Below, one piece after another: positions 1 through 64,000 of a DNA stretch of 64,000 nucleotides (the first letter of the stretch is position 1; each line of letters begins with the position of its first letter). The stretch is taken from NCBI GenBank assembly GCA_030605835.1, contig JAUWHO010000027.1:62001-126000 (forward strand), read 5' to 3'. Position numbers and translations under genes: made by a program. Source of the DNA: Candidatus Zixiibacteriota bacterium. Lineage in GTDB: Bacteria > Zixibacteria > MSB-5A5 > DG-27. The notes below the pieces were generated by a model. That model saw only the letters and a program-made list of their open reading frames with translations. It ran no database searches and was not told where the DNA came from.

Positions 1-260
1 AGTTCAAATCGCTGGGATTCGACATCGGCTCCACCCAGACGCCGATTATCCCCATCGTCATCGGGGATGATATGAAGACCTTCCAGTTCTGGAAGGAGCT
101 TCGCCAAAACGGTCTTTTCACCAATCCGATTGTCTCTCCGGCGGTCTCTCCCGGTGGAGCCCTAATCCGCACCAGCTACACTGCCATCCACACCGATGAA
201 CAATTGGAGAGGGTCTTAGAGGTCTTCAAAAAGGTGGGCACAAAATACGGGCTGATTTGA
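1..260 (+). CDS. AOS-family PLP-dependent acyltransferase/aminotransferase, C-terminal fragment (5' truncated)
   Basis: The open frame runs in from the left edge and ends with TGA at 258-260, so only about 86 C-terminal residues are visible. They contain the features of the small domain of alpha-oxoamine synthases (8-amino-7-oxononanoate synthase, 2-amino-3-ketobutyrate CoA ligase, serine palmitoyltransferase): a TPIIPI strand, then NGLFTNPIVSPAVSPG, an R-T-S-Y strand and a final helix with DEQLERVLEVF. These enzymes condense an amino acid with an acyl-CoA or acyl-ACP using PLP. The catalytic lysine lies outside the window, so the substrate cannot be read. The next gene is a YghO-like N-acyltransferase, which makes serine palmitoyltransferase attractive, but that is inference from context. 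Confidence 0.75.
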   Translation, partial: FKSLGFDIGSTQTPIIPIVIGDDMKTFQFWKELRQNGLFTNPIVSPAVSPGGALIRTSYTAIHTDEQLERVLEVFKKVGTKYGLI

Positions 261-285
261 GACTGCAAGCATAATAGCAATCGAG

Positions 286-306
286 AGCCCCGATCCCCTC
301 GGGGCT
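286..306 (+). terminator. Hairpin after the AOS gene
   Basis: AGCCCCGA (286-293) and TCGGGGCT (299-306) form an 8-bp GC-rich stem with a 5-base loop, 26 bases after the stop codon. The trailing T-run is poor (TTTAC), and the next gene starts 13 bases later, so termination may be partial. Confidence 0.45.
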
Positions 307-318
307 TTACTCACAAAA

Positions 319-1452
319 GTGGCTGAAGATCAGATAATCATTCAGGAAGTAAAGACCGAAAAAGAGCTACTGCAGTTCATAAAGCTCCCCTGGAAGATAT
401 ATAAGGACGACCCCAACTGGGTTCCGCCCCTAATATCAGAACGCAAAGCTTTCTTCAACCCTCAAAAGAATCCCTTCTTTGAACATGCCCTAGTCAAGAA
501 TTTTCTGGCGAGCAGAGACGGGGAGCTGGTCGGCCGCATATCCGCGATTGTGAATCACAACCACAACCGATTTCACAATGACCGCGTCGGTTTTTTCGGC
601 TTCTTCGAATCGATTAAGGATTATCAGGTCTCGGCCCAACTTTTTGACACCGCTGGAGATTTCCTCAAATCGCAAGGGATGGAACTGATGCGGGGCCCCT
701 GCAACTTCTCCACCAATGATGAGCTCGGTTTCCTTTCGGAGGGATACGATTCCCCTCCGGTCATTATGATGACTTACAACCCCAGATATTACCTCGACTT
801 CGCGGAGGAGTATGGTTTCCGTAAGGCCAAAGACCTCTATGCCTACTACTTGCACGAGCCCATCAAACTGCCGGAGCGGGTGGTCCGAGTTGCCGAGAAG
901 GTGAAAAAGAAGAGAAACCTCCAAATACGGCGGCTGAACTTGAAGAGGTTGGACTCCGAGATCAAAATAATCAAGGAAATCTACAACTCTGCCTGGTCGG
1001 ACAACTGGGGGTTCGTTCCCATGACCGATCGAGAGTTCGATCATATGGCCAAAGAGCTAAAAAGGATCGTCGACCCCGATCTGGTGCTGATTGCCGAGGT
1101 CAACGGCGAGCCGGCGGGGTTCTCTCTGGCCCTGCCTAATATCAATCAAGTTTTGAAGAAACTGAATGGCAGGCTCTTTCCGCTCGGCATCTTAAAACTT
1201 CTCTGGTATACCAAGATCAAGAGATTGGTTGACGGCACCCGCATTCTCACTGCCGGGGTGGTGGAGAAGTATCGCCGTCAGGGGATCGACAATATCTTCT
1301 ATCTGGATACCTATCGCATCGGAACCGGAAAGGGGTATACCTGGGGGGAGTTCTCCTGGATCCTAGAAGATAACCACGCGATGAACAGTGCCCTCGAAAC
1401 TCTAGGGGCGCGGATTTACAAAAAATATAGAATCTACGAAATGGAAATCTAA
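319..1452 (+). CDS. YghO-like GNAT-superfamily N-acyltransferase
   Basis: A 377-residue protein starting with GTG; no ATG, GTG or TTG lies upstream in frame before the hairpin. The N-terminus has the pattern of the YghO family (FIKLPWKIYKDDPNWVPPL, then an ER-KAFF-NPFFEHA segment), and the C-terminal half carries a GNAT-type fold with GVVEKYRRQGI as the acyl-CoA pyrophosphate-binding loop, followed by a W-E-E-D-N-H segment. It very probably transfers an acyl group from acyl-CoA or ACP. From memory, bacterial ceramide synthases belong to the acyl-CoA N-acyltransferase superfamily and are encoded near serine palmitoyltransferase. With an AOS enzyme directly upstream, a sphingolipid role is plausible but not shown. 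It ends in MEI with TAA at 1450-1452. Confidence 0.7.
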   Translation: MAEDQIIIQEVKTEKELLQFIKLPWKIYKDDPNWVPPLISERKAFFNPQKNPFFEHALVKNFLASRDGELVGRISAIVNHNHNRFHNDRVGFFGFFESIKDYQVSAQLFDTAGDFLKSQGMELMRGPCNFSTNDELGFLSEGYDSPPVIMMTYNPRYYLDFAEEYGFRKAKDLYAYYLHEPIKLPERVVRVAEKVKKKRNLQIRRLNLKRLDSEIKIIKEIYNSAWSDNWGFVPMTDREFDHMAKELKRIVDPDLVLIAEVNGEPAGFSLALPNINQVLKKLNGRLFPLGILKLLWYTKIKRLVDGTRILTAGVVEKYRRQGIDNIFYLDTYRIGTGKGYTWGEFSWILEDNHAMNSALETLGARIYKKYRIYEMEI

Positions 1453-1598
1453 TGGTGAGTGGTCATTGGTGAGCAGTGAGTTGTTTTAAGCCAAGCTCGG
1501 GCGGGAGTTGCACTCCCGACCGCAAGTTATCTGCTTAATGCGCTTAATCTGTTGTGAAGGTCTATGTTGGTATCGGACGCCGACGCCCGATGCCGAAA

Positions 1599-1624
1599 GG
1601 TCACGGATGAGGGCATCCGTGACC
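1599..1624. repeat. Short palindrome, GATG-AGGG-CATC core
   Basis: GGTCACGGATG (1599-1609) and CATCCGTGACC (1614-1624) form a perfect 11-bp stem around an AGGG tetraloop. A sister element with the same GATG-nGGG-CATC core but a different outer stem is at 5410-5433. Both lie near a CTGCTTAATCTGTT-like string. This suggests a small dispersed repeat family. Confidence 0.6.
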
Positions 1625-1793
1625 AACAGTGGCTGATCTTCGGAAACCCTTCGGATCCATGTGGATCTGAAGGTCATGCGCCTGTCGGCTAACGACTTGT
1701 CCGATACGGCTCCCTATCGGTATGAGTTTCCGTTACATACTCTCTTATTCCCGGCGGCGGCGGCCGCGGGGCTACCCCAGGATTGGCTCACAG

Positions 1794-1846
1794 TCCACAG
1801 TTCCAGATAATCCCTGTTCCCTGTAACCTGTCCCCTGTTCCCCGAC
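1794..1846. repeat. CCCTGTTCCCTGT-type low-complexity tract
   Basis: A degenerate tandem of TCCCTGTNNCCTG units directly after the patatin stop codon. Nearly the same string recurs at about 26790-26830, directly after the subtilase stop codon. Confidence 0.55.
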
Positions 1847-2782
1847 TCAGCTTCCGGCAATCAATTCACCTAATCTTTTTCTCAGCTCTCTGACCGGTTT
1901 TCTCTTCCCCTCAAGGAGTTCCCTAATCTGGGGCAGTTTCCTCTCGGTGGCTTTCTCGCCGTGAGCGATGCATTCCTCCACCTTCGTAAAATTCGCCCAG
2001 TGGATGGACCTGACCTCGGGAGTGATAACGACGTTGGCATATCTCAAGGTCATTCTTTTCAGTTTGTCTAAGGCAATGGCATCCGCCCGGAGGATGAGGT
2101 CCAATCCGCTCTTGAATTCCCTTTCCGGCTTTATCTCCTTGGGAAGGTCGACCGCCAACACTATCTCTGCGCCCAACTTCCTTGCAGCCTCAACCGGGAC
2201 CTGGGAGGTGGGGCCACCATCGGCGAGGAGGCGATCTCCCTTCTTCAGAGGTGGGAAGACCCCCTCGATGGCAGAGCTGGCATACACCGCCTCGATCATG
2301 TTCCCGCGATCGAGGATCAGCTCCCTCCCGGAGACGAGGTCAACGCAGACGGCGCAAAAGGGGATTTTCCCCTCTTCGATATTCTTGTCCTCCAGAAAGA
2401 TCTTCAGCGGTCCCAGGAGGGAATCCTGATCTTCAAGATGAGAGCGGGAAAGAGTCAGAAAGGAGATATATTTTTTCAAGATGAATTGAGAGAGGTTCTG
2501 GAAGAGGCTTTTCCGCCTCTGGTCTCCGTCTTTTCCAAGAAAGTTCAACCACTCCCCTCTGACCCCGACCTCGCTGAAATACCGTCGGGCCTTCGCCTCC
2601 AGAGTCTTTATGTCGACCAGTTGGGAGTATGCCCCCCCGACCATGGCGCCCATGCTGGTGCCGGCGATGAAGTCAATCGGGATTTCCTCTCTCTCCAGCA
2701 CCTTCAATACCCCCAGGTGCGCCAATCCCCGGGCGCCTCCGCCTCCCAGAGCAAGCCCGACTTTTCTTTCGTTTTTCTTCAT
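1847..2782 (-). CDS. Patatin-like phospholipase (RssA-type)
   Basis: A 311-residue patatin-domain hydrolase. The oxyanion loop GGGGARG is near residue 12, the nucleophile elbow GTSMGA gives the catalytic serine, and LADGG supplies the catalytic aspartate, so the Ser-Asp dyad is complete. The family cleaves acyl esters of phospholipids at the membrane. No signal peptide or transmembrane segment is seen. The start is the ATG at 2780-2782: a longer in-frame reading exists, but its first 80 codons run through the end of fpg and do not resemble protein of this family. The gene follows fpg by 64 bases on the same strand. Confidence 0.88.
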   Translation of the reverse strand: MKKNERKVGLALGGGGARGLAHLGVLKVLEREEIPIDFIAGTSMGAMVGGAYSQLVDIKTLEAKARRYFSEVGVRGEWLNFLGKDGDQRRKSLFQNLSQFILKKYISFLTLSRSHLEDQDSLLGPLKIFLEDKNIEEGKIPFCAVCVDLVSGRELILDRGNMIEAVYASSAIEGVFPPLKKGDRLLADGGPTSQVPVEAARKLGAEIVLAVDLPKEIKPEREFKSGLDLILRADAIALDKLKRMTLRYANVVITPEVRSIHWANFTKVEECIAHGEKATERKLPQIRELLEGKRKPVRELRKRLGELIAGS

Positions 2783-2846
2783 CTTGCGCTCAATATAATA
2801 TCGGCATTCCGTGGGGAAACAGCAAAGTCTGTCTTCACCCTCAGGC

Positions 2847-3680
2847 TTATCTCTTCTGGACGGGCTGGCAGCGGGGACAGAAGTAAGTGGAGCGCGAGCC
2901 AACGATGATTTTTCTAATCTTCCGGCCACAATGGAAACATCTCTCTCCCTCCCGACCATAGACCCGAAGCTGCAGCTGAAATCTCCCCAGCTCGCCATCA
3001 ACGTTGAGGTAGGTTTCGTCATTCAGGCTGGAACCGCCGGCCACGATCGCCTGTCGGAGGGTTGTTCTTATCGCGAGCCGGAGAGAGTCCAGCTGACTCG
3101 ACCTCAAGGTGTGACTCAACCGCCGCGGGTGAATCTTGGCTTTATACAGGGATTCGTCAGAATAGATATTGCCCAATCCGGCGATGAAGCTTTGATCAAG
3201 GAGCAAGGGTTTAATCATCCGGTGTCTGGCTTTCACCATCCGGTCAAACATCTTCTTGGTCAATTGGGTGGCGTCAGGACCTAATTTGAGCAAGCAGTTC
3301 AGGTCTCTCAAGCCATCACTAGTAACGATGTGAACGTACCCGAACCGGCGAGGGTCGTTGTGGCAGAGTTTTTCCGCGAATTCTCTGAAGTGAATTACCA
3401 GATGAGTGTGTTTGGGCAGAGGAGAGGATTTCGGCAACAAGAGCATCTTCCCCGACATTCCCAGATGAATGACTAAGCACAGCTTTCCCTCCAGCTTGAT
3501 GACCAGGTGTTTCCCCACCCTCTCAACGGAGGTGATTCTCTTTCGGGGAAATCTTCGAATTAGATTGAGACCGCTCTTTATCATCGCAGGGAACAAGACC
3601 TCGGTCTTTGAAATTTTCAGGCCGAGCACGGCTCTCTCCAGGCCCCGCCTGATGGTTTCAACCTCCGGTGATTCCGGCAT
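2847..3680 (-). CDS. mutM: Formamidopyrimidine-DNA glycosylase (Fpg/MutM)
   Basis: A full-length 277-residue Fpg. The N-terminus MPESPEVETIRRGL has the catalytic proline (Pro2) and Glu3, a GKHLVI motif supplies the conserved lysine, and the C-terminus has the zinc finger (CFHCG then CPRC) with the arginine-bearing hairpin (GSRSTYF). The enzyme removes 8-oxoguanine and formamidopyrimidines and nicks the abasic site (base excision repair). The start is fixed because Pro2 must be the mature N-terminus. It lies upstream of the patatin gene on the same strand. Confidence 0.95.
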   Translation of the reverse strand: MPESPEVETIRRGLERAVLGLKISKTEVLFPAMIKSGLNLIRRFPRKRITSVERVGKHLVIKLEGKLCLVIHLGMSGKMLLLPKSSPLPKHTHLVIHFREFAEKLCHNDPRRFGYVHIVTSDGLRDLNCLLKLGPDATQLTKKMFDRMVKARHRMIKPLLLDQSFIAGLGNIYSDESLYKAKIHPRRLSHTLRSSQLDSLRLAIRTTLRQAIVAGGSSLNDETYLNVDGELGRFQLQLRVYGREGERCFHCGRKIRKIIVGSRSTYFCPRCQPVQKR

Positions 3681-3899
3681 CTTTCAATCTTTGAAATTAC
3701 ACTTATAGACTGTGAAACAGACTGGGTTGGGTCGGCCCGGCCCACGAATCATATCTCTGGTGAGGAGAGGTTCAAAGTCCTCGGTGACGCAGTATCGGTA
3801 TAGCTCGCCCTTGAGAGCGTGGAGGTGCTGTCGTTTGTGTGATCGAAATTTCCCGCTTCACCTGTCTCCTATGCGAAGGACTGCATACACCACTCACCA

Positions 3900-4550
3900 C
3901 TAACTAATCACTCCCAACCAATCTCGCATCAGGAAAACGAAGCGTCCAATGAGCAGGGAGACCCTGGCCATCACCGTGAAGCCGAAGGTGGCGCCGAAGC
4001 CGATCATCAGCGTCCAGATGCCGACTTTGGCCACAGCACCGATGGTGCCGCGATGCTCTTTGGAGAAGAAAAAGTAGGTGAGTCCACAGACGACACCGAC
4101 CGCTATCAACACTTCGGAGAAGGAGTCCCAGGAGGCGAAACTGATCTTGACCATGGTCGGCTGTATCTGGCGGATGACGGAGTTCTGGAGGTATTGAACC
4201 AGGGTGGGACCGGCGCCGATCCCGTAGATTAAAGCAATCGGAATGCGGGCGATGTAATTGTACTTCTTCGAGAATCGGAAGAAGAGCAAAAGCCCGATTA
4301 GAACCGGTAGAATCAAAAGGAAAATCCCAAAAGGACCGGGGACTAAATTCCACCTCCCCTGCTTCAGAGGCAAGAAGACCGCGGGCTCTAAGGTCTCCTT
4401 CATAAGTACGACGAACCAGTAACCGGCGGAGACCCCGACGGCGACGTGCTCCGCGAACTTATAGAAGGGGTTGTCCTTATAGAGAAAGGAGAAGATGCAC
4501 AGGGTGAAAAACACCGCCACCCAGACTCCTATATCGGTGCTAATAGGCAT
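3900..4550 (-). CDS. Cassette D gene 4: six-TM membrane protein with SFLYKDNPFYKF motif
   Basis: A 216-residue protein with about six hydrophobic segments. It shares with the products at 8427, 11987 and 15671 an N-terminal IFSFLYKDNPFYKFAEH segment followed by a G-V-S-A-G-Y-W helix, and a C-terminal YFFFSKEHRG loop followed by FGATFGFTVMARVSLLIGR. The acidic and basic residues inside these conserved stretches suggest more than structural packing. No known family is recognised. It is the last gene of the 17-gene operon, 9 bases after gene 3; no clear terminator follows. Function unknown. Confidence 0.8.
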   Translation of the reverse strand: MPISTDIGVWVAVFFTLCIFSFLYKDNPFYKFAEHVAVGVSAGYWFVVLMKETLEPAVFLPLKQGRWNLVPGPFGIFLLILPVLIGLLLFFRFSKKYNYIARIPIALIYGIGAGPTLVQYLQNSVIRQIQPTMVKISFASWDSFSEVLIAVGVVCGLTYFFFSKEHRGTIGAVAKVGIWTLMIGFGATFGFTVMARVSLLIGRFVFLMRDWLGVIS

Positions 4551-4559
4551 AGAGAATTC

Positions 4560-5390
4560 TTACTTCTTCTTTTTATATTGGCCGCTTAAGAAAAAGCCGA
4601 CGTTCCCGACGAGCACAAAAATCACAATCAAGAGGTGGACTATGGATTGAATGTTCATCCCCCGGACGGCCTCCCCGGGCTGGTCTATCAGCTTCTCGTA
4701 TTCAGCCGCCCCCTTCAGGCCGGGAATGATGCCCACAATCTGTCCGGTTTTGAGGTAGTTGTAATAGTCCGCCCCCATGACCGCGGTCACCCCGATGGCC
4801 AGAGGGAAATTGTAGCGTTCCCGGCCGTAGATGATCCAGTATTCGGTCCCGCCGGTGGCATTGACGGTCAAGACCAGTCCTACATCTTTGTAATTCTTCA
4901 CCCCTTTCATCATAGGCAGGGAGTCCAGGGGCGTTCCGTAGAAATCGACCGCGAACGATTGCCGGAAATCCTGTCCCATCGACAGAATAACCGCCGCCGG
5001 ATAGGGACGATAGCCCAGATAGACATAATCCTCCGCGTATTTTTTCCCCATCTGGTCGGCCATATATCTCAGCTCTTTCTCTATTAAGTTGACGCCGGTG
5101 GGATACAGGGCGGTGACGATTACCTTCAGGTTCTTGCGGTAACATTGCCTCAGGATGGCATACAGCATCGGCTCCATCTCCGCCATGACATCGGGGGCAT
5201 ATTCGCAGGGGATGAGGATTCTGCTCCCGTCCGGAAGCGATTCCACTAACTCGTAAACCCGCCTCACCTCCGGGGTAACCTCGAGGGGCAGCTCCACCTT
5301 GACCAAAAGAGGCACAATCACCGAGAGAGAGATGAAAAGGAAGATCACTCTCCGGTCGATTAGAATTAATCTGTCGAAAAATCTCTTCAT
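4560..5390 (-). CDS. Cassette D gene 3: bitopic protein with large extracytoplasmic domain
   Basis: A 276-residue protein. A short N-terminus with LIDRRVIFLF leads into one membrane helix. About 200 residues then carry ITPEVRRVYELVESLPDG, an EYAPDVMAEMEP segment, YVYLGYRPYP, LPMMKGV and GLKGAAEYEKL. A second membrane helix is followed by a lysine-rich tail (KKKK), which the positive-inside rule places in the cytoplasm, so the middle domain should be outside. The same motif order recurs in the paralogues at 9081, 12739 and 16342. I recognise no enzyme family; the alternating strands and helices would fit an alpha/beta domain. The 117-base gap before it contains the hairpin repeat at 5410-5433. 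Confidence 0.8.
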   Translation of the reverse strand: MKRFFDRLILIDRRVIFLFISLSVIVPLLVKVELPLEVTPEVRRVYELVESLPDGSRILIPCEYAPDVMAEMEPMLYAILRQCYRKNLKVIVTALYPTGVNLIEKELRYMADQMGKKYAEDYVYLGYRPYPAAVILSMGQDFRQSFAVDFYGTPLDSLPMMKGVKNYKDVGLVLTVNATGGTEYWIIYGRERYNFPLAIGVTAVMGADYYNYLKTGQIVGIIPGLKGAAEYEKLIDQPGEAVRGMNIQSIVHLLIVIFVLVGNVGFFLSGQYKKKK

Positions 5391-5409
5391 TTATTTCTGG
5401 GCTTCTTGG

Positions 5410-5433
5410 CCGTCAGATGTGGGCATCTGACGG
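5410..5433. repeat. Short palindrome, GATG-TGGG-CATC core
   Basis: CCGTCAGATG (5410-5419) and CATCTGACGG (5424-5433) form a perfect 10-bp stem around a TGGG loop, in the gap between genes 2 and 3 of cassette D. It shares the inner core with 1599-1624. Confidence 0.6.
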
Positions 5434-5507
5434 CACTCAATGAAGCAGACAAGAAATCCGTTCAATCTGCTTAATCTGTTTACCCGCCTCTGGCGTGGCT
5501 GTGAATC

Positions 5508-6155
5508 TCACTCCCCTCCCATATACGACCTCTCGATTCCCAACATCACTTTCAAAGACATGGCGGCAACTCCCAACCCCACCCCGATGACAATGGCCCT
5601 CTTGGCGGCGACATTGGGAACGTATAGAAGCCAGTTGGCGACCTTCGAAAAGAGCCCGAATGATATCACATCCCCGAGAGGCACCCGACCGAGCATGACA
5701 ATGACCGCAGATAAGAGCAGGATGGTGGCGAGGGCGGTCCTGGCCCTGAAGGCCCGATAGGCCGCGGAGGCGATGAAATACGCCAAAAGGGCAAACATGG
5801 TGGCGGAGAGGGGACTGAGGACATTATCGTAGCTCCAGTTGAAGGGACCGATCCACTCCCCGGGCCCCACCTCCCCAAGTTTGGTGGGACCGGTGAAACC
5901 GAAAACGATCATGGCAGTCAGACAAACCAGGGTGACGATGCTGTATCCCCAGCCCGGCTTTCTCCCCCGAGCCTTGCCCCAGTGCAGCTGCCACAAAGAG
6001 ACTATCCCCAAGACCATGGCGAATGCTCCCACAATCTGAAGCCAGACCTGGGAGACCTCGTAGAGGATTTCGAAGGTGCGGTGGGGGATAAAATACTGCA
6101 CCGCTAAGGTGAATGCAGTTATAAAGGTTATGGCTAACGGGAGTTGACGTCGCAT
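5508..6155 (-). CDS. Cassette D gene 2: six-TM membrane protein (MRRQ family)
   Basis: A 215-residue protein starting MRRQLPLAIT and followed by about six hydrophobic helices. Conserved with the paralogues at 9929, 13638 and 17229 are a PH-F segment after helix 1, SATMFALLAYFIASAAYRA-F-RAR, MLGRVPLGD, VPNVAAKRA and the C-terminal MLGIERSYMGG. The AAKR variant of the VPN motif is shared only with cassette C, while A and B have AGQR, which suggests C and D are the closer pair. It starts one base after the PAP2 stop codon. No known family is recognised. Confidence 0.8.
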   Translation of the reverse strand: MRRQLPLAITFITAFTLAVQYFIPHRTFEILYEVSQVWLQIVGAFAMVLGIVSLWQLHWGKARGRKPGWGYSIVTLVCLTAMIVFGFTGPTKLGEVGPGEWIGPFNWSYDNVLSPLSATMFALLAYFIASAAYRAFRARTALATILLLSAVIVMLGRVPLGDVISFGLFSKVANWLLYVPNVAAKRAIVIGVGLGVAAMSLKVMLGIERSYMGGE

Positions 6156-6156
6156 C

Positions 6157-7146
6157 TCAGGCCAGCGGAGCTAAACTGTATTTGGCTCTTTTTCTTCCCC
6201 ACCAATCTTCAATCCTGGGAGCGACGATGAAACTGAATATCGCCAGTATGAAACCGGCAAGCAGATCGACCACATAGTGATGCCTCAGGTAGATGGTCGA
6301 GAGCAGCAAACCGACACAGAAAGGCAGCATTGCCCAGAAGGCCACCTTAGAATACTTCCAGGCAAACATCAGTGACAACAGCGTCACCGCAGAATGCAGA
6401 GAGGGGAAGGCACAACGTGAGTCTGCGTGGAAGATGCTCACAGTTTTGAGAGCCGCATCAGTGATCAAGGCTCCCTGAAAATCTATGTAGAAAAAGGGTT
6501 TCAAGATTATGCGGGGCGGCACCGCCGGAAACAGGATGTAGAGGATATAACCAAGGTAGAAGCAGAAGATGACGCTGAAGAGAGTATAGCGAAATGCCGG
6601 ATATCTTTTCTGAAAGTACAGAACCGCGGCCACGAAGGGGGCGAAGAGAAAGAAAATCATATAGCAGAAGGAAAAAATCTCGGTTAGGGTGGGATGAATG
6701 AATTGTTGCGTCCAGACGCAGGGTTGAGTTCCGAATAGCCACGCGTCCATCTGAATTAAGGTCTCCTGGATGTCGTGGGGATTGACGAAGTGGACGGTGT
6801 CGTGCAGGTTGGTGTATATGGCTATGCAGAAGCCGAAGGGGAGAGCATCCCGAAAAACCCTCCAGTTGGGTTTATACCTGGCGATTAACCATGCCACAAA
6901 GATAGCGAACAAAACCACGAAGAATCTCTGAATCGCACCGACAAAGACATTGGGAATATGTCCGTTCTGGTGGAAGAAGAGATAAGCCTTGAAGGTGAAA
7001 TAGGCCATGGGGAGAAAGAAAAGCAGGGCGACAAACTCCTCCGGTCGCAGAGAGAATATCCGGTATTTGACCCTTCTCCAGAAATTGACTCTGGCCTTGA
7101 CTGTCCCTTCGACGGCACGCTGAACCACGCTCTCGGTCCTATACAT
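6157..7146 (-). CDS. PAP2-superfamily phosphatase, Aur1/inositolphosphotransferase-like
   Basis: A 329-residue polytopic protein. It has the PAP2 residues in the variant typical of the Aur1-like branch: FPAVPPR at about 206-212, FPSLHSA at about 247-253 (in place of PSGH, with the catalytic His251) and LRHHYVVDLLAG at about 287-298 (second histidine and aspartate). Several membrane helices surround them. Family members hydrolyse or transfer phosphate-linked headgroups of lipids at the outer membrane face; yeast Aur1 makes inositol phosphorylceramide. It sits inside cassette D between genes 1 and 2, where the other three cassettes have nothing, with one base between it and gene 2. That placement implies co-translation with the cassette. 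Substrate unknown. Confidence 0.82.
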   Translation of the reverse strand: MYRTESVVQRAVEGTVKARVNFWRRVKYRIFSLRPEEFVALLFFLPMAYFTFKAYLFFHQNGHIPNVFVGAIQRFFVVLFAIFVAWLIARYKPNWRVFRDALPFGFCIAIYTNLHDTVHFVNPHDIQETLIQMDAWLFGTQPCVWTQQFIHPTLTEIFSFCYMIFFLFAPFVAAVLYFQKRYPAFRYTLFSVIFCFYLGYILYILFPAVPPRIILKPFFYIDFQGALITDAALKTVSIFHADSRCAFPSLHSAVTLLSLMFAWKYSKVAFWAMLPFCVGLLLSTIYLRHHYVVDLLAGFILAIFSFIVAPRIEDWWGRKRAKYSLAPLA

Positions 7147-7212
7147 TTCGGATATCTGAATCGGGTCTATTCAAAGGTTGAGTCCATAAGTGAAATGCCA
7201 CCGTTTTAGAGC

Positions 7213-8424
7213 TCAGATGTTGACATTGAACAGATTTATAAACCAGGCGAAGCCGAGAGTGGCCGTGAGTATTCCCAGTCCCACCAAAATCACAATCGCA
7301 AGCTTATTCCAATCCTGCCCTTTGAGAGTTCCCAACTGCACCGGATCTCGGGATAGATAGGCGGAGGCCGCATACAGCTCTTCCCCGATCAGGACGTAAT
7401 CGCAGGCGGCCACGAAGAAGGGGATCTGAATCGGCTCGTCGGTTCCGGCGATCTGGATGGAGCCGGCCAGAAAGCCGGTTTCCGCCAACATCAGAGATTC
7501 GGCGTAGAATTTCCCCAGATAGAAATTGGCGGCGGGTCTCTCCCTCAGCATGATGCCGTTGACGGCGGCGGCATAGGGGAACTGCTCCTGGGTGACGAAG
7601 AATATGTCCTTCTCGTTATAGATATCCGGTCGTCCGACATCCATATAGGCGGATTTGACCACCTCCTGGGATACCACCATCACCATTGGGTAATAGGCGG
7701 GAACGATCAGGCGGGACTGATACTCGGCGGTCTTTCTGGCGACCCGGCCCAGGATCGTAAAGGCGGCGATGGTGGCGACCTCGTATGCCTCCCCCAAACC
7801 GGGGACGAAGAGGATAGGCTGTCCCATCTCGGTGGCCCTGCCGATGGCCTCGTCGACGGCGTTTATCCCCGCCAGGGGACGGATGTAAAGCTTGCCGCCC
7901 CTCTTGGCGTAGCTGATGGCGACAATTATAATGAGGCAAAACAGCAGTGTGGCCACGAAGACCGATGTTTTCCCGGTGTGAAACCACTGTCCCGAGGGTG
8001 TCACCGGCCCGAAGATCTCAGAGACAGCGCTGTCCGTGACCGCGACCGCCCGGCTTTTGTAGTAGTAGTTGTGGGAGTTGACTAAGGCGGTGTCCTGGTC
8101 TGTAAACTCCTTTGTTCCTGCGGGGACACTCCCGACAACTTCAAAAACGCCCTGTAACCCGGTGCTTCTCAAAATCTCATAAGAGAGCACTCCACCTTCA
8201 ACCTTTCCGTCATCAGGTGAAAGGTTCCAATTCAGGGAGATGCTTTTGCCGTGGTCGTTGGGAGTATCCTGGGCGAAGAGTTCGGTCGGAGGGGAGAGGG
8301 GATGCGCCTGCGTGTCCTTCAGGTGGAAATTGAAAAATACGAGGAGAGTGAGACTAAAAAGAATTGCTTTTCGAGAAAACAGGTTACAGCTTCCCCAAAC
8401 AGATTCTTTTTGAGAGTGCCCCAT
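7213..8424 (-). CDS. Cassette D gene 1: signal peptide, FN3 domain, TM, DUF6754-like domain
   Basis: A 403-residue protein. After a hydrophobic signal (ILFSLTLLVFFNF) comes one fibronectin type III domain with the ISLNWNLSPDDG strand and YYYKSRAVA strand, then a membrane helix, then a cytosolic domain with AVDEAIGRATEMGQPILF, VVKSAYMDVGRPDIY, EQFPYAAAVNGIM, FYLGKFYAESLML, CDYVLIGEELYAASAYLS and a C-terminal helix. The start is ATG at 8422-8424: a longer reading to 8811 only overlaps cassette C gene 4, whereas this ATG lies two bases after that gene's stop and has a GTTGAGG ribosome site. The domain resembles what I remember as DUF6754; not verified. Confidence 0.82.
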   Translation of the reverse strand: MGHSQKESVWGSCNLFSRKAILFSLTLLVFFNFHLKDTQAHPLSPPTELFAQDTPNDHGKSISLNWNLSPDDGKVEGGVLSYEILRSTGLQGVFEVVGSVPAGTKEFTDQDTALVNSHNYYYKSRAVAVTDSAVSEIFGPVTPSGQWFHTGKTSVFVATLLFCLIIIVAISYAKRGGKLYIRPLAGINAVDEAIGRATEMGQPILFVPGLGEAYEVATIAAFTILGRVARKTAEYQSRLIVPAYYPMVMVVSQEVVKSAYMDVGRPDIYNEKDIFFVTQEQFPYAAAVNGIMLRERPAANFYLGKFYAESLMLAETGFLAGSIQIAGTDEPIQIPFFVAACDYVLIGEELYAASAYLSRDPVQLGTLKGQDWNKLAIVILVGLGILTATLGFAWFINLFNVNI

Positions 8425-8426
8425 CC

Positions 8427-9050
8427 TCAACTTCCGAACAGGGCGATGAAATACTCTCTCAAAAAGATGATTCTCTGCACCAAGAGGGCCACACGCCCCA
8501 TGACCGTCAAACCGAAGGAGGCCCCGAAGCCGGCCATCAAGGTGTAGATCCCCACTTTGGACAACCCTCCGAAAGTTCCCTTGTGCTCCTTGGAGAAGAA
8601 GAAGTAGAACAGGGTGCATGTTACGAAGCTCACCATCAACAGGCTGTTCAGTCCCAGCCAGCTGAACTGTAAGGGCACCACCGTAGCCTGCAGCTGTCTG
8701 AAGACGTAGTTGTACATGTAGAGTGGAAGTGCCACCCCGGTGCCGACCCCGATGTAGAAGGCGATCGCAATCCTGGATAAGTAGGCCAGCTTCTTGGAGA
8801 AGCGAGTCCACATCATTATCCCCATGATGGTGGGCAGTATATAGTGCAGCTTACCCTGCTGAAATATGGGGATCAACACCTTGTCGGTGAAGGTGGTGTG
8901 ATACAGAAGCATGGTCCAGTAACCCAAAGCCACCCCGGCCACCAACTGCTCCGCGAATTTGTAGAAGGGATTATCCTTGTAAAGGAACGAGAAGATACAC
9001 AGCGTCAGAAAGGCCGCCAACCCGTTCCACAGAAGTTCTACCGTCGTCAT
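8427..9050 (-). CDS. Cassette C gene 4: six-TM membrane protein with SFLYKDNPFYKF motif
   Basis: A 207-residue polytopic protein, the shortest of the four paralogues. It keeps IFSFLYKDNPFYKFAEQ, G-V-A-L-G-Y-W, YFFFSKEHKG and FGASFGLTVMGRVALLVQR, but the last motif reads VQR rather than the IGR/VGR of the other three. Its stop codon is two bases from the start of cassette D, so cassettes C and D are translationally adjacent. That spacing is the strongest local evidence that the four cassettes form one operon. Confidence 0.8.
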   Translation of the reverse strand: MTTVELLWNGLAAFLTLCIFSFLYKDNPFYKFAEQLVAGVALGYWTMLLYHTTFTDKVLIPIFQQGKLHYILPTIMGIMMWTRFSKKLAYLSRIAIAFYIGVGTGVALPLYMYNYVFRQLQATVVPLQFSWLGLNSLLMVSFVTCTLFYFFFSKEHKGTFGGLSKVGIYTLMAGFGASFGLTVMGRVALLVQRIIFLREYFIALFGS

Positions 9051-9080
9051 CTATCTTTTCCTCCAGATAACCTGCAAAGC

Positions 9081-9902
9081 TTATTTCTTGCTCCGCCGGG
9101 AGGCGAAATATCCGATGTTGCTCACTATGATGAAGGCCAAGATGACCACATGGGTTGTGGTCTGATAGGGAATGCTCTTTAAGCCCTCCCCCTTATATTC
9201 GGTCAAGGCCTCGTATTCGGCCGCTCCCTTTATGCCGGAAATCAAGCCAAAGATCTGCCCCGATTGGAGATAAGGATAGTAGTCTGCGGCCATCACCCCG
9301 GTGACCCCCAAAGCCAAGGGCATGAAGTAACGCCCGTAGCCGTATATGATCCAGAATTCGGAGCTGGTTCCGGCGCTCAAGGAGATCACCCCCTTCAGAT
9401 CATCGAAGTTGTGGACATAGCGCATCATCGGGATGGAATCTATGGGGGTGCCGTAGTAGTCCTGAGGGAAGGGAACCCGGAAATCGACCCCCATCAGCAT
9501 GATGGTGATGGCAGGATAGGGTTTGTATCCCAGATAGCAGTAGTCGATTCCCGATTCCTTGCCGTATTCGGCGGCGACCTCGCTTAAGACCTGCTCCGCC
9601 ATCCCGGCCCCGAACTGAGACAGGGTCGCCACTACCGGCTTGATATCTTTGCGGAAGCACTGGTCCAGGATGGCATAGGCCATGGGGTGCAGCTCCGCCA
9701 GGGAAGCGGGATCGTAGTCGATGCCAACGTAGAATATGTCCCCGGGCTTTAAGTCCTCTATGAAGTCGTAGACCCGCCTCACCTCCGGGGTGACGTTGAC
9801 GGGAACGTGAAAACTCACCACCGCCGGTACGATTACGGCCACTCCCAGGATCAGATAGATCCAGCGGCGGTCGATATTGAGCATCTTTTCGTGCCATTTC
9901 AT
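9081..9902 (-). CDS. Cassette C gene 3: bitopic protein with large extracytoplasmic domain
   Basis: A 273-residue paralogue of the products at 4560, 12739 and 16342. The N-terminal motif is changed to IDRRWIYLI, followed by one membrane helix; then VTPEVRRVYDFI, DYDPASLAELHPM, YCYLGYKPYP, IPMMRYV, GIKGAAEYEAL and a C-terminal helix. The conserved Asp-Tyr-Asp and Glu-Leu-x-Pro positions recur in nearly every copy and would be candidates for a metal or ligand site, but this is only inference from conservation. It sits 30 bases before gene 4 and 26 after gene 2. Confidence 0.8.
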   Translation of the reverse strand: MKWHEKMLNIDRRWIYLILGVAVIVPAVVSFHVPVNVTPEVRRVYDFIEDLKPGDIFYVGIDYDPASLAELHPMAYAILDQCFRKDIKPVVATLSQFGAGMAEQVLSEVAAEYGKESGIDYCYLGYKPYPAITIMLMGVDFRVPFPQDYYGTPIDSIPMMRYVHNFDDLKGVISLSAGTSSEFWIIYGYGRYFMPLALGVTGVMAADYYPYLQSGQIFGLISGIKGAAEYEALTEYKGEGLKSIPYQTTTHVVILAFIIVSNIGYFASRRSKK

Positions 9903-9928
9903 CTTTATTTCTCCTCTACCGTCGCCGG

Positions 9929-10549
9929 TTAATCTCTACCCAGGTAGGTTCGTTCAATCCCCAGGATAATCTTTATGCAGGTGGCAATAGCTCCCAGGCC
10001 GATCCCGATCAGAAGGCCCCTCTTGGCGGCCATATTGGGAACCGAGAGTATCCAGCCCACCAATGCCTGGTTGACGTCGGAGATGGGACCCAAGGGGATC
10101 AGACGGAGCATCACGATGAAGGCGGTTCCTAGAAGCATGGTTGCTATTACACTTCTGGCCCTGAAAGCTCGATAGGCTGCGGAGGCGATGTAGAAGGCCA
10201 AAAGGGAGAAGATGGTGGCCTGAATCGGGATCAGGACGTATTCGAACAGCTCCATGTAGAGGCTACCGGCCATCAGGCTCTCCCGCTTCAGCCCGGTTAG
10301 CATCATGATGGCGAAGCCGAACAGGGAGACCCCGGCGAAGAACCTCTCCTTGGGCTTTTTAACCGCCGTCAGCCAGGTCTTTCTCAGGTAGCTCCAGATC
10401 CCCAGGGGGAGAGCTAAAATCCCGATCACCATCACCCAGTCCTGTCCGTATTCGAAGATAAACTCCGATTCGTGGCTGGGGATGAAGAACTGGATGACGA
10501 ACACAATTCCGCAGACCAACACTATATATAAAGGGATTTGTCTACGCAC
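9929..10549 (-). CDS. Cassette C gene 2: six-TM membrane protein (MRRQ family)
   Basis: A 206-residue protein, the shortest of its family. It starts MRRQIPLYIV, and has SAAYRA-F-RARSVIAT, a shortened loop before LIPLGP (the other copies have GRVP or GRTP here), VPNMAAKRG and ILGIERTYLGRD. The loss of the GR-P residues is a real difference from the other three copies and may mark divergence of function. It follows gene 1 by 12 bases. Confidence 0.8.
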   Translation of the reverse strand: MRRQIPLYIVLVCGIVFVIQFFIPSHESEFIFEYGQDWVMVIGILALPLGIWSYLRKTWLTAVKKPKERFFAGVSLFGFAIMMLTGLKRESLMAGSLYMELFEYVLIPIQATIFSLLAFYIASAAYRAFRARSVIATMLLGTAFIVMLRLIPLGPISDVNQALVGWILSVPNMAAKRGLLIGIGLGAIATCIKIILGIERTYLGRD

Positions 10550-10561
10550 ATTAACCTCCAG

Positions 10562-11800
10562 CTATGAAATCGTGGAAATCAGACTCTTGAAGAAACCCCA
10601 ACCGAAGCTCCAGGTGATGACTGCCAGCCCCAAGAGCGTCAAGAGAATCACCTTGGCGTAGTCCTGGGCTTTGACCGGCCCCAAAAGCAGCGCCTCCTTT
10701 GAAAGGTAGCCGGAGGCGGCGTAAAGCTCCTCCCCGATCAGGGTGTAGTCGGTGGCGGCAATGAAGAAGGGCAGCTGCGCCAGCTGGTCGGTTCCCGAGA
10801 TCTGGATGGCACCGGTGATGGCCCCGGTCTCGGCCAAGATCAACGATTCAGCGTGGAAGATGCCCATGTAGAAGTTGGTGGCGGTCTGTTCCCGGATCAT
10901 GAGCCCGCAGACCGCGGCCACGAAGGGGAACTGCATGGCGGTCACATAAAAGATGTTCTGCTCGTCATACATGTCCGGCCGCCCAGCCTCCATGTATGCG
11001 CTTTTGACGGTCTCCTGAGCCACCGCCAGCATCACCGGCTCGTTCACCGGCACCAGCACTTTGGTCTGATAGTCGGCGGTCATCTTGGCCACCCGTGCCA
11101 GAATGGTGTAACCGGCAATGGTGGCTAAGTCGGCGGCGGTTCCGGTTCCGAGGACGAAGAGTATCGGCCGTCCCATCTCGGTGGCTCTCCCGATGGACTC
11201 ATCCACGGCATCGATTCCCGCAATGGGACGGACGTAGAGCTCCTTCCCCCTCTTGGCGGCGGTGATGAAGTAAATCACCAGGCCCGAGAAAATCAGGACC
11301 GCAATCATGATGTTGGTTTTGCCGGTGTGATACCAGTTGTTTTTCGCCTGGCCGACGACGAGCTCAGAGAACTCGGAGTAAGTCCCGGTGGTGCTTTTGG
11401 CCCGCATCTTATAGTAATAGTCTATGCCGGCGCCGATATAGCGGGGGTTGGGCTCGCCGTTTCTGGTCTTCTCCTTTTCCCCCCGATCGATATAGGAGTC
11501 TAGACCTTTGCCCATCACTCCCACCTGCAGGAACTCCCCCTCCGGAGATGTTGAGCGGAAGATCTCGTAGGCCATGACGTTGTTCAGCCCGGCCCCATCA
11601 TCTCTGGAGAGCTGCCAGCTGACGATGGTGGTGTGTCCATCGTCATTGGGATCATCGGAGATGACCACATTTGTGGGAGGAGCCGGCAAAGGTTCAGGGG
11701 GTGCTTCTAATTCCTGTCCCGGTGAGGAGATGTAGCCAAACAAAAGCAAGACCGAGGCAGAAATCAGAATAAGTGCCAATCGGATCTTGAATCTTATCAT
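10562..11800 (-). CDS. Cassette C gene 1: signal peptide, FN3 domain, TM, DUF6754-like domain
   Basis: A 412-residue protein. The N-terminal hydrophobic segment (LALILISASVLLLFGYI) is followed by a proline-rich linker and an FN3 domain with DDPNDDGHTTIVSW at its start, a membrane helix (IMIAVLIFSGLVIYFIT) and the cytosolic domain with AVDESIGRATEMGRPILF, ETVKSAYMEAGRPDMY, FYMGIFHAESLILAETG and TDYTLIGEELYAASGYLS. The cysteine of the CDY motif found in the other three copies is threonine here. A 186-base gap separates it from cassette B; I see no convincing promoter or terminator in it. Confidence 0.82.
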   Translation of the reverse strand: MIRFKIRLALILISASVLLLFGYISSPGQELEAPPEPLPAPPTNVVISDDPNDDGHTTIVSWQLSRDDGAGLNNVMAYEIFRSTSPEGEFLQVGVMGKGLDSYIDRGEKEKTRNGEPNPRYIGAGIDYYYKMRAKSTTGTYSEFSELVVGQAKNNWYHTGKTNIMIAVLIFSGLVIYFITAAKRGKELYVRPIAGIDAVDESIGRATEMGRPILFVLGTGTAADLATIAGYTILARVAKMTADYQTKVLVPVNEPVMLAVAQETVKSAYMEAGRPDMYDEQNIFYVTAMQFPFVAAVCGLMIREQTATNFYMGIFHAESLILAETGAITGAIQISGTDQLAQLPFFIAATDYTLIGEELYAASGYLSKEALLLGPVKAQDYAKVILLTLLGLAVITWSFGWGFFKSLISTIS

Positions 11801-11986
11801 GTTGCCTCACTCAGTTTTGGCGATTTTTGCCAGATGATTTCTATCCCAATTTGCTTGGATCCTTTAACATAGACTATCATTTGAGCCCGACCGCAACTCT
11901 CTCTATGTCCATTTTCTTCAAAGTCTATTCCTAAGTCCCAGTTTATCTGTCATTGATGCTCAATTCGGGGCTTCGCCAAGCCTTCT

Positions 11987-12742
11987 TCATTGAAGCAATC
12001 CCATCCAATCCCCGAGCAAAAACCTCATTCTCCCGACCAGCAGGGAGATACGAGCCATCACGGTGTAACCGAAGCTGGCTCCGAATGTAATCATCAAGAT
12101 ATAGATTCCCACCCGGGAGGCAACTCCGAAGAGCCCCTTGTGCTCCTTGGAGAAGAAGAAGTATATCAGCCCACAAAGGACTCCCACGACAATCACTATG
12201 TTAGAAAACGAACCCCCCACGGAGAGAGAGCCGTTTTCGACGACAATCACGGGAATCAGGGTGCTTTTAATCTGTCCCAAAAAATCGCTTCGCAGGTAGC
12301 GAACCAGGTTCAGTCCGGTGGTGGTCCCCACAATGAAGGCCAAAGCCCAGCGGGAGATCCATGGGGCTTTGGGCGAAAGCCGCATCAAAAACATTATCCC
12401 CAGAGCTGCGGGGATGATATACCAGTATTCGGGAGGCTTTTCCGCAATCGCGGGCAGGACGCCTTTGACAATGGGAGGGTGAAGCTTGGCGATGAGGTTG
12501 GGAACCAGGGTGTTCCAGAATCCCATGCACATCCAGTAAGCCGCCGACACCCCCACGAAAAGATGCTCCGCGAATTTGTAGAAGGCATTGTCCTGATAAA
12601 GGAAGCTTAAGATCGCTAAGGTCAAAAAGGCTCCGATCCAGACCAAAAGATCGGTGGAGATAGCTTTGACTCCCCAGTTGAGAAGATACAGAAGCCCGAA
12701 GAACAGGATTCCGGCAAAAAGCCAGACTAAATCCTTCCTCAT
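11987..12742 (-). CDS. Cassette B gene 4: membrane protein with SFLYQDNAFYKF motif
   Basis: A 251-residue protein, longer than its paralogues because of an extra N-terminal hydrophobic segment (LVWLFAGILFFGLLYLL), giving about seven helices. The conserved first motif is varied to SFLYQDNAFYKFAEHLF; the C-terminal YFFFSKEHKG and FGASFGYTVMARISLLVGR motifs are intact. It overlaps gene 3 by four bases (ATGA), so the two are translationally coupled. If the extra helix is real, the N-terminus may face the other side of the membrane than in copies A, C and D. Confidence 0.78.
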   Translation of the reverse strand: MRKDLVWLFAGILFFGLLYLLNWGVKAISTDLLVWIGAFLTLAILSFLYQDNAFYKFAEHLFVGVSAAYWMCMGFWNTLVPNLIAKLHPPIVKGVLPAIAEKPPEYWYIIPAALGIMFLMRLSPKAPWISRWALAFIVGTTTGLNLVRYLRSDFLGQIKSTLIPVIVVENGSLSVGGSFSNIVIVVGVLCGLIYFFFSKEHKGLFGVASRVGIYILMITFGASFGYTVMARISLLVGRMRFLLGDWMGLLQ

Positions 12743-13641
12743 TTTATGACTCCGCCCTCCCTCTTTTCCCCTTCCTCCCTTTTCCTTCCGATGAAGAAGG
12801 TGATGTTACCGATCACGATGAAGAAAACAATGACGATGTGTGCCACCGTCTGGGGACCCATCATGTCAATTGCGGGGTGGGAGTGAGTCTTGAACTTGGG
12901 ATATCCCTTAATCAGGGCGGATTCGTATTCCGCGGCGCCCTTGATTCCACCCAAGAGCCCCAGAAGCTGTCTGGGATAATAGGGATAGAGTAGTGGTGCC
13001 GACACCGCGGTGGCTCCGCCGGCCACCGGGATATTCCCGGGGTCACCACCGAACAGCACCCACTCCTTAATCCCCGGAAAACCTCCGCCCATCGATAGAA
13101 TCAAGTCAAAGCTCTTCAGATTGCGGATGTCGACCATCATCGGGACGGCGTCGATTTCAGAGCCGCGGGCATCGGTGGTGTACATCTTCTTCATGTCAGT
13201 CAAAATGACGTTTATGAGCCCCTGGTTACCCGCCTTGTAGCCCAAGTTGACATAATCGACACCGTAAATCTTATGGGGGAACTCCTTTTCGATGATGTCC
13301 TGCATGCTCTCGGAGATCAGATTGTGACCGGTGCCCCATAGTGCCATCATATACATCTTCAGATTCTTCTCACAAGAGTGACGCAGCAGAGCGTCTATCA
13401 TCGGCTGAACTTCTGGCACCGTCGAGGGTCCGTAATCAAATGATATCAGAACCTTGGAGCCTTCCGGGAGGGATTCGATTTCGTCGTAGACCGCCTGCAC
13501 GATGGGGGTGGCCTCCTCGGTGCAGGAGAAGCTCAAAAGCACCGGAATAATGACCGCAAAGCCGATGAAAAGGAAAATCACCCGGCGGTCGATATTGGCT
13601 ATGGTCTCAAAGAAACCCATCTTGGGATTGTCAGGATTCAT
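12739..13641 (-). CDS. Cassette B gene 3: bitopic protein with large extracytoplasmic domain
   Basis: A 300-residue protein, the longest of its family. It has IDRRVIFLFIGFAVIIPVLL as the first membrane helix, then an EEATPIVQAVYDEIESLPEG region, DYGPSTVPEVQPM, YVNLGYKAG, VPMMVDI, GGIKGAAEYESAL, a second membrane helix and a highly charged tail of about 15 residues rich in Arg, Lys and Glu. YVNLGY is shared with copy A, whereas C and D have YCYLGY and YVYLGY. Both ends overlap the neighbouring genes by four bases. Confidence 0.8.
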   Translation of the reverse strand: MNPDNPKMGFFETIANIDRRVIFLFIGFAVIIPVLLSFSCTEEATPIVQAVYDEIESLPEGSKVLISFDYGPSTVPEVQPMIDALLRHSCEKNLKMYMMALWGTGHNLISESMQDIIEKEFPHKIYGVDYVNLGYKAGNQGLINVILTDMKKMYTTDARGSEIDAVPMMVDIRNLKSFDLILSMGGGFPGIKEWVLFGGDPGNIPVAGGATAVSAPLLYPYYPRQLLGLLGGIKGAAEYESALIKGYPKFKTHSHPAIDMMGPQTVAHIVIVFFIVIGNITFFIGRKREEGEKREGGVIK

Positions 13642-14321
13642 TCGCTATCAGCACCCAAATAGGTTCTTTCAACGCCTAAGATTACTCTTAAAGCCATTGC
13701 AATTACACCCAGGGCAATCCCGACCATGATTGCCCGTTGTCCCGCCATGTTGGGGACTGACATTATCCAGCTGGCAAGATTGGGAATCTCCAAGAATGAC
13801 AGCGGATCCGGCAGCCAGCTGGTCAATTCCACCCCGAAGGGAGTTCTCCCCAAAAGGATCACAAACGCCGCCAGAAGCAAAACCGTTGCCTCCTTGTTCT
13901 TTGCCCGGAAGGCCCGGTGGGAGGCGGAGGCCACATAAAACGCCAGAAGTGCAAACATGGTCGCCATCAGGGGAGTGAACACATACATATACAGGTCTTC
14001 GAACATGCTTCCCGGCTCGGTCAAATCCCCAGTAATACCCGGAGAACCACCGATTTTGAAAAGACCGGCGATCATCATCACCGTAAACCCCGCCACCGTC
14101 ACCACCGAGTAAGGCCAGTCCTTGTGCTTCTTATAAATACGATTGCCGTGAACCCGCAATAGATTGCCTGCCCCCAGTATGAAGGCGAAGACCGCAATAA
14201 TGTCGAAATAGACGGAGAAATTCTCCCCCAGCTGACCGAACGGCTTGTGGGGAATGAAAACCGATATAATCAGGACGGAGCCGACGATAAAAGTTATAAC
14301 AACTGGAATCTGTCTGCGCAT
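13638..14321 (-). CDS. Cassette B gene 2: six-TM membrane protein (MRRQ family)
   Basis: A 227-residue protein with the family motifs MRRQIPVVIT, IPHKPF, SATMFALLAFYVASASHRAF in slightly varied form, LLGRTPFG, VPNMAGQRA and ILGVERTYLG. The loop between the GR-P motif and the VPN motif is extended, as in copy A. The last codons overlap gene 3 by four bases. Six helices are expected, with the R-AF-RAK charged patch at a cytoplasmic helix end. Confidence 0.8.
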   Translation of the reverse strand: MRRQIPVVITFIVGSVLIISVFIPHKPFGQLGENFSVYFDIIAVFAFILGAGNLLRVHGNRIYKKHKDWPYSVVTVAGFTVMMIAGLFKIGGSPGITGDLTEPGSMFEDLYMYVFTPLMATMFALLAFYVASASHRAFRAKNKEATVLLLAAFVILLGRTPFGVELTSWLPDPLSFLEIPNLASWIMSVPNMAGQRAIMVGIALGVIAMALRVILGVERTYLGADSE

Positions 14322-14357
14322 AAGAGTCTATCGCTTCTTTGATGAATTCATCTGAGC

Positions 14358-15578
14358 CTAACTCGCAACAATCGAGAACAGTTTGTGCACAAGCTCCGCC
14401 AGAGAACCGAAGAAACTGCTCCCGCTGATGGCAAAGAAGGTCTCCAGCAAGGCTCCGATCACTATCGCCGACATCGCAATTATCTTTCCGACATCCTGTC
14501 CTTTCAGGGAACCGAGTTGCTTCGGCTCCCCGGAAAGATAAGCGGAGGCCGCAAAGAGTTCCTCCCCGATCAAGGTATAATCGCAGGCGGCCACGAAGAA
14601 AGGCAACTGTGCCGGCATCGCCGTTCCCGCAATCTGGATGGCGCCGATGGCGTTGCCGGTCTCCGCCATAATGAGCGACTCTGCAAAGAAGGCCCCAATG
14701 TAGAAGCACGTCGCGGGCCTTTCCCTCACCATTATGCCATTGACGGCGGCGACGTACCCGAACTGCTCATCGGTGACGTAGTGGACGAAATCGTCGGAGT
14801 AGGCATCGGCACGGCCCGCGGAAATATAAGCCTCCTTGACGGTCTCCATGGCAGTGGACATCACTATGGAGCGGGAGGTGGGGACGTTCAGTTTGGTGTC
14901 GTATTGAGCAATGGTCTTGGCCACTCGACCCAGGATGGTTATCGCGGCAATGGTCTGGACATCGTCCATATCTAAGATTCCGGGGATGAAAAGGATGGGG
15001 CGACCCATCTCCGTCGCCCTGCCGATGGCCTCATCTACTGCCTCCAGTCCGGCAATCTTTCTCAAAAACAGCTTTTTTCCCTTCTTGGCGTGGGCGATGA
15101 AATAGATGACGGCTCCGCAGATCAGTCCCCCGATGATGAGGAGGTTCAACAGATGAAAATTGAACCACTGCGGAGAAGAACGAGCTGGAGGCGACAGCTC
15201 CGATTCGGAGACATTCTTGTCCACGTCGATGGCGAGAACCTTGTAATAATAGGTCAGGGAGTCTTCGGTGTTGGCGTCGACATACCTGTTGCTGCCGGCG
15301 GCGGCGAAGCCGATGGAGGAGAACTCTCCCGTGGGAGAGGTAGAGCGGACTATCTCATAGCCTGTGACTCCTCTATCCTCATCGGGGGAGAGCTTCCAGC
15401 GGACGATAATGGCAGCTCCGGCATCACCGGGGTGGTCTTCAGCGATTACCTCGGAGGGAGGTAAGAGAGGAGAAAGGAGACTATCACTGCTTTCTACCTG
15501 GGCTAAGCCATCCGTTGTCGCTAGGAGAATTAAGCCTAATAAGCAATAGAATGTGAAGCTATAGCTGAATGCTTTCAA
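14358..15578 (-). CDS. Cassette B gene 1: signal peptide, FN3 domain, TM, DUF6754-like domain
   Basis: A 406-residue protein, apparently started by TTG at 15576-15578 without a strong ribosome site. It has a signal peptide (FYCLLGLILLATTDGLAQ), an FN3 domain with AEDHPGDAGAAIIVRW and YYYKVLAIDVD, a membrane helix and the cytosolic domain with AVDEAIGRATEMGRPILFIP, METVKEAYISAGRADAY, EQFGYVAAVNGIMVRERPAT and CDYTLIGEELFAASAYLS, then a C-terminal hydrophobic segment. It is closest to copy A, with which it shares SRS-VM and the LGSLKGQDVGK string. Confidence 0.82.
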   Translation of the reverse strand: MKAFSYSFTFYCLLGLILLATTDGLAQVESSDSLLSPLLPPSEVIAEDHPGDAGAAIIVRWKLSPDEDRGVTGYEIVRSTSPTGEFSSIGFAAAGSNRYVDANTEDSLTYYYKVLAIDVDKNVSESELSPPARSSPQWFNFHLLNLLIIGGLICGAVIYFIAHAKKGKKLFLRKIAGLEAVDEAIGRATEMGRPILFIPGILDMDDVQTIAAITILGRVAKTIAQYDTKLNVPTSRSIVMSTAMETVKEAYISAGRADAYSDDFVHYVTDEQFGYVAAVNGIMVRERPATCFYIGAFFAESLIMAETGNAIGAIQIAGTAMPAQLPFFVAACDYTLIGEELFAASAYLSGEPKQLGSLKGQDVGKIIAMSAIVIGALLETFFAISGSSFFGSLAELVHKLFSIVAS

Positions 15579-15670
15579 TACACTTGTTTTACTGTGGCTT
15601 CTTTGCTGACGGCAGTCCTACGGTGGACCTCCAACCTTTTCTTCGCAAACCCGAAACGGGTATCGTTGAA

Positions 15671-16342
15671 TTACTTTACCAGCCCCAGCCAGGTGCCGAA
15701 GAGGAAATCTATTCTGCCGATGAGAAGCGACATCCGCGACATCACCGTATATCCGAAGGAGGCTCCGAAGGTTATCATCAAGAAGTATATCCCCACCTTG
15801 GCGGCGCCGCCGAAGACTCCTTTGTGTTCCTTGGAGAAGTAGAAATATATGATTCCGGTGACGGTGCCGACGATCAGTACCAAATTATTGAAGGAATTCA
15901 AAGGCAGGATGGTATGCTCCAGCTGACTCATGGCGTTGGACTGGAAGTAGGTGATGAAGTAAAGCCCGGCGCTGGAGCCGACCGTGAACGCCAGAGGCCA
16001 ACGCGCAATCCAACCGATCTTGGGGCTCAGCCTCAGAAGCATCATCACCCCTAAAACCCCCGCGATCAGATACAACAGGTTATCATCCAATCTTCCCTCA
16101 AGGAAGAGTGCCTGCAGAGCTCCCTCGGGGGCGTTTTCGGCTCCCACCAGTTTGGTTATGCCCAGATTATCGAAGAGCTTGGGCAAAAGGTTTGCATAAT
16201 ATTGTTGAACGAACCAATATCCGGCTGAGACTCCGATGAAGAGCGATTCGCAGAATTTATAGAGAGGATTGTCCTTATACAGAAACGAGATGATCCCGAT
16301 CGTCAAAATTGCCGCAATAGTGTGTGAGAAGACAGAATCCAT
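15671..16342 (-). CDS. Cassette A gene 4: six-TM membrane protein with SFLYKDNPLYKF motif
   Basis: A 223-residue polytopic protein. The first motif reads IISFLYKDNPLYKFCES, with Cys in place of the Ala found in the other copies; the second half has YFYFSKEHKG and FGASFGYTVMSRMSLLIGR. The start ATG shares its A with the TGA stop of gene 3, so translation is coupled. A 92-base gap with no obvious signal precedes cassette B. Confidence 0.8.
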   Translation of the reverse strand: MDSVFSHTIAAILTIGIISFLYKDNPLYKFCESLFIGVSAGYWFVQQYYANLLPKLFDNLGITKLVGAENAPEGALQALFLEGRLDDNLLYLIAGVLGVMMLLRLSPKIGWIARWPLAFTVGSSAGLYFITYFQSNAMSQLEHTILPLNSFNNLVLIVGTVTGIIYFYFSKEHKGVFGGAAKVGIYFLMITFGASFGYTVMSRMSLLIGRIDFLFGTWLGLVK

Positions 16343-17193
16343 CAGCCGGTCTTCTTTTCCTCTCTACCTCTGGTGACGAAATACGCGAGGTTTCCAATTA
16401 TTATGAAGAACACCACAATCATATGGGCAAACGACTGCGAGAGCATAAACTTCGTCCCCTTGCCGATGAAACCGGTCAGTTTCTCGAACTCGGCGGCTCC
16501 CTTCATCCCCCCGGAAAGCCCGGTGAGCTGTCCGGTGCCGATGTAGGGATAGACCAAGGGGGCCTGGACGGCGGTATTGGCGGCTCCCATCCTGGCGTGG
16601 AAGCGGTCCACCGCAAACTGCACCCACTCCACGGTGCCGGGGTAGCCGGCGGAGAGATTAAAGACGTAATCGAAGTTGCTGAAGTTCACGATCCCCCGCA
16701 TCAGGGGAATCTCCTCAATCGAGGTTCCTCGAAAATCGCGCGGGAAGGTAGCGGGGATGCTGGAGCCCATCCTCTGGATGACCAGCTCGTTTCCGGGAGA
16801 GTAACCGAGGTTGACGTAATCCACCCCGTAGATCGGTTCCTTGTCAAAATAGTTTTCCTCACTGAAGACGGTCTCCAATGCCAAATTCGCCTGCATCGGA
16901 CCCATCGGCCACAGCCCGATTATTATCACCTTCAAGTTCCGGTCGAAACATAAACGCAGGCCGGTGATGGCCTGAGGTTGAAGCTCCGGGGCGCTGGGCG
17001 GGTCGTAGTCAAACGCCATCAAGACCTTGGAACCGGGGGGAAGCTCCATAAAGGCATCATAGAGGGTCTGAACCTCCGGAGTAATCTCGATCGTCTGTTC
17101 GATGTCCAGAAACAGTGGAACGATGAGCGCCACGCCGACGAAGAGGAAGATCACCCGCCGGTCAATGCTCATCAGTTTTTCGAAGAACTTCAA
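16342..17193 (-). CDS. Cassette A gene 3: bitopic protein with large extracytoplasmic domain
   Basis: A 283-residue protein: SIDRRVIFLFVG into the first helix, EITPEVQTLYDAFMELPPG, DYDPPSAPELQPQ, a CFDRNLKVIIIGLWPMGP strand region, YVNLGYSPG, IPLMRGI, GGMKGAAEFEKL, and a second helix before a short basic tail. The central region has the regular hydrophobic strand / polar helix rhythm of an alpha/beta fold. It lies 35 bases after gene 2 and touches gene 4. Confidence 0.8.
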   Translation of the reverse strand: MKFFEKLMSIDRRVIFLFVGVALIVPLFLDIEQTIEITPEVQTLYDAFMELPPGSKVLMAFDYDPPSAPELQPQAITGLRLCFDRNLKVIIIGLWPMGPMQANLALETVFSEENYFDKEPIYGVDYVNLGYSPGNELVIQRMGSSIPATFPRDFRGTSIEEIPLMRGIVNFSNFDYVFNLSAGYPGTVEWVQFAVDRFHARMGAANTAVQAPLVYPYIGTGQLTGLSGGMKGAAEFEKLTGFIGKGTKFMLSQSFAHMIVVFFIIIGNLAYFVTRGREEKKTG

Positions 17194-17228
17194 AGAAGAC
17201 TCCTCCGAGACTAATCGCTTAACTTCCC

Positions 17229-17882
17229 TTATTCCCCTCCGGTGATGGTCCTCTCAATTCCTAAAATCACCCTCAGGGAGGTCGACATTATCCCCAGCGC
17301 AATGCCGATCATAATCGCCCGCTGTCCCGCCATGTTGGGGACCATCATTATCCAGCCCGCCAGATCCGAGAGCCGATACCCCTGGGGCAACCAAGAGGTC
17401 ATGAGGTCCCCCACCGGAACCCTCCCCAGCATCACGAAAAACCCCGCCAAAAGAAGCAGAGTTGCCTCGAATGTTCTGGCCCGAAAGGCTCTGTAGGAGG
17501 CTGACGCTACAAAGAATGCCAGAAGGGCAAACATCGTCGCCGAGAGGGGGGTGAATATATTCACGTAAATGTAGTCAAATGCCGTCCCCGATTCCTGAAA
17601 AGCACGTCCGCCGGAGAAAAAGAATCCAGCGACGGTTATCATGAAGAACCCACAGATGATCACAAGGGCATAGGGCCAGTCCTTCGCCCTCTTGTAAACT
17701 TTCTCCGAGCTGAGTTTCAACAGATTCAAAACTCCCAGCCAGATGGCGCAGGCGGCGATGATTAGAATCCAATCGGTGAAGAGGTGCTCGATGATATTGA
17801 AGGGTTTGTGGGGGACGAAAAACTGGATGATATAAACAAACCCAACGATAGCGGTCAAGAGCAGCGGAACCTGTCTTCTCAT
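17229..17882 (-). CDS. Cassette A gene 2: six-TM membrane protein (MRRQ family)
   Basis: A 217-residue protein with MRRQVPLLLT, VPHKPF, SASYRAFRARTFEATLLLL, MLGRVPVGD, VPNMAGQRAIMIGIALG and the C-terminal VILGIERTITGGE. The ending differs from the ERTYLG of copies B and C. Nine bases separate it from gene 1. The basic MRRQ start and the RAFRAR cluster would both be cytoplasmic in a six-helix N-in model. Confidence 0.8.
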   Translation of the reverse strand: MRRQVPLLLTAIVGFVYIIQFFVPHKPFNIIEHLFTDWILIIAACAIWLGVLNLLKLSSEKVYKRAKDWPYALVIICGFFMITVAGFFFSGGRAFQESGTAFDYIYVNIFTPLSATMFALLAFFVASASYRAFRARTFEATLLLLAGFFVMLGRVPVGDLMTSWLPQGYRLSDLAGWIMMVPNMAGQRAIMIGIALGIMSTSLRVILGIERTITGGE

Positions 17883-17891
17883 AATCTATCC

Positions 17892-19082
17892 CTACTGCAC
17901 TCTGAAGAGCTGAGCGAAATTGAAAAGACCGAAAGAGTGAACGATCACGCCTATGAGAATCGCCAAAAGGATCACGACCTTGCCGACATCCTGCCCCTTG
18001 AGACTGCCCAGAAGTTTCGGCTCCTTCGAAAGATAGGCGGAGGCGGCAAAAAGCTCCTCCCCGATCAGGGTGTAATCACATGCGGCCACGAAGAAGGGCA
18101 GCTGCGCCGGCATCGCGGTCCCTGCAATCTGAATGGCGCCGATGTAGTTGCCGGTCTCCGCTAAGATCAGCGACTCCGCGAAGAAGGCTCCCTGATAGAA
18201 AATCGTGGCCGGTTTCTCCCGGACGATAAGCCCGTCCACACCGGCGGCGTAGCCGAACTGCTCGTCGGTGAGGTAATGAATCGCATCCTCTTTGTAGGCA
18301 TCCGGTCGACCGGCATTTAAGTAAGCCTCCTTCACCGTCTCCCGACAGGCGACCATGACCATGGAACGGGAGACCGGGATCTCCAGTTGAGCATCGTATT
18401 CGGCGACGAGCTTGGCAACTCGCCCTAAGATTATCACCCCGGCGATGGTCTGGAGGTTATATATGTCCTGAATGCCGGGGATGAAGAATATCTTCCTGCC
18501 CATCTCGGTGGCTCTGCCCACGGCTTCATCCACCGCCTCCAGGCCGGCGATCTTTCGGATGTAAAGTTTCTTGCCGGATTTGGCCCGGTTTATGAAGAAA
18601 AGGATCGCCAGACCTATTATCAAACAACCTATGAGGGTATTTATCCTGCCGGTATGAAACCACTGCTGCTTACTTTGAGCCGGGGGGGAAGCCTCGGAAT
18701 CGGAGTAGAGGTCTCCTCTCACTGCTCTGATTCTATAAGTATACTCGACCCCATCCCTGGCCTCGTTGTCGAAGGTCTCCTCCGCGCCGGCAGGAGCATC
18801 TGCAGTTTGCTGGAACTCTCCCCGGGGGTAGATGGCGCGCAAAATCTTATACCCCGCGAAGAGGCTGTCGTCTGGTCTATCATCCGGTGATTTCTTCCAG
18901 CGGATGGTGATCGAGCTTCCGGCGTCGTTGGGAGTGTCAAAGGCGACAACTTCGGTGACCGGAGCCGGCGGTGTGGTTGTGATGTCAGCCGATTCGGTTT
19001 GCGCGATTAAGGTAGGAGAGAAAAGGAGCAGACAGATCAGAGTGAAGTATTTCTTTTGGTTTCTGAGTTTTCCAGTTGCCAC
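17892..19082 (-). CDS. Cassette A gene 1: signal peptide, FN3 domain, TM, DUF6754-like domain (first gene of the operon)
   Basis: A 396-residue protein beginning with GTG at 19080-19082 behind a GGCGAGAGTGAA ribosome site. Order: signal peptide (YFTLICLLLFSPTLIAQ), FN3 domain (AFDTPNDAGSSITIRW ... YTYRIRAVRG), membrane helix (TLIGCLIIGLAILFFIN), cytosolic domain (AVDEAVGRATEMGRKIFFIP, ETVKEAYLNAGRPDAY, EQFGYAAGVDGLI, CDYTLIGEELFAASAYLS) and a C-terminal hydrophobic segment. It is the first gene after a long leader with an intrinsic terminator (19119-19154) and a promoter at 19285-19313, so its expression may set that of all 17 genes. Confidence 0.82.
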   Translation of the reverse strand: MATGKLRNQKKYFTLICLLLFSPTLIAQTESADITTTPPAPVTEVVAFDTPNDAGSSITIRWKKSPDDRPDDSLFAGYKILRAIYPRGEFQQTADAPAGAEETFDNEARDGVEYTYRIRAVRGDLYSDSEASPPAQSKQQWFHTGRINTLIGCLIIGLAILFFINRAKSGKKLYIRKIAGLEAVDEAVGRATEMGRKIFFIPGIQDIYNLQTIAGVIILGRVAKLVAEYDAQLEIPVSRSMVMVACRETVKEAYLNAGRPDAYKEDAIHYLTDEQFGYAAGVDGLIVREKPATIFYQGAFFAESLILAETGNYIGAIQIAGTAMPAQLPFFVAACDYTLIGEELFAASAYLSKEPKLLGSLKGQDVGKVVILLAILIGVIVHSFGLFNFAQLFRVQ

Positions 19083-19118
19083 TACTTCACTCTCGCCAAC
19101 AGTAGCAGTGTTCGATCA

Positions 19119-19154
19119 CAAAAAAACCATTGGGAGGTGGTCATTCCCAATGGT
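19119..19154 (-). terminator. Intrinsic terminator in the leader of the cassette operon (possible attenuator)
   Basis: Read on the minus strand, ACCATTGGGA (19154-19145) pairs with TCCCAATGGT (19135-19126), a perfect 10-bp stem with a 9-base loop, followed at once by a T7 run. No complete gene ends here; the hairpin lies about 37 bases upstream of the first cassette gene and about 125 bases downstream of its promoter, as in attenuated leaders. Confidence 0.75.
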
Positions 19155-19155
19155 G

Positions 19156-19242
19156 TTAGAACCGAAACAAGCAGGACAAAATCCTTATCCCGGTGTCGAA
19201 ATTGACTTGTCGTTTTGAGGTGTTAGTTCCTGCTTTTCTCAC
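19156..19242 (-). other. Possible 28-codon leader peptide ORF
   Basis: A GTG at 19240-19242 opens a 28-residue frame (MRKAGTNTSKRQ...ILSCLFRF) whose TAA stop at 19156-19158 is two bases from the terminator stem. A ribosome at the stop would cover the 5' arm of the stem. There is no good ribosome site, so this may be chance. The same RNA also has an AAGCAGGA/TCCTGCTT pairing (19228-19235 with 19169-19176). Confidence 0.3.
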
Positions 19243-19284
19243 GTAAGCCAATCAACTAAGCCGCATGGTCTCAGATTTCCGCAA

Positions 19285-19313
19285 AATCTAGGCAAAAGAG
19301 TCGGCGATGTCAA
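19285..19313 (-). promoter_or_regulatory. Sigma70-like promoter of the 17-gene cassette operon
   Basis: On the minus strand TTGACA (19313-19308), a 17-base spacer and TAGATT (19290-19285). The predicted start of transcription is near 19278, giving a leader of about 195 bases before the first gene. Confidence 0.7.
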
Positions 19314-20380
19314 GCGAAAACTCCGATTTGGCGAAGCAGAGGAGAGATGGCAATATCCTCTTCCTTCCGCAGAGACGGAGGCCTCACCGCGCCTCCAGAG
19401 TAAATTTGCCCTTGGTAGATTCAGGTCTGGCGGTTATCTTAAGCCAAAACGCTTGTCGAGAATTGCCGAACTTGAAGAGACCACCCCTCGAATCTTACAC
19501 CAAGGGTTACCTCTTAGCCATCCTTGCCGCTTTCTTCTCGGCCTGCACCATCAGCGTCGGCAAGGCGGTATTGCTCACCGCAGAACCGCTCAGGTTCACA
19601 TGTTTTTTGTTTATCTGTGCCTGCTTTTTCAATCTGTTTACAGTTCTACCATCCGATAAGAGAAAGCTAATAAGATCCTTAAACCGTCATTCCTGGGGTT
19701 TAATTCTCCTTCAGGCGGGGCTCTCCTTTTTCGCGGTGTGGTGGTTGTGGTGGGGGGTGTATTATCTCGACCCCACGGTGGCGGCTTTCCTGAGCCGTTT
19801 TCAAACCCCGGCAACGGTTCTTCTGGGCATACTTCTATTGGGAGAGAGGCTGAGGTCGAAGGAGATTCTGGGAGTCATTCTGGTATTCTGCGGGATTTTC
19901 ATCCTCCGCTACAAGACCGGAGTGGAGTTCTCGAGGGGTTTTCTGTTGGTCCTCGGCAGCGCTCTATGTTTCGGCGTTGCGGAGGTGGTGGCGAGGAAGG
20001 GGGTGTTGGAGGTGGAACCCAGCGTTTTCGCTTTCGTGAGAAACTCGGTTGTTACGCTACTGCTCGTCCTTTTGAACCTCGCCTGGGGCCTCCCGAAGGT
20101 GACTGATTTGGGGGAGCTATGGTATCTTATTCCACTGGTGGCGCTGTTTGGACCCTTCCTTGCGAGGTTGACCTTTCTATACTCCATAAGACTGGTGGAG
20201 GTCTCCAAAGCCTCCATTTTAAACCAGACTCAGCCCCTCTTCGTGGCCATTTTGGCTTTCGCTTTCCTGCAAACGATTCCAGGCTTCAGAGAGTGGCTTG
20301 GAGGGATTTTCATATTAGGGGGGTGCATTATGATGATAATCTACCGGCCCCAGTGGGCATCGCGAACCAGGATACAGTAG
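19307..20380 (+). CDS. EamA/DMT-family transporter
   Basis: The 357-residue reading contains ten hydrophobic helices arranged as two EamA repeats: the first around GYLLAILAAFFSACTISVG to FCGIFILRY, the second around GFLLVLGSALCFGVAEVVA to GGCIMMIIYRP. The family exports or imports small metabolites through the inner membrane; the substrate is not readable. The first about 65 residues are polar and Arg-rich, unlike the family, and cover the divergent promoter at 19285-19313, so the real start is probably one of the in-frame TTG codons near 19406-19463. Confidence 0.8.
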   Translation: MSSENSDLAKQRRDGNILFLPQRRRPHRASRVNLPLVDSGLAVILSQNACRELPNLKRPPLESYTKGYLLAILAAFFSACTISVGKAVLLTAEPLRFTCFLFICACFFNLFTVLPSDKRKLIRSLNRHSWGLILLQAGLSFFAVWWLWWGVYYLDPTVAAFLSRFQTPATVLLGILLLGERLRSKEILGVILVFCGIFILRYKTGVEFSRGFLLVLGSALCFGVAEVVARKGVLEVEPSVFAFVRNSVVTLLLVLLNLAWGLPKVTDLGELWYLIPLVALFGPFLARLTFLYSIRLVEVSKASILNQTQPLFVAILAFAFLQTIPGFREWLGGIFILGGCIMMIIYRPQWASRTRIQ

Positions 20381-20536
20381 ACGAAATCTAGATGACCTGG
20401 TCCGGTTTGATGGCTAGGAACCACGTCTCACAAAGAATATAGTCCAAGCCAAGGGCTTTTCCGCTTTTCTCTTGACATATCGGTGTCATGCACTACCTTT
20501 CCCTTAGCAGCAGGGAATAAGAAGGTAAAGGCGGGA

Positions 20537-22321
20537 ATGATTATTTCGGGGAATAGAACGAAGCTGTTAAGGCTATTGCTAGTAGCTCTATTAGCAGCCC
20601 CTCCATTGGCAAATGCGGAGCTTGTGGAGCCGGTGCTTATGCCCGGCTGGCCATTTTCTGTGACCTTCTCTGGTTACCTTGACCGATGGTTCTTATTTTA
20701 CAACTCGGGCTGTAATTTCCTCAACGTGGATCCCGAGCAGCAACAGTTTGAACTCACCTTCGGGCTTCTGGATTCCAACATCTATCTTTTGGAGAAGGAG
20801 GCTGTCCATCATCCGGGTTGGCCGGTTAAGGATTTCGGGCTGCCGATGTGCGATATTGCCGTCGGCGATGTCGACGGAGATGGAAGCCAGGAGCTGGTTG
20901 GAGTTTATCTGGAATATGATTTGGACCCTCGCTTTCGGATGCACGTTTTCAGACAGGATGGAACCGACCTTCCCGGGTTCCCCAGAGAGTTCGAGATTGA
21001 CCACACTAGCGCGGCCCCCTTCAGCATCACCCTTGTCGATTTGAACGGAGACGACAAACTGGAGATAATCTACTGCCGGGTTGCTTACGATTCTACAATT
21101 TACGTTTTAGACCATCATGGGGATAATTTCCCGGGCTGGCCTCAGGTGACTCACGGGGACAGGATGTCCGGGATCCCCGCCTCCGTGGGGGATATTGACA
21201 ACGATGGGGAGCCGGAAATTGTCGCCACCGGTTATTTCAGCATTTGGGCCTGGAGAGCCGACGGCTCCTTGTTCCCCGGCTGGCCGGTTTTTTATGACTC
21301 CACTTATTTTAACATAAGGCAGAGCGCGGCGGCCTTAGCTGATCTCGATGGAGACCAGGACTTGGAAATCATCATCTCCTCCAGCGAAGGCGGGGGCTGG
21401 GGAGGTCAGCTTTCGGTTTACCACCACGATGGGCAGCAATTTGAAGGATGGCCATACTATTTCAGCGACGGTTTCTTCTGGTCGACGCCCGCTATTGCGG
21501 ACATCGATAATGACGGTTCTCTGGACATTGTGGGGATGACCTGGTCGGGCGAAGATAATTTCTTCGTTTTTGAGGCCGACGGCAGGGTCAAAGAGGGGTG
21601 GCCAATAACACATGGATGGACCTCCTATATCGGACCAGCGCTGGCGGACGTTGATGGTGATGGTTTCTGCGATATCATTTGGGGAAGCTCTCACAATTTC
21701 GCCTGGCAGCATCCGGATTCCATATTGGGTCTCTATTTCGCTTACGATTACCGCGGAGAGCTATTGTCCGGCTGGCCGGTGGAAGTGAATGGTTTTGCGG
21801 GGCAAACTGCAACGATTCTTGACATCGATAATGACGGCAATCTCAACATGGTGCTCGTGGGTGATTACATGAGCACAGTCCGCGATCTGCAGACTGCTTA
21901 CATCTATTTGTATGACCTAGGTGTTCCCGCCACTGAAGAGAGTGTCCAGTGGGGGAAGTTCGGCCACGACCAGTACAATACCAACAACTACCATTTCAAG
22001 GTGCCTCCACTTACAGGAGTGTCGGATTTTCCCAGTCCTGTTCTACCTGGGGAGTTCTCCCTTTGCCAAAACTACCCGAATCCATTCAACGCAAGCACAG
22101 TGATAAAGTTCAAAGCGCAAGCAAAGCAGGCGAAGGTGGAGATTTTCGATCTTGCCGGGAGAAAGGTCAGATCATTCAACGTGAAGGATCTTTTCGGTGA
22201 AAGGCGGATAATCTGGGATGGCACCAACGAGATTGGTCAGAAGGTCTCCAGCGGGATATACTTTTACAGACTCACCACAGGTGATCGTTCTCAGACAGAG
22301 AGAATGTTGTTGCTGCGCTGA
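20537..22321 (+). CDS. Secreted FG-GAP/VCBS-repeat protein with C-terminal sorting domain
   Basis: A 594-residue secreted protein. Signal peptide LLRLLLVALLAAPPLANA; then about six FG-GAP/VCBS-type blades, each with an Asp-rich calcium-like loop such as VGDVDGDGSQE, LVDLNGDDKLE, VGDIDNDGEPE, IADIDNDGSLD, LADVDGDGFCD and ILDIDNDGNLN alternating with PGWP strands; then a C-terminal domain of about 90 residues with NYPNPFNASTVIKF and GRKV. The C-terminal domain is the FlgD-like/type IX sorting module common in FCB bacteria. The ATG at 20537 has an AAAGGCGGGA site; an upstream in-frame ATG at 20483 is less likely. A TTGACA at 20472-20477 may be its -35 element. Confidence 0.85.
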   Translation: MIISGNRTKLLRLLLVALLAAPPLANAELVEPVLMPGWPFSVTFSGYLDRWFLFYNSGCNFLNVDPEQQQFELTFGLLDSNIYLLEKEAVHHPGWPVKDFGLPMCDIAVGDVDGDGSQELVGVYLEYDLDPRFRMHVFRQDGTDLPGFPREFEIDHTSAAPFSITLVDLNGDDKLEIIYCRVAYDSTIYVLDHHGDNFPGWPQVTHGDRMSGIPASVGDIDNDGEPEIVATGYFSIWAWRADGSLFPGWPVFYDSTYFNIRQSAAALADLDGDQDLEIIISSSEGGGWGGQLSVYHHDGQQFEGWPYYFSDGFFWSTPAIADIDNDGSLDIVGMTWSGEDNFFVFEADGRVKEGWPITHGWTSYIGPALADVDGDGFCDIIWGSSHNFAWQHPDSILGLYFAYDYRGELLSGWPVEVNGFAGQTATILDIDNDGNLNMVLVGDYMSTVRDLQTAYIYLYDLGVPATEESVQWGKFGHDQYNTNNYHFKVPPLTGVSDFPSPVLPGEFSLCQNYPNPFNASTVIKFKAQAKQAKVEIFDLAGRKVRSFNVKDLFGERRIIWDGTNEIGQKVSSGIYFYRLTTGDRSQTERMLLLR

Positions 22322-22359
22322 TTAGATCACCACGGAAAGGAGATATCGTATTTGTTCTC

Positions 22360-23382
22360 TCAGGGTATGATCCCCTTTTCTGTGATTATGGCACTTACAA
22401 GTGATGCTGGAGTGACATCAAAAGCGGGATTGTAGACCTTCAACCCCCTCACGTTGATTTTCCCTTTGCCACTTTGCAGGACCTCGGACTTGTCTCTCTC
22501 CTCGATGACGATTTTGCTTCCGTTGGGAATAGACTGGTCAAAGGTAGAGCTCGGAGCGGCAACGTACAAGGGAACCTTATGGTGGTTCGCCAGGACTGCC
22601 AGAGGATAGGTCCCGATCTTGTTGGCGAAATCAAGGTTTTTGGCGATGCGGTCGGCCCCTACAATCACCAGGTCGATAGCTCCCGACGCCAAAAGAGATC
22701 CAGCCATATTATCACAAATCAGAGTGGTATCGATCCCCTGTCTTCTCAGCTCCCAGGCGGTGAGCCTTGCCCCCTGCAGAACCGGCCTGGTCTCATCCGC
22801 AAACACCTTCACCTCTTTGCCCTTTGAAACCGCAGTGTAAATCACCCCTAAGGCGGTGCCGATTCCGCCGGTGGCCAGTGCTCCAGCATTGCAATGCGTC
22901 AGTATGGTCGCCCTCTTGGGAATCAGCTTGTTGCCGTTTTCCCCGATGGCCCGGCACATCTGCCGGTCCTCTTCGTGAATTTGTAAGGCCTCCTGCAACA
23001 GTAGCTTGAAAATCTCGGATGGGGTTTCGGCAAGATTGCTTTCGATTAGTTTCTCCTGCCTCTTTAGCGCCCAGAAGAGATTCACCGCCGTCGGTCTGGT
23101 GGAAGCAAGTGTCTCGGAGGCCCTCTTCAGTTTCTTAAAGAAGCTCTCTCCTTTGAGGTCACGGTATTCTTTAGCGGCAAGCGCCATCCCGTAGCCCGCC
23201 GCTACCCCGATGGCAGGCGCTCCCCTCACCACCAGATTCTTTATGGCGTATGCTACCTTCTTGTGATCGTCGCAGTCGAAGTAAACAAACTGCTGGGGCA
23301 ATTTCCTCTGGTCGATGAGTCGCAGTTTCCCCTTGGTCCATCTGAGAGTTTCGAATTTCAGGCGAACCAGATCACTCTCCAA
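22360..23382 (-). CDS. mtnA: S-methyl-5-thioribose-1-phosphate isomerase
   Basis: A product of about 340 residues with all landmarks of the MtnA/eIF2B-like family: KLPQQFVYFDCDD, GAPAIGVAAGYG, the catalytic cysteine in LTHCNAGALATGG, DETRPVLQGARLTAWEL, and the catalytic aspartate in GADRIAKNLDFANKIGTY. It isomerises methylthioribose-1-phosphate to methylthioribulose-1-phosphate in methionine salvage. The start is uncertain: no ATG fits. TTG at 23380-23382 overlaps the yjbQ stop region by 11 bases; a GGAGAG site also sits just before a CTG at about 23370. It is the last gene of the pyr operon; no other methionine-salvage gene is present nearby. Confidence 0.88.
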   Translation of the reverse strand: MESDLVRLKFETLRWTKGKLRLIDQRKLPQQFVYFDCDDHKKVAYAIKNLVVRGAPAIGVAAGYGMALAAKEYRDLKGESFFKKLKRASETLASTRPTAVNLFWALKRQEKLIESNLAETPSEIFKLLLQEALQIHEEDRQMCRAIGENGNKLIPKRATILTHCNAGALATGGIGTALGVIYTAVSKGKEVKVFADETRPVLQGARLTAWELRRQGIDTTLICDNMAGSLLASGAIDLVIVGADRIAKNLDFANKIGTYPLAVLANHHKVPLYVAAPSSTFDQSIPNGSKIVIEERDKSEVLQSGKGKINVRGLKVYNPAFDVTPASLVSAIITEKGIIP

Positions 23383-23791
23383 AAAGCTGAACGATGATTT
23401 TTCTCTTGCGGGGGCGATTATCGAAATCCAATAGAACCACCTGCTGCCAGGTGCCCAAAAGAAGCTTCCCCTTCTCGAAGGGAACCCAGAGGTCCGGGCC
23501 CAGAAGGGCAGCCCGGAGGTGGGCATATCCGTTGCCGTCGTGCCAAGTCAAATCGTGGTGATAATTTTTATCGGAGGGGAGAATCTTCTCGAAGAACTCC
23601 GGGAGGTCTTTTAGTAATCCCGGCTCGTATTCAATCGTCGTCACCGCGCCGGTCGACCCGGGAACGAAGACTAAAGCAGCCCCGCGGGAGAGCCCCTCCT
23701 TTTTCAATATGCGGTCTAAGTTTTCGGTGAGGTCGATGATGTGCCCGTACCCCTTGGTCTCGAGGCTGATGGAGCTTGTCTTCACGTTCAT
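23372..23791 (-). CDS. yjbQ: YjbQ/UPF0047 family protein
   Basis: A 139-residue single-domain protein with the UPF0047 signature: VPGSTGAVTTIEYEPGLL, YHHDLTWHDGNGYAHLRAALLG and GTWQQVVLLDFDNRPRKRKI. The histidines in HHDLTWHDGNGYAH form the presumed metal site. Members have been reported to have thiamine-phosphate synthase activity in vitro, but the physiological role is unsettled. It lies six bases after pyrC and overlaps mtnA, so it is part of the pyrimidine operon transcript. Confidence 0.85.
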   Translation of the reverse strand: MNVKTSSISLETKGYGHIIDLTENLDRILKKEGLSRGAALVFVPGSTGAVTTIEYEPGLLKDLPEFFEKILPSDKNYHHDLTWHDGNGYAHLRAALLGPDLWVPFEKGKLLLGTWQQVVLLDFDNRPRKRKIIVQLFGE

Positions 23792-23797
23792 CGAAAT

Positions 23798-25108
23798 TCA
23801 ACTCTGCGCCTCGAAAACCACCTTGCCGGCAACGATGGTATATCTGGTTTTGCCCTTCAAGCGCCGGCCCACGAAGGGGCTGTTTTTGGATTTCGATTTG
23901 AACTTTTTGGGATCAACCACCCACCTCTTCTTGGGGTCAATTACGGTCAAGTCAGCAGGAGCGTTCAGCTGCAGACGACCACCCTGAAGTTTCAGAATAG
24001 TCGCAGGATTCAGCGAGAGTTTTTTGAAGAATTCCATCCAGTCGATGATCCCCTTTTCAAGCAACTCCGTCACTACCAACCCAACGCTGGTCTCCAGACC
24101 GATCATCCCGCAGGGGGCGGCCTGGAATTCCACCTCCTTCTCCTCCTGAGAGTGGGGAGCGTGGTCGCTGGCAATGACGTCAACGATGCCATCCTTCAGC
24201 CCCTCCTTGACAGCTTCGACATCCCTTTTCGTGCGAATCGGAGGGTTAACCCGCAAATTAGAATCGTAGCTCTCCAAAAGGTCATCGGTCAAAGTGAAAT
24301 GGTGGGGAGTGACCTCACAGGTGACCGCTACCTTCCTACTCTTTGCCTCCTTAACGAGACTAATAGAGCCAGCAGTGGAGAGATGAGCCAGATGCAAGGC
24401 GCATCTGGTGAAACCAGAAATCATAATGTCTCTGGCGACCATGACCTCCTCGGCGATGTTGGGAATTCCGGAAAGGCCAAACCGGGTGGAGTTGAAACTC
24501 TCATTAGCGACCCCACTGCCAACCAGGCCCAGATCTTCAGGGTGAGAGATAATCGGAATGTCGAACATGCGGGCATATTCCATCGCATTGCGCATCACCC
24601 CCGAGTTCATCACCGGATAACCATCGTCACTGATGGCGACTGCCCCGGCCTCCACCAGATCTCCAATCTCGGTTATTATCTCTCCCTTCTGGCCCTGGGT
24701 GATGGCGCCGATGGGATAAACCCTCACCTTTGCGGATCTTGCCCGCTCGACAACGAAGTTGATGACTCCATGATTGTCCAGAGGGGGAGTGGTATTGGGC
24801 ATACAGCAGATGGAGGTAAAGCCTCCGGCGGCGGCGGCGGCGGCTCCAGTGAGGATGGTCTCCTCATCCTCCCGGCCCGGCTCCCGAAGGTGGACGTGCA
24901 TATCGATAAGGCCGGGACCGACGATGCATCCGGTGGCGTCGATGAGCCGGGAGGCATTCGAGAGCCCTTTTGACTGTTCCTGGGAGAGCTTCTTTTTCTC
25001 GATTTTGAAGAAGGAGCCATCTTTGATGTAAATCGTTCCCGGTCCCGAATAACCGCTTTCGGGGTCGATCATTTCATCGCCGGTTACGACCAGTTGATAG
25101 TCATCCAT
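23798..25108 (-). CDS. pyrC: Dihydroorotase
   Basis: A 436-residue class I dihydroorotase. The metal-binding DMHVHLREPG motif is followed by CCMPNTTPP, and SDHAPHSQEEK carries the catalytic aspartate; ISHPEDLGL and HLAHLST supply further histidines. It closes carbamoyl-aspartate to dihydroorotate in de novo UMP synthesis. The length fits class I enzymes, which often associate with aspartate carbamoyltransferase, encoded two bases upstream. Confidence 0.93.
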   Translation of the reverse strand: MDDYQLVVTGDEMIDPESGYSGPGTIYIKDGSFFKIEKKKLSQEQSKGLSNASRLIDATGCIVGPGLIDMHVHLREPGREDEETILTGAAAAAAGGFTSICCMPNTTPPLDNHGVINFVVERARSAKVRVYPIGAITQGQKGEIITEIGDLVEAGAVAISDDGYPVMNSGVMRNAMEYARMFDIPIISHPEDLGLVGSGVANESFNSTRFGLSGIPNIAEEVMVARDIMISGFTRCALHLAHLSTAGSISLVKEAKSRKVAVTCEVTPHHFTLTDDLLESYDSNLRVNPPIRTKRDVEAVKEGLKDGIVDVIASDHAPHSQEEKEVEFQAAPCGMIGLETSVGLVVTELLEKGIIDWMEFFKKLSLNPATILKLQGGRLQLNAPADLTVIDPKKRWVVDPKKFKSKSKNSPFVGRRLKGKTRYTIVAGKVVFEAQS

Positions 25109-25110
25109 CT

Positions 25111-26064
25111 CTATGAAGCTCTTGCTTTTCTTCTGGAGTTGGGCAATCTCCCCCCGCTCAGAAGGTAGAGCACTGCCATACGGATGGCCACCCCGTTGGT
25201 GACCTGAGACAGGATCACCGAATAGGGACCGTCGGCAACCTCCGGGGAGATCTCCACCCCACGGTTAATCGGTCCCGGGTGCATTATGGTGAAGTTCTCT
25301 CTTAACCCCGCCAGGTGCGGTGGGGTGAGACAGAATCTGTTAACATACTCCCTGATGGTGGGCAAAAGCCCCATCTCCTGACGCTCGGTCTGAATCCTTA
25401 AGACGATGACGATATCTCTCCCCTCCAGAGCCGCCTCCAGACGGTTGTAAACCTTCACCCCCATCTTTTCCACCTCGTAGGGCAGAAGGGTAGTCGGCCC
25501 ACAGATGGCCACCTCCGCCCCCATGGTCTTGAAACCCCAGATGTCGGAGCGGGCCACCCGGCTGTATTTTATGTCCCCGACGATTACCACCCGAAGGCCA
25601 TCTATCTTCTTATACTTCTCCCGGACGGTGAAGAGGTCTAAGAGCGCCTGAGTGGGGTGTTCGTGGGCGCCGTCGCCGGCGTTTATGACCTTGGTGTCGC
25701 AACATCTAGCCAGGAAATGGGGAGCTCCAGCGGCCTGGTGCCGAATGACCACCATATCAACCTTCATGGCTTCTATGTTCTGGACCGTATCTTTTAAAGT
25801 TTCCCCCTTTTGAACTGAAGAGGTGTTAGTGGAAAAACTGACGGTGTCGGCCGAGAGCCTCTTCTCCGCCAGCTCGAAGGAAAAGCGAGTTCTGGTGGAG
25901 GGCTCGTAGAAAAGATTCGCTATCGTTAAACCTCGTAGGGTGGGAACCTTGGGGATGTCACGGCTCAGGATCTCTTTGAAGGTGACGCCGGTGTTGAAGA
26001 TTAACTCTATATCCTGACGGGACACTCCCTCAAGCCCTAGAAGATGTCGGCTTTTGAGCCTCAT
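25111..26064 (-). CDS. pyrB: Aspartate carbamoyltransferase catalytic chain
   Basis: A 317-residue ATCase catalytic subunit with the carbamoyl-phosphate site FYEPSTRTRFSFELA, the HPTQALLDLFT motif, and the aspartate-binding loop around LRIQTERQ. It carries out the first committed step of pyrimidine synthesis. The gene starts nine bases after pyrR. No pyrI regulatory chain is present, in keeping with control through PyrR. Confidence 0.95.
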   Translation of the reverse strand: MRLKSRHLLGLEGVSRQDIELIFNTGVTFKEILSRDIPKVPTLRGLTIANLFYEPSTRTRFSFELAEKRLSADTVSFSTNTSSVQKGETLKDTVQNIEAMKVDMVVIRHQAAGAPHFLARCCDTKVINAGDGAHEHPTQALLDLFTVREKYKKIDGLRVVIVGDIKYSRVARSDIWGFKTMGAEVAICGPTTLLPYEVEKMGVKVYNRLEAALEGRDIVIVLRIQTERQEMGLLPTIREYVNRFCLTPPHLAGLRENFTIMHPGPINRGVEISPEVADGPYSVILSQVTNGVAIRMAVLYLLSGGRLPNSRRKARAS

Positions 26065-26073
26065 CTGCAGACT

Positions 26074-26616
26074 TCACCTCCCACCCAGGAGAACCCCATC
26101 GATTCCGTCCTCCTCCTTTATCTTGACCACCACCTTCTCCTCCAGAGTGGTGGAAAGGCTCTTGCCGATGTAGTCCGCCCTTATGGGAAGCTCTCGATGA
26201 CCCCGGTCTATTAGAACCGCAAACTGGATGGAACGAGGACGACCGAAATCGATGATGGCGTCAAGTGCAGCCCTGGCGGTGCGACCGGTGAATAAGACAT
26301 CATCGACCAGGATGACGATTTTATCTGCCACCTGGAAGAGGATTTCAGTCTTTTGAACCAGCGGTTGCTCCAGCTTGTTCTGAACGTCATCACGATAGAG
26401 GGTGATGTCCATCACCCCAATCGGCAAGGTCACCTTCTCGATCCGTTCGATCTCGGAAGCGAGACGGTCGGCCAGAATCGCCCCCCGGGTTCTTATCCCG
26501 ATTATGACCATATCCCCCACGCCGCCATTGCGCTCAATTATCTCGTGGGCGATGCGGGTGATGGTCCTGGCGACGGCGACCTCATCCATTATTTGTATGA
26601 GTTTGTCAGATTCCAT
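26074..26616 (-). CDS. pyrR: Bifunctional pyr operon regulator / uracil phosphoribosyltransferase
   Basis: A 180-residue PyrR. The PRPP-binding VILVDDVLFTGRTARAA motif is complete, with an N-terminal IAHEIIERN region and the C-terminal VVVKIKEEDGIDGV segment. PyrR binds UMP and pyr leader RNA and promotes termination in Gram-positive systems. It opens the operon pyrR-pyrB-pyrC-yjbQ-mtnA. The ATG at 26614-26616 follows a CTGGAGAGTA ribosome site, with a T8 run just upstream. Confidence 0.94.
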   Translation of the reverse strand: MESDKLIQIMDEVAVARTITRIAHEIIERNGGVGDMVIIGIRTRGAILADRLASEIERIEKVTLPIGVMDITLYRDDVQNKLEQPLVQKTEILFQVADKIVILVDDVLFTGRTARAALDAIIDFGRPRSIQFAVLIDRGHRELPIRADYIGKSLSTTLEEKVVVKIKEEDGIDGVLLGGR

Positions 26617-26628
26617 TACTCTCCAGGC

Positions 26629-26656
26629 AAAAAAAATTACCCCTTTTAAGAATGGG
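26629..26656 (-). terminator. Terminator-like hairpin in the pyrR leader
   Basis: On the minus strand CCCATT (26656-26651) and AAGGGG (26645-26640) pair with one mismatch, followed after three bases by a T8 run (26636-26629), about 13 bases before the pyrR start. The stem is short, so it is at most a weak or protein-assisted terminator. Confidence 0.35.
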
Positions 26657-26710
26657 AGCTTTTACAGGACTTCTTCTGACAAGCATCAGCAGCTATTTCG
26701 ATTTCTGGCA

Positions 26711-26739
26711 AATCTAACTATCGGAGGGGAAGCTGTCAA
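26711..26739 (-). promoter_or_regulatory. Sigma70-like promoter of the pyr operon
   Basis: TTGACA (26739-26734), 17-base spacer, TAGATT (26716-26711) on the minus strand; predicted start near 26704, leaving a leader of about 88 bases. Confidence 0.72.
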
Positions 26740-26756
26740 GGAAAATCTTTTCTTGG

Positions 26757-26832
26757 TTATTGGTTATTGGTGAATAGTCCACGCTAACCGCATTCCCTGT
26801 ATCCTGTTCCCTGTCACCTGTTCCCTGTATTT
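26757..26832. repeat. Low-complexity tract after the subtilase gene
   Basis: TTGGTTATTGGTTATTGGTGA followed by degenerate TTCCCTGTATCCTG units. It directly abuts the subtilase stop codon, as the related tract at 1794-1846 abuts the patatin stop. Confidence 0.55.
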
Positions 26833-26833
26833 C

Positions 26834-28609
26834 TCATCTCATTACCACCAATTTGGTGAAGGCAGAATAATGGTCGGTGATGATATGTCCAAGATAAACC
26901 CCGGGAGCTACCTTGAGTCGATTCTGATTATTCCCCTCCCAGATTTGAAGGTTGTTCCCTATAACCGTGGAGACGGGGTCGAACTTGAACTCCTGGATCA
27001 TCTCTCCGGTAAGGTCGAAAATTTGAATTGTAATCGGAGACCTCCTCTTGAGAAAGAAATTGATGGTGGTAACACCTTCAAAGGGATTGGGATAGTTGTA
27101 AAAGAAACTAGTGAAGTCCTCTTCCTCCGGGAGTGAGGGCAGACCCGAAGCCGCAAAGGCGTCAATTATACCCCAACCGTAAGAGTTGTCAGGATTGTCG
27201 TGACGGTCTGCAGTCTCTCTCAAGTTTGCACGCAGTTCAATCGGGGTAAGAGTAAGGTCAACCTCGAGGAGTAAAGCGACCGCTCCCGCCACCAGAGGCG
27301 CCGAAAGGGAGGTGCCGGAGGCGGTTCCGTAAAGGTCGCCGGGTTGTGCACAAACAGTAGCTACACCCCGAGCCATGAAGTCTGGCTTTGTGCGATTATC
27401 TGAGGTGGGACCAATGGAGGAGAGCCTGGCCCTGTTGCCGTTGACATCGACTGCCCCGACAGCTATGACCGAATCTCCGTCCGCGGGAGCGATGATATAT
27501 CTCCAGCTGGTCAATCCCTCATTTCCCGCGGCGTTGACTACTACTATTCCACGGGCAACGGCTAAGTCAGCGGCGATGGTGGTTACTGCGGTGTTTCCGT
27601 CCATGTCGGAGTAATTATACCAGTCGTTATAACCTAAGGAGCTTGAGACAACATCGACTCCCAGGCTGTCAAACCACTCCAGAGCTGAGACCCAATAATC
27701 TTCTTCCGCTTGAATCTCCTCCGCAATTATCTCGGTTTTCGCTAATGCAAATTCGGCTCCGTAGGCGGGGCCAATCAGAAAACCGGGGCTGTAGCCGGCT
27801 AAAGCGGACCAGGTGCAAGTGCCATGATCTTTCTGGGAGGGGGGACCGTCGGTTACGTCCTCGTCACCATCTATGTAATCATGGGTTGCCACAAGTCTCC
27901 CCTCGGAGACGATTCTGTCAAAGGTCTCATGCTCAGTGTCAAAACCTGAATCCATCATCCCCACGAAGACCCCGTCCCCGGAAATTTCATATTCATGAAG
28001 TTCGATCACATTTATCTGGCTCAATTGCTCGAAGGAGTTGCCATAGTTGAACTGTTCCTGCTCGAAAACCCCATCAGTTTTCTTAAACCCCGGGAAGGTC
28101 TCCACCTCCGGTAAAGGCTTTTTGAAGATTCTCACCGGGCTGATGAAGGCGACAAAGGGGAGCTTAGAGATGGCCTCGATTTGATTCCTATTCGCTTCGA
28201 AGCTGCCGGAATTTAGATACCTCGAGACCGTTCGAAGCTGACATCCAAGTTTTTCAATTGACCTTACATATTCTTGCTCGATCGGCAAGTCGTGGAAGTC
28301 GAACTCCACCCCCCGCAGTTGCCGTCTTTCTGAGGCTCGCTTCGAGAAGAAATGGGGTAAGTCCTCAAGAGCAACCTTATACGCCTCTTCGGAGAAGATA
28401 CCCTTGTCGGTAAAGAAAACCCAGATATTCAGATCTTCTTGCGGAGAAACATCGCCCAGACGTTGTGCCAGCCTGGAGTCGATTACGAGACTTCGAACTG
28501 GAGTTTCAAAATCGTTTGAGTTCCCACCTTCGCCAATGGAGGCAAAACAGAGAAGTATTCCCAACGATAGCAATAGACTTCCACAGGTATTCGCCTGATT
28601 TCCTCTCAC
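26834..28609 (-). CDS. Secreted subtilisin-like serine protease (S8) with C-terminal sorting domain
   Basis: About 591 residues. A signal peptide (LLLSLGILLCFASIGEG) and a pro-region of about 150 residues precede the S8 domain. Catalytic aspartate in VGMMDSGFDTEH, histidine in KDHGTCTWSALAG, oxyanion asparagine in VVNAAGNEG, serine in GTSLSAPLVAGA: the triad is complete, though the usual HGT-H-V-A is HGTCTWS. The C-terminus has NYPNPFEGVTTINFF, the FCB sorting module. A GTG at 28634-28636 lies in a repeat tract; the GTG at 28607-28609 gives a normal signal peptide and was preferred. Confidence 0.88.
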   Translation of the reverse strand: MRGNQANTCGSLLLSLGILLCFASIGEGGNSNDFETPVRSLVIDSRLAQRLGDVSPQEDLNIWVFFTDKGIFSEEAYKVALEDLPHFFSKRASERRQLRGVEFDFHDLPIEQEYVRSIEKLGCQLRTVSRYLNSGSFEANRNQIEAISKLPFVAFISPVRIFKKPLPEVETFPGFKKTDGVFEQEQFNYGNSFEQLSQINVIELHEYEISGDGVFVGMMDSGFDTEHETFDRIVSEGRLVATHDYIDGDEDVTDGPPSQKDHGTCTWSALAGYSPGFLIGPAYGAEFALAKTEIIAEEIQAEEDYWVSALEWFDSLGVDVVSSSLGYNDWYNYSDMDGNTAVTTIAADLAVARGIVVVNAAGNEGLTSWRYIIAPADGDSVIAVGAVDVNGNRARLSSIGPTSDNRTKPDFMARGVATVCAQPGDLYGTASGTSLSAPLVAGAVALLLEVDLTLTPIELRANLRETADRHDNPDNSYGWGIIDAFAASGLPSLPEEEDFTSFFYNYPNPFEGVTTINFFLKRRSPITIQIFDLTGEMIQEFKFDPVSTVIGNNLQIWEGNNQNRLKVAPGVYLGHIITDHYSAFTKLVVMR

Positions 28610-28629
28610 TTTGATTCCTGTCTCTTTAC

Positions 28630-28682
28630 TATTCACTATTTACCATTTACCATTCACCACTCACCAATAACCGCTCACCAAT
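28630..28682. repeat. TTTACCATTCACC-type low-complexity tract
   Basis: Degenerate tandem of ATTTACCATTCACCA units between subtilase and nfnB. A near-identical unit string occurs at 53626-53653. Confidence 0.55.
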
Positions 28683-28683
28683 G

Positions 28684-28713
28684 AAAAATCCCCGGTTTCA
28701 GAAACAGGGGATT
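28684..28713 (-). terminator. Intrinsic terminator of nfnAB
   Basis: On the minus strand AATCCCC (28713-28707) pairs with GGGGATT (28693-28687), with an inner GTTTC/GAAAC extension, then a T5 run, 34 bases after the nfnB stop. Confidence 0.75.
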
Positions 28714-28746
28714 GTCTTGACATCTCCATCTATTCCTAAGGGAGGA

Positions 28747-30177
28747 TCATAAAGTCTTCAAGTAGGCGTCGATCGCTCTGGCGGCGATTTTGCCGGCGCC
28801 GGCAGCCTGAATGACGGTGGCACCTCCGGTGACGATGTCCCCGCCGGCGTAAATGGCCTTTCGAGAGGTCTGCATCGTCTCCGAAGTGACGGTGATGTTT
28901 CCCCAACGGTTGGTGTCCAGTCCCGGGGTGGTTTGCTGCACCAAGGGGTTGGAGCTGTTTCCAACGGCGATGATTACGGTATCGACATCCATGATGAAAT
29001 TGGAGCCTTCGATCGGGACCGGACGCCGTCTCCCGGATTCGTCCGGCTCTCCCAGCTCCATCCGGAGACACTCCATCCCCTTGACCCAACCGCCCTCGTC
29101 TCCGATGAACCTCACCGGATTGGTCAGCATGATAAACTCTATCCCCTCCTCCTCGGCGTGGTGGATCTCGGTGGCCCTGGCGGGCATTTCCGCCTGACTG
29201 CGGCGATAGACGATATAGGCGTGCTCTGCCCCCAATCGCAATCCGGTTCTGACCGAATCCATGGCGGTGTTACCGCCTCCTAAGACCGCAACTCTCTTGC
29301 CAGTGAAGATCGGGGTGTCAGCTTCCGGGAAGCTGTATGCTTTCATCAGATTGGAGCGGGTCAGAAACTCGTTTGCGGAGAGGATTCCGTTCAGATTCTC
29401 CCCGGGGATGTTTAAGAAGCTGGGTGCCCCCGCCCCGGTTCCGACATAGACTGCATGATAGCCGTCCTGGAAGAGCTCATCTATGGTCATAAGCCTACCG
29501 ATGACGAAGCTGCACTTGACCTCCACCCCCATCGCTTGAAGATAGTCGACCTCCGATTGGACGATGGCCTTTGGCAACCTGAACTCCGGTATGCCATAAA
29601 CGAGAACGCCCCCGGGCTTATGCAGGGCTTCGAAGATGGTCACCTGGTGACCGAGCTTAATGAGGTCGCCCGCTACGGTCAGGCCTCCGGGCCCGGAGCC
29701 GACCACAGCTACCCTCTTCTCGGTTGAGGGGAGTATCTCCGGGACTTCGATCTCTTCGTGTTCCCTCTCCCAGTCGGCACAGAATCGCTCCAGATGCCCG
29801 ATGGCCACCGGCTGAAATTTCTTACTGAGGACACAGACCTCCTCACATTGTTCCTCCTGCGGACAGACCCGTCCGCAGATCGCCGGGAGGCTGTTGGTCT
29901 CTTTGATTTTTTTGGCGGCCTCCGAGAATTTCCCCTCGTATATCAGTTCTATGAATCGGGGAATATCGATCTCCACCGGACACCCTTTGATACAGGGGGG
30001 CTTGGGGCATTGCAGACACCTCTCGGCCTCCTTCTGGGCTAACTCCGGGGTGTAGCCGTGGGGAACCTCTTTGAAGTTGCGCTTTCTCTCCTGGGGATCC
30101 CGCTCCGGCATCGGCTGCCGGGGGATTTTCATTCGAGTCTTCTTATCCGGTTGTTCTTTAGGAAGCTGCAAGTTCAT
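28747..30177 (-). CDS. nfnB: NfnB: large subunit of NADH-dependent ferredoxin:NADP oxidoreductase (GltD-like)
   Basis: A 476-residue FAD/NADPH protein of the GltD family. The N-terminal domain has two cysteine clusters for [4Fe-4S] centres (CLQCPKPPCIKGCPV and CGRVCPQEEQCEEVC), followed by the FAD Rossmann motif VVGSGPGGLTVAGDL and the NADPH motif VLGGGNTAMDSVRTGL. On its own it would be called the glutamate synthase small chain, but there is no gltB, and the adjacent upstream gene is nfnA. NfnAB bifurcates electrons between NADPH, ferredoxin and NAD. The ATG at 30175-30177 lies eight bases after nfnA; an upstream ATG would overlap that gene. A terminator follows. Confidence 0.87.
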   Translation of the reverse strand: MNLQLPKEQPDKKTRMKIPRQPMPERDPQERKRNFKEVPHGYTPELAQKEAERCLQCPKPPCIKGCPVEIDIPRFIELIYEGKFSEAAKKIKETNSLPAICGRVCPQEEQCEEVCVLSKKFQPVAIGHLERFCADWEREHEEIEVPEILPSTEKRVAVVGSGPGGLTVAGDLIKLGHQVTIFEALHKPGGVLVYGIPEFRLPKAIVQSEVDYLQAMGVEVKCSFVIGRLMTIDELFQDGYHAVYVGTGAGAPSFLNIPGENLNGILSANEFLTRSNLMKAYSFPEADTPIFTGKRVAVLGGGNTAMDSVRTGLRLGAEHAYIVYRRSQAEMPARATEIHHAEEEGIEFIMLTNPVRFIGDEGGWVKGMECLRMELGEPDESGRRRPVPIEGSNFIMDVDTVIIAVGNSSNPLVQQTTPGLDTNRWGNITVTSETMQTSRKAIYAGGDIVTGGATVIQAAGAGKIAARAIDAYLKTL

Positions 30178-30185
30178 CGCGAAAA

Positions 30186-31040
30186 TCACGCCTTCTTCAG
30201 GGCCGCCTCTTTGGTGCACTCCTTTTTGAATTTCTCTAAGGATTGCTTCTCGTAGCTTTCATACATTGAAAGCCGCTTGGTCAGAAGATCGAAATCGACC
30301 TGGTGGCCATCGAAGTCGGGACCATCGACACAGGCGAATTTGGTTTTACCTCCGACCGACACCCGACAGACACCACACATCCCGGTGGCATCAATCATGA
30401 TAGGATTCAGAGATACCCAGGTCGGGATTCCCATCGGTCTGGTGGTGCTGCAAACGAACTTCATCATCGGCACCGGCCCGATCGCCAGGATGTGATCGAT
30501 CTTCTTACCTCTTTGGTGAAGCTCTTTTAGGGCATCGGTGACGAAACCTTTTTTTCCGTAACTACCGTCGTCGGTGGTGACGTAAAGCTCATCGGTCACC
30601 TTCTGCATCTGTTCTTCGTAGAAGAGCAGGTCTTTGGTGCGGGCCCCGATTATGCCGATGACGTAAAGTCCCCTCTTTTTGGCCTCTCTTGCGGTTGGGT
30701 GGATGGGGGCGATCCCGATGCCGCCTCCGATGACCATGAAGTTCCCCTTCTCGGGATAGTGAGAGGCAACCCCCATGGGGCCGACCAGATCACAGATTTC
30801 CTCTCCAACCTTTTTGGTCGATAGAAGGGTGGTGGATTGACCTATGACCTGATAGATCACCGTTACGGTTCCCTTTTCAGGGTCCATGTCCGCCAGCGAC
30901 ATCGGGATTCTCTCTCCCTCCTCGCGGATTCGCAGCACCATAAACTGCCCCGGCTTTATCTTTTTCGCTACCAGGGAACTGTCAAATACTATTCTGAAAT
31001 TGGTTTCGTTCAGTCTCTGGTGCTTAAGAATTTTGACCAC
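30186..31040 (-). CDS. nfnA: NfnA: small subunit (sulfide/dihydroorotate dehydrogenase-like FAD/NAD-binding protein)
   Basis: A 284-residue protein of the ferredoxin-NADP reductase/PyrK type. The FAD domain has PMSLAD, the NAD-binding GGGIGIAPIHP motif is near residue 105, and the [2Fe-2S] site reads DATGMCGVCRVSVGG then FACVDGP, giving Cys222, Cys225, Cys237 and a nearby Asp217, the acidic ligand expected in NfnA. The paired [4Fe-4S]/FAD subunit follows immediately. The complex would balance NADH, NADPH and reduced ferredoxin pools, which points to an anaerobic or fermentative lifestyle. The start is GTG. Confidence 0.87.
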   Translation of the reverse strand: MVKILKHQRLNETNFRIVFDSSLVAKKIKPGQFMVLRIREEGERIPMSLADMDPEKGTVTVIYQVIGQSTTLLSTKKVGEEICDLVGPMGVASHYPEKGNFMVIGGGIGIAPIHPTAREAKKRGLYVIGIIGARTKDLLFYEEQMQKVTDELYVTTDDGSYGKKGFVTDALKELHQRGKKIDHILAIGPVPMMKFVCSTTRPMGIPTWVSLNPIMIDATGMCGVCRVSVGGKTKFACVDGPDFDGHQVDFDLLTKRLSMYESYEKQSLEKFKKECTKEAALKKA

Positions 31041-31090
31041 GGAATAACCTGATGGTTGAAATTGCTACTTATTTCACAAACTTCCCGATG

Positions 31091-31119
31091 ATTATAAATA
31101 ATTTCAAGGAGAAAGACAA
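31091..31119 (-). promoter_or_regulatory. Sigma70-like promoter of nfnAB
   Basis: TTGTCT (31119-31114), 17-base spacer, TATAAT (31096-31091) on the minus strand; about 45 bases from predicted start of transcription to the nfnA GTG. Confidence 0.6.
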
Positions 31120-31720
31120 CCGGTTTTTTCAGAATAGTCCGCAAGAGAATCGGGCAGAGCTTACAGGACGGTGGAGAATGAAGGGCAGACGGGTTCGCAG
31201 AAGGGGCTTCTCCTTGGGGAGGTCAGCTGATCGCTTCCGGGCACGAAGTGCTGATCGTCACCGAGGTCTTCTCTGCAAAAGAGGCATTCCAGCGGTCGCC
31301 ACCCGGTTTCTGAACGCTTCGATAGTGGCAGGATCCTAAAGAGCTTGAAAGAGTTAAGGGAGAAAAGGAGGGCTGTCCCAAAACCAGACAACCCCACGGC
31401 ACTGCCGCCCGGGCTGGTGATTTTCGCTCTGCTAGATCTGAAATCTCTTCTAAAGAATCCTCCGCTCTTGCCGAAATAGAAACCAACACCTGACAATCCA
31501 CAGAAGACTCAAAGGGGGGAGTGATTCTGGAACTCGATGAACACAGGGGGCATCTGATTTTGGCGAAGGGTTGTTCTTGGTCACCTTCGTGCCGGAGTAT
31601 GGCCTGTCTCTATGGCTTCATCGGGTGGATGGTTCCCGTCTCCTTGCACCCGCTGTATAGATCCTTGGGCAGAACATAGCAGGACACCAAGGTTGTAACA
31701 GCGAACGAGAGGGGGGCAAC

Positions 31721-31749
31721 AAAAACCCCGGGGAAAACCCGGGGTTTTT
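31721..31749 (-). terminator. Strong intrinsic terminator after pmbA
   Basis: AAAAACCCCGGG (31721-31732) and CCCGGGGTTTTT (31738-31749) form a 12-bp stem around a 5-base loop. T-runs on both strands make it potentially bidirectional; it lies 27 bases after the pmbA stop. Confidence 0.85.
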
Positions 31750-31775
31750 GCATGGTCCCTTGTTGTTGCCCGCAA

Positions 31776-33116
31776 TCACGCCCCGCTGACGGTCATCTCT
31801 TTCACTTTGATGGTGGGGGCGCAGGTGGTGGTCATAAACCTCAGATCGTTGCCGACCATCTCGACCTCCCTTAGAATGTCGAGCATGTTGCCGGCGATAG
31901 TGGCCTCCTCCACCGGATAGGTGAGCTCGCCGTTCTCAATCCACAGACCCATGGCCCCACGGGAGAGATCACCGGTGGCCATATTCAGGCCGAAGCCCAT
32001 CATCCGGGTCACATACAGACCCTCCTTGACGCTGGCGATTATCTCCTCCGGGGAGGATTCGCCCCCCTGCAGGTAGAAATTCCAGGAACCGATGCGGGGG
32101 ATGCTGGAGTAACCTCTCTGGGCATTGCCGGTCGGTTCGGTTCCCACTTTGTTGGCGGTGTAAGTATCGTAGAAATACCTCTGCAGGATCCCTTTATCGA
32201 TCACCATCTTTCGGGAGGTGGGCAGACCTTCGCCGTCGAGCGGAGCAGAGCCCACCGCTTTGGGGATGGTGCCGTCATCAATCATGGTCACCAGCGGGGA
32301 GGCGATCTCTTCTCGCAATTTGTCCACCAAATAAGTCTGACGCTTGTACACGCGGTCGCCATTCAAGGCCCCGAAGATAGTGCCTATGATTGACGCCGAC
32401 ATCAAAGGCTCGAACACTACCGGGACCCTCTTGGTCTGGGCTTTTCTCGCCCCCAACTGGCTGACGGTTCTCTTGGCGGCGATGGTGGCCACCTCTTTGG
32501 GGGAATCCAGCTCCCGGAAGAATCTCCGGTAGGAGAACCAGAAACCGGTCTGCATCTTCCCCTCCTGCATCGCCACCGGGACGCAGACCAGATAGCAATA
32601 AGTCGACTTGTAGGAATGCAATACTCCGTGGGAATTGGCTAACACCCTGAGACTATCCCCGTCATAAACGGTGGCGCCGTGGGAGTTGTTGATCCTCTCA
32701 TCGTAGGCGAAGGCGGTCTCTTCCATCTCCTTGCAGGCCTCGATCTTCCAATCGGTGCTGAGATTCTGGAGTTCGGAGTCGAAAAGGTCCAGGTCTGGAT
32801 ATCTAAATCCGCCGGCGATTGTCGGAAGGCCGTTGTGTTCGTCCCTGGAGGTCTCTCTTGCTAACGCTACCGCCTTTTCAACGAAGGCCTCGATTGACTT
32901 TTTGGAGAAATCGGAGGTGTAGGAGAAACCGAGCTTCTTGCCCGCGAAGACCCGCAGGCCCAAACCCTTGGAGGTGGCTTGTTTTAAGGTCTCGATCTTT
33001 CCCATTCTGGTGCCGACTTCGGATTCCCGGCCTTCTTCGAGGAAAACCTCGGCCTCATCGGCACCTGATTTGATGGCCTTCCTCACCACCTCGGCGGCAA
33101 ACTCTTTGTAATTCAT
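31776..33116 (-). CDS. pmbA: TldD/PmbA family protein, PmbA (TldE) type
   Basis: A 446-residue PmbA-like protein: N-terminal AIKSGADEAEVFLEEG region, central VVFEPLMSASIIG, and the C-terminal GLNMATGDLSRGAMGLWIENGELTYPVEEATIAGNM block. It lacks a HExxxH motif, as expected for the non-catalytic TldE partner. With TldD it forms a metalloprotease that trims peptides and matures some ribosomal peptides. It follows tldD by 17 bases and ends the operon before a strong terminator. No obvious peptide substrate is encoded nearby. Confidence 0.92.
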   Translation of the reverse strand: MNYKEFAAEVVRKAIKSGADEAEVFLEEGRESEVGTRMGKIETLKQATSKGLGLRVFAGKKLGFSYTSDFSKKSIEAFVEKAVALARETSRDEHNGLPTIAGGFRYPDLDLFDSELQNLSTDWKIEACKEMEETAFAYDERINNSHGATVYDGDSLRVLANSHGVLHSYKSTYCYLVCVPVAMQEGKMQTGFWFSYRRFFRELDSPKEVATIAAKRTVSQLGARKAQTKRVPVVFEPLMSASIIGTIFGALNGDRVYKRQTYLVDKLREEIASPLVTMIDDGTIPKAVGSAPLDGEGLPTSRKMVIDKGILQRYFYDTYTANKVGTEPTGNAQRGYSSIPRIGSWNFYLQGGESSPEEIIASVKEGLYVTRMMGFGLNMATGDLSRGAMGLWIENGELTYPVEEATIAGNMLDILREVEMVGNDLRFMTTTCAPTIKVKEMTVSGA

Positions 33117-33133
33117 CTATGGCTCCGGTTAGC

Positions 33134-34708
33134 TTAGGTGTTCCCGATCATGGATTTCCCTTTGATGGCGGTGCCGCCAACGGTTATGGAGGCGATTTTG
33201 GTGGTAGGCAAGCCCACCCCCACCGGCACCGTCTGACCGTTCTTGCCGCAACTTCCAATTCCGCTGTCTAACTCCAGGTCGTTGCCGATCATCTCCACTT
33301 TGGAGAGGATTTCCGGGCCAACGCCGATCAGGTTGGCGCCCTTCACCGGCCTGGTTATCTTCCCCTCCTCGATCAAGTAACCTTCGGTCACCTGGAAGAC
33401 GAAGTTCCCGTTGGAGATATCCACCTGCCCGCCTCCGAAGCTTTTGGCGTAGAATCCGCTCTTGACCGACTCGATGATCTCCCGGGGGTCGTATTTTCCG
33501 GGGAGCATGTAAGTGTTGGTCATCCTCGGCATGGGATAATGTTTGAAGGATTCCCGGCGACCGTTTCCGGTCGGCTTCAGACCCATCAGCTTGGCGTTCA
33601 AGTGGTCGCACATATAACCTCGCAGGACTCCGTCTTCGATGAGGATATTCTTGCGGGTCGGCTCTCCCTCGTCGTCGATTGAGATCGAACCCCGGCGGTT
33701 GGGAATGATGCCTTCGTCGATAACAGTGACACCGTCGGAGGCAACCTTCTCTCCGATGCGGCCGGAATACAGGGAGGTCTTCTTGCGGTTGAAATCTGCC
33801 TCCAGTCCGTGTCCGATGGCTTCGTGGAGCAGAATCCCGGCCCAGCCATTGCCCAATACCACCGTCTGCATCCCCGCCGGAGCTTCCACCGCCTCCAGAT
33901 TCGTGGCCGCCATTCTGACTGCCTCCCTGGCTACGAACTCTGGCGTGAATTTGTCGAAGTGGTCGAACCCGATTCGACCGCCGCCGCCATAATAACCGTT
34001 TTGTCTCTGCTCCCCCTCTTCAACCGTGACGGTCACGTTGAGCCGGGTCATTATCTGCTGGTCCTTGGCTAGAATCCCGTTGGAGTTGGCGACGGTGATG
34101 TGCTTGAGCGAATCCCAGAAGGAGCCCATCACCTGAATGACCCTGGAGTCCTCCTCGTAAGCGCTCTTATTCGCCCGCCAGAGGAGATCGGATTTCTCCT
34201 TGACCGCGACCTCGTTGGGATTGATGTTAATGGGGGAGATCGGTTTTACCTTCCGCGGGGAGACGTCAACGGATGTGAGTTTCCCCGTAGGTACGTTTCC
34301 GGCGATGTAGGAGGCCACCTCGGCGGCCTTCTTGAGGCTCTCGAAGGAGAGGTCATCGGAGTATGCGTATCCGGTCTTTTCTCCGGATATGACCCTGACT
34401 CCGACTCCCATGCTGATTCCACACTGAGCCTGGCGGATTTTGTTCTCCTCCAAGGTCACCCCATTCAGGATCGAGTATTGGAAGTAGATGTCCGCGAATT
34501 CTCCCCCTCTGGAGAGGGCAACCGAAATCAGTTTCTCGTAGGTGTCCGTAGAAGGCTCGAAAAGTCCCACTTTCTCCTTTGCCTCTGCATAATTGGTTAG
34601 AATTGAGTTAATCACCGAGGGAGCCAAGACCCAGACTGCAGTTCCTCTGGCGGTGTCGAGCAGGAATCTTCGTCTGCTTACCCCCCTCAAAGATAGATTA
34701 CTGTCCAT
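33134..34708 (-). CDS. tldD: TldD metalloprotease with an apparent Tat signal
   Basis: A 524-residue TldD. The metal site ILLHEAIGHGLEADF (HExxxH) is complete, followed by the GSISIDDEGEPT and LIEDGVLRGYMCD segments. The N-terminus is unusual: VSRRRFLLDTARGTAVWVLAPSV has the twin-arginine consensus S-R-R-x-F-L followed by a hydrophobic stretch. The ATG at 34706-34708 has a strong TGAGGAGG site, so the extension is part of the protein. TldD is normally cytoplasmic; here export by Tat is likely. Its partner pmbA, next in the operon, lacks any signal. Confidence 0.92.
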   Translation of the reverse strand: MDSNLSLRGVSRRRFLLDTARGTAVWVLAPSVINSILTNYAEAKEKVGLFEPSTDTYEKLISVALSRGGEFADIYFQYSILNGVTLEENKIRQAQCGISMGVGVRVISGEKTGYAYSDDLSFESLKKAAEVASYIAGNVPTGKLTSVDVSPRKVKPISPININPNEVAVKEKSDLLWRANKSAYEEDSRVIQVMGSFWDSLKHITVANSNGILAKDQQIMTRLNVTVTVEEGEQRQNGYYGGGGRIGFDHFDKFTPEFVAREAVRMAATNLEAVEAPAGMQTVVLGNGWAGILLHEAIGHGLEADFNRKKTSLYSGRIGEKVASDGVTVIDEGIIPNRRGSISIDDEGEPTRKNILIEDGVLRGYMCDHLNAKLMGLKPTGNGRRESFKHYPMPRMTNTYMLPGKYDPREIIESVKSGFYAKSFGGGQVDISNGNFVFQVTEGYLIEEGKITRPVKGANLIGVGPEILSKVEMIGNDLELDSGIGSCGKNGQTVPVGVGLPTTKIASITVGGTAIKGKSMIGNT

Positions 34709-35013
34709 AAGTCCTCCTCAGTAGAGGTTCGAAAAGTTAGAGTCAAATATAGTGATTCCTCTTCACAATCGAAAGTGCATTTGAGAGAGGCTGCCCCCTA
34801 TCTGTTACGTTGACTTCTGTTTTTAAGTTTCAGAATCTATCAGTTGAGCCCAAGGATGTCAGGCGCGTGCCACAAGCGAATACGGGTGGGAGTTCAACTC
34901 CCACCCGAGCGGTGGAATTCCACACTGTAGGGCTGGGGCTTGTCCCCAGCCGTGGGCGGGGTAAGGTGGAGGGGCATAAAGCCCCTCCCTACAGTTTAAT
35001 CAGGTTTGATATG
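34709..35013. other. Intergenic region holding repeat copy 1
   Basis: Nothing coding. It contains the tldD upstream region (weak TTCGAT-16-TATATT promoter-like pair near 34745-34772) and the three-hairpin repeat at 34883-34993. Confidence 0.55.
34883..34993. repeat. Three-hairpin intergenic repeat, copy 1
   Basis: Three consecutive palindromes: GGTGGGAGTT/AACTCCCACC, GGCTGGGG/CCCCAGCC and GGAGGGGC/GCCCCTCC. Nearly identical to 36789-36930 and in the same orientation. It lies 20 bases after the stop of the SBBP gene and may serve as its terminator or a REP-like element. Confidence 0.8.
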
Positions 35014-36645
35014 TCACTTCAGCAGCGTCGTCCTCCGAGTCTCGGTCCAATCACCGGCAGTCAACTTGTAGAAATAGATTGCGCTGGAATAATTGGAGGC
35101 ATCCCAGATGACCCGGTATTCGCCAGGCTCCTGGAGATCTCTCACCAGAGTTTCAATCAACTGTCCACCCAGATTGTAGATATTCAAACTGACATCTCCG
35201 GCTTCCGGCAAGCTATACATAATAGTTGTGCTGGCATTGAAGGGATTAGGCTGGCAGGTCAAGTCGAAGCCAGTTGGAAGAGTCCTGCCTGACGTCGCCG
35301 TCTCGACAGCGGTCAGCTGGCTATACTTAATGGTGGCGTAGTCAGAGGTGGTGTCGGAGACAGAGCTAGTGCCAGTGACGTAGACGTTGCCCTCGGCATC
35401 CACGGCCACAGACCGGGCTGCATCTTCATAGTTCTCCGGTCCGTTGTACCTAGCCACCCAGAGTTGGCTGCCTCTGGTGTTATATTTTACGGTAGCATAG
35501 TCGGAGCCAGTTCCGGAGCCTCCACTGTAACCGGTGACGTAAAGGTTGCCTTCGCGGTCCACATCCAAAGCCTCTGCCCAGTCGTAGCTATTTCCTAGTC
35601 CGTTGTAGCGAACGACCCAGAGTTGGTTGCCCAGAGAGTCGTATTTTATGGTGGCATAATCCCAAAAAGTATCATAACCTTCACTAAAGCCAGTGACATA
35701 GATGTTGCCGTCAAGACCCGTAGCTAGAGCCTCTGCTCCATCCCACGCGTTTCCTGGTCCGTTGTAGCGAGCCACCCAGAGCTCGTTGCCGTAGGGGTCA
35801 TATTTTATGGAGGTGTAGTCGTATTCGGTGTCAGAACCTGTACTCCTACCAGTGACATAGACGTTGCCGGAAGAATCAAGCGCCAAGTCTTTAGCAAAGT
35901 CAGTGGTGTTTGCGGGGCCGTTGTATCGGGCTACCCAGTGCCGGGTGCCATTCTTGCGATATTTTATCGTAGCGAAGTCGGAGCAGGTCCAGTACCCTGT
36001 GCTCTCTCCGGTCACGTAGACATTGCCGTCAGCATCCAAAGCCAGAGCAAAAGCCTTATCGTCGTCATTTCCTAGCCCGTTGTAGCGAGCCACCCAGAGC
36101 TGATTGCCGCTGGAGTCATACTTGATGGTGGCGTAATCGTAGTCGATTCCAGCACTCCAACTGCATCCGGTGACATGGACGTTGCCGTCAGCATCCACCG
36201 CTAAGGCAAAAGCCTCATCCCAACCGTTTCCCGGCCCGTTGTAACGAGCCACCCAGAGCTGGTTACCGTTGGGGTCATACTTGATGGTGGTGTAATCTCT
36301 TGAGGTGCCCGGGGCTTCACTAAAGCCGGTGACGTGGACGTTGCCCTCAGCATCGACGGCCAGTGCGTTAGCTCTGTCATACCCGTTCCCAGGACCGTTG
36401 TAGCGCGCTGCCCAGAGCTGGTTGCCGTCAGAGTCATATTTTATGGTGGCGTAATCGCAATCCCGGAATCCTGAGCTGCAACTATATCCGGTGACGTAAA
36501 CGTTGCCCTCAGCATCCACCGCGAAAGCATAAGCTGCGTCCCAGCCGTTTCCCGGACCGTTGTAGCGAGCCACCCACTCCTCGGTTACCTGTCCCACGGC
36601 CGCGCTGGCAAGGAGGACCAAAACGATCGTGATAAGGTATTTCAT
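35014..36645 (-). CDS. Secreted SBBP-repeat protein with C-terminal sorting domain
   Basis: A 543-residue secreted protein: signal peptide LITIVLVLLASAAVGQ, then eight near-identical repeats of about 54 residues built on the pattern WVARYNGPGNG-D-A-ALAVDAEGN, VYVTG-S and DYATIKYD-GNQLW (SBBP/beta-propeller blades), then a C-terminal FCB sorting domain with CQPNPFNASTTIMYSL and LLK at the end. A beta-propeller of eight blades is expected. It has an excellent GGAGGT ribosome site before the ATG at 36643-36645; an upstream reading to 36810 has no such site. The repeats are so alike that recombination within the gene is likely. Confidence 0.88.
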   Translation of the reverse strand: MKYLITIVLVLLASAAVGQVTEEWVARYNGPGNGWDAAYAFAVDAEGNVYVTGYSCSSGFRDCDYATIKYDSDGNQLWAARYNGPGNGYDRANALAVDAEGNVHVTGFSEAPGTSRDYTTIKYDPNGNQLWVARYNGPGNGWDEAFALAVDADGNVHVTGCSWSAGIDYDYATIKYDSSGNQLWVARYNGLGNDDDKAFALALDADGNVYVTGESTGYWTCSDFATIKYRKNGTRHWVARYNGPANTTDFAKDLALDSSGNVYVTGRSTGSDTEYDYTSIKYDPYGNELWVARYNGPGNAWDGAEALATGLDGNIYVTGFSEGYDTFWDYATIKYDSLGNQLWVVRYNGLGNSYDWAEALDVDREGNLYVTGYSGGSGTGSDYATVKYNTRGSQLWVARYNGPENYEDAARSVAVDAEGNVYVTGTSSVSDTTSDYATIKYSQLTAVETATSGRTLPTGFDLTCQPNPFNASTTIMYSLPEAGDVSLNIYNLGGQLIETLVRDLQEPGEYRVIWDASNYSSAIYFYKLTAGDWTETRRTTLLK

Positions 36646-36962
36646 TTTGCACCTCCAAATCATTAGAAAGCCACGTCTGTTTCTACAATTGAGCAGTCTT
36701 GCTGCTAGCAATAACAATATAACATCCAGCGCTTGTCGGTCAAGCGAAGTATTGACGATTTGTGAGGGATGAAGCCTTGTCACAATTGCGGGTGGGAGTT
36801 CAACTCCCACCCGAGCGGTGGAATTCTTTACTGTAGGGCTGGGGCTTGTCCCCAGCCGTGGGCGGGGTAAGGTGGAGGGGCATTCTGCCGGAGGCAGATC
36901 CGCCTCTGGCGGAAAAGCCCCTCCCTACGGTTGGTTTTTGAAACGCTGCAACAGGTAACCGA
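36646..36962. other. Intergenic region holding repeat copy 2
   Basis: No gene. It contains the upstream region of the SBBP gene and the three-hairpin repeat at 36789-36930, whose edge is 32 bases after the btuB stop. Confidence 0.55.
36789..36930. repeat. Three-hairpin intergenic repeat, copy 2
   Basis: Same three palindromes as 34883-34993, with an extra insert of about 30 bases in the loop of the third hairpin that itself is palindromic (TCTGCC-GGAGGCAGA, then CGCCTCTGGCGG). It lies just after the btuB stop. Confidence 0.8.
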
Positions 36963-38987
36963 TCAGAGCTCAAACTCCATCCCGGCCTCGAATCGCCTCC
37001 CCAGTTTGGGATAGTCCTTATCCTCGAGATAATTACCGAACTGCTCCGGAGTTCTGTTATCAGTCAGGTTCTCGACTTTGAAGAAGAGCGTCAAGGACTC
37101 CACTACTCTCTGATTGACCGAAAGGTCGATCACTTCAAATGAATGGAGTTTCTTGGGGAGATAATAGATGTCAACGAAGGTCACAGGATCATACTGGCTG
37201 TGGTAGTTAATGACCTCGTCCTTCCAGGTCACGGAGAAATTTACGTTGGTTCTCTGGAGAGGATTCCAAATGAGGTTAAGCCCGACCAGATGTTCGGGAA
37301 TGAAGCGGGCTTTTCTGGTCACCTCCTCGAATCTGAATACCCCGTTGAAGTAGTCAGCGTAAACCAGATCGTTCTTGGTTTCACGGCTGTGATTATAGCT
37401 GTAATTGGTCCTGAACTTCAAGTCTTCTCTGAGACTGACGGCAACTCTCAGGTCCACTCCCCAGCCGGAATATCTGTCGATGTTGAAGGGCTGAAACATC
37501 CCCCCGGGACCGAGCGGCGCCCAGCTGATCAGATCTTCCACCTCCCGCCTCCAGAGGGAGATCTCGGTGTCAATCTTTTTCCAAGGTGAGGTACTCAACC
37601 CAAGCTCCCCTCCATGCCCGGTTTCAGGTTTCAGATCTGGATTCCCGGCGGTGAAACCGAAATCCGGCCAGTACAGATCGTGAAAGCCGGGAGCCCGATA
37701 GGAGTAACCGTAGCTACCCTTCAGGTGGGTTCGGGAGTTCAAATGACAGATTGCCCCAAGGCTGGGCGAGAGCTTTCCTTCATAGTCTTCCTGGTAGTCG
37801 TAGCGCAAGCCGGGATTCAGTGTCCATCGTTCCCCTAAGTGGATGGTTCCACTGGCCCAGCCGCCGACATTGTATGCCGAGGGATCCCAGCTCACGGAGG
37901 AATCCGGCATGCTCTGGTAAGTTTGAAGAGCCTCCAGCTGGTCGTGCCGATAGTCCAATCCCAAGTTCAAGCGTCCCCTCGAACCCGACAGGGGGGAGTA
38001 TTCCAGCACCGCCCCGTTGGTTTTGACGGTATATCGATAGTCTTCGACCGAGAGGCTCTCGAAATAATACTCGGTGTGGTAATCCAACCTGCGATTCTCG
38101 TGAAAGAGCTTGATTTCGATGTCATCTTCTGTCTTGAGAGATGACTGAAAGGTCAGGTCGACGGAGTATAAGCGATCCTCTTGATGGTCTTTCAGGGAAT
38201 AGACCTCCTCGCTGCCGGTTACCGGCACCGCCTGTGGATCCGGCACCGGGCCGGGAACGCCGAGGCGGTCCTTTTGACCCCTCAACAGCAACGACAATCG
38301 AGAGCTTTCCCCGGGGTCGAAGAGAAGCTCCAAGGCGCCGGAGGTGAGCCAGAAGTGGCTGTTGGGTCGGTCATTGTCGCTCCCGAATCTCTCCGACTTC
38401 AAGTCAAATCCGAACTTGCCAAAATCTCTGCTCAGGCCAAGAGAGCCATTGTAAGTGTTGAAACTGCCACCTCCTAATCTTGCGGTGAGAAATTTCTCTT
38501 CCGAGGCGGCTTGAGTGATCAGGTTGACAACTCCACCCAGGGCGTTGGCGCCGTAAAGGCTGGAGAGAGTCCCTTCCACCACCTCCACCCTCTCCACCAG
38601 TGATAGAGGCAATTCCGCAAGGTTGAAGTTGCCTGTGGTTATTGGATTCAAGGGTCTCCCGTTTAAGAGGAACAGCACCTGAGATGATGACGAACCCCGC
38701 AGGCTCAGGGTTGTGTTCTGCCCATAGGCACCACCGTAGTTGACATTCAAGTTGGCCTCCTTAAAGAGGGCTTCTCCCAAGGTTAAGAAGTTTGCCTCCT
38801 TCAACCTCATTTCTCCTAAGAGAATGGTCTTGGGGGCGATATTGCTCAGTCTTTCGGGGTAGCGGGTGGCGGTCACCACCACCGGCTCCATCTCGTAGGT
38901 GGGGAGTTCCTCTCCAACGCTTACCTCGAGAAACGGCATCGCCACTACGAGAATCGAGAGCAGAAAGCAGGAAAATCTGGACCTCAT
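36963..38987 (-). CDS. btuB: TonB-dependent outer-membrane receptor for cobalamin (BtuB-like)
   Basis: A 674-residue TonB-dependent receptor: signal peptide (CFLLSILVVAMPFLEVSVG), TonB-box/plug start EPVVVTATRYPERL, plug motifs LRGSSSSQVLFLLNG and VEVVEGTLSSLYGANALGGVVNL, then a 22-stranded barrel ending KLGRRFEAGMEFEL with the terminal aromatic/leucine. The specificity call rests on the cobalamin riboswitch directly upstream (39108-39315). The ATG at 38985-38987 has a GGAGG site; the longer reading runs through the riboswitch terminator and is rejected. It implies an outer membrane and B12 uptake. Confidence 0.9.
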   Translation of the reverse strand: MRSRFSCFLLSILVVAMPFLEVSVGEELPTYEMEPVVVTATRYPERLSNIAPKTILLGEMRLKEANFLTLGEALFKEANLNVNYGGAYGQNTTLSLRGSSSSQVLFLLNGRPLNPITTGNFNLAELPLSLVERVEVVEGTLSSLYGANALGGVVNLITQAASEEKFLTARLGGGSFNTYNGSLGLSRDFGKFGFDLKSERFGSDNDRPNSHFWLTSGALELLFDPGESSRLSLLLRGQKDRLGVPGPVPDPQAVPVTGSEEVYSLKDHQEDRLYSVDLTFQSSLKTEDDIEIKLFHENRRLDYHTEYYFESLSVEDYRYTVKTNGAVLEYSPLSGSRGRLNLGLDYRHDQLEALQTYQSMPDSSVSWDPSAYNVGGWASGTIHLGERWTLNPGLRYDYQEDYEGKLSPSLGAICHLNSRTHLKGSYGYSYRAPGFHDLYWPDFGFTAGNPDLKPETGHGGELGLSTSPWKKIDTEISLWRREVEDLISWAPLGPGGMFQPFNIDRYSGWGVDLRVAVSLREDLKFRTNYSYNHSRETKNDLVYADYFNGVFRFEEVTRKARFIPEHLVGLNLIWNPLQRTNVNFSVTWKDEVINYHSQYDPVTFVDIYYLPKKLHSFEVIDLSVNQRVVESLTLFFKVENLTDNRTPEQFGNYLEDKDYPKLGRRFEAGMEFEL

Positions 38988-39025
38988 CGGGGCCTCCTTT
39001 CTTTTGAGAAGTCTTTGCTGCAAAC

Positions 39026-39056
39026 AAAAAACCCAACCTTCACACCTTGGTTGGGT
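39026..39056 (-). terminator. Intrinsic terminator between cobalamin riboswitch and btuB
   Basis: On the minus strand ACCCAACC (39056-39049) pairs with GGTTGGGT (39038-39031), followed by a T6 run. Its place after the B12 box and 39 bases before the btuB start indicates control by transcription termination. Confidence 0.85.
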
Positions 39057-39107
39057 CAATTCGTAACGGAGTCCTAACCTCACCCTCGAAGGTCATGAGT
39101 CGATTCA

Positions 39108-39315
39108 AAGCAGACGGTAGGTTTCCTGACTTAGGGTCCGAGAGAGTCTCTCGGAGTTGCGCCTTCCCGGTCCATGCGGATCCGCACGGATTTCCCAGTG
39201 GCCTATTGCAACCCCTTCCGCCGGAGGCAACCAAGCCTCAGGCTGGAGGGCCCATCACAGTAGCGGGGCTGTGGCGGCCTTTCACCGCCTTCCCTTTCGC
39301 CAGCTATCTCTTCTG
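39108..39315 (-). promoter_or_regulatory. Cobalamin riboswitch
   Basis: Read on the minus strand the element has the hallmarks in order: AAGGGAA with GGTGAAA, the GCCACAGCCCCGCTACTGTGA block, a GCCACTGGGAAATCC block, and the B12 box AAGTCAGGAAACCTACC near 39134-39118. It precedes a terminator and btuB. Ends are approximate. Confidence 0.93.
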
Positions 39316-39374
39316 TTGTCAAAGAACTTCTGCGATATTACAAACCCGCCCAGTTCGTCGGGAGTATCGTAGGT

Positions 39375-40139
39375 CTATCCCTTCGGCAGCGGGCTGACGA
39401 TTTCGCCTTCTATCGGGATGGTCAGGCGGTGAGTCTCCCCGCCGGTGACCTCTAAGGTAAAGGACTTCTTGAAAACCCCGAGCGGAGCTTTCTTGGTGAG
39501 CTCCACCTCCACTTCGACAGAGCCCCCTGGTTCAAACGTCTTCTTTTTTAGCTTCAGCTTCAGGAAATCAGCCATCGGGAGCTCGATCAGCGTGAGCTTC
39601 AAGGGGGAGTCGGTGTTGTTGGTCAACTCCACCGTCTTCTTTCGCTTCTCTCCCTCGTAAAGCTGAACGAAATTGACCTTCCGGGGTTTCCACTCCACCT
39701 TCACATCCGGGTCGTTGACGATGGCCGCGAAGGTGAGCTTCACCTCCTGGTTATTGGGGTCACTGGAGATGACCGTCAAAGTTTTCTGCAACTTACCGCG
39801 ATAATTTCCGGTGGTGAAGGTGAGCACCAGATCGGTCGTCTCCCCCGGCTCCAACCTGTTCTTGAGAAGCGGGGCGGTGCTGCAACCACAGCTCGATCTC
39901 ACCTTGGGGATATCCAAAGGATCAGTCCCGGTGTTCTTCAACACGAAATTGTGATCCACCTTAACCCCCTTGGGGACGTCCCCAAAATCCCAGTGGTATT
40001 CCGATACCTCCAAGCTGGCGTTTGTGGTGGGGGTCTTTTCAGCGGTTTCCCGTCCCCTTTCCTGCGCAGAGCATACAGTCGCGATGAAAAGCAGACTTAC
40101 TGTAATAACGAAGGCTATTCTACTCATCTGAAATATCAC
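39375..40139 (-). CDS. Secreted DUF1573-domain protein
   Basis: A 254-residue protein. Signal peptide FVITVSLLFIATVCSAQ, then a DUF1573 domain (YHWDFGDVPKGVKVDHNFVL, KNTGTDPLDIPKVRSSCGC, PGETTDLVLTF) and a second Ig-like domain (VNFVQLYEGEKRKKTVEL...). The SCGCS cysteine pair is typical of DUF1573. The fold is probably two Ig-like domains of the ASPM-SPD-2-Hydin type; the function is unknown. It has its own promoter at 40192-40219. Confidence 0.85.
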   Translation of the reverse strand: MIFQMSRIAFVITVSLLFIATVCSAQERGRETAEKTPTTNASLEVSEYHWDFGDVPKGVKVDHNFVLKNTGTDPLDIPKVRSSCGCSTAPLLKNRLEPGETTDLVLTFTTGNYRGKLQKTLTVISSDPNNQEVKLTFAAIVNDPDVKVEWKPRKVNFVQLYEGEKRKKTVELTNNTDSPLKLTLIELPMADFLKLKLKKKTFEPGGSVEVEVELTKKAPLGVFKKSFTLEVTGGETHRLTIPIEGEIVSPLPKG

Positions 40140-40191
40140 CTCTATTGTCCAATGACAGGCACTTCAATCAGTTCATCCCGCTTGAACTTGA

Positions 40192-40219
40192 AATTTACTC
40201 TTTTTCTCCTCGAAGTCAA
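40192..40219 (-). promoter_or_regulatory. Sigma70-like promoter of the DUF1573 gene
   Basis: TTGACT (40219-40214), 16-base spacer, TAAATT (40197-40192) on the minus strand, about 45 bases from predicted start of transcription to the coding start. Confidence 0.65.
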
Positions 40220-40382
40220 GATGTTTCTCAATTTAGAGTTGCCCGATAGTAAGGACTGACCTGCAACCGTAAAGTCCCAAAGCATTCATCACCATCGATG
40301 GATAAGTCTGGGCTATCCCCACTTCTGGGAACACCCTTTTCATCATATACTTACTCAAACCCTTGAAGGTTCCCGCGTGAGT

Positions 40383-41129
40383 TTAATGCGGAGACCTCTT
40401 GAGTTTTTCCAAAGCCTGGCGGGCGGCTCTCTGTTCGGCCTGTTTCTTGGAGGTGCCCCACCCCCCTCCCAACCTCTCATCTTTCCAGAAGACCGCCACC
40501 CTGAATCTTTTGTCGTGGTCGGGACCGACCTTTTCGGTGACCTCGTAGCGAGGCTGCTCTTCTCCGGTTGCCTGCAGAAGCTCCTGGAGTTCCCCTTTGT
40601 AGTTGCGTATCTCCTCGTCGGAGAGGAGAGCTTCAAGCCGCGGCAGCAAATACTCGTCGACCACGCCGCTCACGGCAGTCAGGCCGGACTCGAGATAGAT
40701 TGCGCCCAGCAGGCTCTCAAAGGTGTCGGCCAGGATGGAGCTTTTCTGGCGCCCTCCCGACTCCGCCGCCTCCACACTCATTATGATGAGCTCCCCCAGC
40801 CCGGTCTCGCGTGCCAGGCGACTCAGGGTGGATTCATTCACCAGCAGGGCTTTCAGCCTGGTTAATTCCCCCTCGCTTCTGTCCGGGAAGCGTTGGAAGA
40901 GCCTCTCGCAGACCACCATGCCTAAAACCGCATCCCCTAAGAATTCCAGGCGTTCGTTGGAAGCCGTGACTGCCGCCTCTCCGTCTTTTATTGCGGAGCG
41001 GTGAGTCAACGCTCTGCGGAGGAGATTGGGGTCCCGGAATTTATACCCTAGAGTCTCAAAGGAGGCGAAGTTTTCATTATGAGGTTTGTCCTTCGGCATC
41101 TTCATTTGCAGGGGAGAGAAAGAGCCCAA
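40383..41129 (-). CDS. rnc: Ribonuclease III
   Basis: A 248-residue RNase III. The signature NERLEFLGDAVL holds the catalytic Glu/Asp, a second acidic site is in ADTFESLLGAIYL, and the C-terminal double-stranded RNA-binding domain is present (YKGELQELLQATGEEQPRYEV ... KKQAEQRAARQALEKL in pieces). It cuts rRNA precursors and other dsRNA. It is the last gene after fabF in the fatty-acid cluster, as in many bacteria. Start codons at 41129, 41105 and 41099 are all possible; none has a strong ribosome site. Confidence 0.94.
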   Translation of the reverse strand: MGSFSPLQMKMPKDKPHNENFASFETLGYKFRDPNLLRRALTHRSAIKDGEAAVTASNERLEFLGDAVLGMVVCERLFQRFPDRSEGELTRLKALLVNESTLSRLARETGLGELIIMSVEAAESGGRQKSSILADTFESLLGAIYLESGLTAVSGVVDEYLLPRLEALLSDEEIRNYKGELQELLQATGEEQPRYEVTEKVGPDHDKRFRVAVFWKDERLGGGWGTSKKQAEQRAARQALEKLKRSPH

Positions 41130-41181
41130 GGGGGCTTCGGTCTAAATGGCAGCTTAGAGCTCCGATCTGTCTTAAAAGTAG

Positions 41182-42453
41182 TCAGAGATCCCGGTTCGGT
41201 TCATATCTACCAACCACCAGACAGACGTTGTGCCCCCCGAAGCCGAAGGAGTTAGAAAGGGCAATATCAACCTTTTGTCGGCGCTTGAGGTTGGGGACGT
41301 AATCGAGATCGCACTCCGGGTCGGGGAAATCCTGATTCAAAGTGGGGTGCAACCAACCGGTCTCTATTGACTTTACGGTTGCTACCATTTCCATGGCGCC
41401 GGCGGCTCCCAAGGGGTGACCGATGATCGACTTGGTGGAATTGATCGCCAATTTGAGGGCATGCTCCCCGAAGACAGTCTTGATCGCCTGAGTTTCTGCA
41501 ACATCACCCAAGATAGTTGCGGTGCCGTGAGAATTGATATAATCAACCTCCTCCGGTTTGACTCCCGCAGATTTCAATGCCAGCTCCATGGCCTTGGCGG
41601 CCCCTTCACCGTTGGGGGAGGGGGCAGTTATGTGATAGGCATCGGCAGAATTGCCCACCCCCAGGACCTCCGCATATATCTTGGCGCCTCGTGCGAGAGC
41701 ATGCTTTAGCTCCTCGAAGGCCAAAATGGCGGAGCCCTCCCCCATCACGAATCCGTCTCTCTTCTTGTCGAATGGGCGTGAAGACATGGGGGGATCATCA
41801 TTGAAGTGAGTCGACATCGCCCGGGAGGCACAAAAACTTGCCCATCCGACGGGACAGATTGCATTCTCAGTTCCTCCCGTCAACATCATATCAGCCTCGT
41901 TCCTCTTGATAGCCCAGAACGACTCCCCCATAGCGTGGGAGGCGGAGGCGCAAGCCGAAGAGGCGACGTAATTTATCCCTCTGAAACCGAAACGCATGGA
42001 TATATATCCTGCGGCCAGATCGGGGATGGTCATCATCACTGCGAAGGGGGAGACCTTCTCCGGCCCTCGGCTGACTCGAGCGATCACTGCCTCTTCGAAA
42101 CTGGTGATGCCTCCAATCCCGGTACCGACAATGACTCCCACCCTCCAGAGATCAAGCTTGGAGACCTCCATCTGGCTGTCCTTGATGGCCTCTTGAGTCG
42201 CCGCCAGAACGTATTGCTGGTGACTGTCCAGCCGCCGAATCTCTTTTCTCTCCAGGTAGTCCAAGGGCTCAAAACCGTTCACCTCCGCGGCCACCTTAGT
42301 AGGGTAAGGGGAAACGTCGAACTTTGTCACCCTCCCGATTCCCGACCTCCCCTCCAACAAGTTCTCCCAGTAGGTCTCGATATCATTGCCGACCGGGGAG
42401 ATGATCCCCATGCCGGTAATGACCACCCTTCTGTCTACCAGATCTCCCTTCAT
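41182..42453 (-). CDS. fabF: Beta-ketoacyl-ACP synthase II, second copy
   Basis: A 423-residue KAS II. The catalytic cysteine is in ASSACASASHAMG (about Cys168), with histidines in DYINSHGTATILGD and STKSIIGHPLGAAG. It elongates acyl-ACP with malonyl-ACP. It follows the first fabF by 112 bases and is clearly a paralogue but diverged. Tandem fabF genes occur elsewhere; one may take a specialised chain length. No fabH is in the cluster. Confidence 0.92.
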   Translation of the reverse strand: MKGDLVDRRVVITGMGIISPVGNDIETYWENLLEGRSGIGRVTKFDVSPYPTKVAAEVNGFEPLDYLERKEIRRLDSHQQYVLAATQEAIKDSQMEVSKLDLWRVGVIVGTGIGGITSFEEAVIARVSRGPEKVSPFAVMMTIPDLAAGYISMRFGFRGINYVASSACASASHAMGESFWAIKRNEADMMLTGGTENAICPVGWASFCASRAMSTHFNDDPPMSSRPFDKKRDGFVMGEGSAILAFEELKHALARGAKIYAEVLGVGNSADAYHITAPSPNGEGAAKAMELALKSAGVKPEEVDYINSHGTATILGDVAETQAIKTVFGEHALKLAINSTKSIIGHPLGAAGAMEMVATVKSIETGWLHPTLNQDFPDPECDLDYVPNLKRRQKVDIALSNSFGFGGHNVCLVVGRYEPNRDL

Positions 42454-42565
42454 CTCCGTTTTCGCCAGTCAAACCCGGTCACCGATTCTTGAGATTCCGA
42501 ATCATCACTTCACGACACCGTTCTTCTGTGAGGCTTTTTGCCTCCCCGCATACAACTTTTTCCGC

Positions 42566-43825
42566 TTATTTCGGTTGGTCGGTAAATCTTTTGAGGACTA
42601 TACTGATATTGTGTCCCCCGAATCCAAAGGAGTTCAAGATGGCGTAGTTGACCTCCCGCTCCTGCTTGACGTTGGGAACATAGTTGAGGTCACATTCCGG
42701 GTCGGGGACCTCCTGGTTTAAGGTGGGATGCACTACTCCGCTGTTCATGGTCATCAAGGTGGCGATGAGTTCCACCCCGCCCGCAGCTCCTAAGAGATGT
42801 CCTATGATCGATTTGGTGGAATTTACAGCGATTTTGTGAGCATGTTCGCCGAACACCCTTTTTATGGCCTTGGTTTCGGATATGTCTCCCAGGGGGGTGG
42901 CGGTGCCGTGGGTGTTTATATAATCTACCATCTCCGGCTTTATTCCCGCCCACTTAAGGGAGATCTCCATCGCCGTGGCGGCTCCCTCTCCCTCCGGCTC
43001 CGGCACGGTGATGTGGTAGGCATCGGCGGACATCCCGCTGCCGATCACCTCTCCGTAGATTCTTGCACCTCTCTTCAGGGCATGCTCAAGCTCCTCGAAG
43101 ATCAACACCCCAGCGCCGTCCCCCATGACGAAGCCATCACGCTTTCTGTCAAAAGGACGTGAGGCTCTGAGAGGCTCCTCGTTGAAGTTAGTGGACATAG
43201 CCCGCATGGCGCAGAAGGCGGCCCAGGAGACCTCGCAGATGGCGTGCTCGCTTCCGCCGGAGATCATAATGTCAGCATCGCCCCGCCTTATTATCCAATA
43301 GGCGTCGCTCATGGCGTGACTGGCGGAAGCGCAGGCCGAAACCGCGGCGTAGTTGGGCCCCTTCAAACCGAAACGGATCGCCACCTGTCCGGAGGCCATA
43401 TCGCAGATGAGCATGGGAATAAAGAAAGGTGTGATCCTCTTGGGTCCTTTGCTGATTAGAACCCGCATCTGGTCCTCGAAGGTTGCGATGCCTCCTATCC
43501 CGGTTCCGATGATCACGCCGATTCTGAACGGATCGACCTTGTCCAGGGCCAGTTCGGAGTCCTCTACCGCATCACAGGCAGCGGCTATGGCATATTGCTG
43601 ATACAGATCCAAGCGCCGGACCTGTTTCTTCTCGAAGAAGTTCAAAGGCTCGAAATCCTTGACCTCGGCCCCAACCTTGCTAGAATAGGGAGCGATGTCG
43701 AATGCAGTCACCTCGGCAACCCCAGAGTTGCCCGCGATCAAGTTATCCCAATAGGTCTCAACAGTGTTGCCGACCGGAGATACAACCCCCATGCCGGTGA
43801 TTACCACCCTCCTGTTCTGATTCAT
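42566..43825 (-). CDS. fabF: Beta-ketoacyl-ACP synthase II, first copy
   Basis: A 419-residue KAS II with the complete Cys-His-His triad (Cys165 in VSACASASHAM, His306 in NTHGTATPLG, His343 in SIIGHLLGAAG) and the conserved lysine in STKSI. It lies next to acpP, the usual fabF place in acpP-fabF order. Whether it or the copy at 41182 does bulk elongation cannot be read from sequence. Confidence 0.92.
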   Translation of the reverse strand: MNQNRRVVITGMGVVSPVGNTVETYWDNLIAGNSGVAEVTAFDIAPYSSKVGAEVKDFEPLNFFEKKQVRRLDLYQQYAIAAACDAVEDSELALDKVDPFRIGVIIGTGIGGIATFEDQMRVLISKGPKRITPFFIPMLICDMASGQVAIRFGLKGPNYAAVSACASASHAMSDAYWIIRRGDADIMISGGSEHAICEVSWAAFCAMRAMSTNFNEEPLRASRPFDRKRDGFVMGDGAGVLIFEELEHALKRGARIYGEVIGSGMSADAYHITVPEPEGEGAATAMEISLKWAGIKPEMVDYINTHGTATPLGDISETKAIKRVFGEHAHKIAVNSTKSIIGHLLGAAGGVELIATLMTMNSGVVHPTLNQEVPDPECDLNYVPNVKQEREVNYAILNSFGFGGHNISIVLKRFTDQPK

Positions 43826-43924
43826 GATGCTCTACCCCGGGGTTACGATGATAACTTTCTCCTTTGTGAGAGGAAATAGTAGAGTGAGTCCCCAGACCAC
43901 ACTTTCATGCAAGGGCTTGAAGAG

Positions 43925-44170
43925 TCATTCCTTTTTCTGTTCGACGGTGCTGTTTATATAGTTGATGGCCTCTCCTACGGTACGGATCTTTTCCGCCTCC
44001 TCGTCGGGGATCTCCGTGCCGAACTCCTCCTCCAGCGCCATCACCAGCTCCACGGTGTCTAAGGAGTCGGCGCCGAGATCATCCACGAAGGAGGCTTCGG
44101 TGGTGACCTGTTCCGGCTCAACCCCCAGCTGTTCCACGACGATATTCTTCACTCTCTCCTCAACGGACAT
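43925..44170 (-). CDS. acpP: Acyl carrier protein
   Basis: An 81-residue ACP. The phosphopantetheine attachment serine is in [20 protein letters not shown] in shortened form (GADSLDT), with the acidic helix II typical of the family. It carries growing acyl chains. It sits between fabG and fabF, the standard place, with a ribosome site AGGTAAAAG before the ATG. Confidence 0.95.
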
Positions 44171-44232
44171 CTTTTACCTCCAAAAGCTAACGAGATTACG
44201 TTATAATTATCTTCATGCTCGATTTTCTCAAG

Positions 44233-44979
44233 CTACATCAAAAGCCCGCCGTCAACGTGAATGACCTGCCCGGTTATGTAGGCGGCGGATTCAGAAGCCA
44301 GAAAACAGATCATCTCCGCAACCTCCTCCGGCTTGCCGGGACGCTTCAGGGGGATGGACTTCAGGTAAGCCTCCTTAGCCTCCGGGGGCAGCTCTGCGGT
44401 CATTTCGGTTTCGATGTAGCCGGGGGCGACGGCGTTGACGGTTATGCCCCGTCCGGCCAACTCCTTTGCCGCCGACTTGGTCAACCCGATGAGGCCGGCC
44501 TTGGAGGCGGCATAGTTGGCCTGTCCGAAGTTTCCCATTATTCCCACCACCGAGCTAATACTTATTATCCGTCCCCATCTTCTCTTGACCATCAGTCTGG
44601 CGGCGGCTTTGATGCAGTTGAAACTTCCCTTCAGATTGACCTGGATCACCTTGTCCCAGTCCGCATCGGAAAGTCTCAGAATCAGGCCGTCTCTGGTTAT
44701 CCCGGCGTTGTTCACCAGGATGTCCACAGTGCCCAGCCTCTCCGCCACCGCTTCGAAAAGCTTCCCCACCTCGACGGCATCGGATATATCGGTCTGGTAG
44801 GGAAGTGCGGTGCAATTAAACCCCTTTTCCAGTCTTTGACAAGTATTTTTTGCGCTCTGGTAGTTGATGTCCGGGATAACGATGGCGGCTTTCAGAGAGG
44901 CAAACTTGCTGGCGATGGCGGCTCCAATCCCTTGTGCTCCCCCGGTTACTAAAGCCACTTTGCCTTCGAAATCGGTCAC
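44233..44979 (-). CDS. fabG: 3-oxoacyl-ACP reductase
   Basis: A 248-residue short-chain dehydrogenase. NADPH motif TGGAQGIGAAIA, NNAGITRDGL, catalytic Ser in ISSVVGIMGN and YAASKAG with Tyr and Lys; C-terminal DGGLLM. It reduces beta-ketoacyl-ACP in the elongation cycle. GTG start at 44977-44979 behind AAGGAGCAGA. It lies 22 bases after fabD. Confidence 0.95.
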   Translation of the reverse strand: MTDFEGKVALVTGGAQGIGAAIASKFASLKAAIVIPDINYQSAKNTCQRLEKGFNCTALPYQTDISDAVEVGKLFEAVAERLGTVDILVNNAGITRDGLILRLSDADWDKVIQVNLKGSFNCIKAAARLMVKRRWGRIISISSVVGIMGNFGQANYAASKAGLIGLTKSAAKELAGRGITVNAVAPGYIETEMTAELPPEAKEAYLKSIPLKRPGKPEEVAEMICFLASESAAYITGQVIHVDGGLLM

Positions 44980-45001
44980 TTCTGCTCCTTTTCTTGGAGA
45001 T

Positions 45002-45958
45002 TCACTTCCCTAGAGACTGCTCTAAGGCCTCCAGGTCTTCGGATCTGTCCACCCCGAGAGCTCTCAACTTCTCTTCACTCAGAGGCTCGTCCCCCACCGG
45101 AGGGAAAGACCTCTTCACCAGACCCTGCAGGACTTTTCCGGGGCCAACCTCGATGAAGGTGTTGACTCCCAGCTCCACCATTTTTCTCAGGGAGGGATAC
45201 CAAAGAACTGGAGAGGTGATCTGTCGTGAAAGCATCTGCCTCATTGTGTCCTCGTCGGTGACCGCCTCGGCACTGACGTTGGCGATCACCGGAACGGAGA
45301 AACGGGAGAAGTTCAGGTTTTCCAGAACCCGCTCCATTTTCTCTCTGGCGGGCTCCATCAGCGCGGAGTGATAGGCGCCCCCCACTCTCAGCGGGATGAC
45401 CCTCTTGGCGCCGGCGCTCAGTAAGGCCTCACTCGCTTTTTGAACCGCTTCCACCTCTCCGGAGATGGCCACCTGCCCGGGCGAGTTGTAGTTGGCGGAG
45501 GTGGCCCCCTCCACCTTCTCCAACACCTGCTGCACCTCCTCCAGCTCCATTCCCATCACCGCCGCCATGGTTCCCTTATTCTCGTCGCAGGCCTCCTGCA
45601 TGAACTGGCTCCTATATTTCACCGCCTCCAGGGCGGATTCGAAATTCAAAGCTCCGGAGGAGACCAGGGCCGAATACTCCCCCAGGCTGTGTCCGGCCAC
45701 GAAATCCTTTTTCAGTCCTTTCTCCTTCAGAATTGAATCTAAGATGCAGCTGTGGACGAAGATCGCCGGCTGGGTATATCGGGTCTGAACCAGCACCTGG
45801 TTGGGACCATTGAAGCAGATCTCCTTGAGGTCAAACCCCAAAACATCCTCGGCCCGGTTGAAGTGCTCCCTGGCCTGCTGAAAATCTGAGTGCAAATCGG
45901 AAGCCATCCCCACGTATTGGGAGGCCTGTCCGGGAAAAATCCAAGCTGCTTTGTTCAA
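45002..45958 (-). CDS. fabD: Malonyl-CoA:ACP transacylase
   Basis: A 318-residue FabD. The active-site serine is in GHSLGEYSALV, with FPGQASQYVGM at the N-terminus and the conserved histidine in GGAYHSALM. It transfers malonyl groups from CoA to ACP. It follows plsX by 29 bases, exactly where fabH would usually stand between plsX and fabD. Confidence 0.95.
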   Translation of the reverse strand: MNKAAWIFPGQASQYVGMASDLHSDFQQAREHFNRAEDVLGFDLKEICFNGPNQVLVQTRYTQPAIFVHSCILDSILKEKGLKKDFVAGHSLGEYSALVSSGALNFESALEAVKYRSQFMQEACDENKGTMAAVMGMELEEVQQVLEKVEGATSANYNSPGQVAISGEVEAVQKASEALLSAGAKRVIPLRVGGAYHSALMEPAREKMERVLENLNFSRFSVPVIANVSAEAVTDEDTMRQMLSRQITSPVLWYPSLRKMVELGVNTFIEVGPGKVLQGLVKRSFPPVGDEPLSEEKLRALGVDRSEDLEALEQSLGK

Positions 45959-45987
45959 ATCTAACCCAAACTCAAAATCTCGCGGTT

Positions 45988-47055
45988 CTATTTTTGCTTT
46001 CCGGTGGAGTTCTTGAGACTGCCGGGAGCAACAGCCGCGAACATATAACCATCGGAGATAAGTCGTTTCTTGATATGGTCGTTGACCTCATCGATGACCA
46101 TGCGGTAAGCGACCTTTATGCCGCTTGAGATGGCCTTCGGAGAGGAACTCCCGTGGCAGATGATGCAAACCCCATTCACCCCTAAGAGAGGAGCACCCCC
46201 ATATTCGGTGTAATCTAAGGTCCTCTTGATGGAACGGAAAGCGGATTTAAGCAAGAACAGCCCAACTTTGGCGAAGATGTCCCTTTTAACATGTCTCCAA
46301 GCTAAGCTGTTCAAGAAGTCCAGCAAACTCTCCATGAATTTCAGAATTACATTTCCCACGAATCCATCAGTCACTACCACGTCCACCGCCCCTTTGAGGA
46401 TATCCTGCCCTTCGATGTTGCCGACGAAATTGAGGTCGCTTTCGGAGAAGAGCCTGTGTGCCGCCAAGATGAGGTCGTTGCCTTTGGTCGCTTCCTGTCC
46501 GATTGAGAGCAAACCGATTCGGGGATTCACCTTGGAGTGAATGTAGCTTTCGTATATGGAGCCCATCACCCCGAACTGCAACAGATTCGCGGGCTTGCAT
46601 TCGGGGTTGGCGCCCATGTCCAGAACCGTGGTAACTCCTTTCTCAGTGGGGAAGCTGGTGGCGATGGCGGGTCGCAGGACTCCCTCCAGCCGCCCTAAGG
46701 TGAGAAGGGCCGAGGCCACCACCGCCCCGGTGTTGCCCGCCGATAAGATTGCGTTCGCATCCCCACACTTGTGCAACCTCGAAGCCACTGCGATGGAGGA
46801 GCTTTTCTTCCTTCTCAAGGCATCTGTTGGCTTTTCCTCCATCAGGACCTCTTCGGGAGCGTGTTCGATCTCAAAGGGCGGAGATTCCAACCTGGAGGTC
46901 TGGATGCAGTCGGTGATTTTGTCGCGGTTACCGACCAAGACTAAAGCGACCTTATCCCCCAGCTCCTCGGCGGCCAGATAGGCTCCTTGCACCACGGAGG
47001 CGGGGGCGTAATCCCCTCCCATGGCGTCAACTGCTACGGTGACTTTACGATTCAC
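45988..47055 (-). CDS. plsX: Phosphate acyltransferase
   Basis: A 355-residue PlsX: VAVDAMGGDYAP at the N-terminus, SAGNTGAVVASA and VTDGFVGNVILKFMES. It converts acyl-ACP to acyl-phosphate for phospholipid synthesis and works with PlsY, whose gene is at 62612-63241. It stands after rpmF by 23 bases, the common yceD-rpmF-plsX order. Confidence 0.95.
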   Translation of the reverse strand: MNRKVTVAVDAMGGDYAPASVVQGAYLAAEELGDKVALVLVGNRDKITDCIQTSRLESPPFEIEHAPEEVLMEEKPTDALRRKKSSSIAVASRLHKCGDANAILSAGNTGAVVASALLTLGRLEGVLRPAIATSFPTEKGVTTVLDMGANPECKPANLLQFGVMGSIYESYIHSKVNPRIGLLSIGQEATKGNDLILAAHRLFSESDLNFVGNIEGQDILKGAVDVVVTDGFVGNVILKFMESLLDFLNSLAWRHVKRDIFAKVGLFLLKSAFRSIKRTLDYTEYGGAPLLGVNGVCIICHGSSSPKAISSGIKVAYRMVIDEVNDHIKKRLISDGYMFAAVAPGSLKNSTGKQK

Positions 47056-47078
47056 GAGCGATCTTCAAAGCTCCTCAG

Positions 47079-47264
47079 CTACTTGCCTTCCTTGGGGGCG
47101 ATTATCTCCTCTCCCTTGTAATAACCGCAGTGAGGACAGATGTGGTGAGGCAGCCTTCCCTCATGGCAGTGGGGACATTCCACCACGTTGGGTTTTTTTA
47201 GTTTCCAATGGGTGCGCCTTTTGGCACTGCGACTTCTCGAATGTCTTCTCTTCGGTAGTGGCAA
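47079..47264 (-). CDS. rpmF: 50S ribosomal protein L32
   Basis: A 61-residue L32: basic N-terminus MPLPKRRHSRSRSAKRRTH, then a zinc ribbon CPHCHEG ... CPHCGYYKG. Length and start match the family. It is co-transcribed with yceD and plsX as in many bacteria. Confidence 0.95.
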   Translation of the reverse strand: MPLPKRRHSRSRSAKRRTHWKLKKPNVVECPHCHEGRLPHHICPHCGYYKGEEIIAPKEGK

Positions 47265-47381
47265 GATACTCTCCTCGACTTAGCGACAAGCTGACTTAAA
47301 CATCAGAATAATTCTATCGGCAATCTGGACGTTTTCTTCGGGTTTTGTAGAATTCGATCGGCTGTTGTCGTTCGGTGGAGA

Positions 47382-47894
47382 CTACATCAATTCCTTCAGC
47401 TTACTCCAGCGTGGGTCGAGTTTCTGCTCCCCGCACTGGCAGGTTTTGAGATTCAGGTTGGCCCCGCAGTGGGGACAGAGCCCCCTGCAATCCTCTCGGC
47501 ATAACGGTTTGAGAGGTAATGACAAAATGATTGCCCCTCTAACCCTTTCGGTGATATCGAAGGAGGTGTCGGAATCTGCGACCAGGACTAAGTCCTCCTC
47601 CTCGGAGGGAGTCTCTGGAGCTTTCGCGAAGGGTCCGCAGGACTTGAGAATCAGCTTGAAATCTGCCCTCAGGGGGAGTGAAACCGGCTCCAGACAGCGG
47701 GAACATTTACACTGTGCCTTAGTCTCGATGGAGGTGTCCAAGAGGTGTTGTTTCTCCGACCCCGTGACTCTCACTCTGGTTTCGACCACCTCCAGAAACT
47801 CCACCTCCGGGGAGAAAAGGTCCATCTCCTCCGGGCTCACCTGAAAATTGAATTCAGTTTCGCTGGCTTCTATCTCTCTCAAGCTTATTTTCAT
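47382..47894 (-). CDS. yceD: YceD/DUF177 family protein
   Basis: A 170-residue DUF177 protein with a CSRCLEPV cysteine pair and a C-terminal CREDCRGLCPHCGANLN cluster followed by another cysteine motif. Family members are linked to 23S rRNA and L32 and precede rpmF. The start is ATG at 47892-47894 (MKISLREIE, the family N-terminus); a longer frame from a TTG would begin in the -35 element of the promoter. There is no ribosome site, and the predicted transcription start is only two or three bases upstream, so the mRNA may be leaderless. Confidence 0.88.
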   Translation of the reverse strand: MKISLREIEASETEFNFQVSPEEMDLFSPEVEFLEVVETRVRVTGSEKQHLLDTSIETKAQCKCSRCLEPVSLPLRADFKLILKSCGPFAKAPETPSEEEDLVLVADSDTSFDITERVRGAIILSLPLKPLCREDCRGLCPHCGANLNLKTCQCGEQKLDPRWSKLKELM

Positions 47895-47902
47895 AGGACG
47901 GA

Positions 47903-47930
47903 AAGTTAGCTTCAAAGCTAACGTTGTCAA
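47903..47930 (-). promoter_or_regulatory. Promoter with palindromic operator of the yceD-rpmF-plsX-fab operon
   Basis: Minus strand TTGACA (47930-47925), 16-base spacer, TAACTT (47908-47903). The palindrome GTTAGCTTCAAAGCTAAC (47905-47922) has two perfect 8-base arms around two bases and spans the spacer and most of the -10 box, where a bound repressor would block RNA polymerase. The regulator is not in the window. Confidence 0.7.
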
Positions 47931-47996
47931 GGGAAAAATCGAAAAGGGGGAAGCCCCTTAGGGTCTTTCCCCCACGACCTGAATTCTCGCAGTGGG

Positions 47997-48542
47997 CTAT
48001 TTCTCGGGAGTGGGATGCGCGATCTGTTTGACGGCCTCCGCGAACTCAAACTCCTTGTAGGTGGGGCTTTCAGGATTATGACAGCTCTGGCAGAGAGCTT
48101 CGTCTGGAAGAATCATACCCTTTTGCAGAGCCAACTCCCGATTTTTCATCACCTTCATGGACTTGTAGAACTCCCCGGGCCCGTGGCAGGCCTCACAGCT
48201 GACTCCCTCTTCCATCTTATAGGTCGCCGCCTTCTGCTCTGCCGGTGCTGAATAGGCGGTCACATGACACTTCAAGCAGGTTTCACTTTTGGTCGGGTCA
48301 GCAATGTCCATCTCCTTGGCGACCTCTTGTGAATGATCTGAGAGCAAGGTCTCATGAGCCTTGGCATGGGGATTCCCAGCCCAGATGCTGTACTGTTTCC
48401 CGGACTTGGTGGTGTTGTGACAGGGCTTACACTTGACGGCGCCAACATAACTTGGTTTCTCTCCCGAGAAAGCCGCGCTTCCGATCAACAGAGCTGAAAC
48501 CGTAGCGGCTATTGCCAAAATGAGCAGTTTATTTAGACTCAC
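47997..48542 (-). CDS. Tetraheme c-type cytochrome, periplasmic
   Basis: A 181-residue protein with signal peptide LLILAIAATVSALLIGSAAFS and four CxxCH haem motifs: CKPCH, CLKCH, CEACH and CQSCH. The spacing, with a GVSCEACHGPG string, recalls the cytochrome c554-like family. It would carry electrons in the periplasm; no partner reductase or oxidase is adjacent, so the pathway is unknown. It is preceded by a clear promoter. Confidence 0.9.
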   Translation of the reverse strand: MSLNKLLILAIAATVSALLIGSAAFSGEKPSYVGAVKCKPCHNTTKSGKQYSIWAGNPHAKAHETLLSDHSQEVAKEMDIADPTKSETCLKCHVTAYSAPAEQKAATYKMEEGVSCEACHGPGEFYKSMKVMKNRELALQKGMILPDEALCQSCHNPESPTYKEFEFAEAVKQIAHPTPEK

Positions 48543-48591
48543 CTTTACCTCCTGAATCTATCTTCGGTTCAGTCGTCTCAAAATTTCCGCC

Positions 48592-48620
48592 AATTTATCA
48601 CAAAAGATGGCATCTGTCAA
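48592..48620 (-). promoter_or_regulatory. Sigma70-like promoter of the cytochrome gene
   Basis: TTGACA (48620-48615), 17-base spacer, TAAATT (48597-48592) on the minus strand, about 43 bases before the coding start, with an AGGAGGTAAA ribosome site between. Confidence 0.75.
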
Positions 48621-48724
48621 GCTTTTTTGTCTGGGGCAGACTGTTTGAACGCTGCGAAGCTGCTTTGTTGAAGCCCTGGCTCCCGTTGTTGGATAACTCT
48701 GCACTCTTGCGGTGCCTGTCGAAC

Positions 48725-48753
48725 TTGACAAAGTCTCCCTTCGGAGATATTTT
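48725..48753 (+). promoter_or_regulatory. Sigma70-like promoter of the M20 hydrolase gene
   Basis: TTGACA (48725-48730), 17-base spacer, TATTTT (48748-48753); the coding start is at 48785 behind AAAAGGAAGG. Confidence 0.75.
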
Positions 48754-48784
48754 CAGTCTCTAAACTGGAAAAGGAAGGTGAAAG

Positions 48785-50032
48785 ATGTCATCAGAGAATG
48801 GTTTTCAACGGCTCATAGAGCGGATTGATTCCTACCGTTCGGAGCTGATTGAGTTGCAGCGGGAGTTAGTCGCCACCCCGGCCTTGGGTCCGGAAAACGG
48901 AGGCGAGGGGGAGTACAAGAAATCCGAATTCCTGGAGGGGTATCTGGTCAAATTAGGTTTGAAGGTGGAGGTCTATAATGCCCCCGACGAGAGGGTCCCC
49001 GACAAGGTCAGACCCAACTTAGTTGTGAAATACCCCGGAGAGGATGGATCCAAGACCGTCTGGGTGTTGGCACACATGGATGTTGTCCCTCCCGGAGAGT
49101 ATGAACTCTGGGATACCAACCCCTTTGAGATGGTCGAAAAAGATGGCAAGCTCTACGGGAGAGGCACCGAGGACAATCACCAGGGACTGGTGGCTTCAAT
49201 CCTGGCGCTCCGCTCTTTCGCGGACGAAAAGGTCAACCCCCGACACAATGTCGGTCTGGTTTTGGTCTCCGACGAGGAGGCCGGCAGTAAGTACGGGCTG
49301 GATTACCTTCTAAAGCATCATCCTGAACTCTTCAAGAAAGAGGATTTGATACTGGTTCCGGACTTTGGGAAGCCCGATGGCAAATCGATCGAGATAGCAG
49401 AAAAATCGATACTGTGGTTAAAATTCAAGACCATCGGGAAGCAGTGTCACGCCAGCACCCCGTACAAGGGGAGGAACGCCTTTAAGGCCGCCTCCCACTT
49501 GATAGTCAAGCTCGACCAGCTGCACCAGAAGTTCGATGGCACCAACGAGCTTTTCGACCCCTCCAAGTCCACCTTCGAGCCCACCAAGAAGGAGGCCAAC
49601 GTTCCCAACATAAACAGCATCCCCGGAGAGGACGTTTTCTACCTCGACTCCCGGATTCTCCCGGAGTATGATGTAGCGGAGGTGGAGAAGACCATACATG
49701 GATATGTGAAGGAGGTCGAAAACGAGTTCGGGGTGAGGATTGAGGTAACAGACGAGCAGAGGTCAGTGGCGGCGCCTCCAACATCGAAGGATTCTCCGGT
49801 GGTCAAGGCTCTAATGAAGGCTATCAAAGAGGTTTACGAGGTCGAACCTGAGATCATCGGCATCGGCGGCGGCACCGTGGCGGCATTTTTCCGCCGGGCG
49901 GGACTCTCGGCGGCGGTCTATTCGAAATTGGACGAGGTCGCTCACCAGCCCAACGAGTATTGCCACATAGACAACGTCATCGGAGATGCCAAGGTCTTTG
50001 CCCACGTCATGCTCTTCGGCGAAGAAGACTAG
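48785..50032 (+). CDS. M20-family metallohydrolase (peptidase / deacylase)
   Basis: A 415-residue M20 hydrolase. Metal-binding residues are seen in LAHMDVVPPGE (His, Asp), GRGTEDNHQG (Asp), VSDEEAGSKYG (catalytic Glu-Glu), LVPDFGKPDG and the final HQPNEY histidine. The dimerisation lid domain lies in the middle (about 210-320). Family members cleave dipeptides, N-acyl amino acids or succinyl-diaminopimelate; the substrate is not readable here. Cytoplasmic, single gene with its own promoter. Confidence 0.88.
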   Translation: MSSENGFQRLIERIDSYRSELIELQRELVATPALGPENGGEGEYKKSEFLEGYLVKLGLKVEVYNAPDERVPDKVRPNLVVKYPGEDGSKTVWVLAHMDVVPPGEYELWDTNPFEMVEKDGKLYGRGTEDNHQGLVASILALRSFADEKVNPRHNVGLVLVSDEEAGSKYGLDYLLKHHPELFKKEDLILVPDFGKPDGKSIEIAEKSILWLKFKTIGKQCHASTPYKGRNAFKAASHLIVKLDQLHQKFDGTNELFDPSKSTFEPTKKEANVPNINSIPGEDVFYLDSRILPEYDVAEVEKTIHGYVKEVENEFGVRIEVTDEQRSVAAPPTSKDSPVVKALMKAIKEVYEVEPEIIGIGGGTVAAFFRRAGLSAAVYSKLDEVAHQPNEYCHIDNVIGDAKVFAHVMLFGEED

Positions 50033-50055
50033 TACACCTGTTCCGGCGATAAGAA

Positions 50056-50173
50056 CGGTCAGGGCACGCCCCCGGCCGAGGCGGGGACTTCGGCCCTGAC
50101 CGAACTCGTGTGAGCCCCCGGTTCCGTCAGGAGCAGAGTGAAACGAGTCTCATACGAGCCGTAGGCCTGACGG
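50056..50173. terminator. Two long hairpins between convergent genes
   Basis: CGGTCAGGGC (50056-50065) pairs with GCCCTGACCG (50093-50102); CCGTCAGG (50124-50131) pairs with CCTGACGG (50166-50173). They fill the gap between the M20 gene (+) and the radical SAM gene (-) and probably end both transcripts, though there is no T-run. The two left arms are similar, which suggests a repeat family. Confidence 0.5.
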
Positions 50174-51169
50174 TCATTCCAATGAGAGTCTAAGGAATCT
50201 CAGGCTATCGGTCAGAAGCTCCCAGGGGGATTTTTCGGTGTTGGCTCTAATCGAAATATAACAGCGCCCACATCCGTTGTTATTCGCGAATCTATCGATT
50301 AGCTCCCTGCGGCTGTCATACCGCTCCTCGATGAACATTGCACAGGGAGTCAGGGTCCCGTCGGGATTGACGACCAAGAATCTCCTCCCGGCACGGCAGT
50401 TAGCGGTGTAGCAGTTTTCAAAATACTTACTGAAACGCCTGAGGACTCTCTCGGAGGTCATTACCACCCCATGACCATTATTGCCGGAGTAAATCTCATC
50501 AATGATGGAATTGAGCTTGCTCGTATCCTCTGGATGTTGGAGATTGAACTCCGGATTCTGGGTGCGCAGATCGGTGTAAGCTGAAAAGTTCACCTTGGCG
50601 CCCCACTCCGACACCTTCTCGATAATGTCTAAGAGATAAGGGCAGTTGGCACGGGTGATGCAAGTGTTGATTACGACATCACCATTACCGAACGCCAAAA
50701 GCTCCGGCACCAGGTTATCAAGCTTCTCGAAAAGCCCCGGTATCCTCCGAAATTTACTGTGTCTCCCATCCGGGAAATCGAGCGAAATCGAAAACTGCTT
50801 TATCCCCGCTTCTCGAAGCTCTGCGTATTTCTCCTTGGTGAGCAGGGAGGCGTTAGTGACCAAAGCCAAGTAGGGTGGTCTGTCGGAACGATACAGAGCT
50901 CGCACTATCTGAGGGAGATCGTTGCGCAAGAGGGGCTCCCCACCTGCAATCTGAATCACGGCCGGGGAGAGTTTTTCGCAGATCTCTTTGTATGCCTCTG
51001 CCCCCACGGCGTTGTCTTCGACTATTTCTCCCTTGTCGCAATGCTGGCAGTTGGCAGTGCAGTTGTGGGTCACCTCCAGAGCGATGCATATCGGTCTTTG
51101 AAGGAGGATGTTCTTGACGGTGCGGGTTACTATTCGAAAAGCCAGAAGGGTTGAAATATCATTGGGCAT
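50174..51169 (-). CDS. Radical SAM/SPASM-type protein
   Basis: A 331-residue radical SAM enzyme. The [4Fe-4S] motif is NCTANCQHCDKG (Cys37, Cys41, Cys44, CxxxCxxC); IAGGEPLLR is the SAM-binding GGE motif; the C-terminal region has CYTANCRAGRR, GTLTPC and NGCGRC, the cysteines of an auxiliary SPASM-type cluster. Such enzymes modify peptides or cofactors. No precursor peptide gene is visible next to it. Own promoter at 51233-51261. Confidence 0.85.
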   Translation of the reverse strand: MPNDISTLLAFRIVTRTVKNILLQRPICIALEVTHNCTANCQHCDKGEIVEDNAVGAEAYKEICEKLSPAVIQIAGGEPLLRNDLPQIVRALYRSDRPPYLALVTNASLLTKEKYAELREAGIKQFSISLDFPDGRHSKFRRIPGLFEKLDNLVPELLAFGNGDVVINTCITRANCPYLLDIIEKVSEWGAKVNFSAYTDLRTQNPEFNLQHPEDTSKLNSIIDEIYSGNNGHGVVMTSERVLRRFSKYFENCYTANCRAGRRFLVVNPDGTLTPCAMFIEERYDSRRELIDRFANNNGCGRCYISIRANTEKSPWELLTDSLRFLRLSLE

Positions 51170-51476
51170 TGTCGTTCCGTTACCTGTTTCTTCGCCTTAT
51201 ATTGGTTTTCAAGCCCTGAGGCCATGGAGCAATATTTACTCTTTATTGCGTTGAAAGTCAAGGGGCTTAATTTGTGAAGCTACTGAAGGTTTCCTTGTCA
51301 AGGTAGGTTTGGGAGCTTGCCCTCAAGGTGTCGGCAGCAGGTTGACGGACTACCGGCTTTCGTTTATGCAAAAGCGGAAAAGTGCATGGGGAATACGGTT
51401 CCAATTTCTTGGCAGATCACTACTAAGACCATAAAGTAACCGGCCTCTGTTCCAAGTTAAAGGGTTAAGTCGAATT
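51170..51476. other. Intergenic region, promoter only
   Basis: 307 bases. It holds the radical SAM promoter and a small CCTTGTCAAGG palindrome near 51293-51303; I see nothing else. Confidence 0.5.
51233..51261 (-). promoter_or_regulatory. Sigma70-like promoter of the radical SAM gene
   Basis: TTGACT (51261-51256), 17-base spacer, TAAATA (51238-51233) on the minus strand. Confidence 0.65.
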
Positions 51477-52106
51477 CTATCTTTGAAGATGTTCGATGCT
51501 TCCCAATTCAATCAACTGCGCTGTGCCGTTCCGGACGAGGACGGTCGTAATTGAGCCTCTGGGGAGGCTGTAGCGTTTCAAATCAGTCAGGGAATCGTTG
51601 AGAAAAAGGGGAAGGAAAATCATCAGAAAAACGGCGTGGGTGACCACGGCGATACATCCAGAATCAGATGCAGAGTGTAGAATCTCCAAGACTCTTCGAG
51701 CACGCTCGCATACCTCTCCCAAAGACTCCCCGCCTTCGAATGCGGCCTCCATATCCCCCACCGACCATCTTTCAAGTACCCGCTCGTATATCTCCCAGTT
51801 CTTCTTTGACTTCGAGCTTTTTCCGTCCAGAACTCCGACGTTGACTTCACGGAGCTCTGGCAGCAGATCAACTTCGAGGTGACACTTGGAGGCGAGTGTC
51901 TGTGCAGTTTGTAGGCTTCGGTGAAGGGGGCTGGCGTAAATCTGTCTTATGCCCTCGGGCGCCAGCCTCTCGGCAATCCGATCTGCATCTTTGACCCCTC
52001 TAGGGCTCAACGGGGGATCGATGACTCTGGCCGCGAAGGTCCGGGAGGCGTTGGCCTCGCTTTCGGCGTGACGGATGAGAAACAAGAGCAAATCCTGAGA
52101 GCTCAC
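51477..52106 (-). CDS. Histidine phosphatase (phosphoglycerate mutase-like)
   Basis: A 209-residue branch-1 histidine phosphatase: the phosphohistidine motif LIRHAESEAN (His13), YASPLHRSLQTAQTLA with the second arginine, a glutamate in GGESLGEV and the second histidine in VVTHAVFLM. The substrate cannot be told; many such enzymes act on small phosphorylated metabolites, others on phosphoproteins. Its first codon overlaps the stop of the response regulator by four bases, so the two are translationally coupled, and a role in phosphosignalling is conceivable. Confidence 0.88.
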   Translation of the reverse strand: MSSQDLLLFLIRHAESEANASRTFAARVIDPPLSPRGVKDADRIAERLAPEGIRQIYASPLHRSLQTAQTLASKCHLEVDLLPELREVNVGVLDGKSSKSKKNWEIYERVLERWSVGDMEAAFEGGESLGEVCERARRVLEILHSASDSGCIAVVTHAVFLMIFLPLFLNDSLTDLKRYSLPRGSITTVLVRNGTAQLIELGSIEHLQR

Positions 52107-53461
52107 TTCTCCTTTTCTATCCCGTATTCCTTCAACTTCAGTCGCAGGGTGTTGCGGTGAATCCCTAAGATGGCGGCGGCCTCGCTGAAGTTCCAGGAGG
52201 TTGCCTCCAGGGCCTTGGAGATATACTCTTTCTCCATTTCCCTTAAGGTGCCGGTCGGTTTAGTCTCTTCTCCCACAGTGGCCTTCTCTGACAGCTGTGG
52301 GGGCAGATCCCCAACGTCGATAACCTCCCCCCGGCACATCACCACCGCCCTCTCCAGGACGTTTTCCAGCTCCCGAACATTCCCGGGCCAGTGACATCTT
52401 AAAAGCAGGTCTTTGACCTCCAGGGTGATCCCGGAGATCTTCTTTCTGTTTTTCTCGCTCAACTCTCTCAAGAAATAGTCTGTCAGGAGGGAGATATCCG
52501 CTTTTCTGTCCCTCAAGGGAGGCACCTCAATTCCGACCACGTTCAGGCGGAAGAAAAGGTCCTCCCTGAAGGTGCCCTCCTTGATCTTTTCCTCCAGATT
52601 CTGGTTGGTGGCAGCGATAATTCTGACATCTGCCAGATAGGTTTTTTCGCTTCCCAGAGGATGATATTCTTTGGTCTCGATCACCCGCAGGAGCTTCACC
52701 TGGGTTGACACCGGGACATCACCAATCTCGTCCAAAAACAGGGTTCCCCCGTGAGCCAACTCGAACCTCCCGGCGCGCTTGCTCTTGGCGTCGGTGAAGG
52801 CTCCCTTCTGGTGTCCGAAAAGCTCCGATTCCAAGAGCGTTTCCGGAAGGGCGGCACAGCTCACCGCCACGAAAGTCCCCTTCGTCCTCCCCGAGGCCTG
52901 ATGGATTGCCCTGGCGAACAGCTCCTTTCCGGTGCCGGATTCACCGGTGAGGAGGACATTGGCGTCTGAAGGTGCCACCCGGGCCACGGTTGAAAGCACC
53001 TCCTTTATCTGTCTGCTTTCGCCAATGATTTCAAGCTTTCCTGCGAATTTCTCCAGTTCCTCTTTGAGGGCTCGATTCTCCCGCAAGAGCGAATGGGTCT
53101 CCAAGGCCTTTTCGATGATCAGGTCCAGCTCCTCTAAGTTGTTGATCGGTTTGGTTATGTAGTCAAAAGCCCCGGATTTTAAGGCCTCCACGGCGCTCTC
53201 GATAGAGCCGTAGGCGGTGATTATTATGGAGATGGTATCGGGGTTTATCTCTTTCAATCGGTTCAGCAAATCCAGGCCGGAGAGTCCGGGCATTTTCAGA
53301 TCCAGAAGCGCCACTTCAAAAAAATTCCTCTGGCAAATCTCCAGGGCGCTCTCGCCGGACTCCGCGGTGGTCACCGCATACCCCTTGTTTTTCAGATGCC
53401 CCCCCAGCATCTCCCTCTGGCTCTCCTGGTCGTCAACGACTAATATTCTATACCTGAGCAT
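52103..53461 (-). CDS. Sigma54-dependent response regulator, NtrC/AtoC family (orphan)
   Basis: A 452-residue regulator. Receiver domain with phosphorylation site Asp54 (ALLDLKMPG) and Lys in ITKP; AAA+ domain with Walker A GESGTGKE (173-180), GAFTDA at 220-225 (the sigma54-contact loop, with Asp for the second Gly, a variant that occurs in the family) and Walker B FLDEIGD; Fis-type helix-turn-helix at the C-terminus (EAAAILGIHRNTLRLKL). It should activate sigma54 promoters when phosphorylated. No histidine kinase is nearby. It has a promoter at 53492-53520. Confidence 0.92.
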   Translation of the reverse strand: MLRYRILVVDDQESQREMLGGHLKNKGYAVTTAESGESALEICQRNFFEVALLDLKMPGLSGLDLLNRLKEINPDTISIIITAYGSIESAVEALKSGAFDYITKPINNLEELDLIIEKALETHSLLRENRALKEELEKFAGKLEIIGESRQIKEVLSTVARVAPSDANVLLTGESGTGKELFARAIHQASGRTKGTFVAVSCAALPETLLESELFGHQKGAFTDAKSKRAGRFELAHGGTLFLDEIGDVPVSTQVKLLRVIETKEYHPLGSEKTYLADVRIIAATNQNLEEKIKEGTFREDLFFRLNVVGIEVPPLRDRKADISLLTDYFLRELSEKNRKKISGITLEVKDLLLRCHWPGNVRELENVLERAVVMCRGEVIDVGDLPPQLSEKATVGEETKPTGTLREMEKEYISKALEATSWNFSEAAAILGIHRNTLRLKLKEYGIEKEK

Positions 53462-53491
53462 CTCTCACCAAATGCATCGTTTTTCATATTC

Positions 53492-53520
53492 AATATAGAA
53501 GCGAGAACCGGGGGAGTCAA
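53492..53520 (-). promoter_or_regulatory. Sigma70-like promoter of the response regulator gene
   Basis: TTGACT (53520-53515), 17-base spacer, TATATT (53497-53492) on the minus strand. Confidence 0.72.
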
Positions 53521-53625
53521 ATTCAAGCCCGTTGGTCTAGGACGAATACTGTCATGTGAAGGGCGGGAGAGTATGGGATGGAGAGTCTGTACGGATTACA
53601 GGAGAAGCCGCAGATTACAAAGCAC

Positions 53626-53653
53626 TATTTACCATTTACCATTCACCATTCAC
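53626..53653. repeat. TTTACCATTCACC-type low-complexity tract
   Basis: TATTTACCATTTACCATTCA-CCATTCACC, at the stop codon of nadK; it matches the tract at 28630-28682. Confidence 0.5.
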
Positions 53654-54516
53654 CTGCCCACTTTGGGCGTGACGCCCCAGTGCAGCTTGGTGCGGAGGAT
53701 CTCGTAGAAGGATCTCTCCGGGAAGGTGATCAGTTTGATGGTGTGTCTGGCTTCCCTGATGGTGACAGTGTCCCCGGATTTGAGGTTGACCGCGACCTGA
53801 CCGTCCACCGTCAAGACCGCCTCATCGTGGGGAGACTCGACTCTAACCTCCAGGGTCTCGGAGTGAGGAAACACCATCGGGCGTTGGGTAACGGTATGGG
53901 GGCAGATGGGGTCGGCAATAATCGCCTTCATCTGGGGGCTTAATATCGGACCTCCGGCCGCGAGGGAGTAAGCGGTCGAACCGGTCGGGGTTGAGATTAT
54001 GAGGCCATCGGCGTTGTAAGTGCAGATGAATTCCTCCCCCAGGGAGAGGTGCAGATATATGATCCTCGCCACCCCTCCTTTGTCGATAACGACATCGTTC
54101 AGGGCGAAAAGCTTCTCGCTATCATCCCGGTTGTGCCGGCACTCAAGCACCATGCGGTCTTCGATCTGAAAATCACCCCGCTTGAGTCTCTGGAGAGTCG
54201 CTTCAAAATTCTCTTGGGGGACTTGAGTCAAAAACCCCAGGCTTCCCATATTGATGCCCAGAATAGGGATTTCGCTATCGCCGACCGCTCTGGCGGTCGC
54301 CAACATGGTGCCGTCGCCGCCCAGAGTGAAGATGCAGTCTGCGTGGTGGCGCAGTTCCTCCCGGGAGAAAAGCCTGGTCTCTTCCTGGAAAAGCTCCGAA
54401 AGCTCGCTGCAGAGGAAGCATTCTTTGTTGTTTTCCTCCGCCCAAGAGAGGACCTTCCTGACCGCCTCCCTAACGTTCGGACGCTTGACGTTGGCGATGA
54501 TCCCGATTTTATTCAT
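53650..54516 (-). CDS. nadK: NAD kinase
   Basis: A 288-residue NAD kinase: the GGDGTMLATAR motif with the catalytic aspartate, INMGSLGFLTQ, NDVVIDKGG and STPTGSTAYSLAAGG. It phosphorylates NAD to NADP, feeding reactions such as those of NfnAB and FabG. It is the last gene of the plsY-...-dxs operon and overlaps dxs by eight bases. A low-complexity tract begins at its stop codon. Confidence 0.95.
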   Translation of the reverse strand: MNKIGIIANVKRPNVREAVRKVLSWAEENNKECFLCSELSELFQEETRLFSREELRHHADCIFTLGGDGTMLATARAVGDSEIPILGINMGSLGFLTQVPQENFEATLQRLKRGDFQIEDRMVLECRHNRDDSEKLFALNDVVIDKGGVARIIYLHLSLGEEFICTYNADGLIISTPTGSTAYSLAAGGPILSPQMKAIIADPICPHTVTQRPMVFPHSETLEVRVESPHDEAVLTVDGQVAVNLKSGDTVTIREARHTIKLITFPERSFYEILRTKLHWGVTPKVGR

Positions 54517-56452
54517 CTACGGTCTTTTCGCGGCGGGAGCGGGCGAGCCTCAGCTGACGGGAGACTCTGGATTTGGAGGGTTGAGGTGAGAGCAGCTTCA
54601 GGGAGAGATTGACGATCCCCTCCGTGTCCAAGCCCATCTCTTTGAGGAGGAGGTTTCTGTCCCCGTGGGGGATGAATTCGTCCGGTATTCCCAGGGAGTG
54701 GATTTCGCAGTTGAAACTGCGAGCCCGTGAGAACTCCGATACCGCACTCCCGAATCCGCCGGCCAAGGAGTTCTCCTCCATCGTCAAGACATGCTTATTC
54801 TGCGAGAGTATGTCCGAGAGCAGCTTCTCATCCAGGGGCTTGACGAAACGGCAGTTCACCACGCCCACCCGGAAGCCCTGCTCGCTCAGGATCTCGCTGG
54901 CGGCTACTGAAGGATAGACCATCGAGCCGACCGCCAGGATTACTAAACCCTCACCGGGACGCAAAATCTGCCAGCTTCCGACCTCCATCCCGGAAAACTC
55001 CGCTTCGATGTCGATGTCGGGGGCGCTGCCGCGGGGGTAGCGGATGGCGACCGGGCCTTCCCGCCAGTCGGCGGCGAATTTGAGGGCGTCTCGGAGCTCC
55101 TCGCCGTCTTTTGGGGCTATTACGACGGTGTTGGGGATCATCCGCAGGTAGGTCAAATCGAAACAGCCGTGATGGGTGGGGCCGTCATCGCCGACAATTC
55201 CGGCACGGTCGATGGCGAAAACCACCGGCAACCTCTGCAGGGCGATATCGTGAATGGCCTGGTCTAAGGCTCTCTGCAGGAAGGTCGAATAGACCGCGAA
55301 GAAGGGTTTGAGCCCCGCGGCCGCCAACCCGGCGGCAAAGGTGCTGGCGTGCTGTTCGGCAATGCCGACATCGTAAAACCTCTTCGGATACCGCTGCGCG
55401 AACTTAGCCAGACCGGTCCCGGTGGTCATGGCGGCGGTGATGGCTACAACTCTCGGGTCCTCCCTTGCCAGGCGCACCAGGGTCTCCCCGAAGATGGCGG
55501 AATAGGAGAGACTGGCCTTGATGGAGTTGGAATTCCCGGTGACTTTGTCGAAGGCTCCCACTCCGTGGAAATGGGTGGCGTTCTCCTCGGCGTACTTATA
55601 GCCCTTTCCTTTAATGGTGGAGACGTGCAATAGAATCGGACCTTTAAGCTTCTTTATCTGCTTTAAGGTTTTCGTCAACTGCTCCAGATTATGACCGTCG
55701 ATGGGGCCGAAGTAGCGGAATCCCAACCTCTCGAAGATTACCCCCGGCACCAGAAAGCCTTTTACGCTCTCCTCTAAGCTTTGAACTGCAGAGCGAATTC
55801 TGCTTGCCTGCTTCAATTTCCCGGTCAGCTTCCACACCTCCGCTTTCAATTTGTTGTAGGTCTGGTCGGTCAGCAGGTCGGTGAGATATTTGGAGAAGGC
55901 TCCCACATTCTTGGAGATGGACATGGAGTTGTCGTTTAAAATCACGAGGAGATCTTTGCCGGAAGTTCCAGCATTGTTGAGACCCTCGAACGCCAGACCT
56001 CCGGTCAAAGCACCGTCCCCGATCACGGCGATGACGTGGTAATCCTCACCCTGCTGGTCGCGGGCGGAGGCTAAGCCTAAAGCTGCCGAGATGGAGGTGC
56101 TGGCGTGCCCGGCCCCAAAGGGATCGTGGGGAGATTCCTGTCTCCTGGTAAAGCCAGAGATCCCCCGATGCAGGCGCAGGGTATCGAATTGAGAACCCCG
56201 CCCGGTCAACAGCTTGTGAGTGTAACTCTGGTGGCTGACGTCGAAGACGATCTTATCAGTGGGCGAATCGTAAATTAGGTGAAGTGCCAGGGTCAACTCC
56301 ACCGCTCCCAGATTGGAGGCCAGGTGACCCCCGTTTTTGGATACCACCGTGAGTATCCTCTCTCTCACCTCCGAGGCTAACTGCTTCAGTTGCGCGAGAG
56401 TTAGCTTCTTAATATCCTGTGGAGAGCTGACGGTTTCTAAGATAGTAGTCAT
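54509..56452 (-). CDS. dxs: 1-deoxy-D-xylulose-5-phosphate synthase
   Basis: A 647-residue DXS: SNLGAVELTLALH at the N-terminus, the TPP-binding GDGALTGGLAFEGLNNAG with NDNSMSIS, and the transketolase motif DRAGIVGDDGPTHHG. It makes DXP from pyruvate and glyceraldehyde-3-phosphate for isoprenoid and thiamine synthesis. ATG at 56450-56452 (MTTILETVSSPQDIKKL) gives the family N-terminus; an upstream ATG at 56485 lies inside xseB and is less likely. Confidence 0.95.
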   Translation of the reverse strand: MTTILETVSSPQDIKKLTLAQLKQLASEVRERILTVVSKNGGHLASNLGAVELTLALHLIYDSPTDKIVFDVSHQSYTHKLLTGRGSQFDTLRLHRGISGFTRRQESPHDPFGAGHASTSISAALGLASARDQQGEDYHVIAVIGDGALTGGLAFEGLNNAGTSGKDLLVILNDNSMSISKNVGAFSKYLTDLLTDQTYNKLKAEVWKLTGKLKQASRIRSAVQSLEESVKGFLVPGVIFERLGFRYFGPIDGHNLEQLTKTLKQIKKLKGPILLHVSTIKGKGYKYAEENATHFHGVGAFDKVTGNSNSIKASLSYSAIFGETLVRLAREDPRVVAITAAMTTGTGLAKFAQRYPKRFYDVGIAEQHASTFAAGLAAAGLKPFFAVYSTFLQRALDQAIHDIALQRLPVVFAIDRAGIVGDDGPTHHGCFDLTYLRMIPNTVVIAPKDGEELRDALKFAADWREGPVAIRYPRGSAPDIDIEAEFSGMEVGSWQILRPGEGLVILAVGSMVYPSVAASEILSEQGFRVGVVNCRFVKPLDEKLLSDILSQNKHVLTMEENSLAGGFGSAVSEFSRARSFNCEIHSLGIPDEFIPHGDRNLLLKEMGLDTEGIVNLSLKLLSPQPSKSRVSRQLRLARSRREKTVDE

Positions 56453-56465
56453 TTTCTGGTTGGGT

Positions 56466-56705
56466 TTAACTTTCGGTCTCATCATCTTCGAAGAACTTCA
56501 GGTGAAACTCTCCCTTCTCGCCTTTGACCAGTTTCTTGACTCTCTTTTCCGCCTCCTGAAGCTTATCGTGGCAGAAGCGGGAGAGCTTCAGTCCCTCCTC
56601 GAAAAGCTTCAATGACTCCTCCAATAATAAGTCTTGGGATTGCAGTTTGTCAACAATTTCCTCCAGACGGGACAGGGCTTCCTCGAATCTTTGCGTTTTG
56701 GCCAT
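56466..56705 (-). CDS. xseB: Exodeoxyribonuclease VII small subunit
   Basis: A 79-residue XseB: FEEALSRLEEIVDKLQSQDLLLEESLKLFEEG in shortened form, the classic family pattern. It joins the large subunit XseA to degrade single-stranded DNA. xseA is not in the window. It lies between gpsA and dxs; xseB-dxs order is common in bacteria. Confidence 0.93.
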   Translation of the reverse strand: MAKTQRFEEALSRLEEIVDKLQSQDLLLEESLKLFEEGLKLSRFCHDKLQEAEKRVKKLVKGEKGEFHLKFFEDDETES

Positions 56706-56709
56706 GGGC

Positions 56710-57720
56710 TCAAATCCACATTTCCGATTTCGGCTCGCGCATCATCAGCTCTTCGGCTGCTAATTTTGGGTTTTTTCCCTCGAACAGCATCAGGTATACC
56801 TGCTCTGTTATCGGCATCTCCACCCGGTGCTTTCGCGCCAGGGCATAGGCGGACTGGGTGGTTTTCACCCCCTCGGCGACCATGGTCATCTCGGAGAGGA
56901 CCCTATCTAAGGATTTCCCGCGCCCGATCTCTTCTCCCAGGTGGCGGTTGCGGGAGTATCTGCTCATTGCGGTCGTGACTAAATCCCCCATCCCCGCCAG
57001 GCCGGAAAAGGTCTTGTAGTCGGCTCCGAGTTTGACCCCCAGGCGGGCAATTTCTGCCAGGCCCCGGGCCAGAATAGCACCCTTGGTGTTGTCCCCGAAT
57101 CCAAGACCATCGCAGATTCCGGCCGCAAGCGCGATCACATTCTTCAGCGAACCGGCCAACTCCACCCCGACAACATCGTCGTGGGTGTAAACCCGGAAGT
57201 AGTCGTTCATGAAAATCCCCTGAACCTTTTCGGCGACCGTCTCATTGTCGGAGGCCACCGTGATCGTGGTCGGCAGTCGACGGGCGACCTCCTCCGCATG
57301 GCTGGGACCGGAGAGGACCGCGATATTGCGATGGCATTTCTCCGGGAGCTCCTCGGTTATAACCTCGGACATCCTCTTGAGGCTTTTCACCTCCAATCCC
57401 TTGGAGAGGCTCAAGATGATCGGATCTCCATTCAGAAGGGGGGAGAGTTTCTTTGCCACCTCCCTTACAGTGTGGGAGGGTAGCGGCATCGCCAGTAGTT
57501 CTTTCCCCTCGAGAGCCTCCCTTAGATTGCTGGTGATTTTCACCTCCGCGGGGATTTTCACTCCGGGCAGCTTAGTCGGGTGCTCGCGAAGGGAGTTGAG
57601 CTTCCGGGCTTCTTCTTCGTCGAACTCCCACAGGACCACCTCATGCCCGTTAGATGTAAGCAAAACCGAGGTGGCAATCCCCCAGCTACCTGCTCCCAAT
57701 ACCGCGATCCTGGACATCAT
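56710..57720 (-). CDS. gpsA: Glycerol-3-phosphate dehydrogenase (NAD(P)+)
   Basis: A 336-residue GpsA: VLGAGSWGIATSVLL at the N-terminus (NAD(P) site), LSKGLE, SGPSHAEEVA, the catalytic lysine in LAGSLKNVIALAAGI and GLAGMGDLVTT. It makes sn-glycerol-3-phosphate, the acceptor for PlsY, whose gene heads the same operon. The ATGATG start overlaps the TGA stop of the nuclease-methylase gene, so it is now coupled to that restriction-type module. Confidence 0.95.
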   Translation of the reverse strand: MMSRIAVLGAGSWGIATSVLLTSNGHEVVLWEFDEEEARKLNSLREHPTKLPGVKIPAEVKITSNLREALEGKELLAMPLPSHTVREVAKKLSPLLNGDPIILSLSKGLEVKSLKRMSEVITEELPEKCHRNIAVLSGPSHAEEVARRLPTTITVASDNETVAEKVQGIFMNDYFRVYTHDDVVGVELAGSLKNVIALAAGICDGLGFGDNTKGAILARGLAEIARLGVKLGADYKTFSGLAGMGDLVTTAMSRYSRNRHLGEEIGRGKSLDRVLSEMTMVAEGVKTTQSAYALARKHRVEMPITEQVYLMLFEGKNPKLAAEELMMREPKSEMWI

Positions 57721-59375
57721 TCATCAAGAGAGCTCAATATCTTATTGAACTCTGAAGTGATGTTAATGCGTTGCCTTGCCCCCTCCTGGTTGAGAATTTC
57801 ACCTGAGAGTGAAGCGAAAAAGACCTTCCGTTTTCTACGCTTCTTCTTAGTTTTGGTCAGATATACAATTGACATGAGAGCATTATTGTCGAAGAGACGT
57901 GGCAAGGTGATTATGCAATTCAGCTGGCACTGTTCCAACATTTCGTCCCGCAGGCTCTGAAATGTCTCATTAGCAAAAAACCCATTGGGAAGTATTAAAC
58001 AGATACGTCCACCTTCTGCTTTAGCTAAGGCCAAGGCACGTCTAGCAAACAGCACGAAGTCCCATATTTTGTTCTCTAAGCCATACATCTTTTTGATAAA
58101 GTTGAGATTCGTTCCGCTATAAGATTTATTGCCGGGAGGATTGCTAATGACAACATCGAACCCCTGATCTTGAATCGTATTGGTTAAATCTTGCTCTTTG
58201 TATCTCCCTCGAAGGTAAGCTGAGGAGAACAAGCCGTTATGCTGAAAAACCTTGAATTGCTCGTGATGCATTGGTTCAAGCAATGTCAAGAAAGTCCTGG
58301 CGGTTGATACTGAGAAAGGGTCGATGTCGCAACCGATAAGCCTTTTCGACACGAAATCATCGAAGTCTTTTTGATCCACACCAACATAGGACATGACCTG
58401 ACCCAAGAACCCCGCCGACCCACAGGCAAAATCTATAACCGAATCCGAGAGTTCAGGTTTGACCAGATTAACCATGAAATTTATTACTTCATTAGGGGTT
58501 AGATAGCGGCCAAAGTTTTTGGGTCTCCAGCGATCCCCCTCTTTAACTCGGATGTCCATTCCCTCGCTTCGTCCCATGAAATTTCGTCCTACAAAGCGCC
58601 TATACGTATTTGCCGCGATAGAGCCTGCCTCCCGTGTCAAATCAAACCAATTGAGAACGCTTTTCACCGCAGAAACGTCACGGACCCTTGTAAAGAACTT
58701 CGAGACAACTTCATGTACATCGTATCCCAACACGGCGGACGTCATGATCTGGTTAAAAGCCATAATGGCAGCGTCATCGTTGGGGAAGTTCCCTAACTTT
58801 TTCACGACTCTGAAGAGGTTATCGTAGAAGTCATATAGTTGCTCTGACCGAGTGACGTCGGGCGCCAACGATTGGGCACCAACGGCCAGGGGCAATTGTC
58901 CTCTTGGTGCTTGAACAAATGTCTGGGTCTGTACTTGTAACTCCGACCATTCCAAATAACCATCAATTGGTTCCAAGTCTAAAGTCAAACCATCCTGTCT
59001 GACAATGATTCGAAACATTTGCGCCTTTTCCCCCGCAAAGACAGCTACAAATGGGACTGTCTGTTCCGTGACTTGCTTTCTCCTGTCAGGCATGAAATTG
59101 GTGGCGAAAAATTTCACCTGCTCTTTAGCTAACTCGAAATCTTTGCTCAACGTTTTTGCTTCTATTGCCAGAATTGGTGTATTACCGACTAAGATGAGAT
59201 AATCGGTCCTCTGTTCCCCCAAGTAAGTCTTTATCGGGAACTCCCGACAACGAACATCTGGACTTTTTGGGACTGCAAGATAGTCTAGAATTGGAGAGAC
59301 AACGTAGTCAGTGTATTCGGCTTCGTTATGACAGTATGTACTTAAGAGCCGACTAATTTGGCCGTTATGTTTCAA
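57717..59375 (-). CDS. Fused PD-(D/E)xK nuclease and N6-adenine methylase-like protein
   Basis: A 552-residue two-part protein. The N-terminal about 150 residues resemble the HsdR_N nuclease domain: RTDYLILVG with Asp58 and AIEAKTL with Glu72 and Lys74. The C-terminal part resembles type I HsdM: LTPNEVINFMVNLVKP, SAM motif I DFACGSAGFLG (about 315-324), IDPFSV, and motif IV as NPPG at 412-415. The usual base-flipping aromatic (NPPF or NPPY) is missing, so methylation activity is doubtful. It follows the S-like gene by two bases. It may act as nuclease plus structural partner of the methylase at 60190. Confidence 0.82.
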   Translation of the reverse strand: MKHNGQISRLLSTYCHNEAEYTDYVVSPILDYLAVPKSPDVRCREFPIKTYLGEQRTDYLILVGNTPILAIEAKTLSKDFELAKEQVKFFATNFMPDRRKQVTEQTVPFVAVFAGEKAQMFRIIVRQDGLTLDLEPIDGYLEWSELQVQTQTFVQAPRGQLPLAVGAQSLAPDVTRSEQLYDFYDNLFRVVKKLGNFPNDDAAIMAFNQIMTSAVLGYDVHEVVSKFFTRVRDVSAVKSVLNWFDLTREAGSIAANTYRRFVGRNFMGRSEGMDIRVKEGDRWRPKNFGRYLTPNEVINFMVNLVKPELSDSVIDFACGSAGFLGQVMSYVGVDQKDFDDFVSKRLIGCDIDPFSVSTARTFLTLLEPMHHEQFKVFQHNGLFSSAYLRGRYKEQDLTNTIQDQGFDVVISNPPGNKSYSGTNLNFIKKMYGLENKIWDFVLFARRALALAKAEGGRICLILPNGFFANETFQSLRDEMLEQCQLNCIITLPRLFDNNALMSIVYLTKTKKKRRKRKVFFASLSGEILNQEGARQRINITSEFNKILSSLDE

Positions 59376-59377
59376 TT

Positions 59378-60187
59378 TTACTTCTGGGTAGATATTGCGT
59401 TGATTTTTTTGAGTTCTCCAACGACCAACTTCTCCACATCCTGCACCATTTGAGAGAAATTGACCTTGATAGTCTCCTCTTGGTCAAAGAATTGATCTGT
59501 CTGGAGAATTCTATTTAACCATTTGTGAAAGCTCAGATAATTCGCCTTTACGGTTTTTTGGTCTAGGTCAGTTGGAATCGGAATGATAAGCTTCTTAATC
59601 TGGGTGAAACTTATCTCCACTCTGCCTGAAACCCCATTTATGTATCTTAGGACCTGCTTGTAACCAAATTGAGAGCACAGAAAGAGGCTCGTCCAGAATG
59701 GGGAGACACCCGCAAGTCTCAGGATATTAACGTGGTCGCCAATCGTGTAGTCTTCACTTGGCAGCAAAAAGACTGTATTTCTACCTATCGTCCCTTCTCC
59801 GGTTCTGTTAAAAAGAATGTCACCACTGCGAGGTTTTTTATCTTCGGAATTTCTGATGTCATCTTTCTTCACAAACAGTGGTAACTTGCAGTGAATGACT
59901 CCGTAATCTTGAACTGTTGTGGGAGATATATATTTCACCCCTCTCTTGCTGAATTTTCGTTTCGCGCCAGTTACGATTTTTCCATACGTGATATAGTCCA
60001 GATATTCCCCCAAATGGACAGATTTCACAAAAGCGGGATTAGTCTTCGGCAGATTCTTTAGGAACTTTTCGTTTTCGATGAGGTCCGGGTCCCAATAGTC
60101 AGGGTCCCATCGTTTTCCAAACAACTCCTCCTCAACGACCTCAGTCTTCATTGCCCCGGTTCTATAGAAGGTGAAATTGGGAGACAT
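59378..60187 (-). CDS. Restriction specificity subunit-like protein (HsdS half)
   Basis: A 269-residue protein resembling one target-recognition half of HsdS: VHLGEYLDYITYGK, KYISPTTVQDYG, SGDILFNRTGEGTIGR and the DHVNILRLAG strand, followed by an amphipathic C-terminal helix region (about 215-265) like the HsdS spacer. One TRD rather than two suggests that it dimerises or reads an asymmetric half-site. It is packed between the two methylase-type genes with two bases on either side. Confidence 0.8.
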   Translation of the reverse strand: MSPNFTFYRTGAMKTEVVEEELFGKRWDPDYWDPDLIENEKFLKNLPKTNPAFVKSVHLGEYLDYITYGKIVTGAKRKFSKRGVKYISPTTVQDYGVIHCKLPLFVKKDDIRNSEDKKPRSGDILFNRTGEGTIGRNTVFLLPSEDYTIGDHVNILRLAGVSPFWTSLFLCSQFGYKQVLRYINGVSGRVEISFTQIKKLIIPIPTDLDQKTVKANYLSFHKWLNRILQTDQFFDQEETIKVNFSQMVQDVEKLVVGELKKINAISTQK

Positions 60188-60189
60188 TA

Positions 60190-61113
60190 CTAATGTTTCC
60201 TTCCTCTTTTAGCTCCCATACTTTTCAACAACTCTCCAAAGTGAGTCTTAAGTTCATCCATATCATTCACCGGCGAGAGGTCTGCAAGAAATACCTGTGA
60301 ACGAAGATAAGCTGCACCGGTCTTGCCTCTGTTGAATTTACGCATAAACAATATCGAAGTCTTCGCATTAGCGCCTATCGACGCAAATACTCGCCTGGGG
60401 AGGCCAATTACCGCTTGGACATAACCTTTCGTCAATGCCCAATCTCTGATAGTCTGAGAACTCTCATTCGAAAAGAAGCCGTCCGGCAAAATAATCGCAA
60501 TTTGTCCCCCAGGCTTGCCCAGTTGCAAGAAGCGCTCGACAAAAAGTATCTCTATCGGAAACTTTTCTATTCTTCGGACCAGCTTCGGGTCTATGCCTAG
60601 GGTGTGCTTTCGTCCAAGTTGAAGTTCAAGGTTCTGTGCTGGTAGCCTAAACTGCTTAAGCCATGTATCATAGTGGGTTAAGGCATTGCGTAGCTTCCAG
60701 TCAGAGACTAGGTCGCTGACTCCGATACCTCCGAACGGTGGATTGCCAATCACCAAGTCGAATTGCCTAATTATCTTGTTAGGGTCCTTGGTGACCCGTT
60801 GGTCATTAGTATCAACCAAACCGTTCTGGATATAGAGGTGTCGGTCTAAGAGCTCTTTTAATCCGTTTTCCTCCCATTTTTTTTCAATTGCAGGGTCTTT
60901 GTCAATTCCAAATAGCTTATCAGTATCGCTTATGTTATTCCCCAGCGCATAGTGCAAGAACACGCCTTCTCCGCAAGCGGGGTCGATAATTCGGGGTCTG
61001 TTCCTGAATCTCCCACCCTGCAATATCTTGACCATCTCATACATAAACTGTACAACCACCAGTGGAGTAAAATATTGCCCCAAATCTTTCTTCTTGTTGA
61101 TTACCGTTTTCAT
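60190..61113 (-). CDS. N6-adenine DNA methylase
   Basis: A 307-residue methylase: LGQYFTPLVVVQFM at the N-terminus, SAM motif I IIDPACGEGVFL (about 42-53), and motif IV VIGNPPFGGIG with NPPF at 124-127, so the catalytic motif is intact. Later motifs PGGQIAIILPDGFFSNES and GLPRRVFA are typical of HsdM-like enzymes. No N-terminal bundle of long HsdM is present. It is first of the three-gene module and begins 47 bases after pyk. Base composition over 57717-61113 appears lower in GC than the neighbours, which suggests transfer. Confidence 0.85.
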   Translation of the reverse strand: MKTVINKKKDLGQYFTPLVVVQFMYEMVKILQGGRFRNRPRIIDPACGEGVFLHYALGNNISDTDKLFGIDKDPAIEKKWEENGLKELLDRHLYIQNGLVDTNDQRVTKDPNKIIRQFDLVIGNPPFGGIGVSDLVSDWKLRNALTHYDTWLKQFRLPAQNLELQLGRKHTLGIDPKLVRRIEKFPIEILFVERFLQLGKPGGQIAIILPDGFFSNESSQTIRDWALTKGYVQAVIGLPRRVFASIGANAKTSILFMRKFNRGKTGAAYLRSQVFLADLSPVNDMDELKTHFGELLKSMGAKRGRKH

Positions 61114-61160
61114 CTTTATCTAAATTTACCTAAGCTAATGACCTATGGCAAGCGAAAAAA

Positions 61161-62594
61161 CTAGCTGATCTCCTCCACCAGCATCAAATTCGTCTCCCCG
61201 GCTTCGCTGTGGGGGGAGCCTGCCAGAAAAACAACTCGGTCCCCCTTTTTTAGCAGACCGTTTTCTTTGAGGCTGTTTTTGGTCTCCTCTAACAGCCGGT
61301 CGAAGGACAGACCTTTCCTTATCCTTAAGGGGACTACCCCAAAGGATAAGGAGAGCTCCCTCTGAACCTTATCGCTGGTGGTCAAGGCCACAATCGGGGC
61401 GTGAGGACGAAAACGGCTCACCAATCGGGCAGTTCTGCCGGTTCTGGTGGGAGCGGCAATTACCTTCGCTGCCAGATTGGAGGCCATCTCGCAGGCGAAG
61501 AGGCTTAAGTTGTCGGCGATCTGGTGGTGCAGCGATCTGGCTTCTTCGCCGGGAATCTGATGCTGCCTGGGTTTGCTCTCGGTCGCGACTGCAACTTCAT
61601 TTAAGACTCTCACTGCTTCCACCGGATAACTCCCACAGGCGGTCTCGGCCGAGAGCATCAACGCATCGCTCCCCTCTAAGATGGCATTGGCGATGTCGGT
61701 TACCTCCGCCCTGGTGGGGCGGGGGCGTTCGATCATCGACTCCAATATCTGGGTGGCGGTGATCACCGGTTTCCCCAGTCGGTTACACCTTTCAATGATC
61801 AGTTTCTGGGCGGCGGGAACTTCAGCCAGTGGGATCTCGATCCCCAAATCCCCACGGGCCACCATCGCTCCGTCCGAAGCCTCAATGATCTCATCCAGGT
61901 TGTGTAAGGCTTCGTGCTTTTCGATCTTGGCAATAATGAAAACATCTTTGCCCTGAGCGTCTACAACTCTTCTCGCCCTCTTTACATCCGCTGCCTCCCG
62001 GACAAACGAGAGCGCCACGAAATCGAATCCCGTTTTCAGCCCCAAAAGCAGATATTGTCTGTCCCGCCGGGTGAAGGCCTCCACATTCAGGCGCACCCCG
62101 GGAACGTTCACCCCTTGTTGTTCCTTTAAAATCCCTCCAGTTACCACCTGGCAGTGCACCTCGGTGGGAGTGGTCTTCTCCACCTTCAACTCTAAATTAC
62201 CGTCGCTTAAAAAGATTCTGGTTCCCTTCTTGACGTCATTTGGCAGACCTTTGTAGCTGATTTGAACCTTGATGTCATTCCCTAAGACTCTTCTGATCGT
62301 TAGAGTGAATTCCTTACCTGGGATGAGCTCTACCTCTCGGTTTGGAAACTTGCCGATCCGGATTTTGGGCCCCGGCAAATCCTGAAGTATTCCGATAATT
62401 CGGTCCAGCCTCCTGGCGCTCTTTTTAATGTTTCTGAAGTCTCGCAAGTGCTGTTTCGGGGTCCCGTGGGAGAAGTTCAAACGCGCTACGTCCATGCCGG
62501 CCCTGATCAGTCTCTCCAAAATCTCAGGAGGGCGACTGGAGGGTCCAATGGTGCAGACGATCTTGGTCCGATTCCAGTTCACAGGTGCTGACAT
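61161..62594 (-). CDS. pyk: Pyruvate kinase
   Basis: A 477-residue pyruvate kinase: RTKIVCTIGPSSRPP, GMDVARLNFSHG, ARGDLGIEIP, the signature VITATQILESMIERPRPTRAEVTD in short form and a C-terminal allosteric domain ending in the EAGETNLMLVEEI segment. The active-site lysine is in IAKIEKHEAL. It makes pyruvate and ATP in glycolysis. It follows plsY by 17 bases and precedes the restriction-type module. Confidence 0.95.
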   Translation of the reverse strand: MSAPVNWNRTKIVCTIGPSSRPPEILERLIRAGMDVARLNFSHGTPKQHLRDFRNIKKSARRLDRIIGILQDLPGPKIRIGKFPNREVELIPGKEFTLTIRRVLGNDIKVQISYKGLPNDVKKGTRIFLSDGNLELKVEKTTPTEVHCQVVTGGILKEQQGVNVPGVRLNVEAFTRRDRQYLLLGLKTGFDFVALSFVREAADVKRARRVVDAQGKDVFIIAKIEKHEALHNLDEIIEASDGAMVARGDLGIEIPLAEVPAAQKLIIERCNRLGKPVITATQILESMIERPRPTRAEVTDIANAILEGSDALMLSAETACGSYPVEAVRVLNEVAVATESKPRQHQIPGEEARSLHHQIADNLSLFACEMASNLAAKVIAAPTRTGRTARLVSRFRPHAPIVALTTSDKVQRELSLSFGVVPLRIRKGLSFDRLLEETKNSLKENGLLKKGDRVVFLAGSPHSEAGETNLMLVEEIS

Positions 62595-62611
62595 ATACTT
62601 CTCCTAAGACG

Positions 62612-63241
62612 TTACCCCTTTCCTCCGAATTTCCCTTCAGTGCCCTTGAGGAGTCGTTTGATATTGGAGCGATGGGTGAGCAGTATCAAAACCGAGAGAA
62701 CTATCGTAAGATAGACGAATTCCGTCCGCACTTCCAGACCGAAGCCATATTTCTCGACTAAAATCGCCACCGCCATAAATATCACCGCTGTGATCGAGCC
62801 TAAGGAGATATAACGGGTGAGAGCTACCACAAGAACGAAGAAGAGGAAGGCGCCGGCGGCCTCAAGCGGGAGCAAGGAGAAAAGCACCCCGGCGCCGGTG
62901 CCGACACCTTTACCCCCTTTGAATCCTATCCAGACCGGGAAGATGTGTCCCGATATCGCCACCGCCCCTCCCAGGATTTTCGTCATCGTCAAAGAGAGAG
63001 GGGAGGTGTGGGAGAAAATCGCTGCAACAACCAGGACCGCTAAGACCCCCTTTCCGGCGTCGAGCAGAAGACAGACGACGCCCGGAATAGGACCCAGAAT
63101 CCTGAAAGTGTTCGCGGCTCCAACGTTGCCGCTCCCGACGTTGCGAACGTCAACCCCTTTCAAGATCCTTCCCATCAACAGGGCAGTGGGGATGGAACCG
63201 ACAAGGTAAGAAAGCGTAATTATGGGGATAAGCGACAACAC
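62612..63241 (-). CDS. plsY: Glycerol-3-phosphate acyltransferase
   Basis: A 209-residue polytopic PlsY: YLVGSIPTALLMGR, the GSGNVGAANTFR phosphate-binding loop and GFKGGKGVGTGAGV. It transfers acyl from acyl-phosphate (made by PlsX) to glycerol-3-phosphate. It starts with GTG at 63239-63241, which cannot be moved downstream without losing the family N-terminus. The promoter at 63248-63276 puts the transcription start at or next to this GTG, implying a leaderless mRNA. Confidence 0.94.
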   Translation of the reverse strand: MLSLIPIITLSYLVGSIPTALLMGRILKGVDVRNVGSGNVGAANTFRILGPIPGVVCLLLDAGKGVLAVLVVAAIFSHTSPLSLTMTKILGGAVAISGHIFPVWIGFKGGKGVGTGAGVLFSLLPLEAAGAFLFFVLVVALTRYISLGSITAVIFMAVAILVEKYGFGLEVRTEFVYLTIVLSVLILLTHRSNIKRLLKGTEGKFGGKG

Positions 63242-63247
63242 CGCTTC

Positions 63248-63276
63248 AATCTAAACCTCGTCATGGTGTTGGTCAA
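63248..63276 (-). promoter_or_regulatory. Sigma70-like promoter of the plsY-pyk-gpsA-dxs-nadK operon
   Basis: TTGACC (63276-63271), 17-base spacer, TAGATT (63253-63248) on the minus strand. The -10 box ends six bases from the plsY start codon. Confidence 0.7.
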
Positions 63277-63474
63277 GTGATTATCCTCACAAAGCCAAAC
63301 CGGGCGCCGTTAAAAGAGTTGTGAAATCAGGAATGCGGAAAGGGTTTCCTATCCACTCCCAGGGCAGAAGCTGCCAGAATTAAGCGAATGAATCATTGTC
63401 GGTCCCTGCAGATCGGAAGAGCACAAAAGCTGGCCTCGTTTAACTAAGCTCCCAACGACAGGTTCAAAAAAGAC

Positions 63475-63502
63475 TTGATTCGAGGTCGTTTGGACATATA
63501 TT
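63475..63502 (+). promoter_or_regulatory. Promoter of the prolyl isomerase gene
   Basis: TTGATT (63475-63480), 16-base spacer, TATATT (63497-63502), 37 bases before the ATG. Confidence 0.6.
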
Positions 63503-63539
63503 GAATGCTTTGAATGTTAATCCGAATAAGGAGTATCCG

Positions 63540-64000
63540 ATGCGAAAGCTTGTTTTCCCCATTCTGTTATTTGTCCTCACGTCGACCACACTCTGTGCTT
63601 TCCTCTCTTGCGCCAAAAGAGAGATAGCCCTAGCCACCGTTGGGGAGGAGGTTATCACCGCCTCCGAGCTGGAGATAAAGATGAAGCAACAACCCACCAG
63701 ATTTTCGAGCTTCGCCGACGAGCTGGAGCGCAAAAGGAGGGTGCTGGAGGGAATGGCCGAACAGAGACTCTTGCTCAAAGGCGCCTACGAGAGGGGCTTC
63801 GACATCGATGAGGAGATCCTCTCCAAGCTTGAGCAGCAGGAGCCTAATCTCCTCCTGCAGCTTCTTTACGAGAGAGAGGTCACCTCCAAATCCAAGGTGA
63901 ACGAAGCCGATGTGAAGGACTTCTACAAGAAGCAGGGGGAGGAGATCAATATCCGACACATCCTGGTGAAATCCGAAGCGGTAGTGGACAGCCTCCACCA
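63540..64000 (+). CDS. SurA/parvulin-type peptidyl-prolyl isomerase, N-terminal part (3' truncated)
   Basis: The frame from ATG at 63540 stays open to the right edge (153 complete codons). An AAGGAG site precedes it. The N-terminus is a signal sequence ending FLSCAKRE, which may be a lipobox (LSC). Then comes a SurA_N-like helical region with LATVGEEVITASELE, RRVLEGMAEQRLLLKGAYERG in short form, VNEADVKDFYKK and, at the edge, INIRHILVKSE, the first strand of a parvulin domain. Such proteins fold exported or outer-membrane proteins. The remaining domain lies outside the window. Confidence 0.85.
   Translation, partial: MRKLVFPILLFVLTSTTLCAFLSCAKREIALATVGEEVITASELEIKMKQQPTRFSSFADELERKRRVLEGMAEQRLLLKGAYERGFDIDEEILSKLEQQEPNLLLQLLYEREVTSKSKVNEADVKDFYKKQGEEINIRHILVKSEAVVDSLH

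Follow-up and report, generated by a model that had tools for sequence, protein, structure and literature searches.

What do four consecutive copies of one set of membrane protein genes do for a bacterium, and do they act alone? This question arises from a 64,000-nucleotide window (the whole stretch of DNA analysed) of a draft Zixibacteria genome of 2.68 Mb; among named relatives, the Zixibacteria MAG DG_27 is the closest, with 85% identity in gene 1. On the minus strand, between positions 3900 and 19082, lie four tandem cassettes, each with the gene order 1-2-3-4 (spans 19082-15671, 15578-11987, 11800-8427 and 8424-3900; Table 1), and all 16 genes are open reading frames. The initial annotation had read seventeen minus-strand genes as four repeats of this order; sixteen of them fit, and the seventeenth, an inserted PAP2_3 gene, falls outside the scheme. 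The best NCBIfam model for this insert is phosphoinositol dihydroceramide synthase, at a score far under its cut-off, and no PAP2_3 gene was found adjoining other cassettes.

Table 1. Genes of the four tandem cassettes, with positions in the window
Feature	Position	Strand	Description
Cassette 1 (type A1) gene 1	17892..19082	-	signal/TM, FN3, TM, cytosolic DUF6754 domain, TM (predicted); PF20539, FN3 profile, AF2 model
Cassette 1 gene 2	17229..17882	-	six-TM protein (predicted)
Cassette 1 gene 3	16342..17193	-	TM / extracytoplasmic Rossmann-like domain / TM (predicted); AF2 model, topology by charge distribution
Cassette 1 gene 4	15671..16342	-	polytopic membrane protein (predicted), FSKEHKG motif
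Cassette 2 (type A2) gene 1	14358..15578	-	PF20539 profile match
Cassette 2 gene 2	13638..14321	-	homologue of cassette 1 gene 2
Cassette 2 gene 3	12739..13641	-	homologue of cassette 1 gene 3
Cassette 2 gene 4	11987..12742	-	homologue of cassette 1 gene 4
Cassette 3 (type B) gene 1	10562..11800	-	PF20539 9.5e-109
Cassette 3 gene 2	9929..10549	-	homologue of cassette 1 gene 2
Cassette 3 gene 3	9081..9902	-	homologue of cassette 1 gene 3
Cassette 3 gene 4	8427..9050	-	homologue of cassette 1 gene 4
Cassette 4 (type B) gene 1	7213..8424	-	PF20539 2e-117; ATG at 8424 checked
Inserted PAP2_3 gene	6157..7146	-	Pfam 8e-22; between genes 1 and 2 of cassette 4
Cassette 4 gene 2	5508..6155	-	homologue of cassette 1 gene 2
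Cassette 4 gene 3	4560..5390	-	homologue of cassette 1 gene 3
Cassette 4 gene 4	3900..4550	-	homologue of cassette 1 gene 4

Identity to the first copy is 45-59% for gene 1, 40-55% for gene 2, 37-43% for gene 3 and 43-51% for gene 4, and the family motifs quoted at first reading (VDE-GRATEMG, IGEEL-AAS, KDNP-YKF, FSKEH and G-KGAAE) are real in the translations. Junctions are tight, most gaps being shorter than 120 bp and one measuring 186 bp; overlaps of 1 and 4 bp do exist, but at three junctions only and not as often as had been reported. A promoter scan found 11 sites, with 11 expected, and is given no weight. Contig C34 of the same genome holds a fifth gene of the DUF6754 family, to which gene 1 belongs, together with gene 2 and without genes 3 and 4.

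DUF6754 (PF20539) matches gene 1 of every cassette over the whole domain, at 364-415 bits for the copies in the window and 357-415 bits when the C34 copy is included (gathering score 27). Genes 2, 3 and 4 gave nothing above cut-off in Pfam or NCBIfam, where weak single Pfam matches such as CapC appeared; as the initial annotation had anticipated, these profile searches assign them to no known transporter or secretion complex. Gene 2 bears a weak resemblance to TMD0_ABC, under cut-off, in 12 of 37 members. An AlphaFold2 model of gene 1 (pLDDT 89.8) places an N-terminal helix, an FN3 domain supported by both profile and fold, a TM segment, the three-layer alpha/beta DUF6754 domain and a further TM segment in succession, and that of gene 3 (pLDDT 94.0) sets an alpha/beta, Rossmann-like domain between two TM segments. 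Together with charge bias, the models predict that the DUF6754 domain is cytosolic and the gene 3 domain outside, and thus that the two lie on opposite faces of the membrane. A Foldseek comparison with the PDB returned no match below E 0.001 for gene 3, and the matches listed for gene 1, whose DUF6754 fold was compared only together with FN3, were dominated by FN3; solved relatives found by search are confined to the FN3 domain of gene 1. Homology between genes 1 and 3, and between genes 2 and 4, was considered and rejected because profile-profile comparison gave it no support.

PF20539 is present in all 58 sampled genomes of the class, at two to six copies each, and absent from all 14 well-known control genomes. 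A contig scan with one genome per species yielded at least 560 confirmed relatives, and 79 loci were kept for analysis. By record title, with bins that may contain errors, these loci belong to Zixibacteria, Latescibacterota, WOR-3/Stahlbacteria, Eisenbacteria, Coatesbacteria, Gemmatimonadota, a Caldithrix-labelled MAG, Fermentibacterota/Aegiribacteria, TA06, Edwardsbacteria, Cloacimonadota, Poribacteria, Planctomycetota and single deltaproteobacterial and acidobacterial MAGs. Departures from the order 1-2-3-4 are rare: among 177 unique cassettes of about 14 phyla, 153 show it in full, and some of the rest are truncated by contig ends. Given this recurrence and the four ordered homologous sets in the window, chance is no issue for the layout. 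Gene 3 was found in 80/80 DUF6754-positive planctomycetes tested, including genomes in which only M-P-1 or P-1-2 (M and P are described below) are adjacent. These comparisons show that genes 1-4 travel as a unit, and the proposal that the four families belong together is borne out. The four genes are not contiguous in every case: genes 1-2 stand alone on C34, and in some planctomycetes gene 3 lies apart from an M-P-1 cluster. Tandem copies are seen chiefly in Zixibacteria, and in most other phyla a single cassette is present.

The relationships among copies were addressed with a FastTree phylogeny of 154 concatenated cassettes (1103 columns), whose deep branches have mixed support; we therefore make no claim for the order of the oldest splits. 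The copies in the window cluster by position: copy 1 falls in A1, the clade of first copies, copy 2 in A2, that of second copies, and copies 3 and 4 in B, that of last copies. Each of these clades spans many families of the class. Further, the nearest relative in another genome shares the position type in 81/81, 81/81, 82/82 and 80/80 cases for genes 1 to 4, respectively (324/324 overall). Because position types agree in all four genes, the cassettes were duplicated and inherited as whole units, with no detectable mixing. Both the clades and the nearest-neighbour tests uphold the initial view that the duplications are old and were retained, and show that the copies are of ancient origin and occupy fixed positions in the tandem array.

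Clustering of flanking open reading frames identified two recurrent neighbours, which we call M and P. Upstream of M there are often two small genes, U and R. The operon [U R] M P 1 2 3 4 occurs in Fermentibacterota, Planctomycetota, Gemmatimonadota, Coatesbacteria and Zixibacteria. In the genome that contains the window, M, P, R and U are single copies on another contig, C6, away from the cassettes, and local synteny alone would therefore have missed them.

M (~610 aa) belongs to the ASKHA ATPases and, among these, to the MutL/GlmL family of methylaspartate mutase accessory proteins (PF13941), matching the full 450-position profile at 8.7e-129 and 430 bits, with intact phosphate-1, phosphate-2 and adenosine motifs (consensus ATDCGSTTTKA, VDIGGATTD and GSGGvLSHAP). 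It differs from GlmL in having an extra C-terminal part, in scoring under the NCBIfam GlmL equivalog cut-off (232 vs 475 bits) as well as the Or-4 equivalog cut-off, and in sitting in an operon with membrane genes. No glutamate mutase subunit genes neighbour M at the C6 locus, to which the search for them was confined, and our search found no solved relative of M. P (~380 aa) appears to combine a barrel-sandwich domain, like those of biotinyl proteins, RnfC and NqrA, with a KOW-like tail. It reaches no Pfam, NCBIfam or PADLOC family above cut-off; among 22 members, weak Pfam matches are to Biotin_lipoyl (17), RnfC_N (12; best value 1.9e-5), NQRA_N (5; best value 0.006) and KOW (4), and comparison with solved structures gave weak matches to RNAP beta-prime and SPT5-KOW. 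P has no invariant or nearly invariant cysteine. Profile-profile comparison found no mutual relationship among genes 1-4, M and P, and none of the six matches the anti-phage defence models of PADLOC.

M and P follow the cassettes across genomes. Within the class, P occurs in 55 and MutL in 56 of 58 genomes, nearly always as single copies, against two to six copies of DUF6754; outside it, P is present in all 28 DUF6754-bearing genomes from other phyla. Among 244 Planctomycetota, 77 have both DUF6754 and P, 5 DUF6754 only, 1 P only and 161 neither (Fisher 3e-56); these genomes are related and the counts are not independent events, yet the match is still nearly one to one. Genome comparison thus shows that single-copy M and P accompany DUF6754 wherever it is present, with few exceptions, and they stand at the front of its operon in many phyla. 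Several genomes also encode divergent M-P fusion paralogues, some 840-1030 aa long, whose existence argues that M and P work together; the fusions do not adjoin cassettes, and in two Cloacimonadota one lies directly downstream of MalF/MalG-like permeases. M, P and genes 1-4 very probably form one functional system. The suggestion that each cassette builds one complex holds in part: genes 1-4 are one unit, but a cassette is not the whole system, M and P being obligate partners that the window's genome encodes on another contig.

We compared the pace at which these proteins have diverged. Between the window's genome and that of another family of the class (G016), identity is 79.4% for M, 79.6% for AtpD, 70% for P and 54-65% for genes 1-4. 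M is 64% identical between the window's genome and a planctomycete (G059), and AtpD, measured from a third Zixibacterium to the same planctomycete, is 65% identical. Because the identities of M and AtpD are so close, M is under housekeeping-level constraint, conserved like ATP synthase beta.

Does this system belong to one already known? DUF6754 is a family name without a function, and Pfam is silent there on genes 2-4, M and P. The Rnf and Na+-NQR ion pumps of the membrane, in which RnfC and NqrA are peripheral subunits, resemble the predicted complex in joining multi-TM and bitopic subunits to a peripheral protein with a barrel-sandwich domain, weakly detectable in P. However, P is without conserved Fe-S cysteines, an ATPase replaces the redox subunits, and genes 2, 3 and 4 gave no Pfam match to RnfA/D/E/G-type membrane subunits or other Rnf/Nqr membrane families. 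We regard the resemblance to RnfC and NqrA as an apparent likeness, not membership. ABC transporters and Tol/Exb-type energisers are comparable in pairing membrane modules with an NTPase in the cytosol, or in occurring as conserved neighbours, but genes 1-4, M and P contain no ABC ATPase or ABC permease domain above cut-off, and the components have no MotA/TolQ/ExbB or ExbD domain. None of the open-access papers searched, a set that excluded subscription literature and preprints, names DUF6754 or PF20539, in agreement with the earlier statement that no described system with this layout was known. Open-access literature on GlmL/MutL held nothing on the cassette system and did not name GlmL as a family or accessory protein.

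The likeness of P to RnfC and NqrA, taken with the mix of multi-TM and bitopic subunits, suggests a pump- or transporter-like machine as a first guess. We tentatively favour the reading that each cassette encodes an inner-membrane module, paralogous to the others, of a single undescribed ATP-driven machine with a shared M-P engine, and the system is possibly a transport machine. M would bind and hydrolyse ATP in the cytosol, P would dock M onto the predicted cytosolic Rossmann-like DUF6754 domain of gene 1, and a conformational cycle would be relayed by the multi-TM products of genes 2 and 4 to two extracytoplasmic domains, FN3 in gene 1 and the Rossmann-like domain in gene 3, with the outcome that a cell-envelope component may be moved or installed. 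A single M-P engine would serve modules A1, A2 and B, which probably have different substrates or partners, and lineages with one cassette would use one module. Counted against such a machine are the lack of a transporter family in genes 2-4, the precedent of ASKHA ATPases, which to our knowledge do not energise transport directly, the role of the best-known GlmL relatives as accessory proteins to B12 enzymes, and the lack of an informative PDB match for the Rossmann-like domains; the lineage-specific outer neighbours and the M-P fusions away from cassettes were counted likewise.

GlmL, EutA and the diol-dehydratase reactivases are thought to be ATP-dependent chaperones or reactivases. The main rival reading, which we consider rather unlikely, is accordingly that M and P serve in the same way to assemble or repair a membrane enzyme made of genes 1-4, the cassettes being isoenzymes. 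The GlmL family matches of M in Pfam and NCBIfam are consistent with this, as are the Rossmann-like character of the predicted soluble domains of both gene 1 and gene 3, a fold common in enzymes, and the many invariant acidic residues of gene 1. By contrast, genes 1-4 include no known catalytic family, M lies under the GlmL equivalog cut-offs, no metabolic enzyme is conserved in linkage, and the two domains are predicted on opposite membrane faces.

FtsA and PilM are ATP-switched organisers in other systems, and M, with its ASKHA fold, could play this part in a structural scaffold of the envelope or division site, where FN3 and the extracytoplasmic domain would touch cell-wall or outer-membrane partners. 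An M-P fusion beside mraZ-ftsI-ftsW in one planctomycete, Tol/Exb genes near the loci in WOR-3 and Fermentibacterota, the FN3 domain in most gene 1 proteins and the ATP-synthase-like conservation all fit a scaffold. We nevertheless judge it unlikely: gene neighbours beyond the operon vary by lineage, FN3 is absent from short-form gene 1 copies, and the presence of several fixed paralogous modules is easier to reconcile with specialised substrates.

It is more doubtful still that the four cassettes form one obligatory hetero-assembly, such as a ring of related subunits. Although the A1-A2-B order is fixed across the class with no exchange between positions, genomes there have anywhere between 2 and 6 copies, some of them at other loci. 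Because most other phyla have one cassette, the hetero-assembly entertained in the initial annotation does not hold as a general requirement, and related complexes with one M-P engine fit better. A machine that transports or modifies ceramides is very improbable: spt and a ceramide-synthase-like GNAT gene do occur in the vicinity of cassettes or of M-P in three Zixibacteria families (the window's genome, G017/G048 and G051) and in two Latescibacterota, and the PAP2_3 insert is closest to phosphoinositol dihydroceramide synthase, but among the 244 Planctomycetota the ceramide-synthase-like gene occurs in 10/82 DUF6754-positive and 65/162 negative genomes, counts by which a general sphingolipid role was rejected and only a lineage-specific one remains.

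The shared ATP-driven machine that we favour may represent a new class of primary membrane machine, built on an ASKHA (MutL-type) ATPase and not on an ABC, P-type, rotary or AAA+ one, core to a large part of FCB and PVC bacteria and made of positionally fixed paralogous modules around one shared engine. The system of six to eight genes is undescribed in the open-access papers searched and, apart from its ATPase, is represented by a DUF alone. Its presence in every sampled genome of the Zixibacteria class and in many phyla, with an ATPase that changes as slowly as ATP synthase beta, implies a central role in the cell. Genome-wide co-occurrence defines which parts (M, P, 1, 2, 3 and 4, plus R and U in many) are available for purification and imaging, and patchy presence among the Planctomycetota offers culturable relatives with and without the system that are open to genetics.

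Cassettes are adjoined by a bacterial ceramide-type locus with genes for a serine palmitoyltransferase-like protein (570 bits, below the cut-off of 640), a ceramide-synthase-type GNAT protein and an NAD-dependent epimerase. Among 244 Planctomycetota genomes, a ceramide-synthase-like GNAT gene occurs in 10 of the 82 that are DUF6754-positive versus 65 of the 162 that are DUF6754-negative. The two thus tend to mutual exclusion in this phylum, possibly through lineage structure alone. Cassette 4 is interrupted by a PAP2_3 gene whose nearest NCBIfam model, scoring below cut-off, is phosphoinositol dihydroceramide synthase; none of the other cassettes fetched adjoins a PAP2_3-like gene. On both contigs, the cassettes have as neighbours FG-GAP/FlgD-Ig proteins whose C termini carry sorting-type tails (Por_Secre_tail, CHU_C).

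The DUF6754 partners M (a MutL/GlmL-family ASKHA ATPase) and P, with the small genes U and R, lie downstream of the glycine cleavage genes gcvT, H, PA and PB in Fermentibacterota; gcvP-like ORFs also lie near R-M-P in loci L178 and L182. One M-P fusion from Zixibacteria adjoins genes resembling those for a biotin ligase, a biotin-dependent carboxylase and an OadB-like Na+ pump subunit. In two Cloacimonadota, MalF/MalG-like sugar permease genes are directly followed by an M-P fusion protein (980 aa), unusual company for an ASKHA ATPase.

Coordinates of the neighbouring genes (L numbers, comparison loci; C31, a contig)
Feature	Location	Strand
Ceramide-type locus beside cassettes, three gene spans	window 319-1452	+
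	C31:61064-62260 = L007:11065-12261	+
	L007:9881-10864	-
PAP2_3 gene, insertion within cassette 4	window 6157-7146	-
FG-GAP/FlgD-Ig proteins, sorting-type tails	window 20483-22321	+
	L006:63-3119	+
Glycine cleavage genes, upstream of U-R-M-P, Fermentibacterota	L106:1447-6070	
M-P fusion and biotin-/OadB-like genes, Zixibacteria	L141:2395-10028	-
MalF/MalG-like permeases and M-P fusion, Cloacimonadota	L197:4486-9362	+
	L198:8049-12928	-
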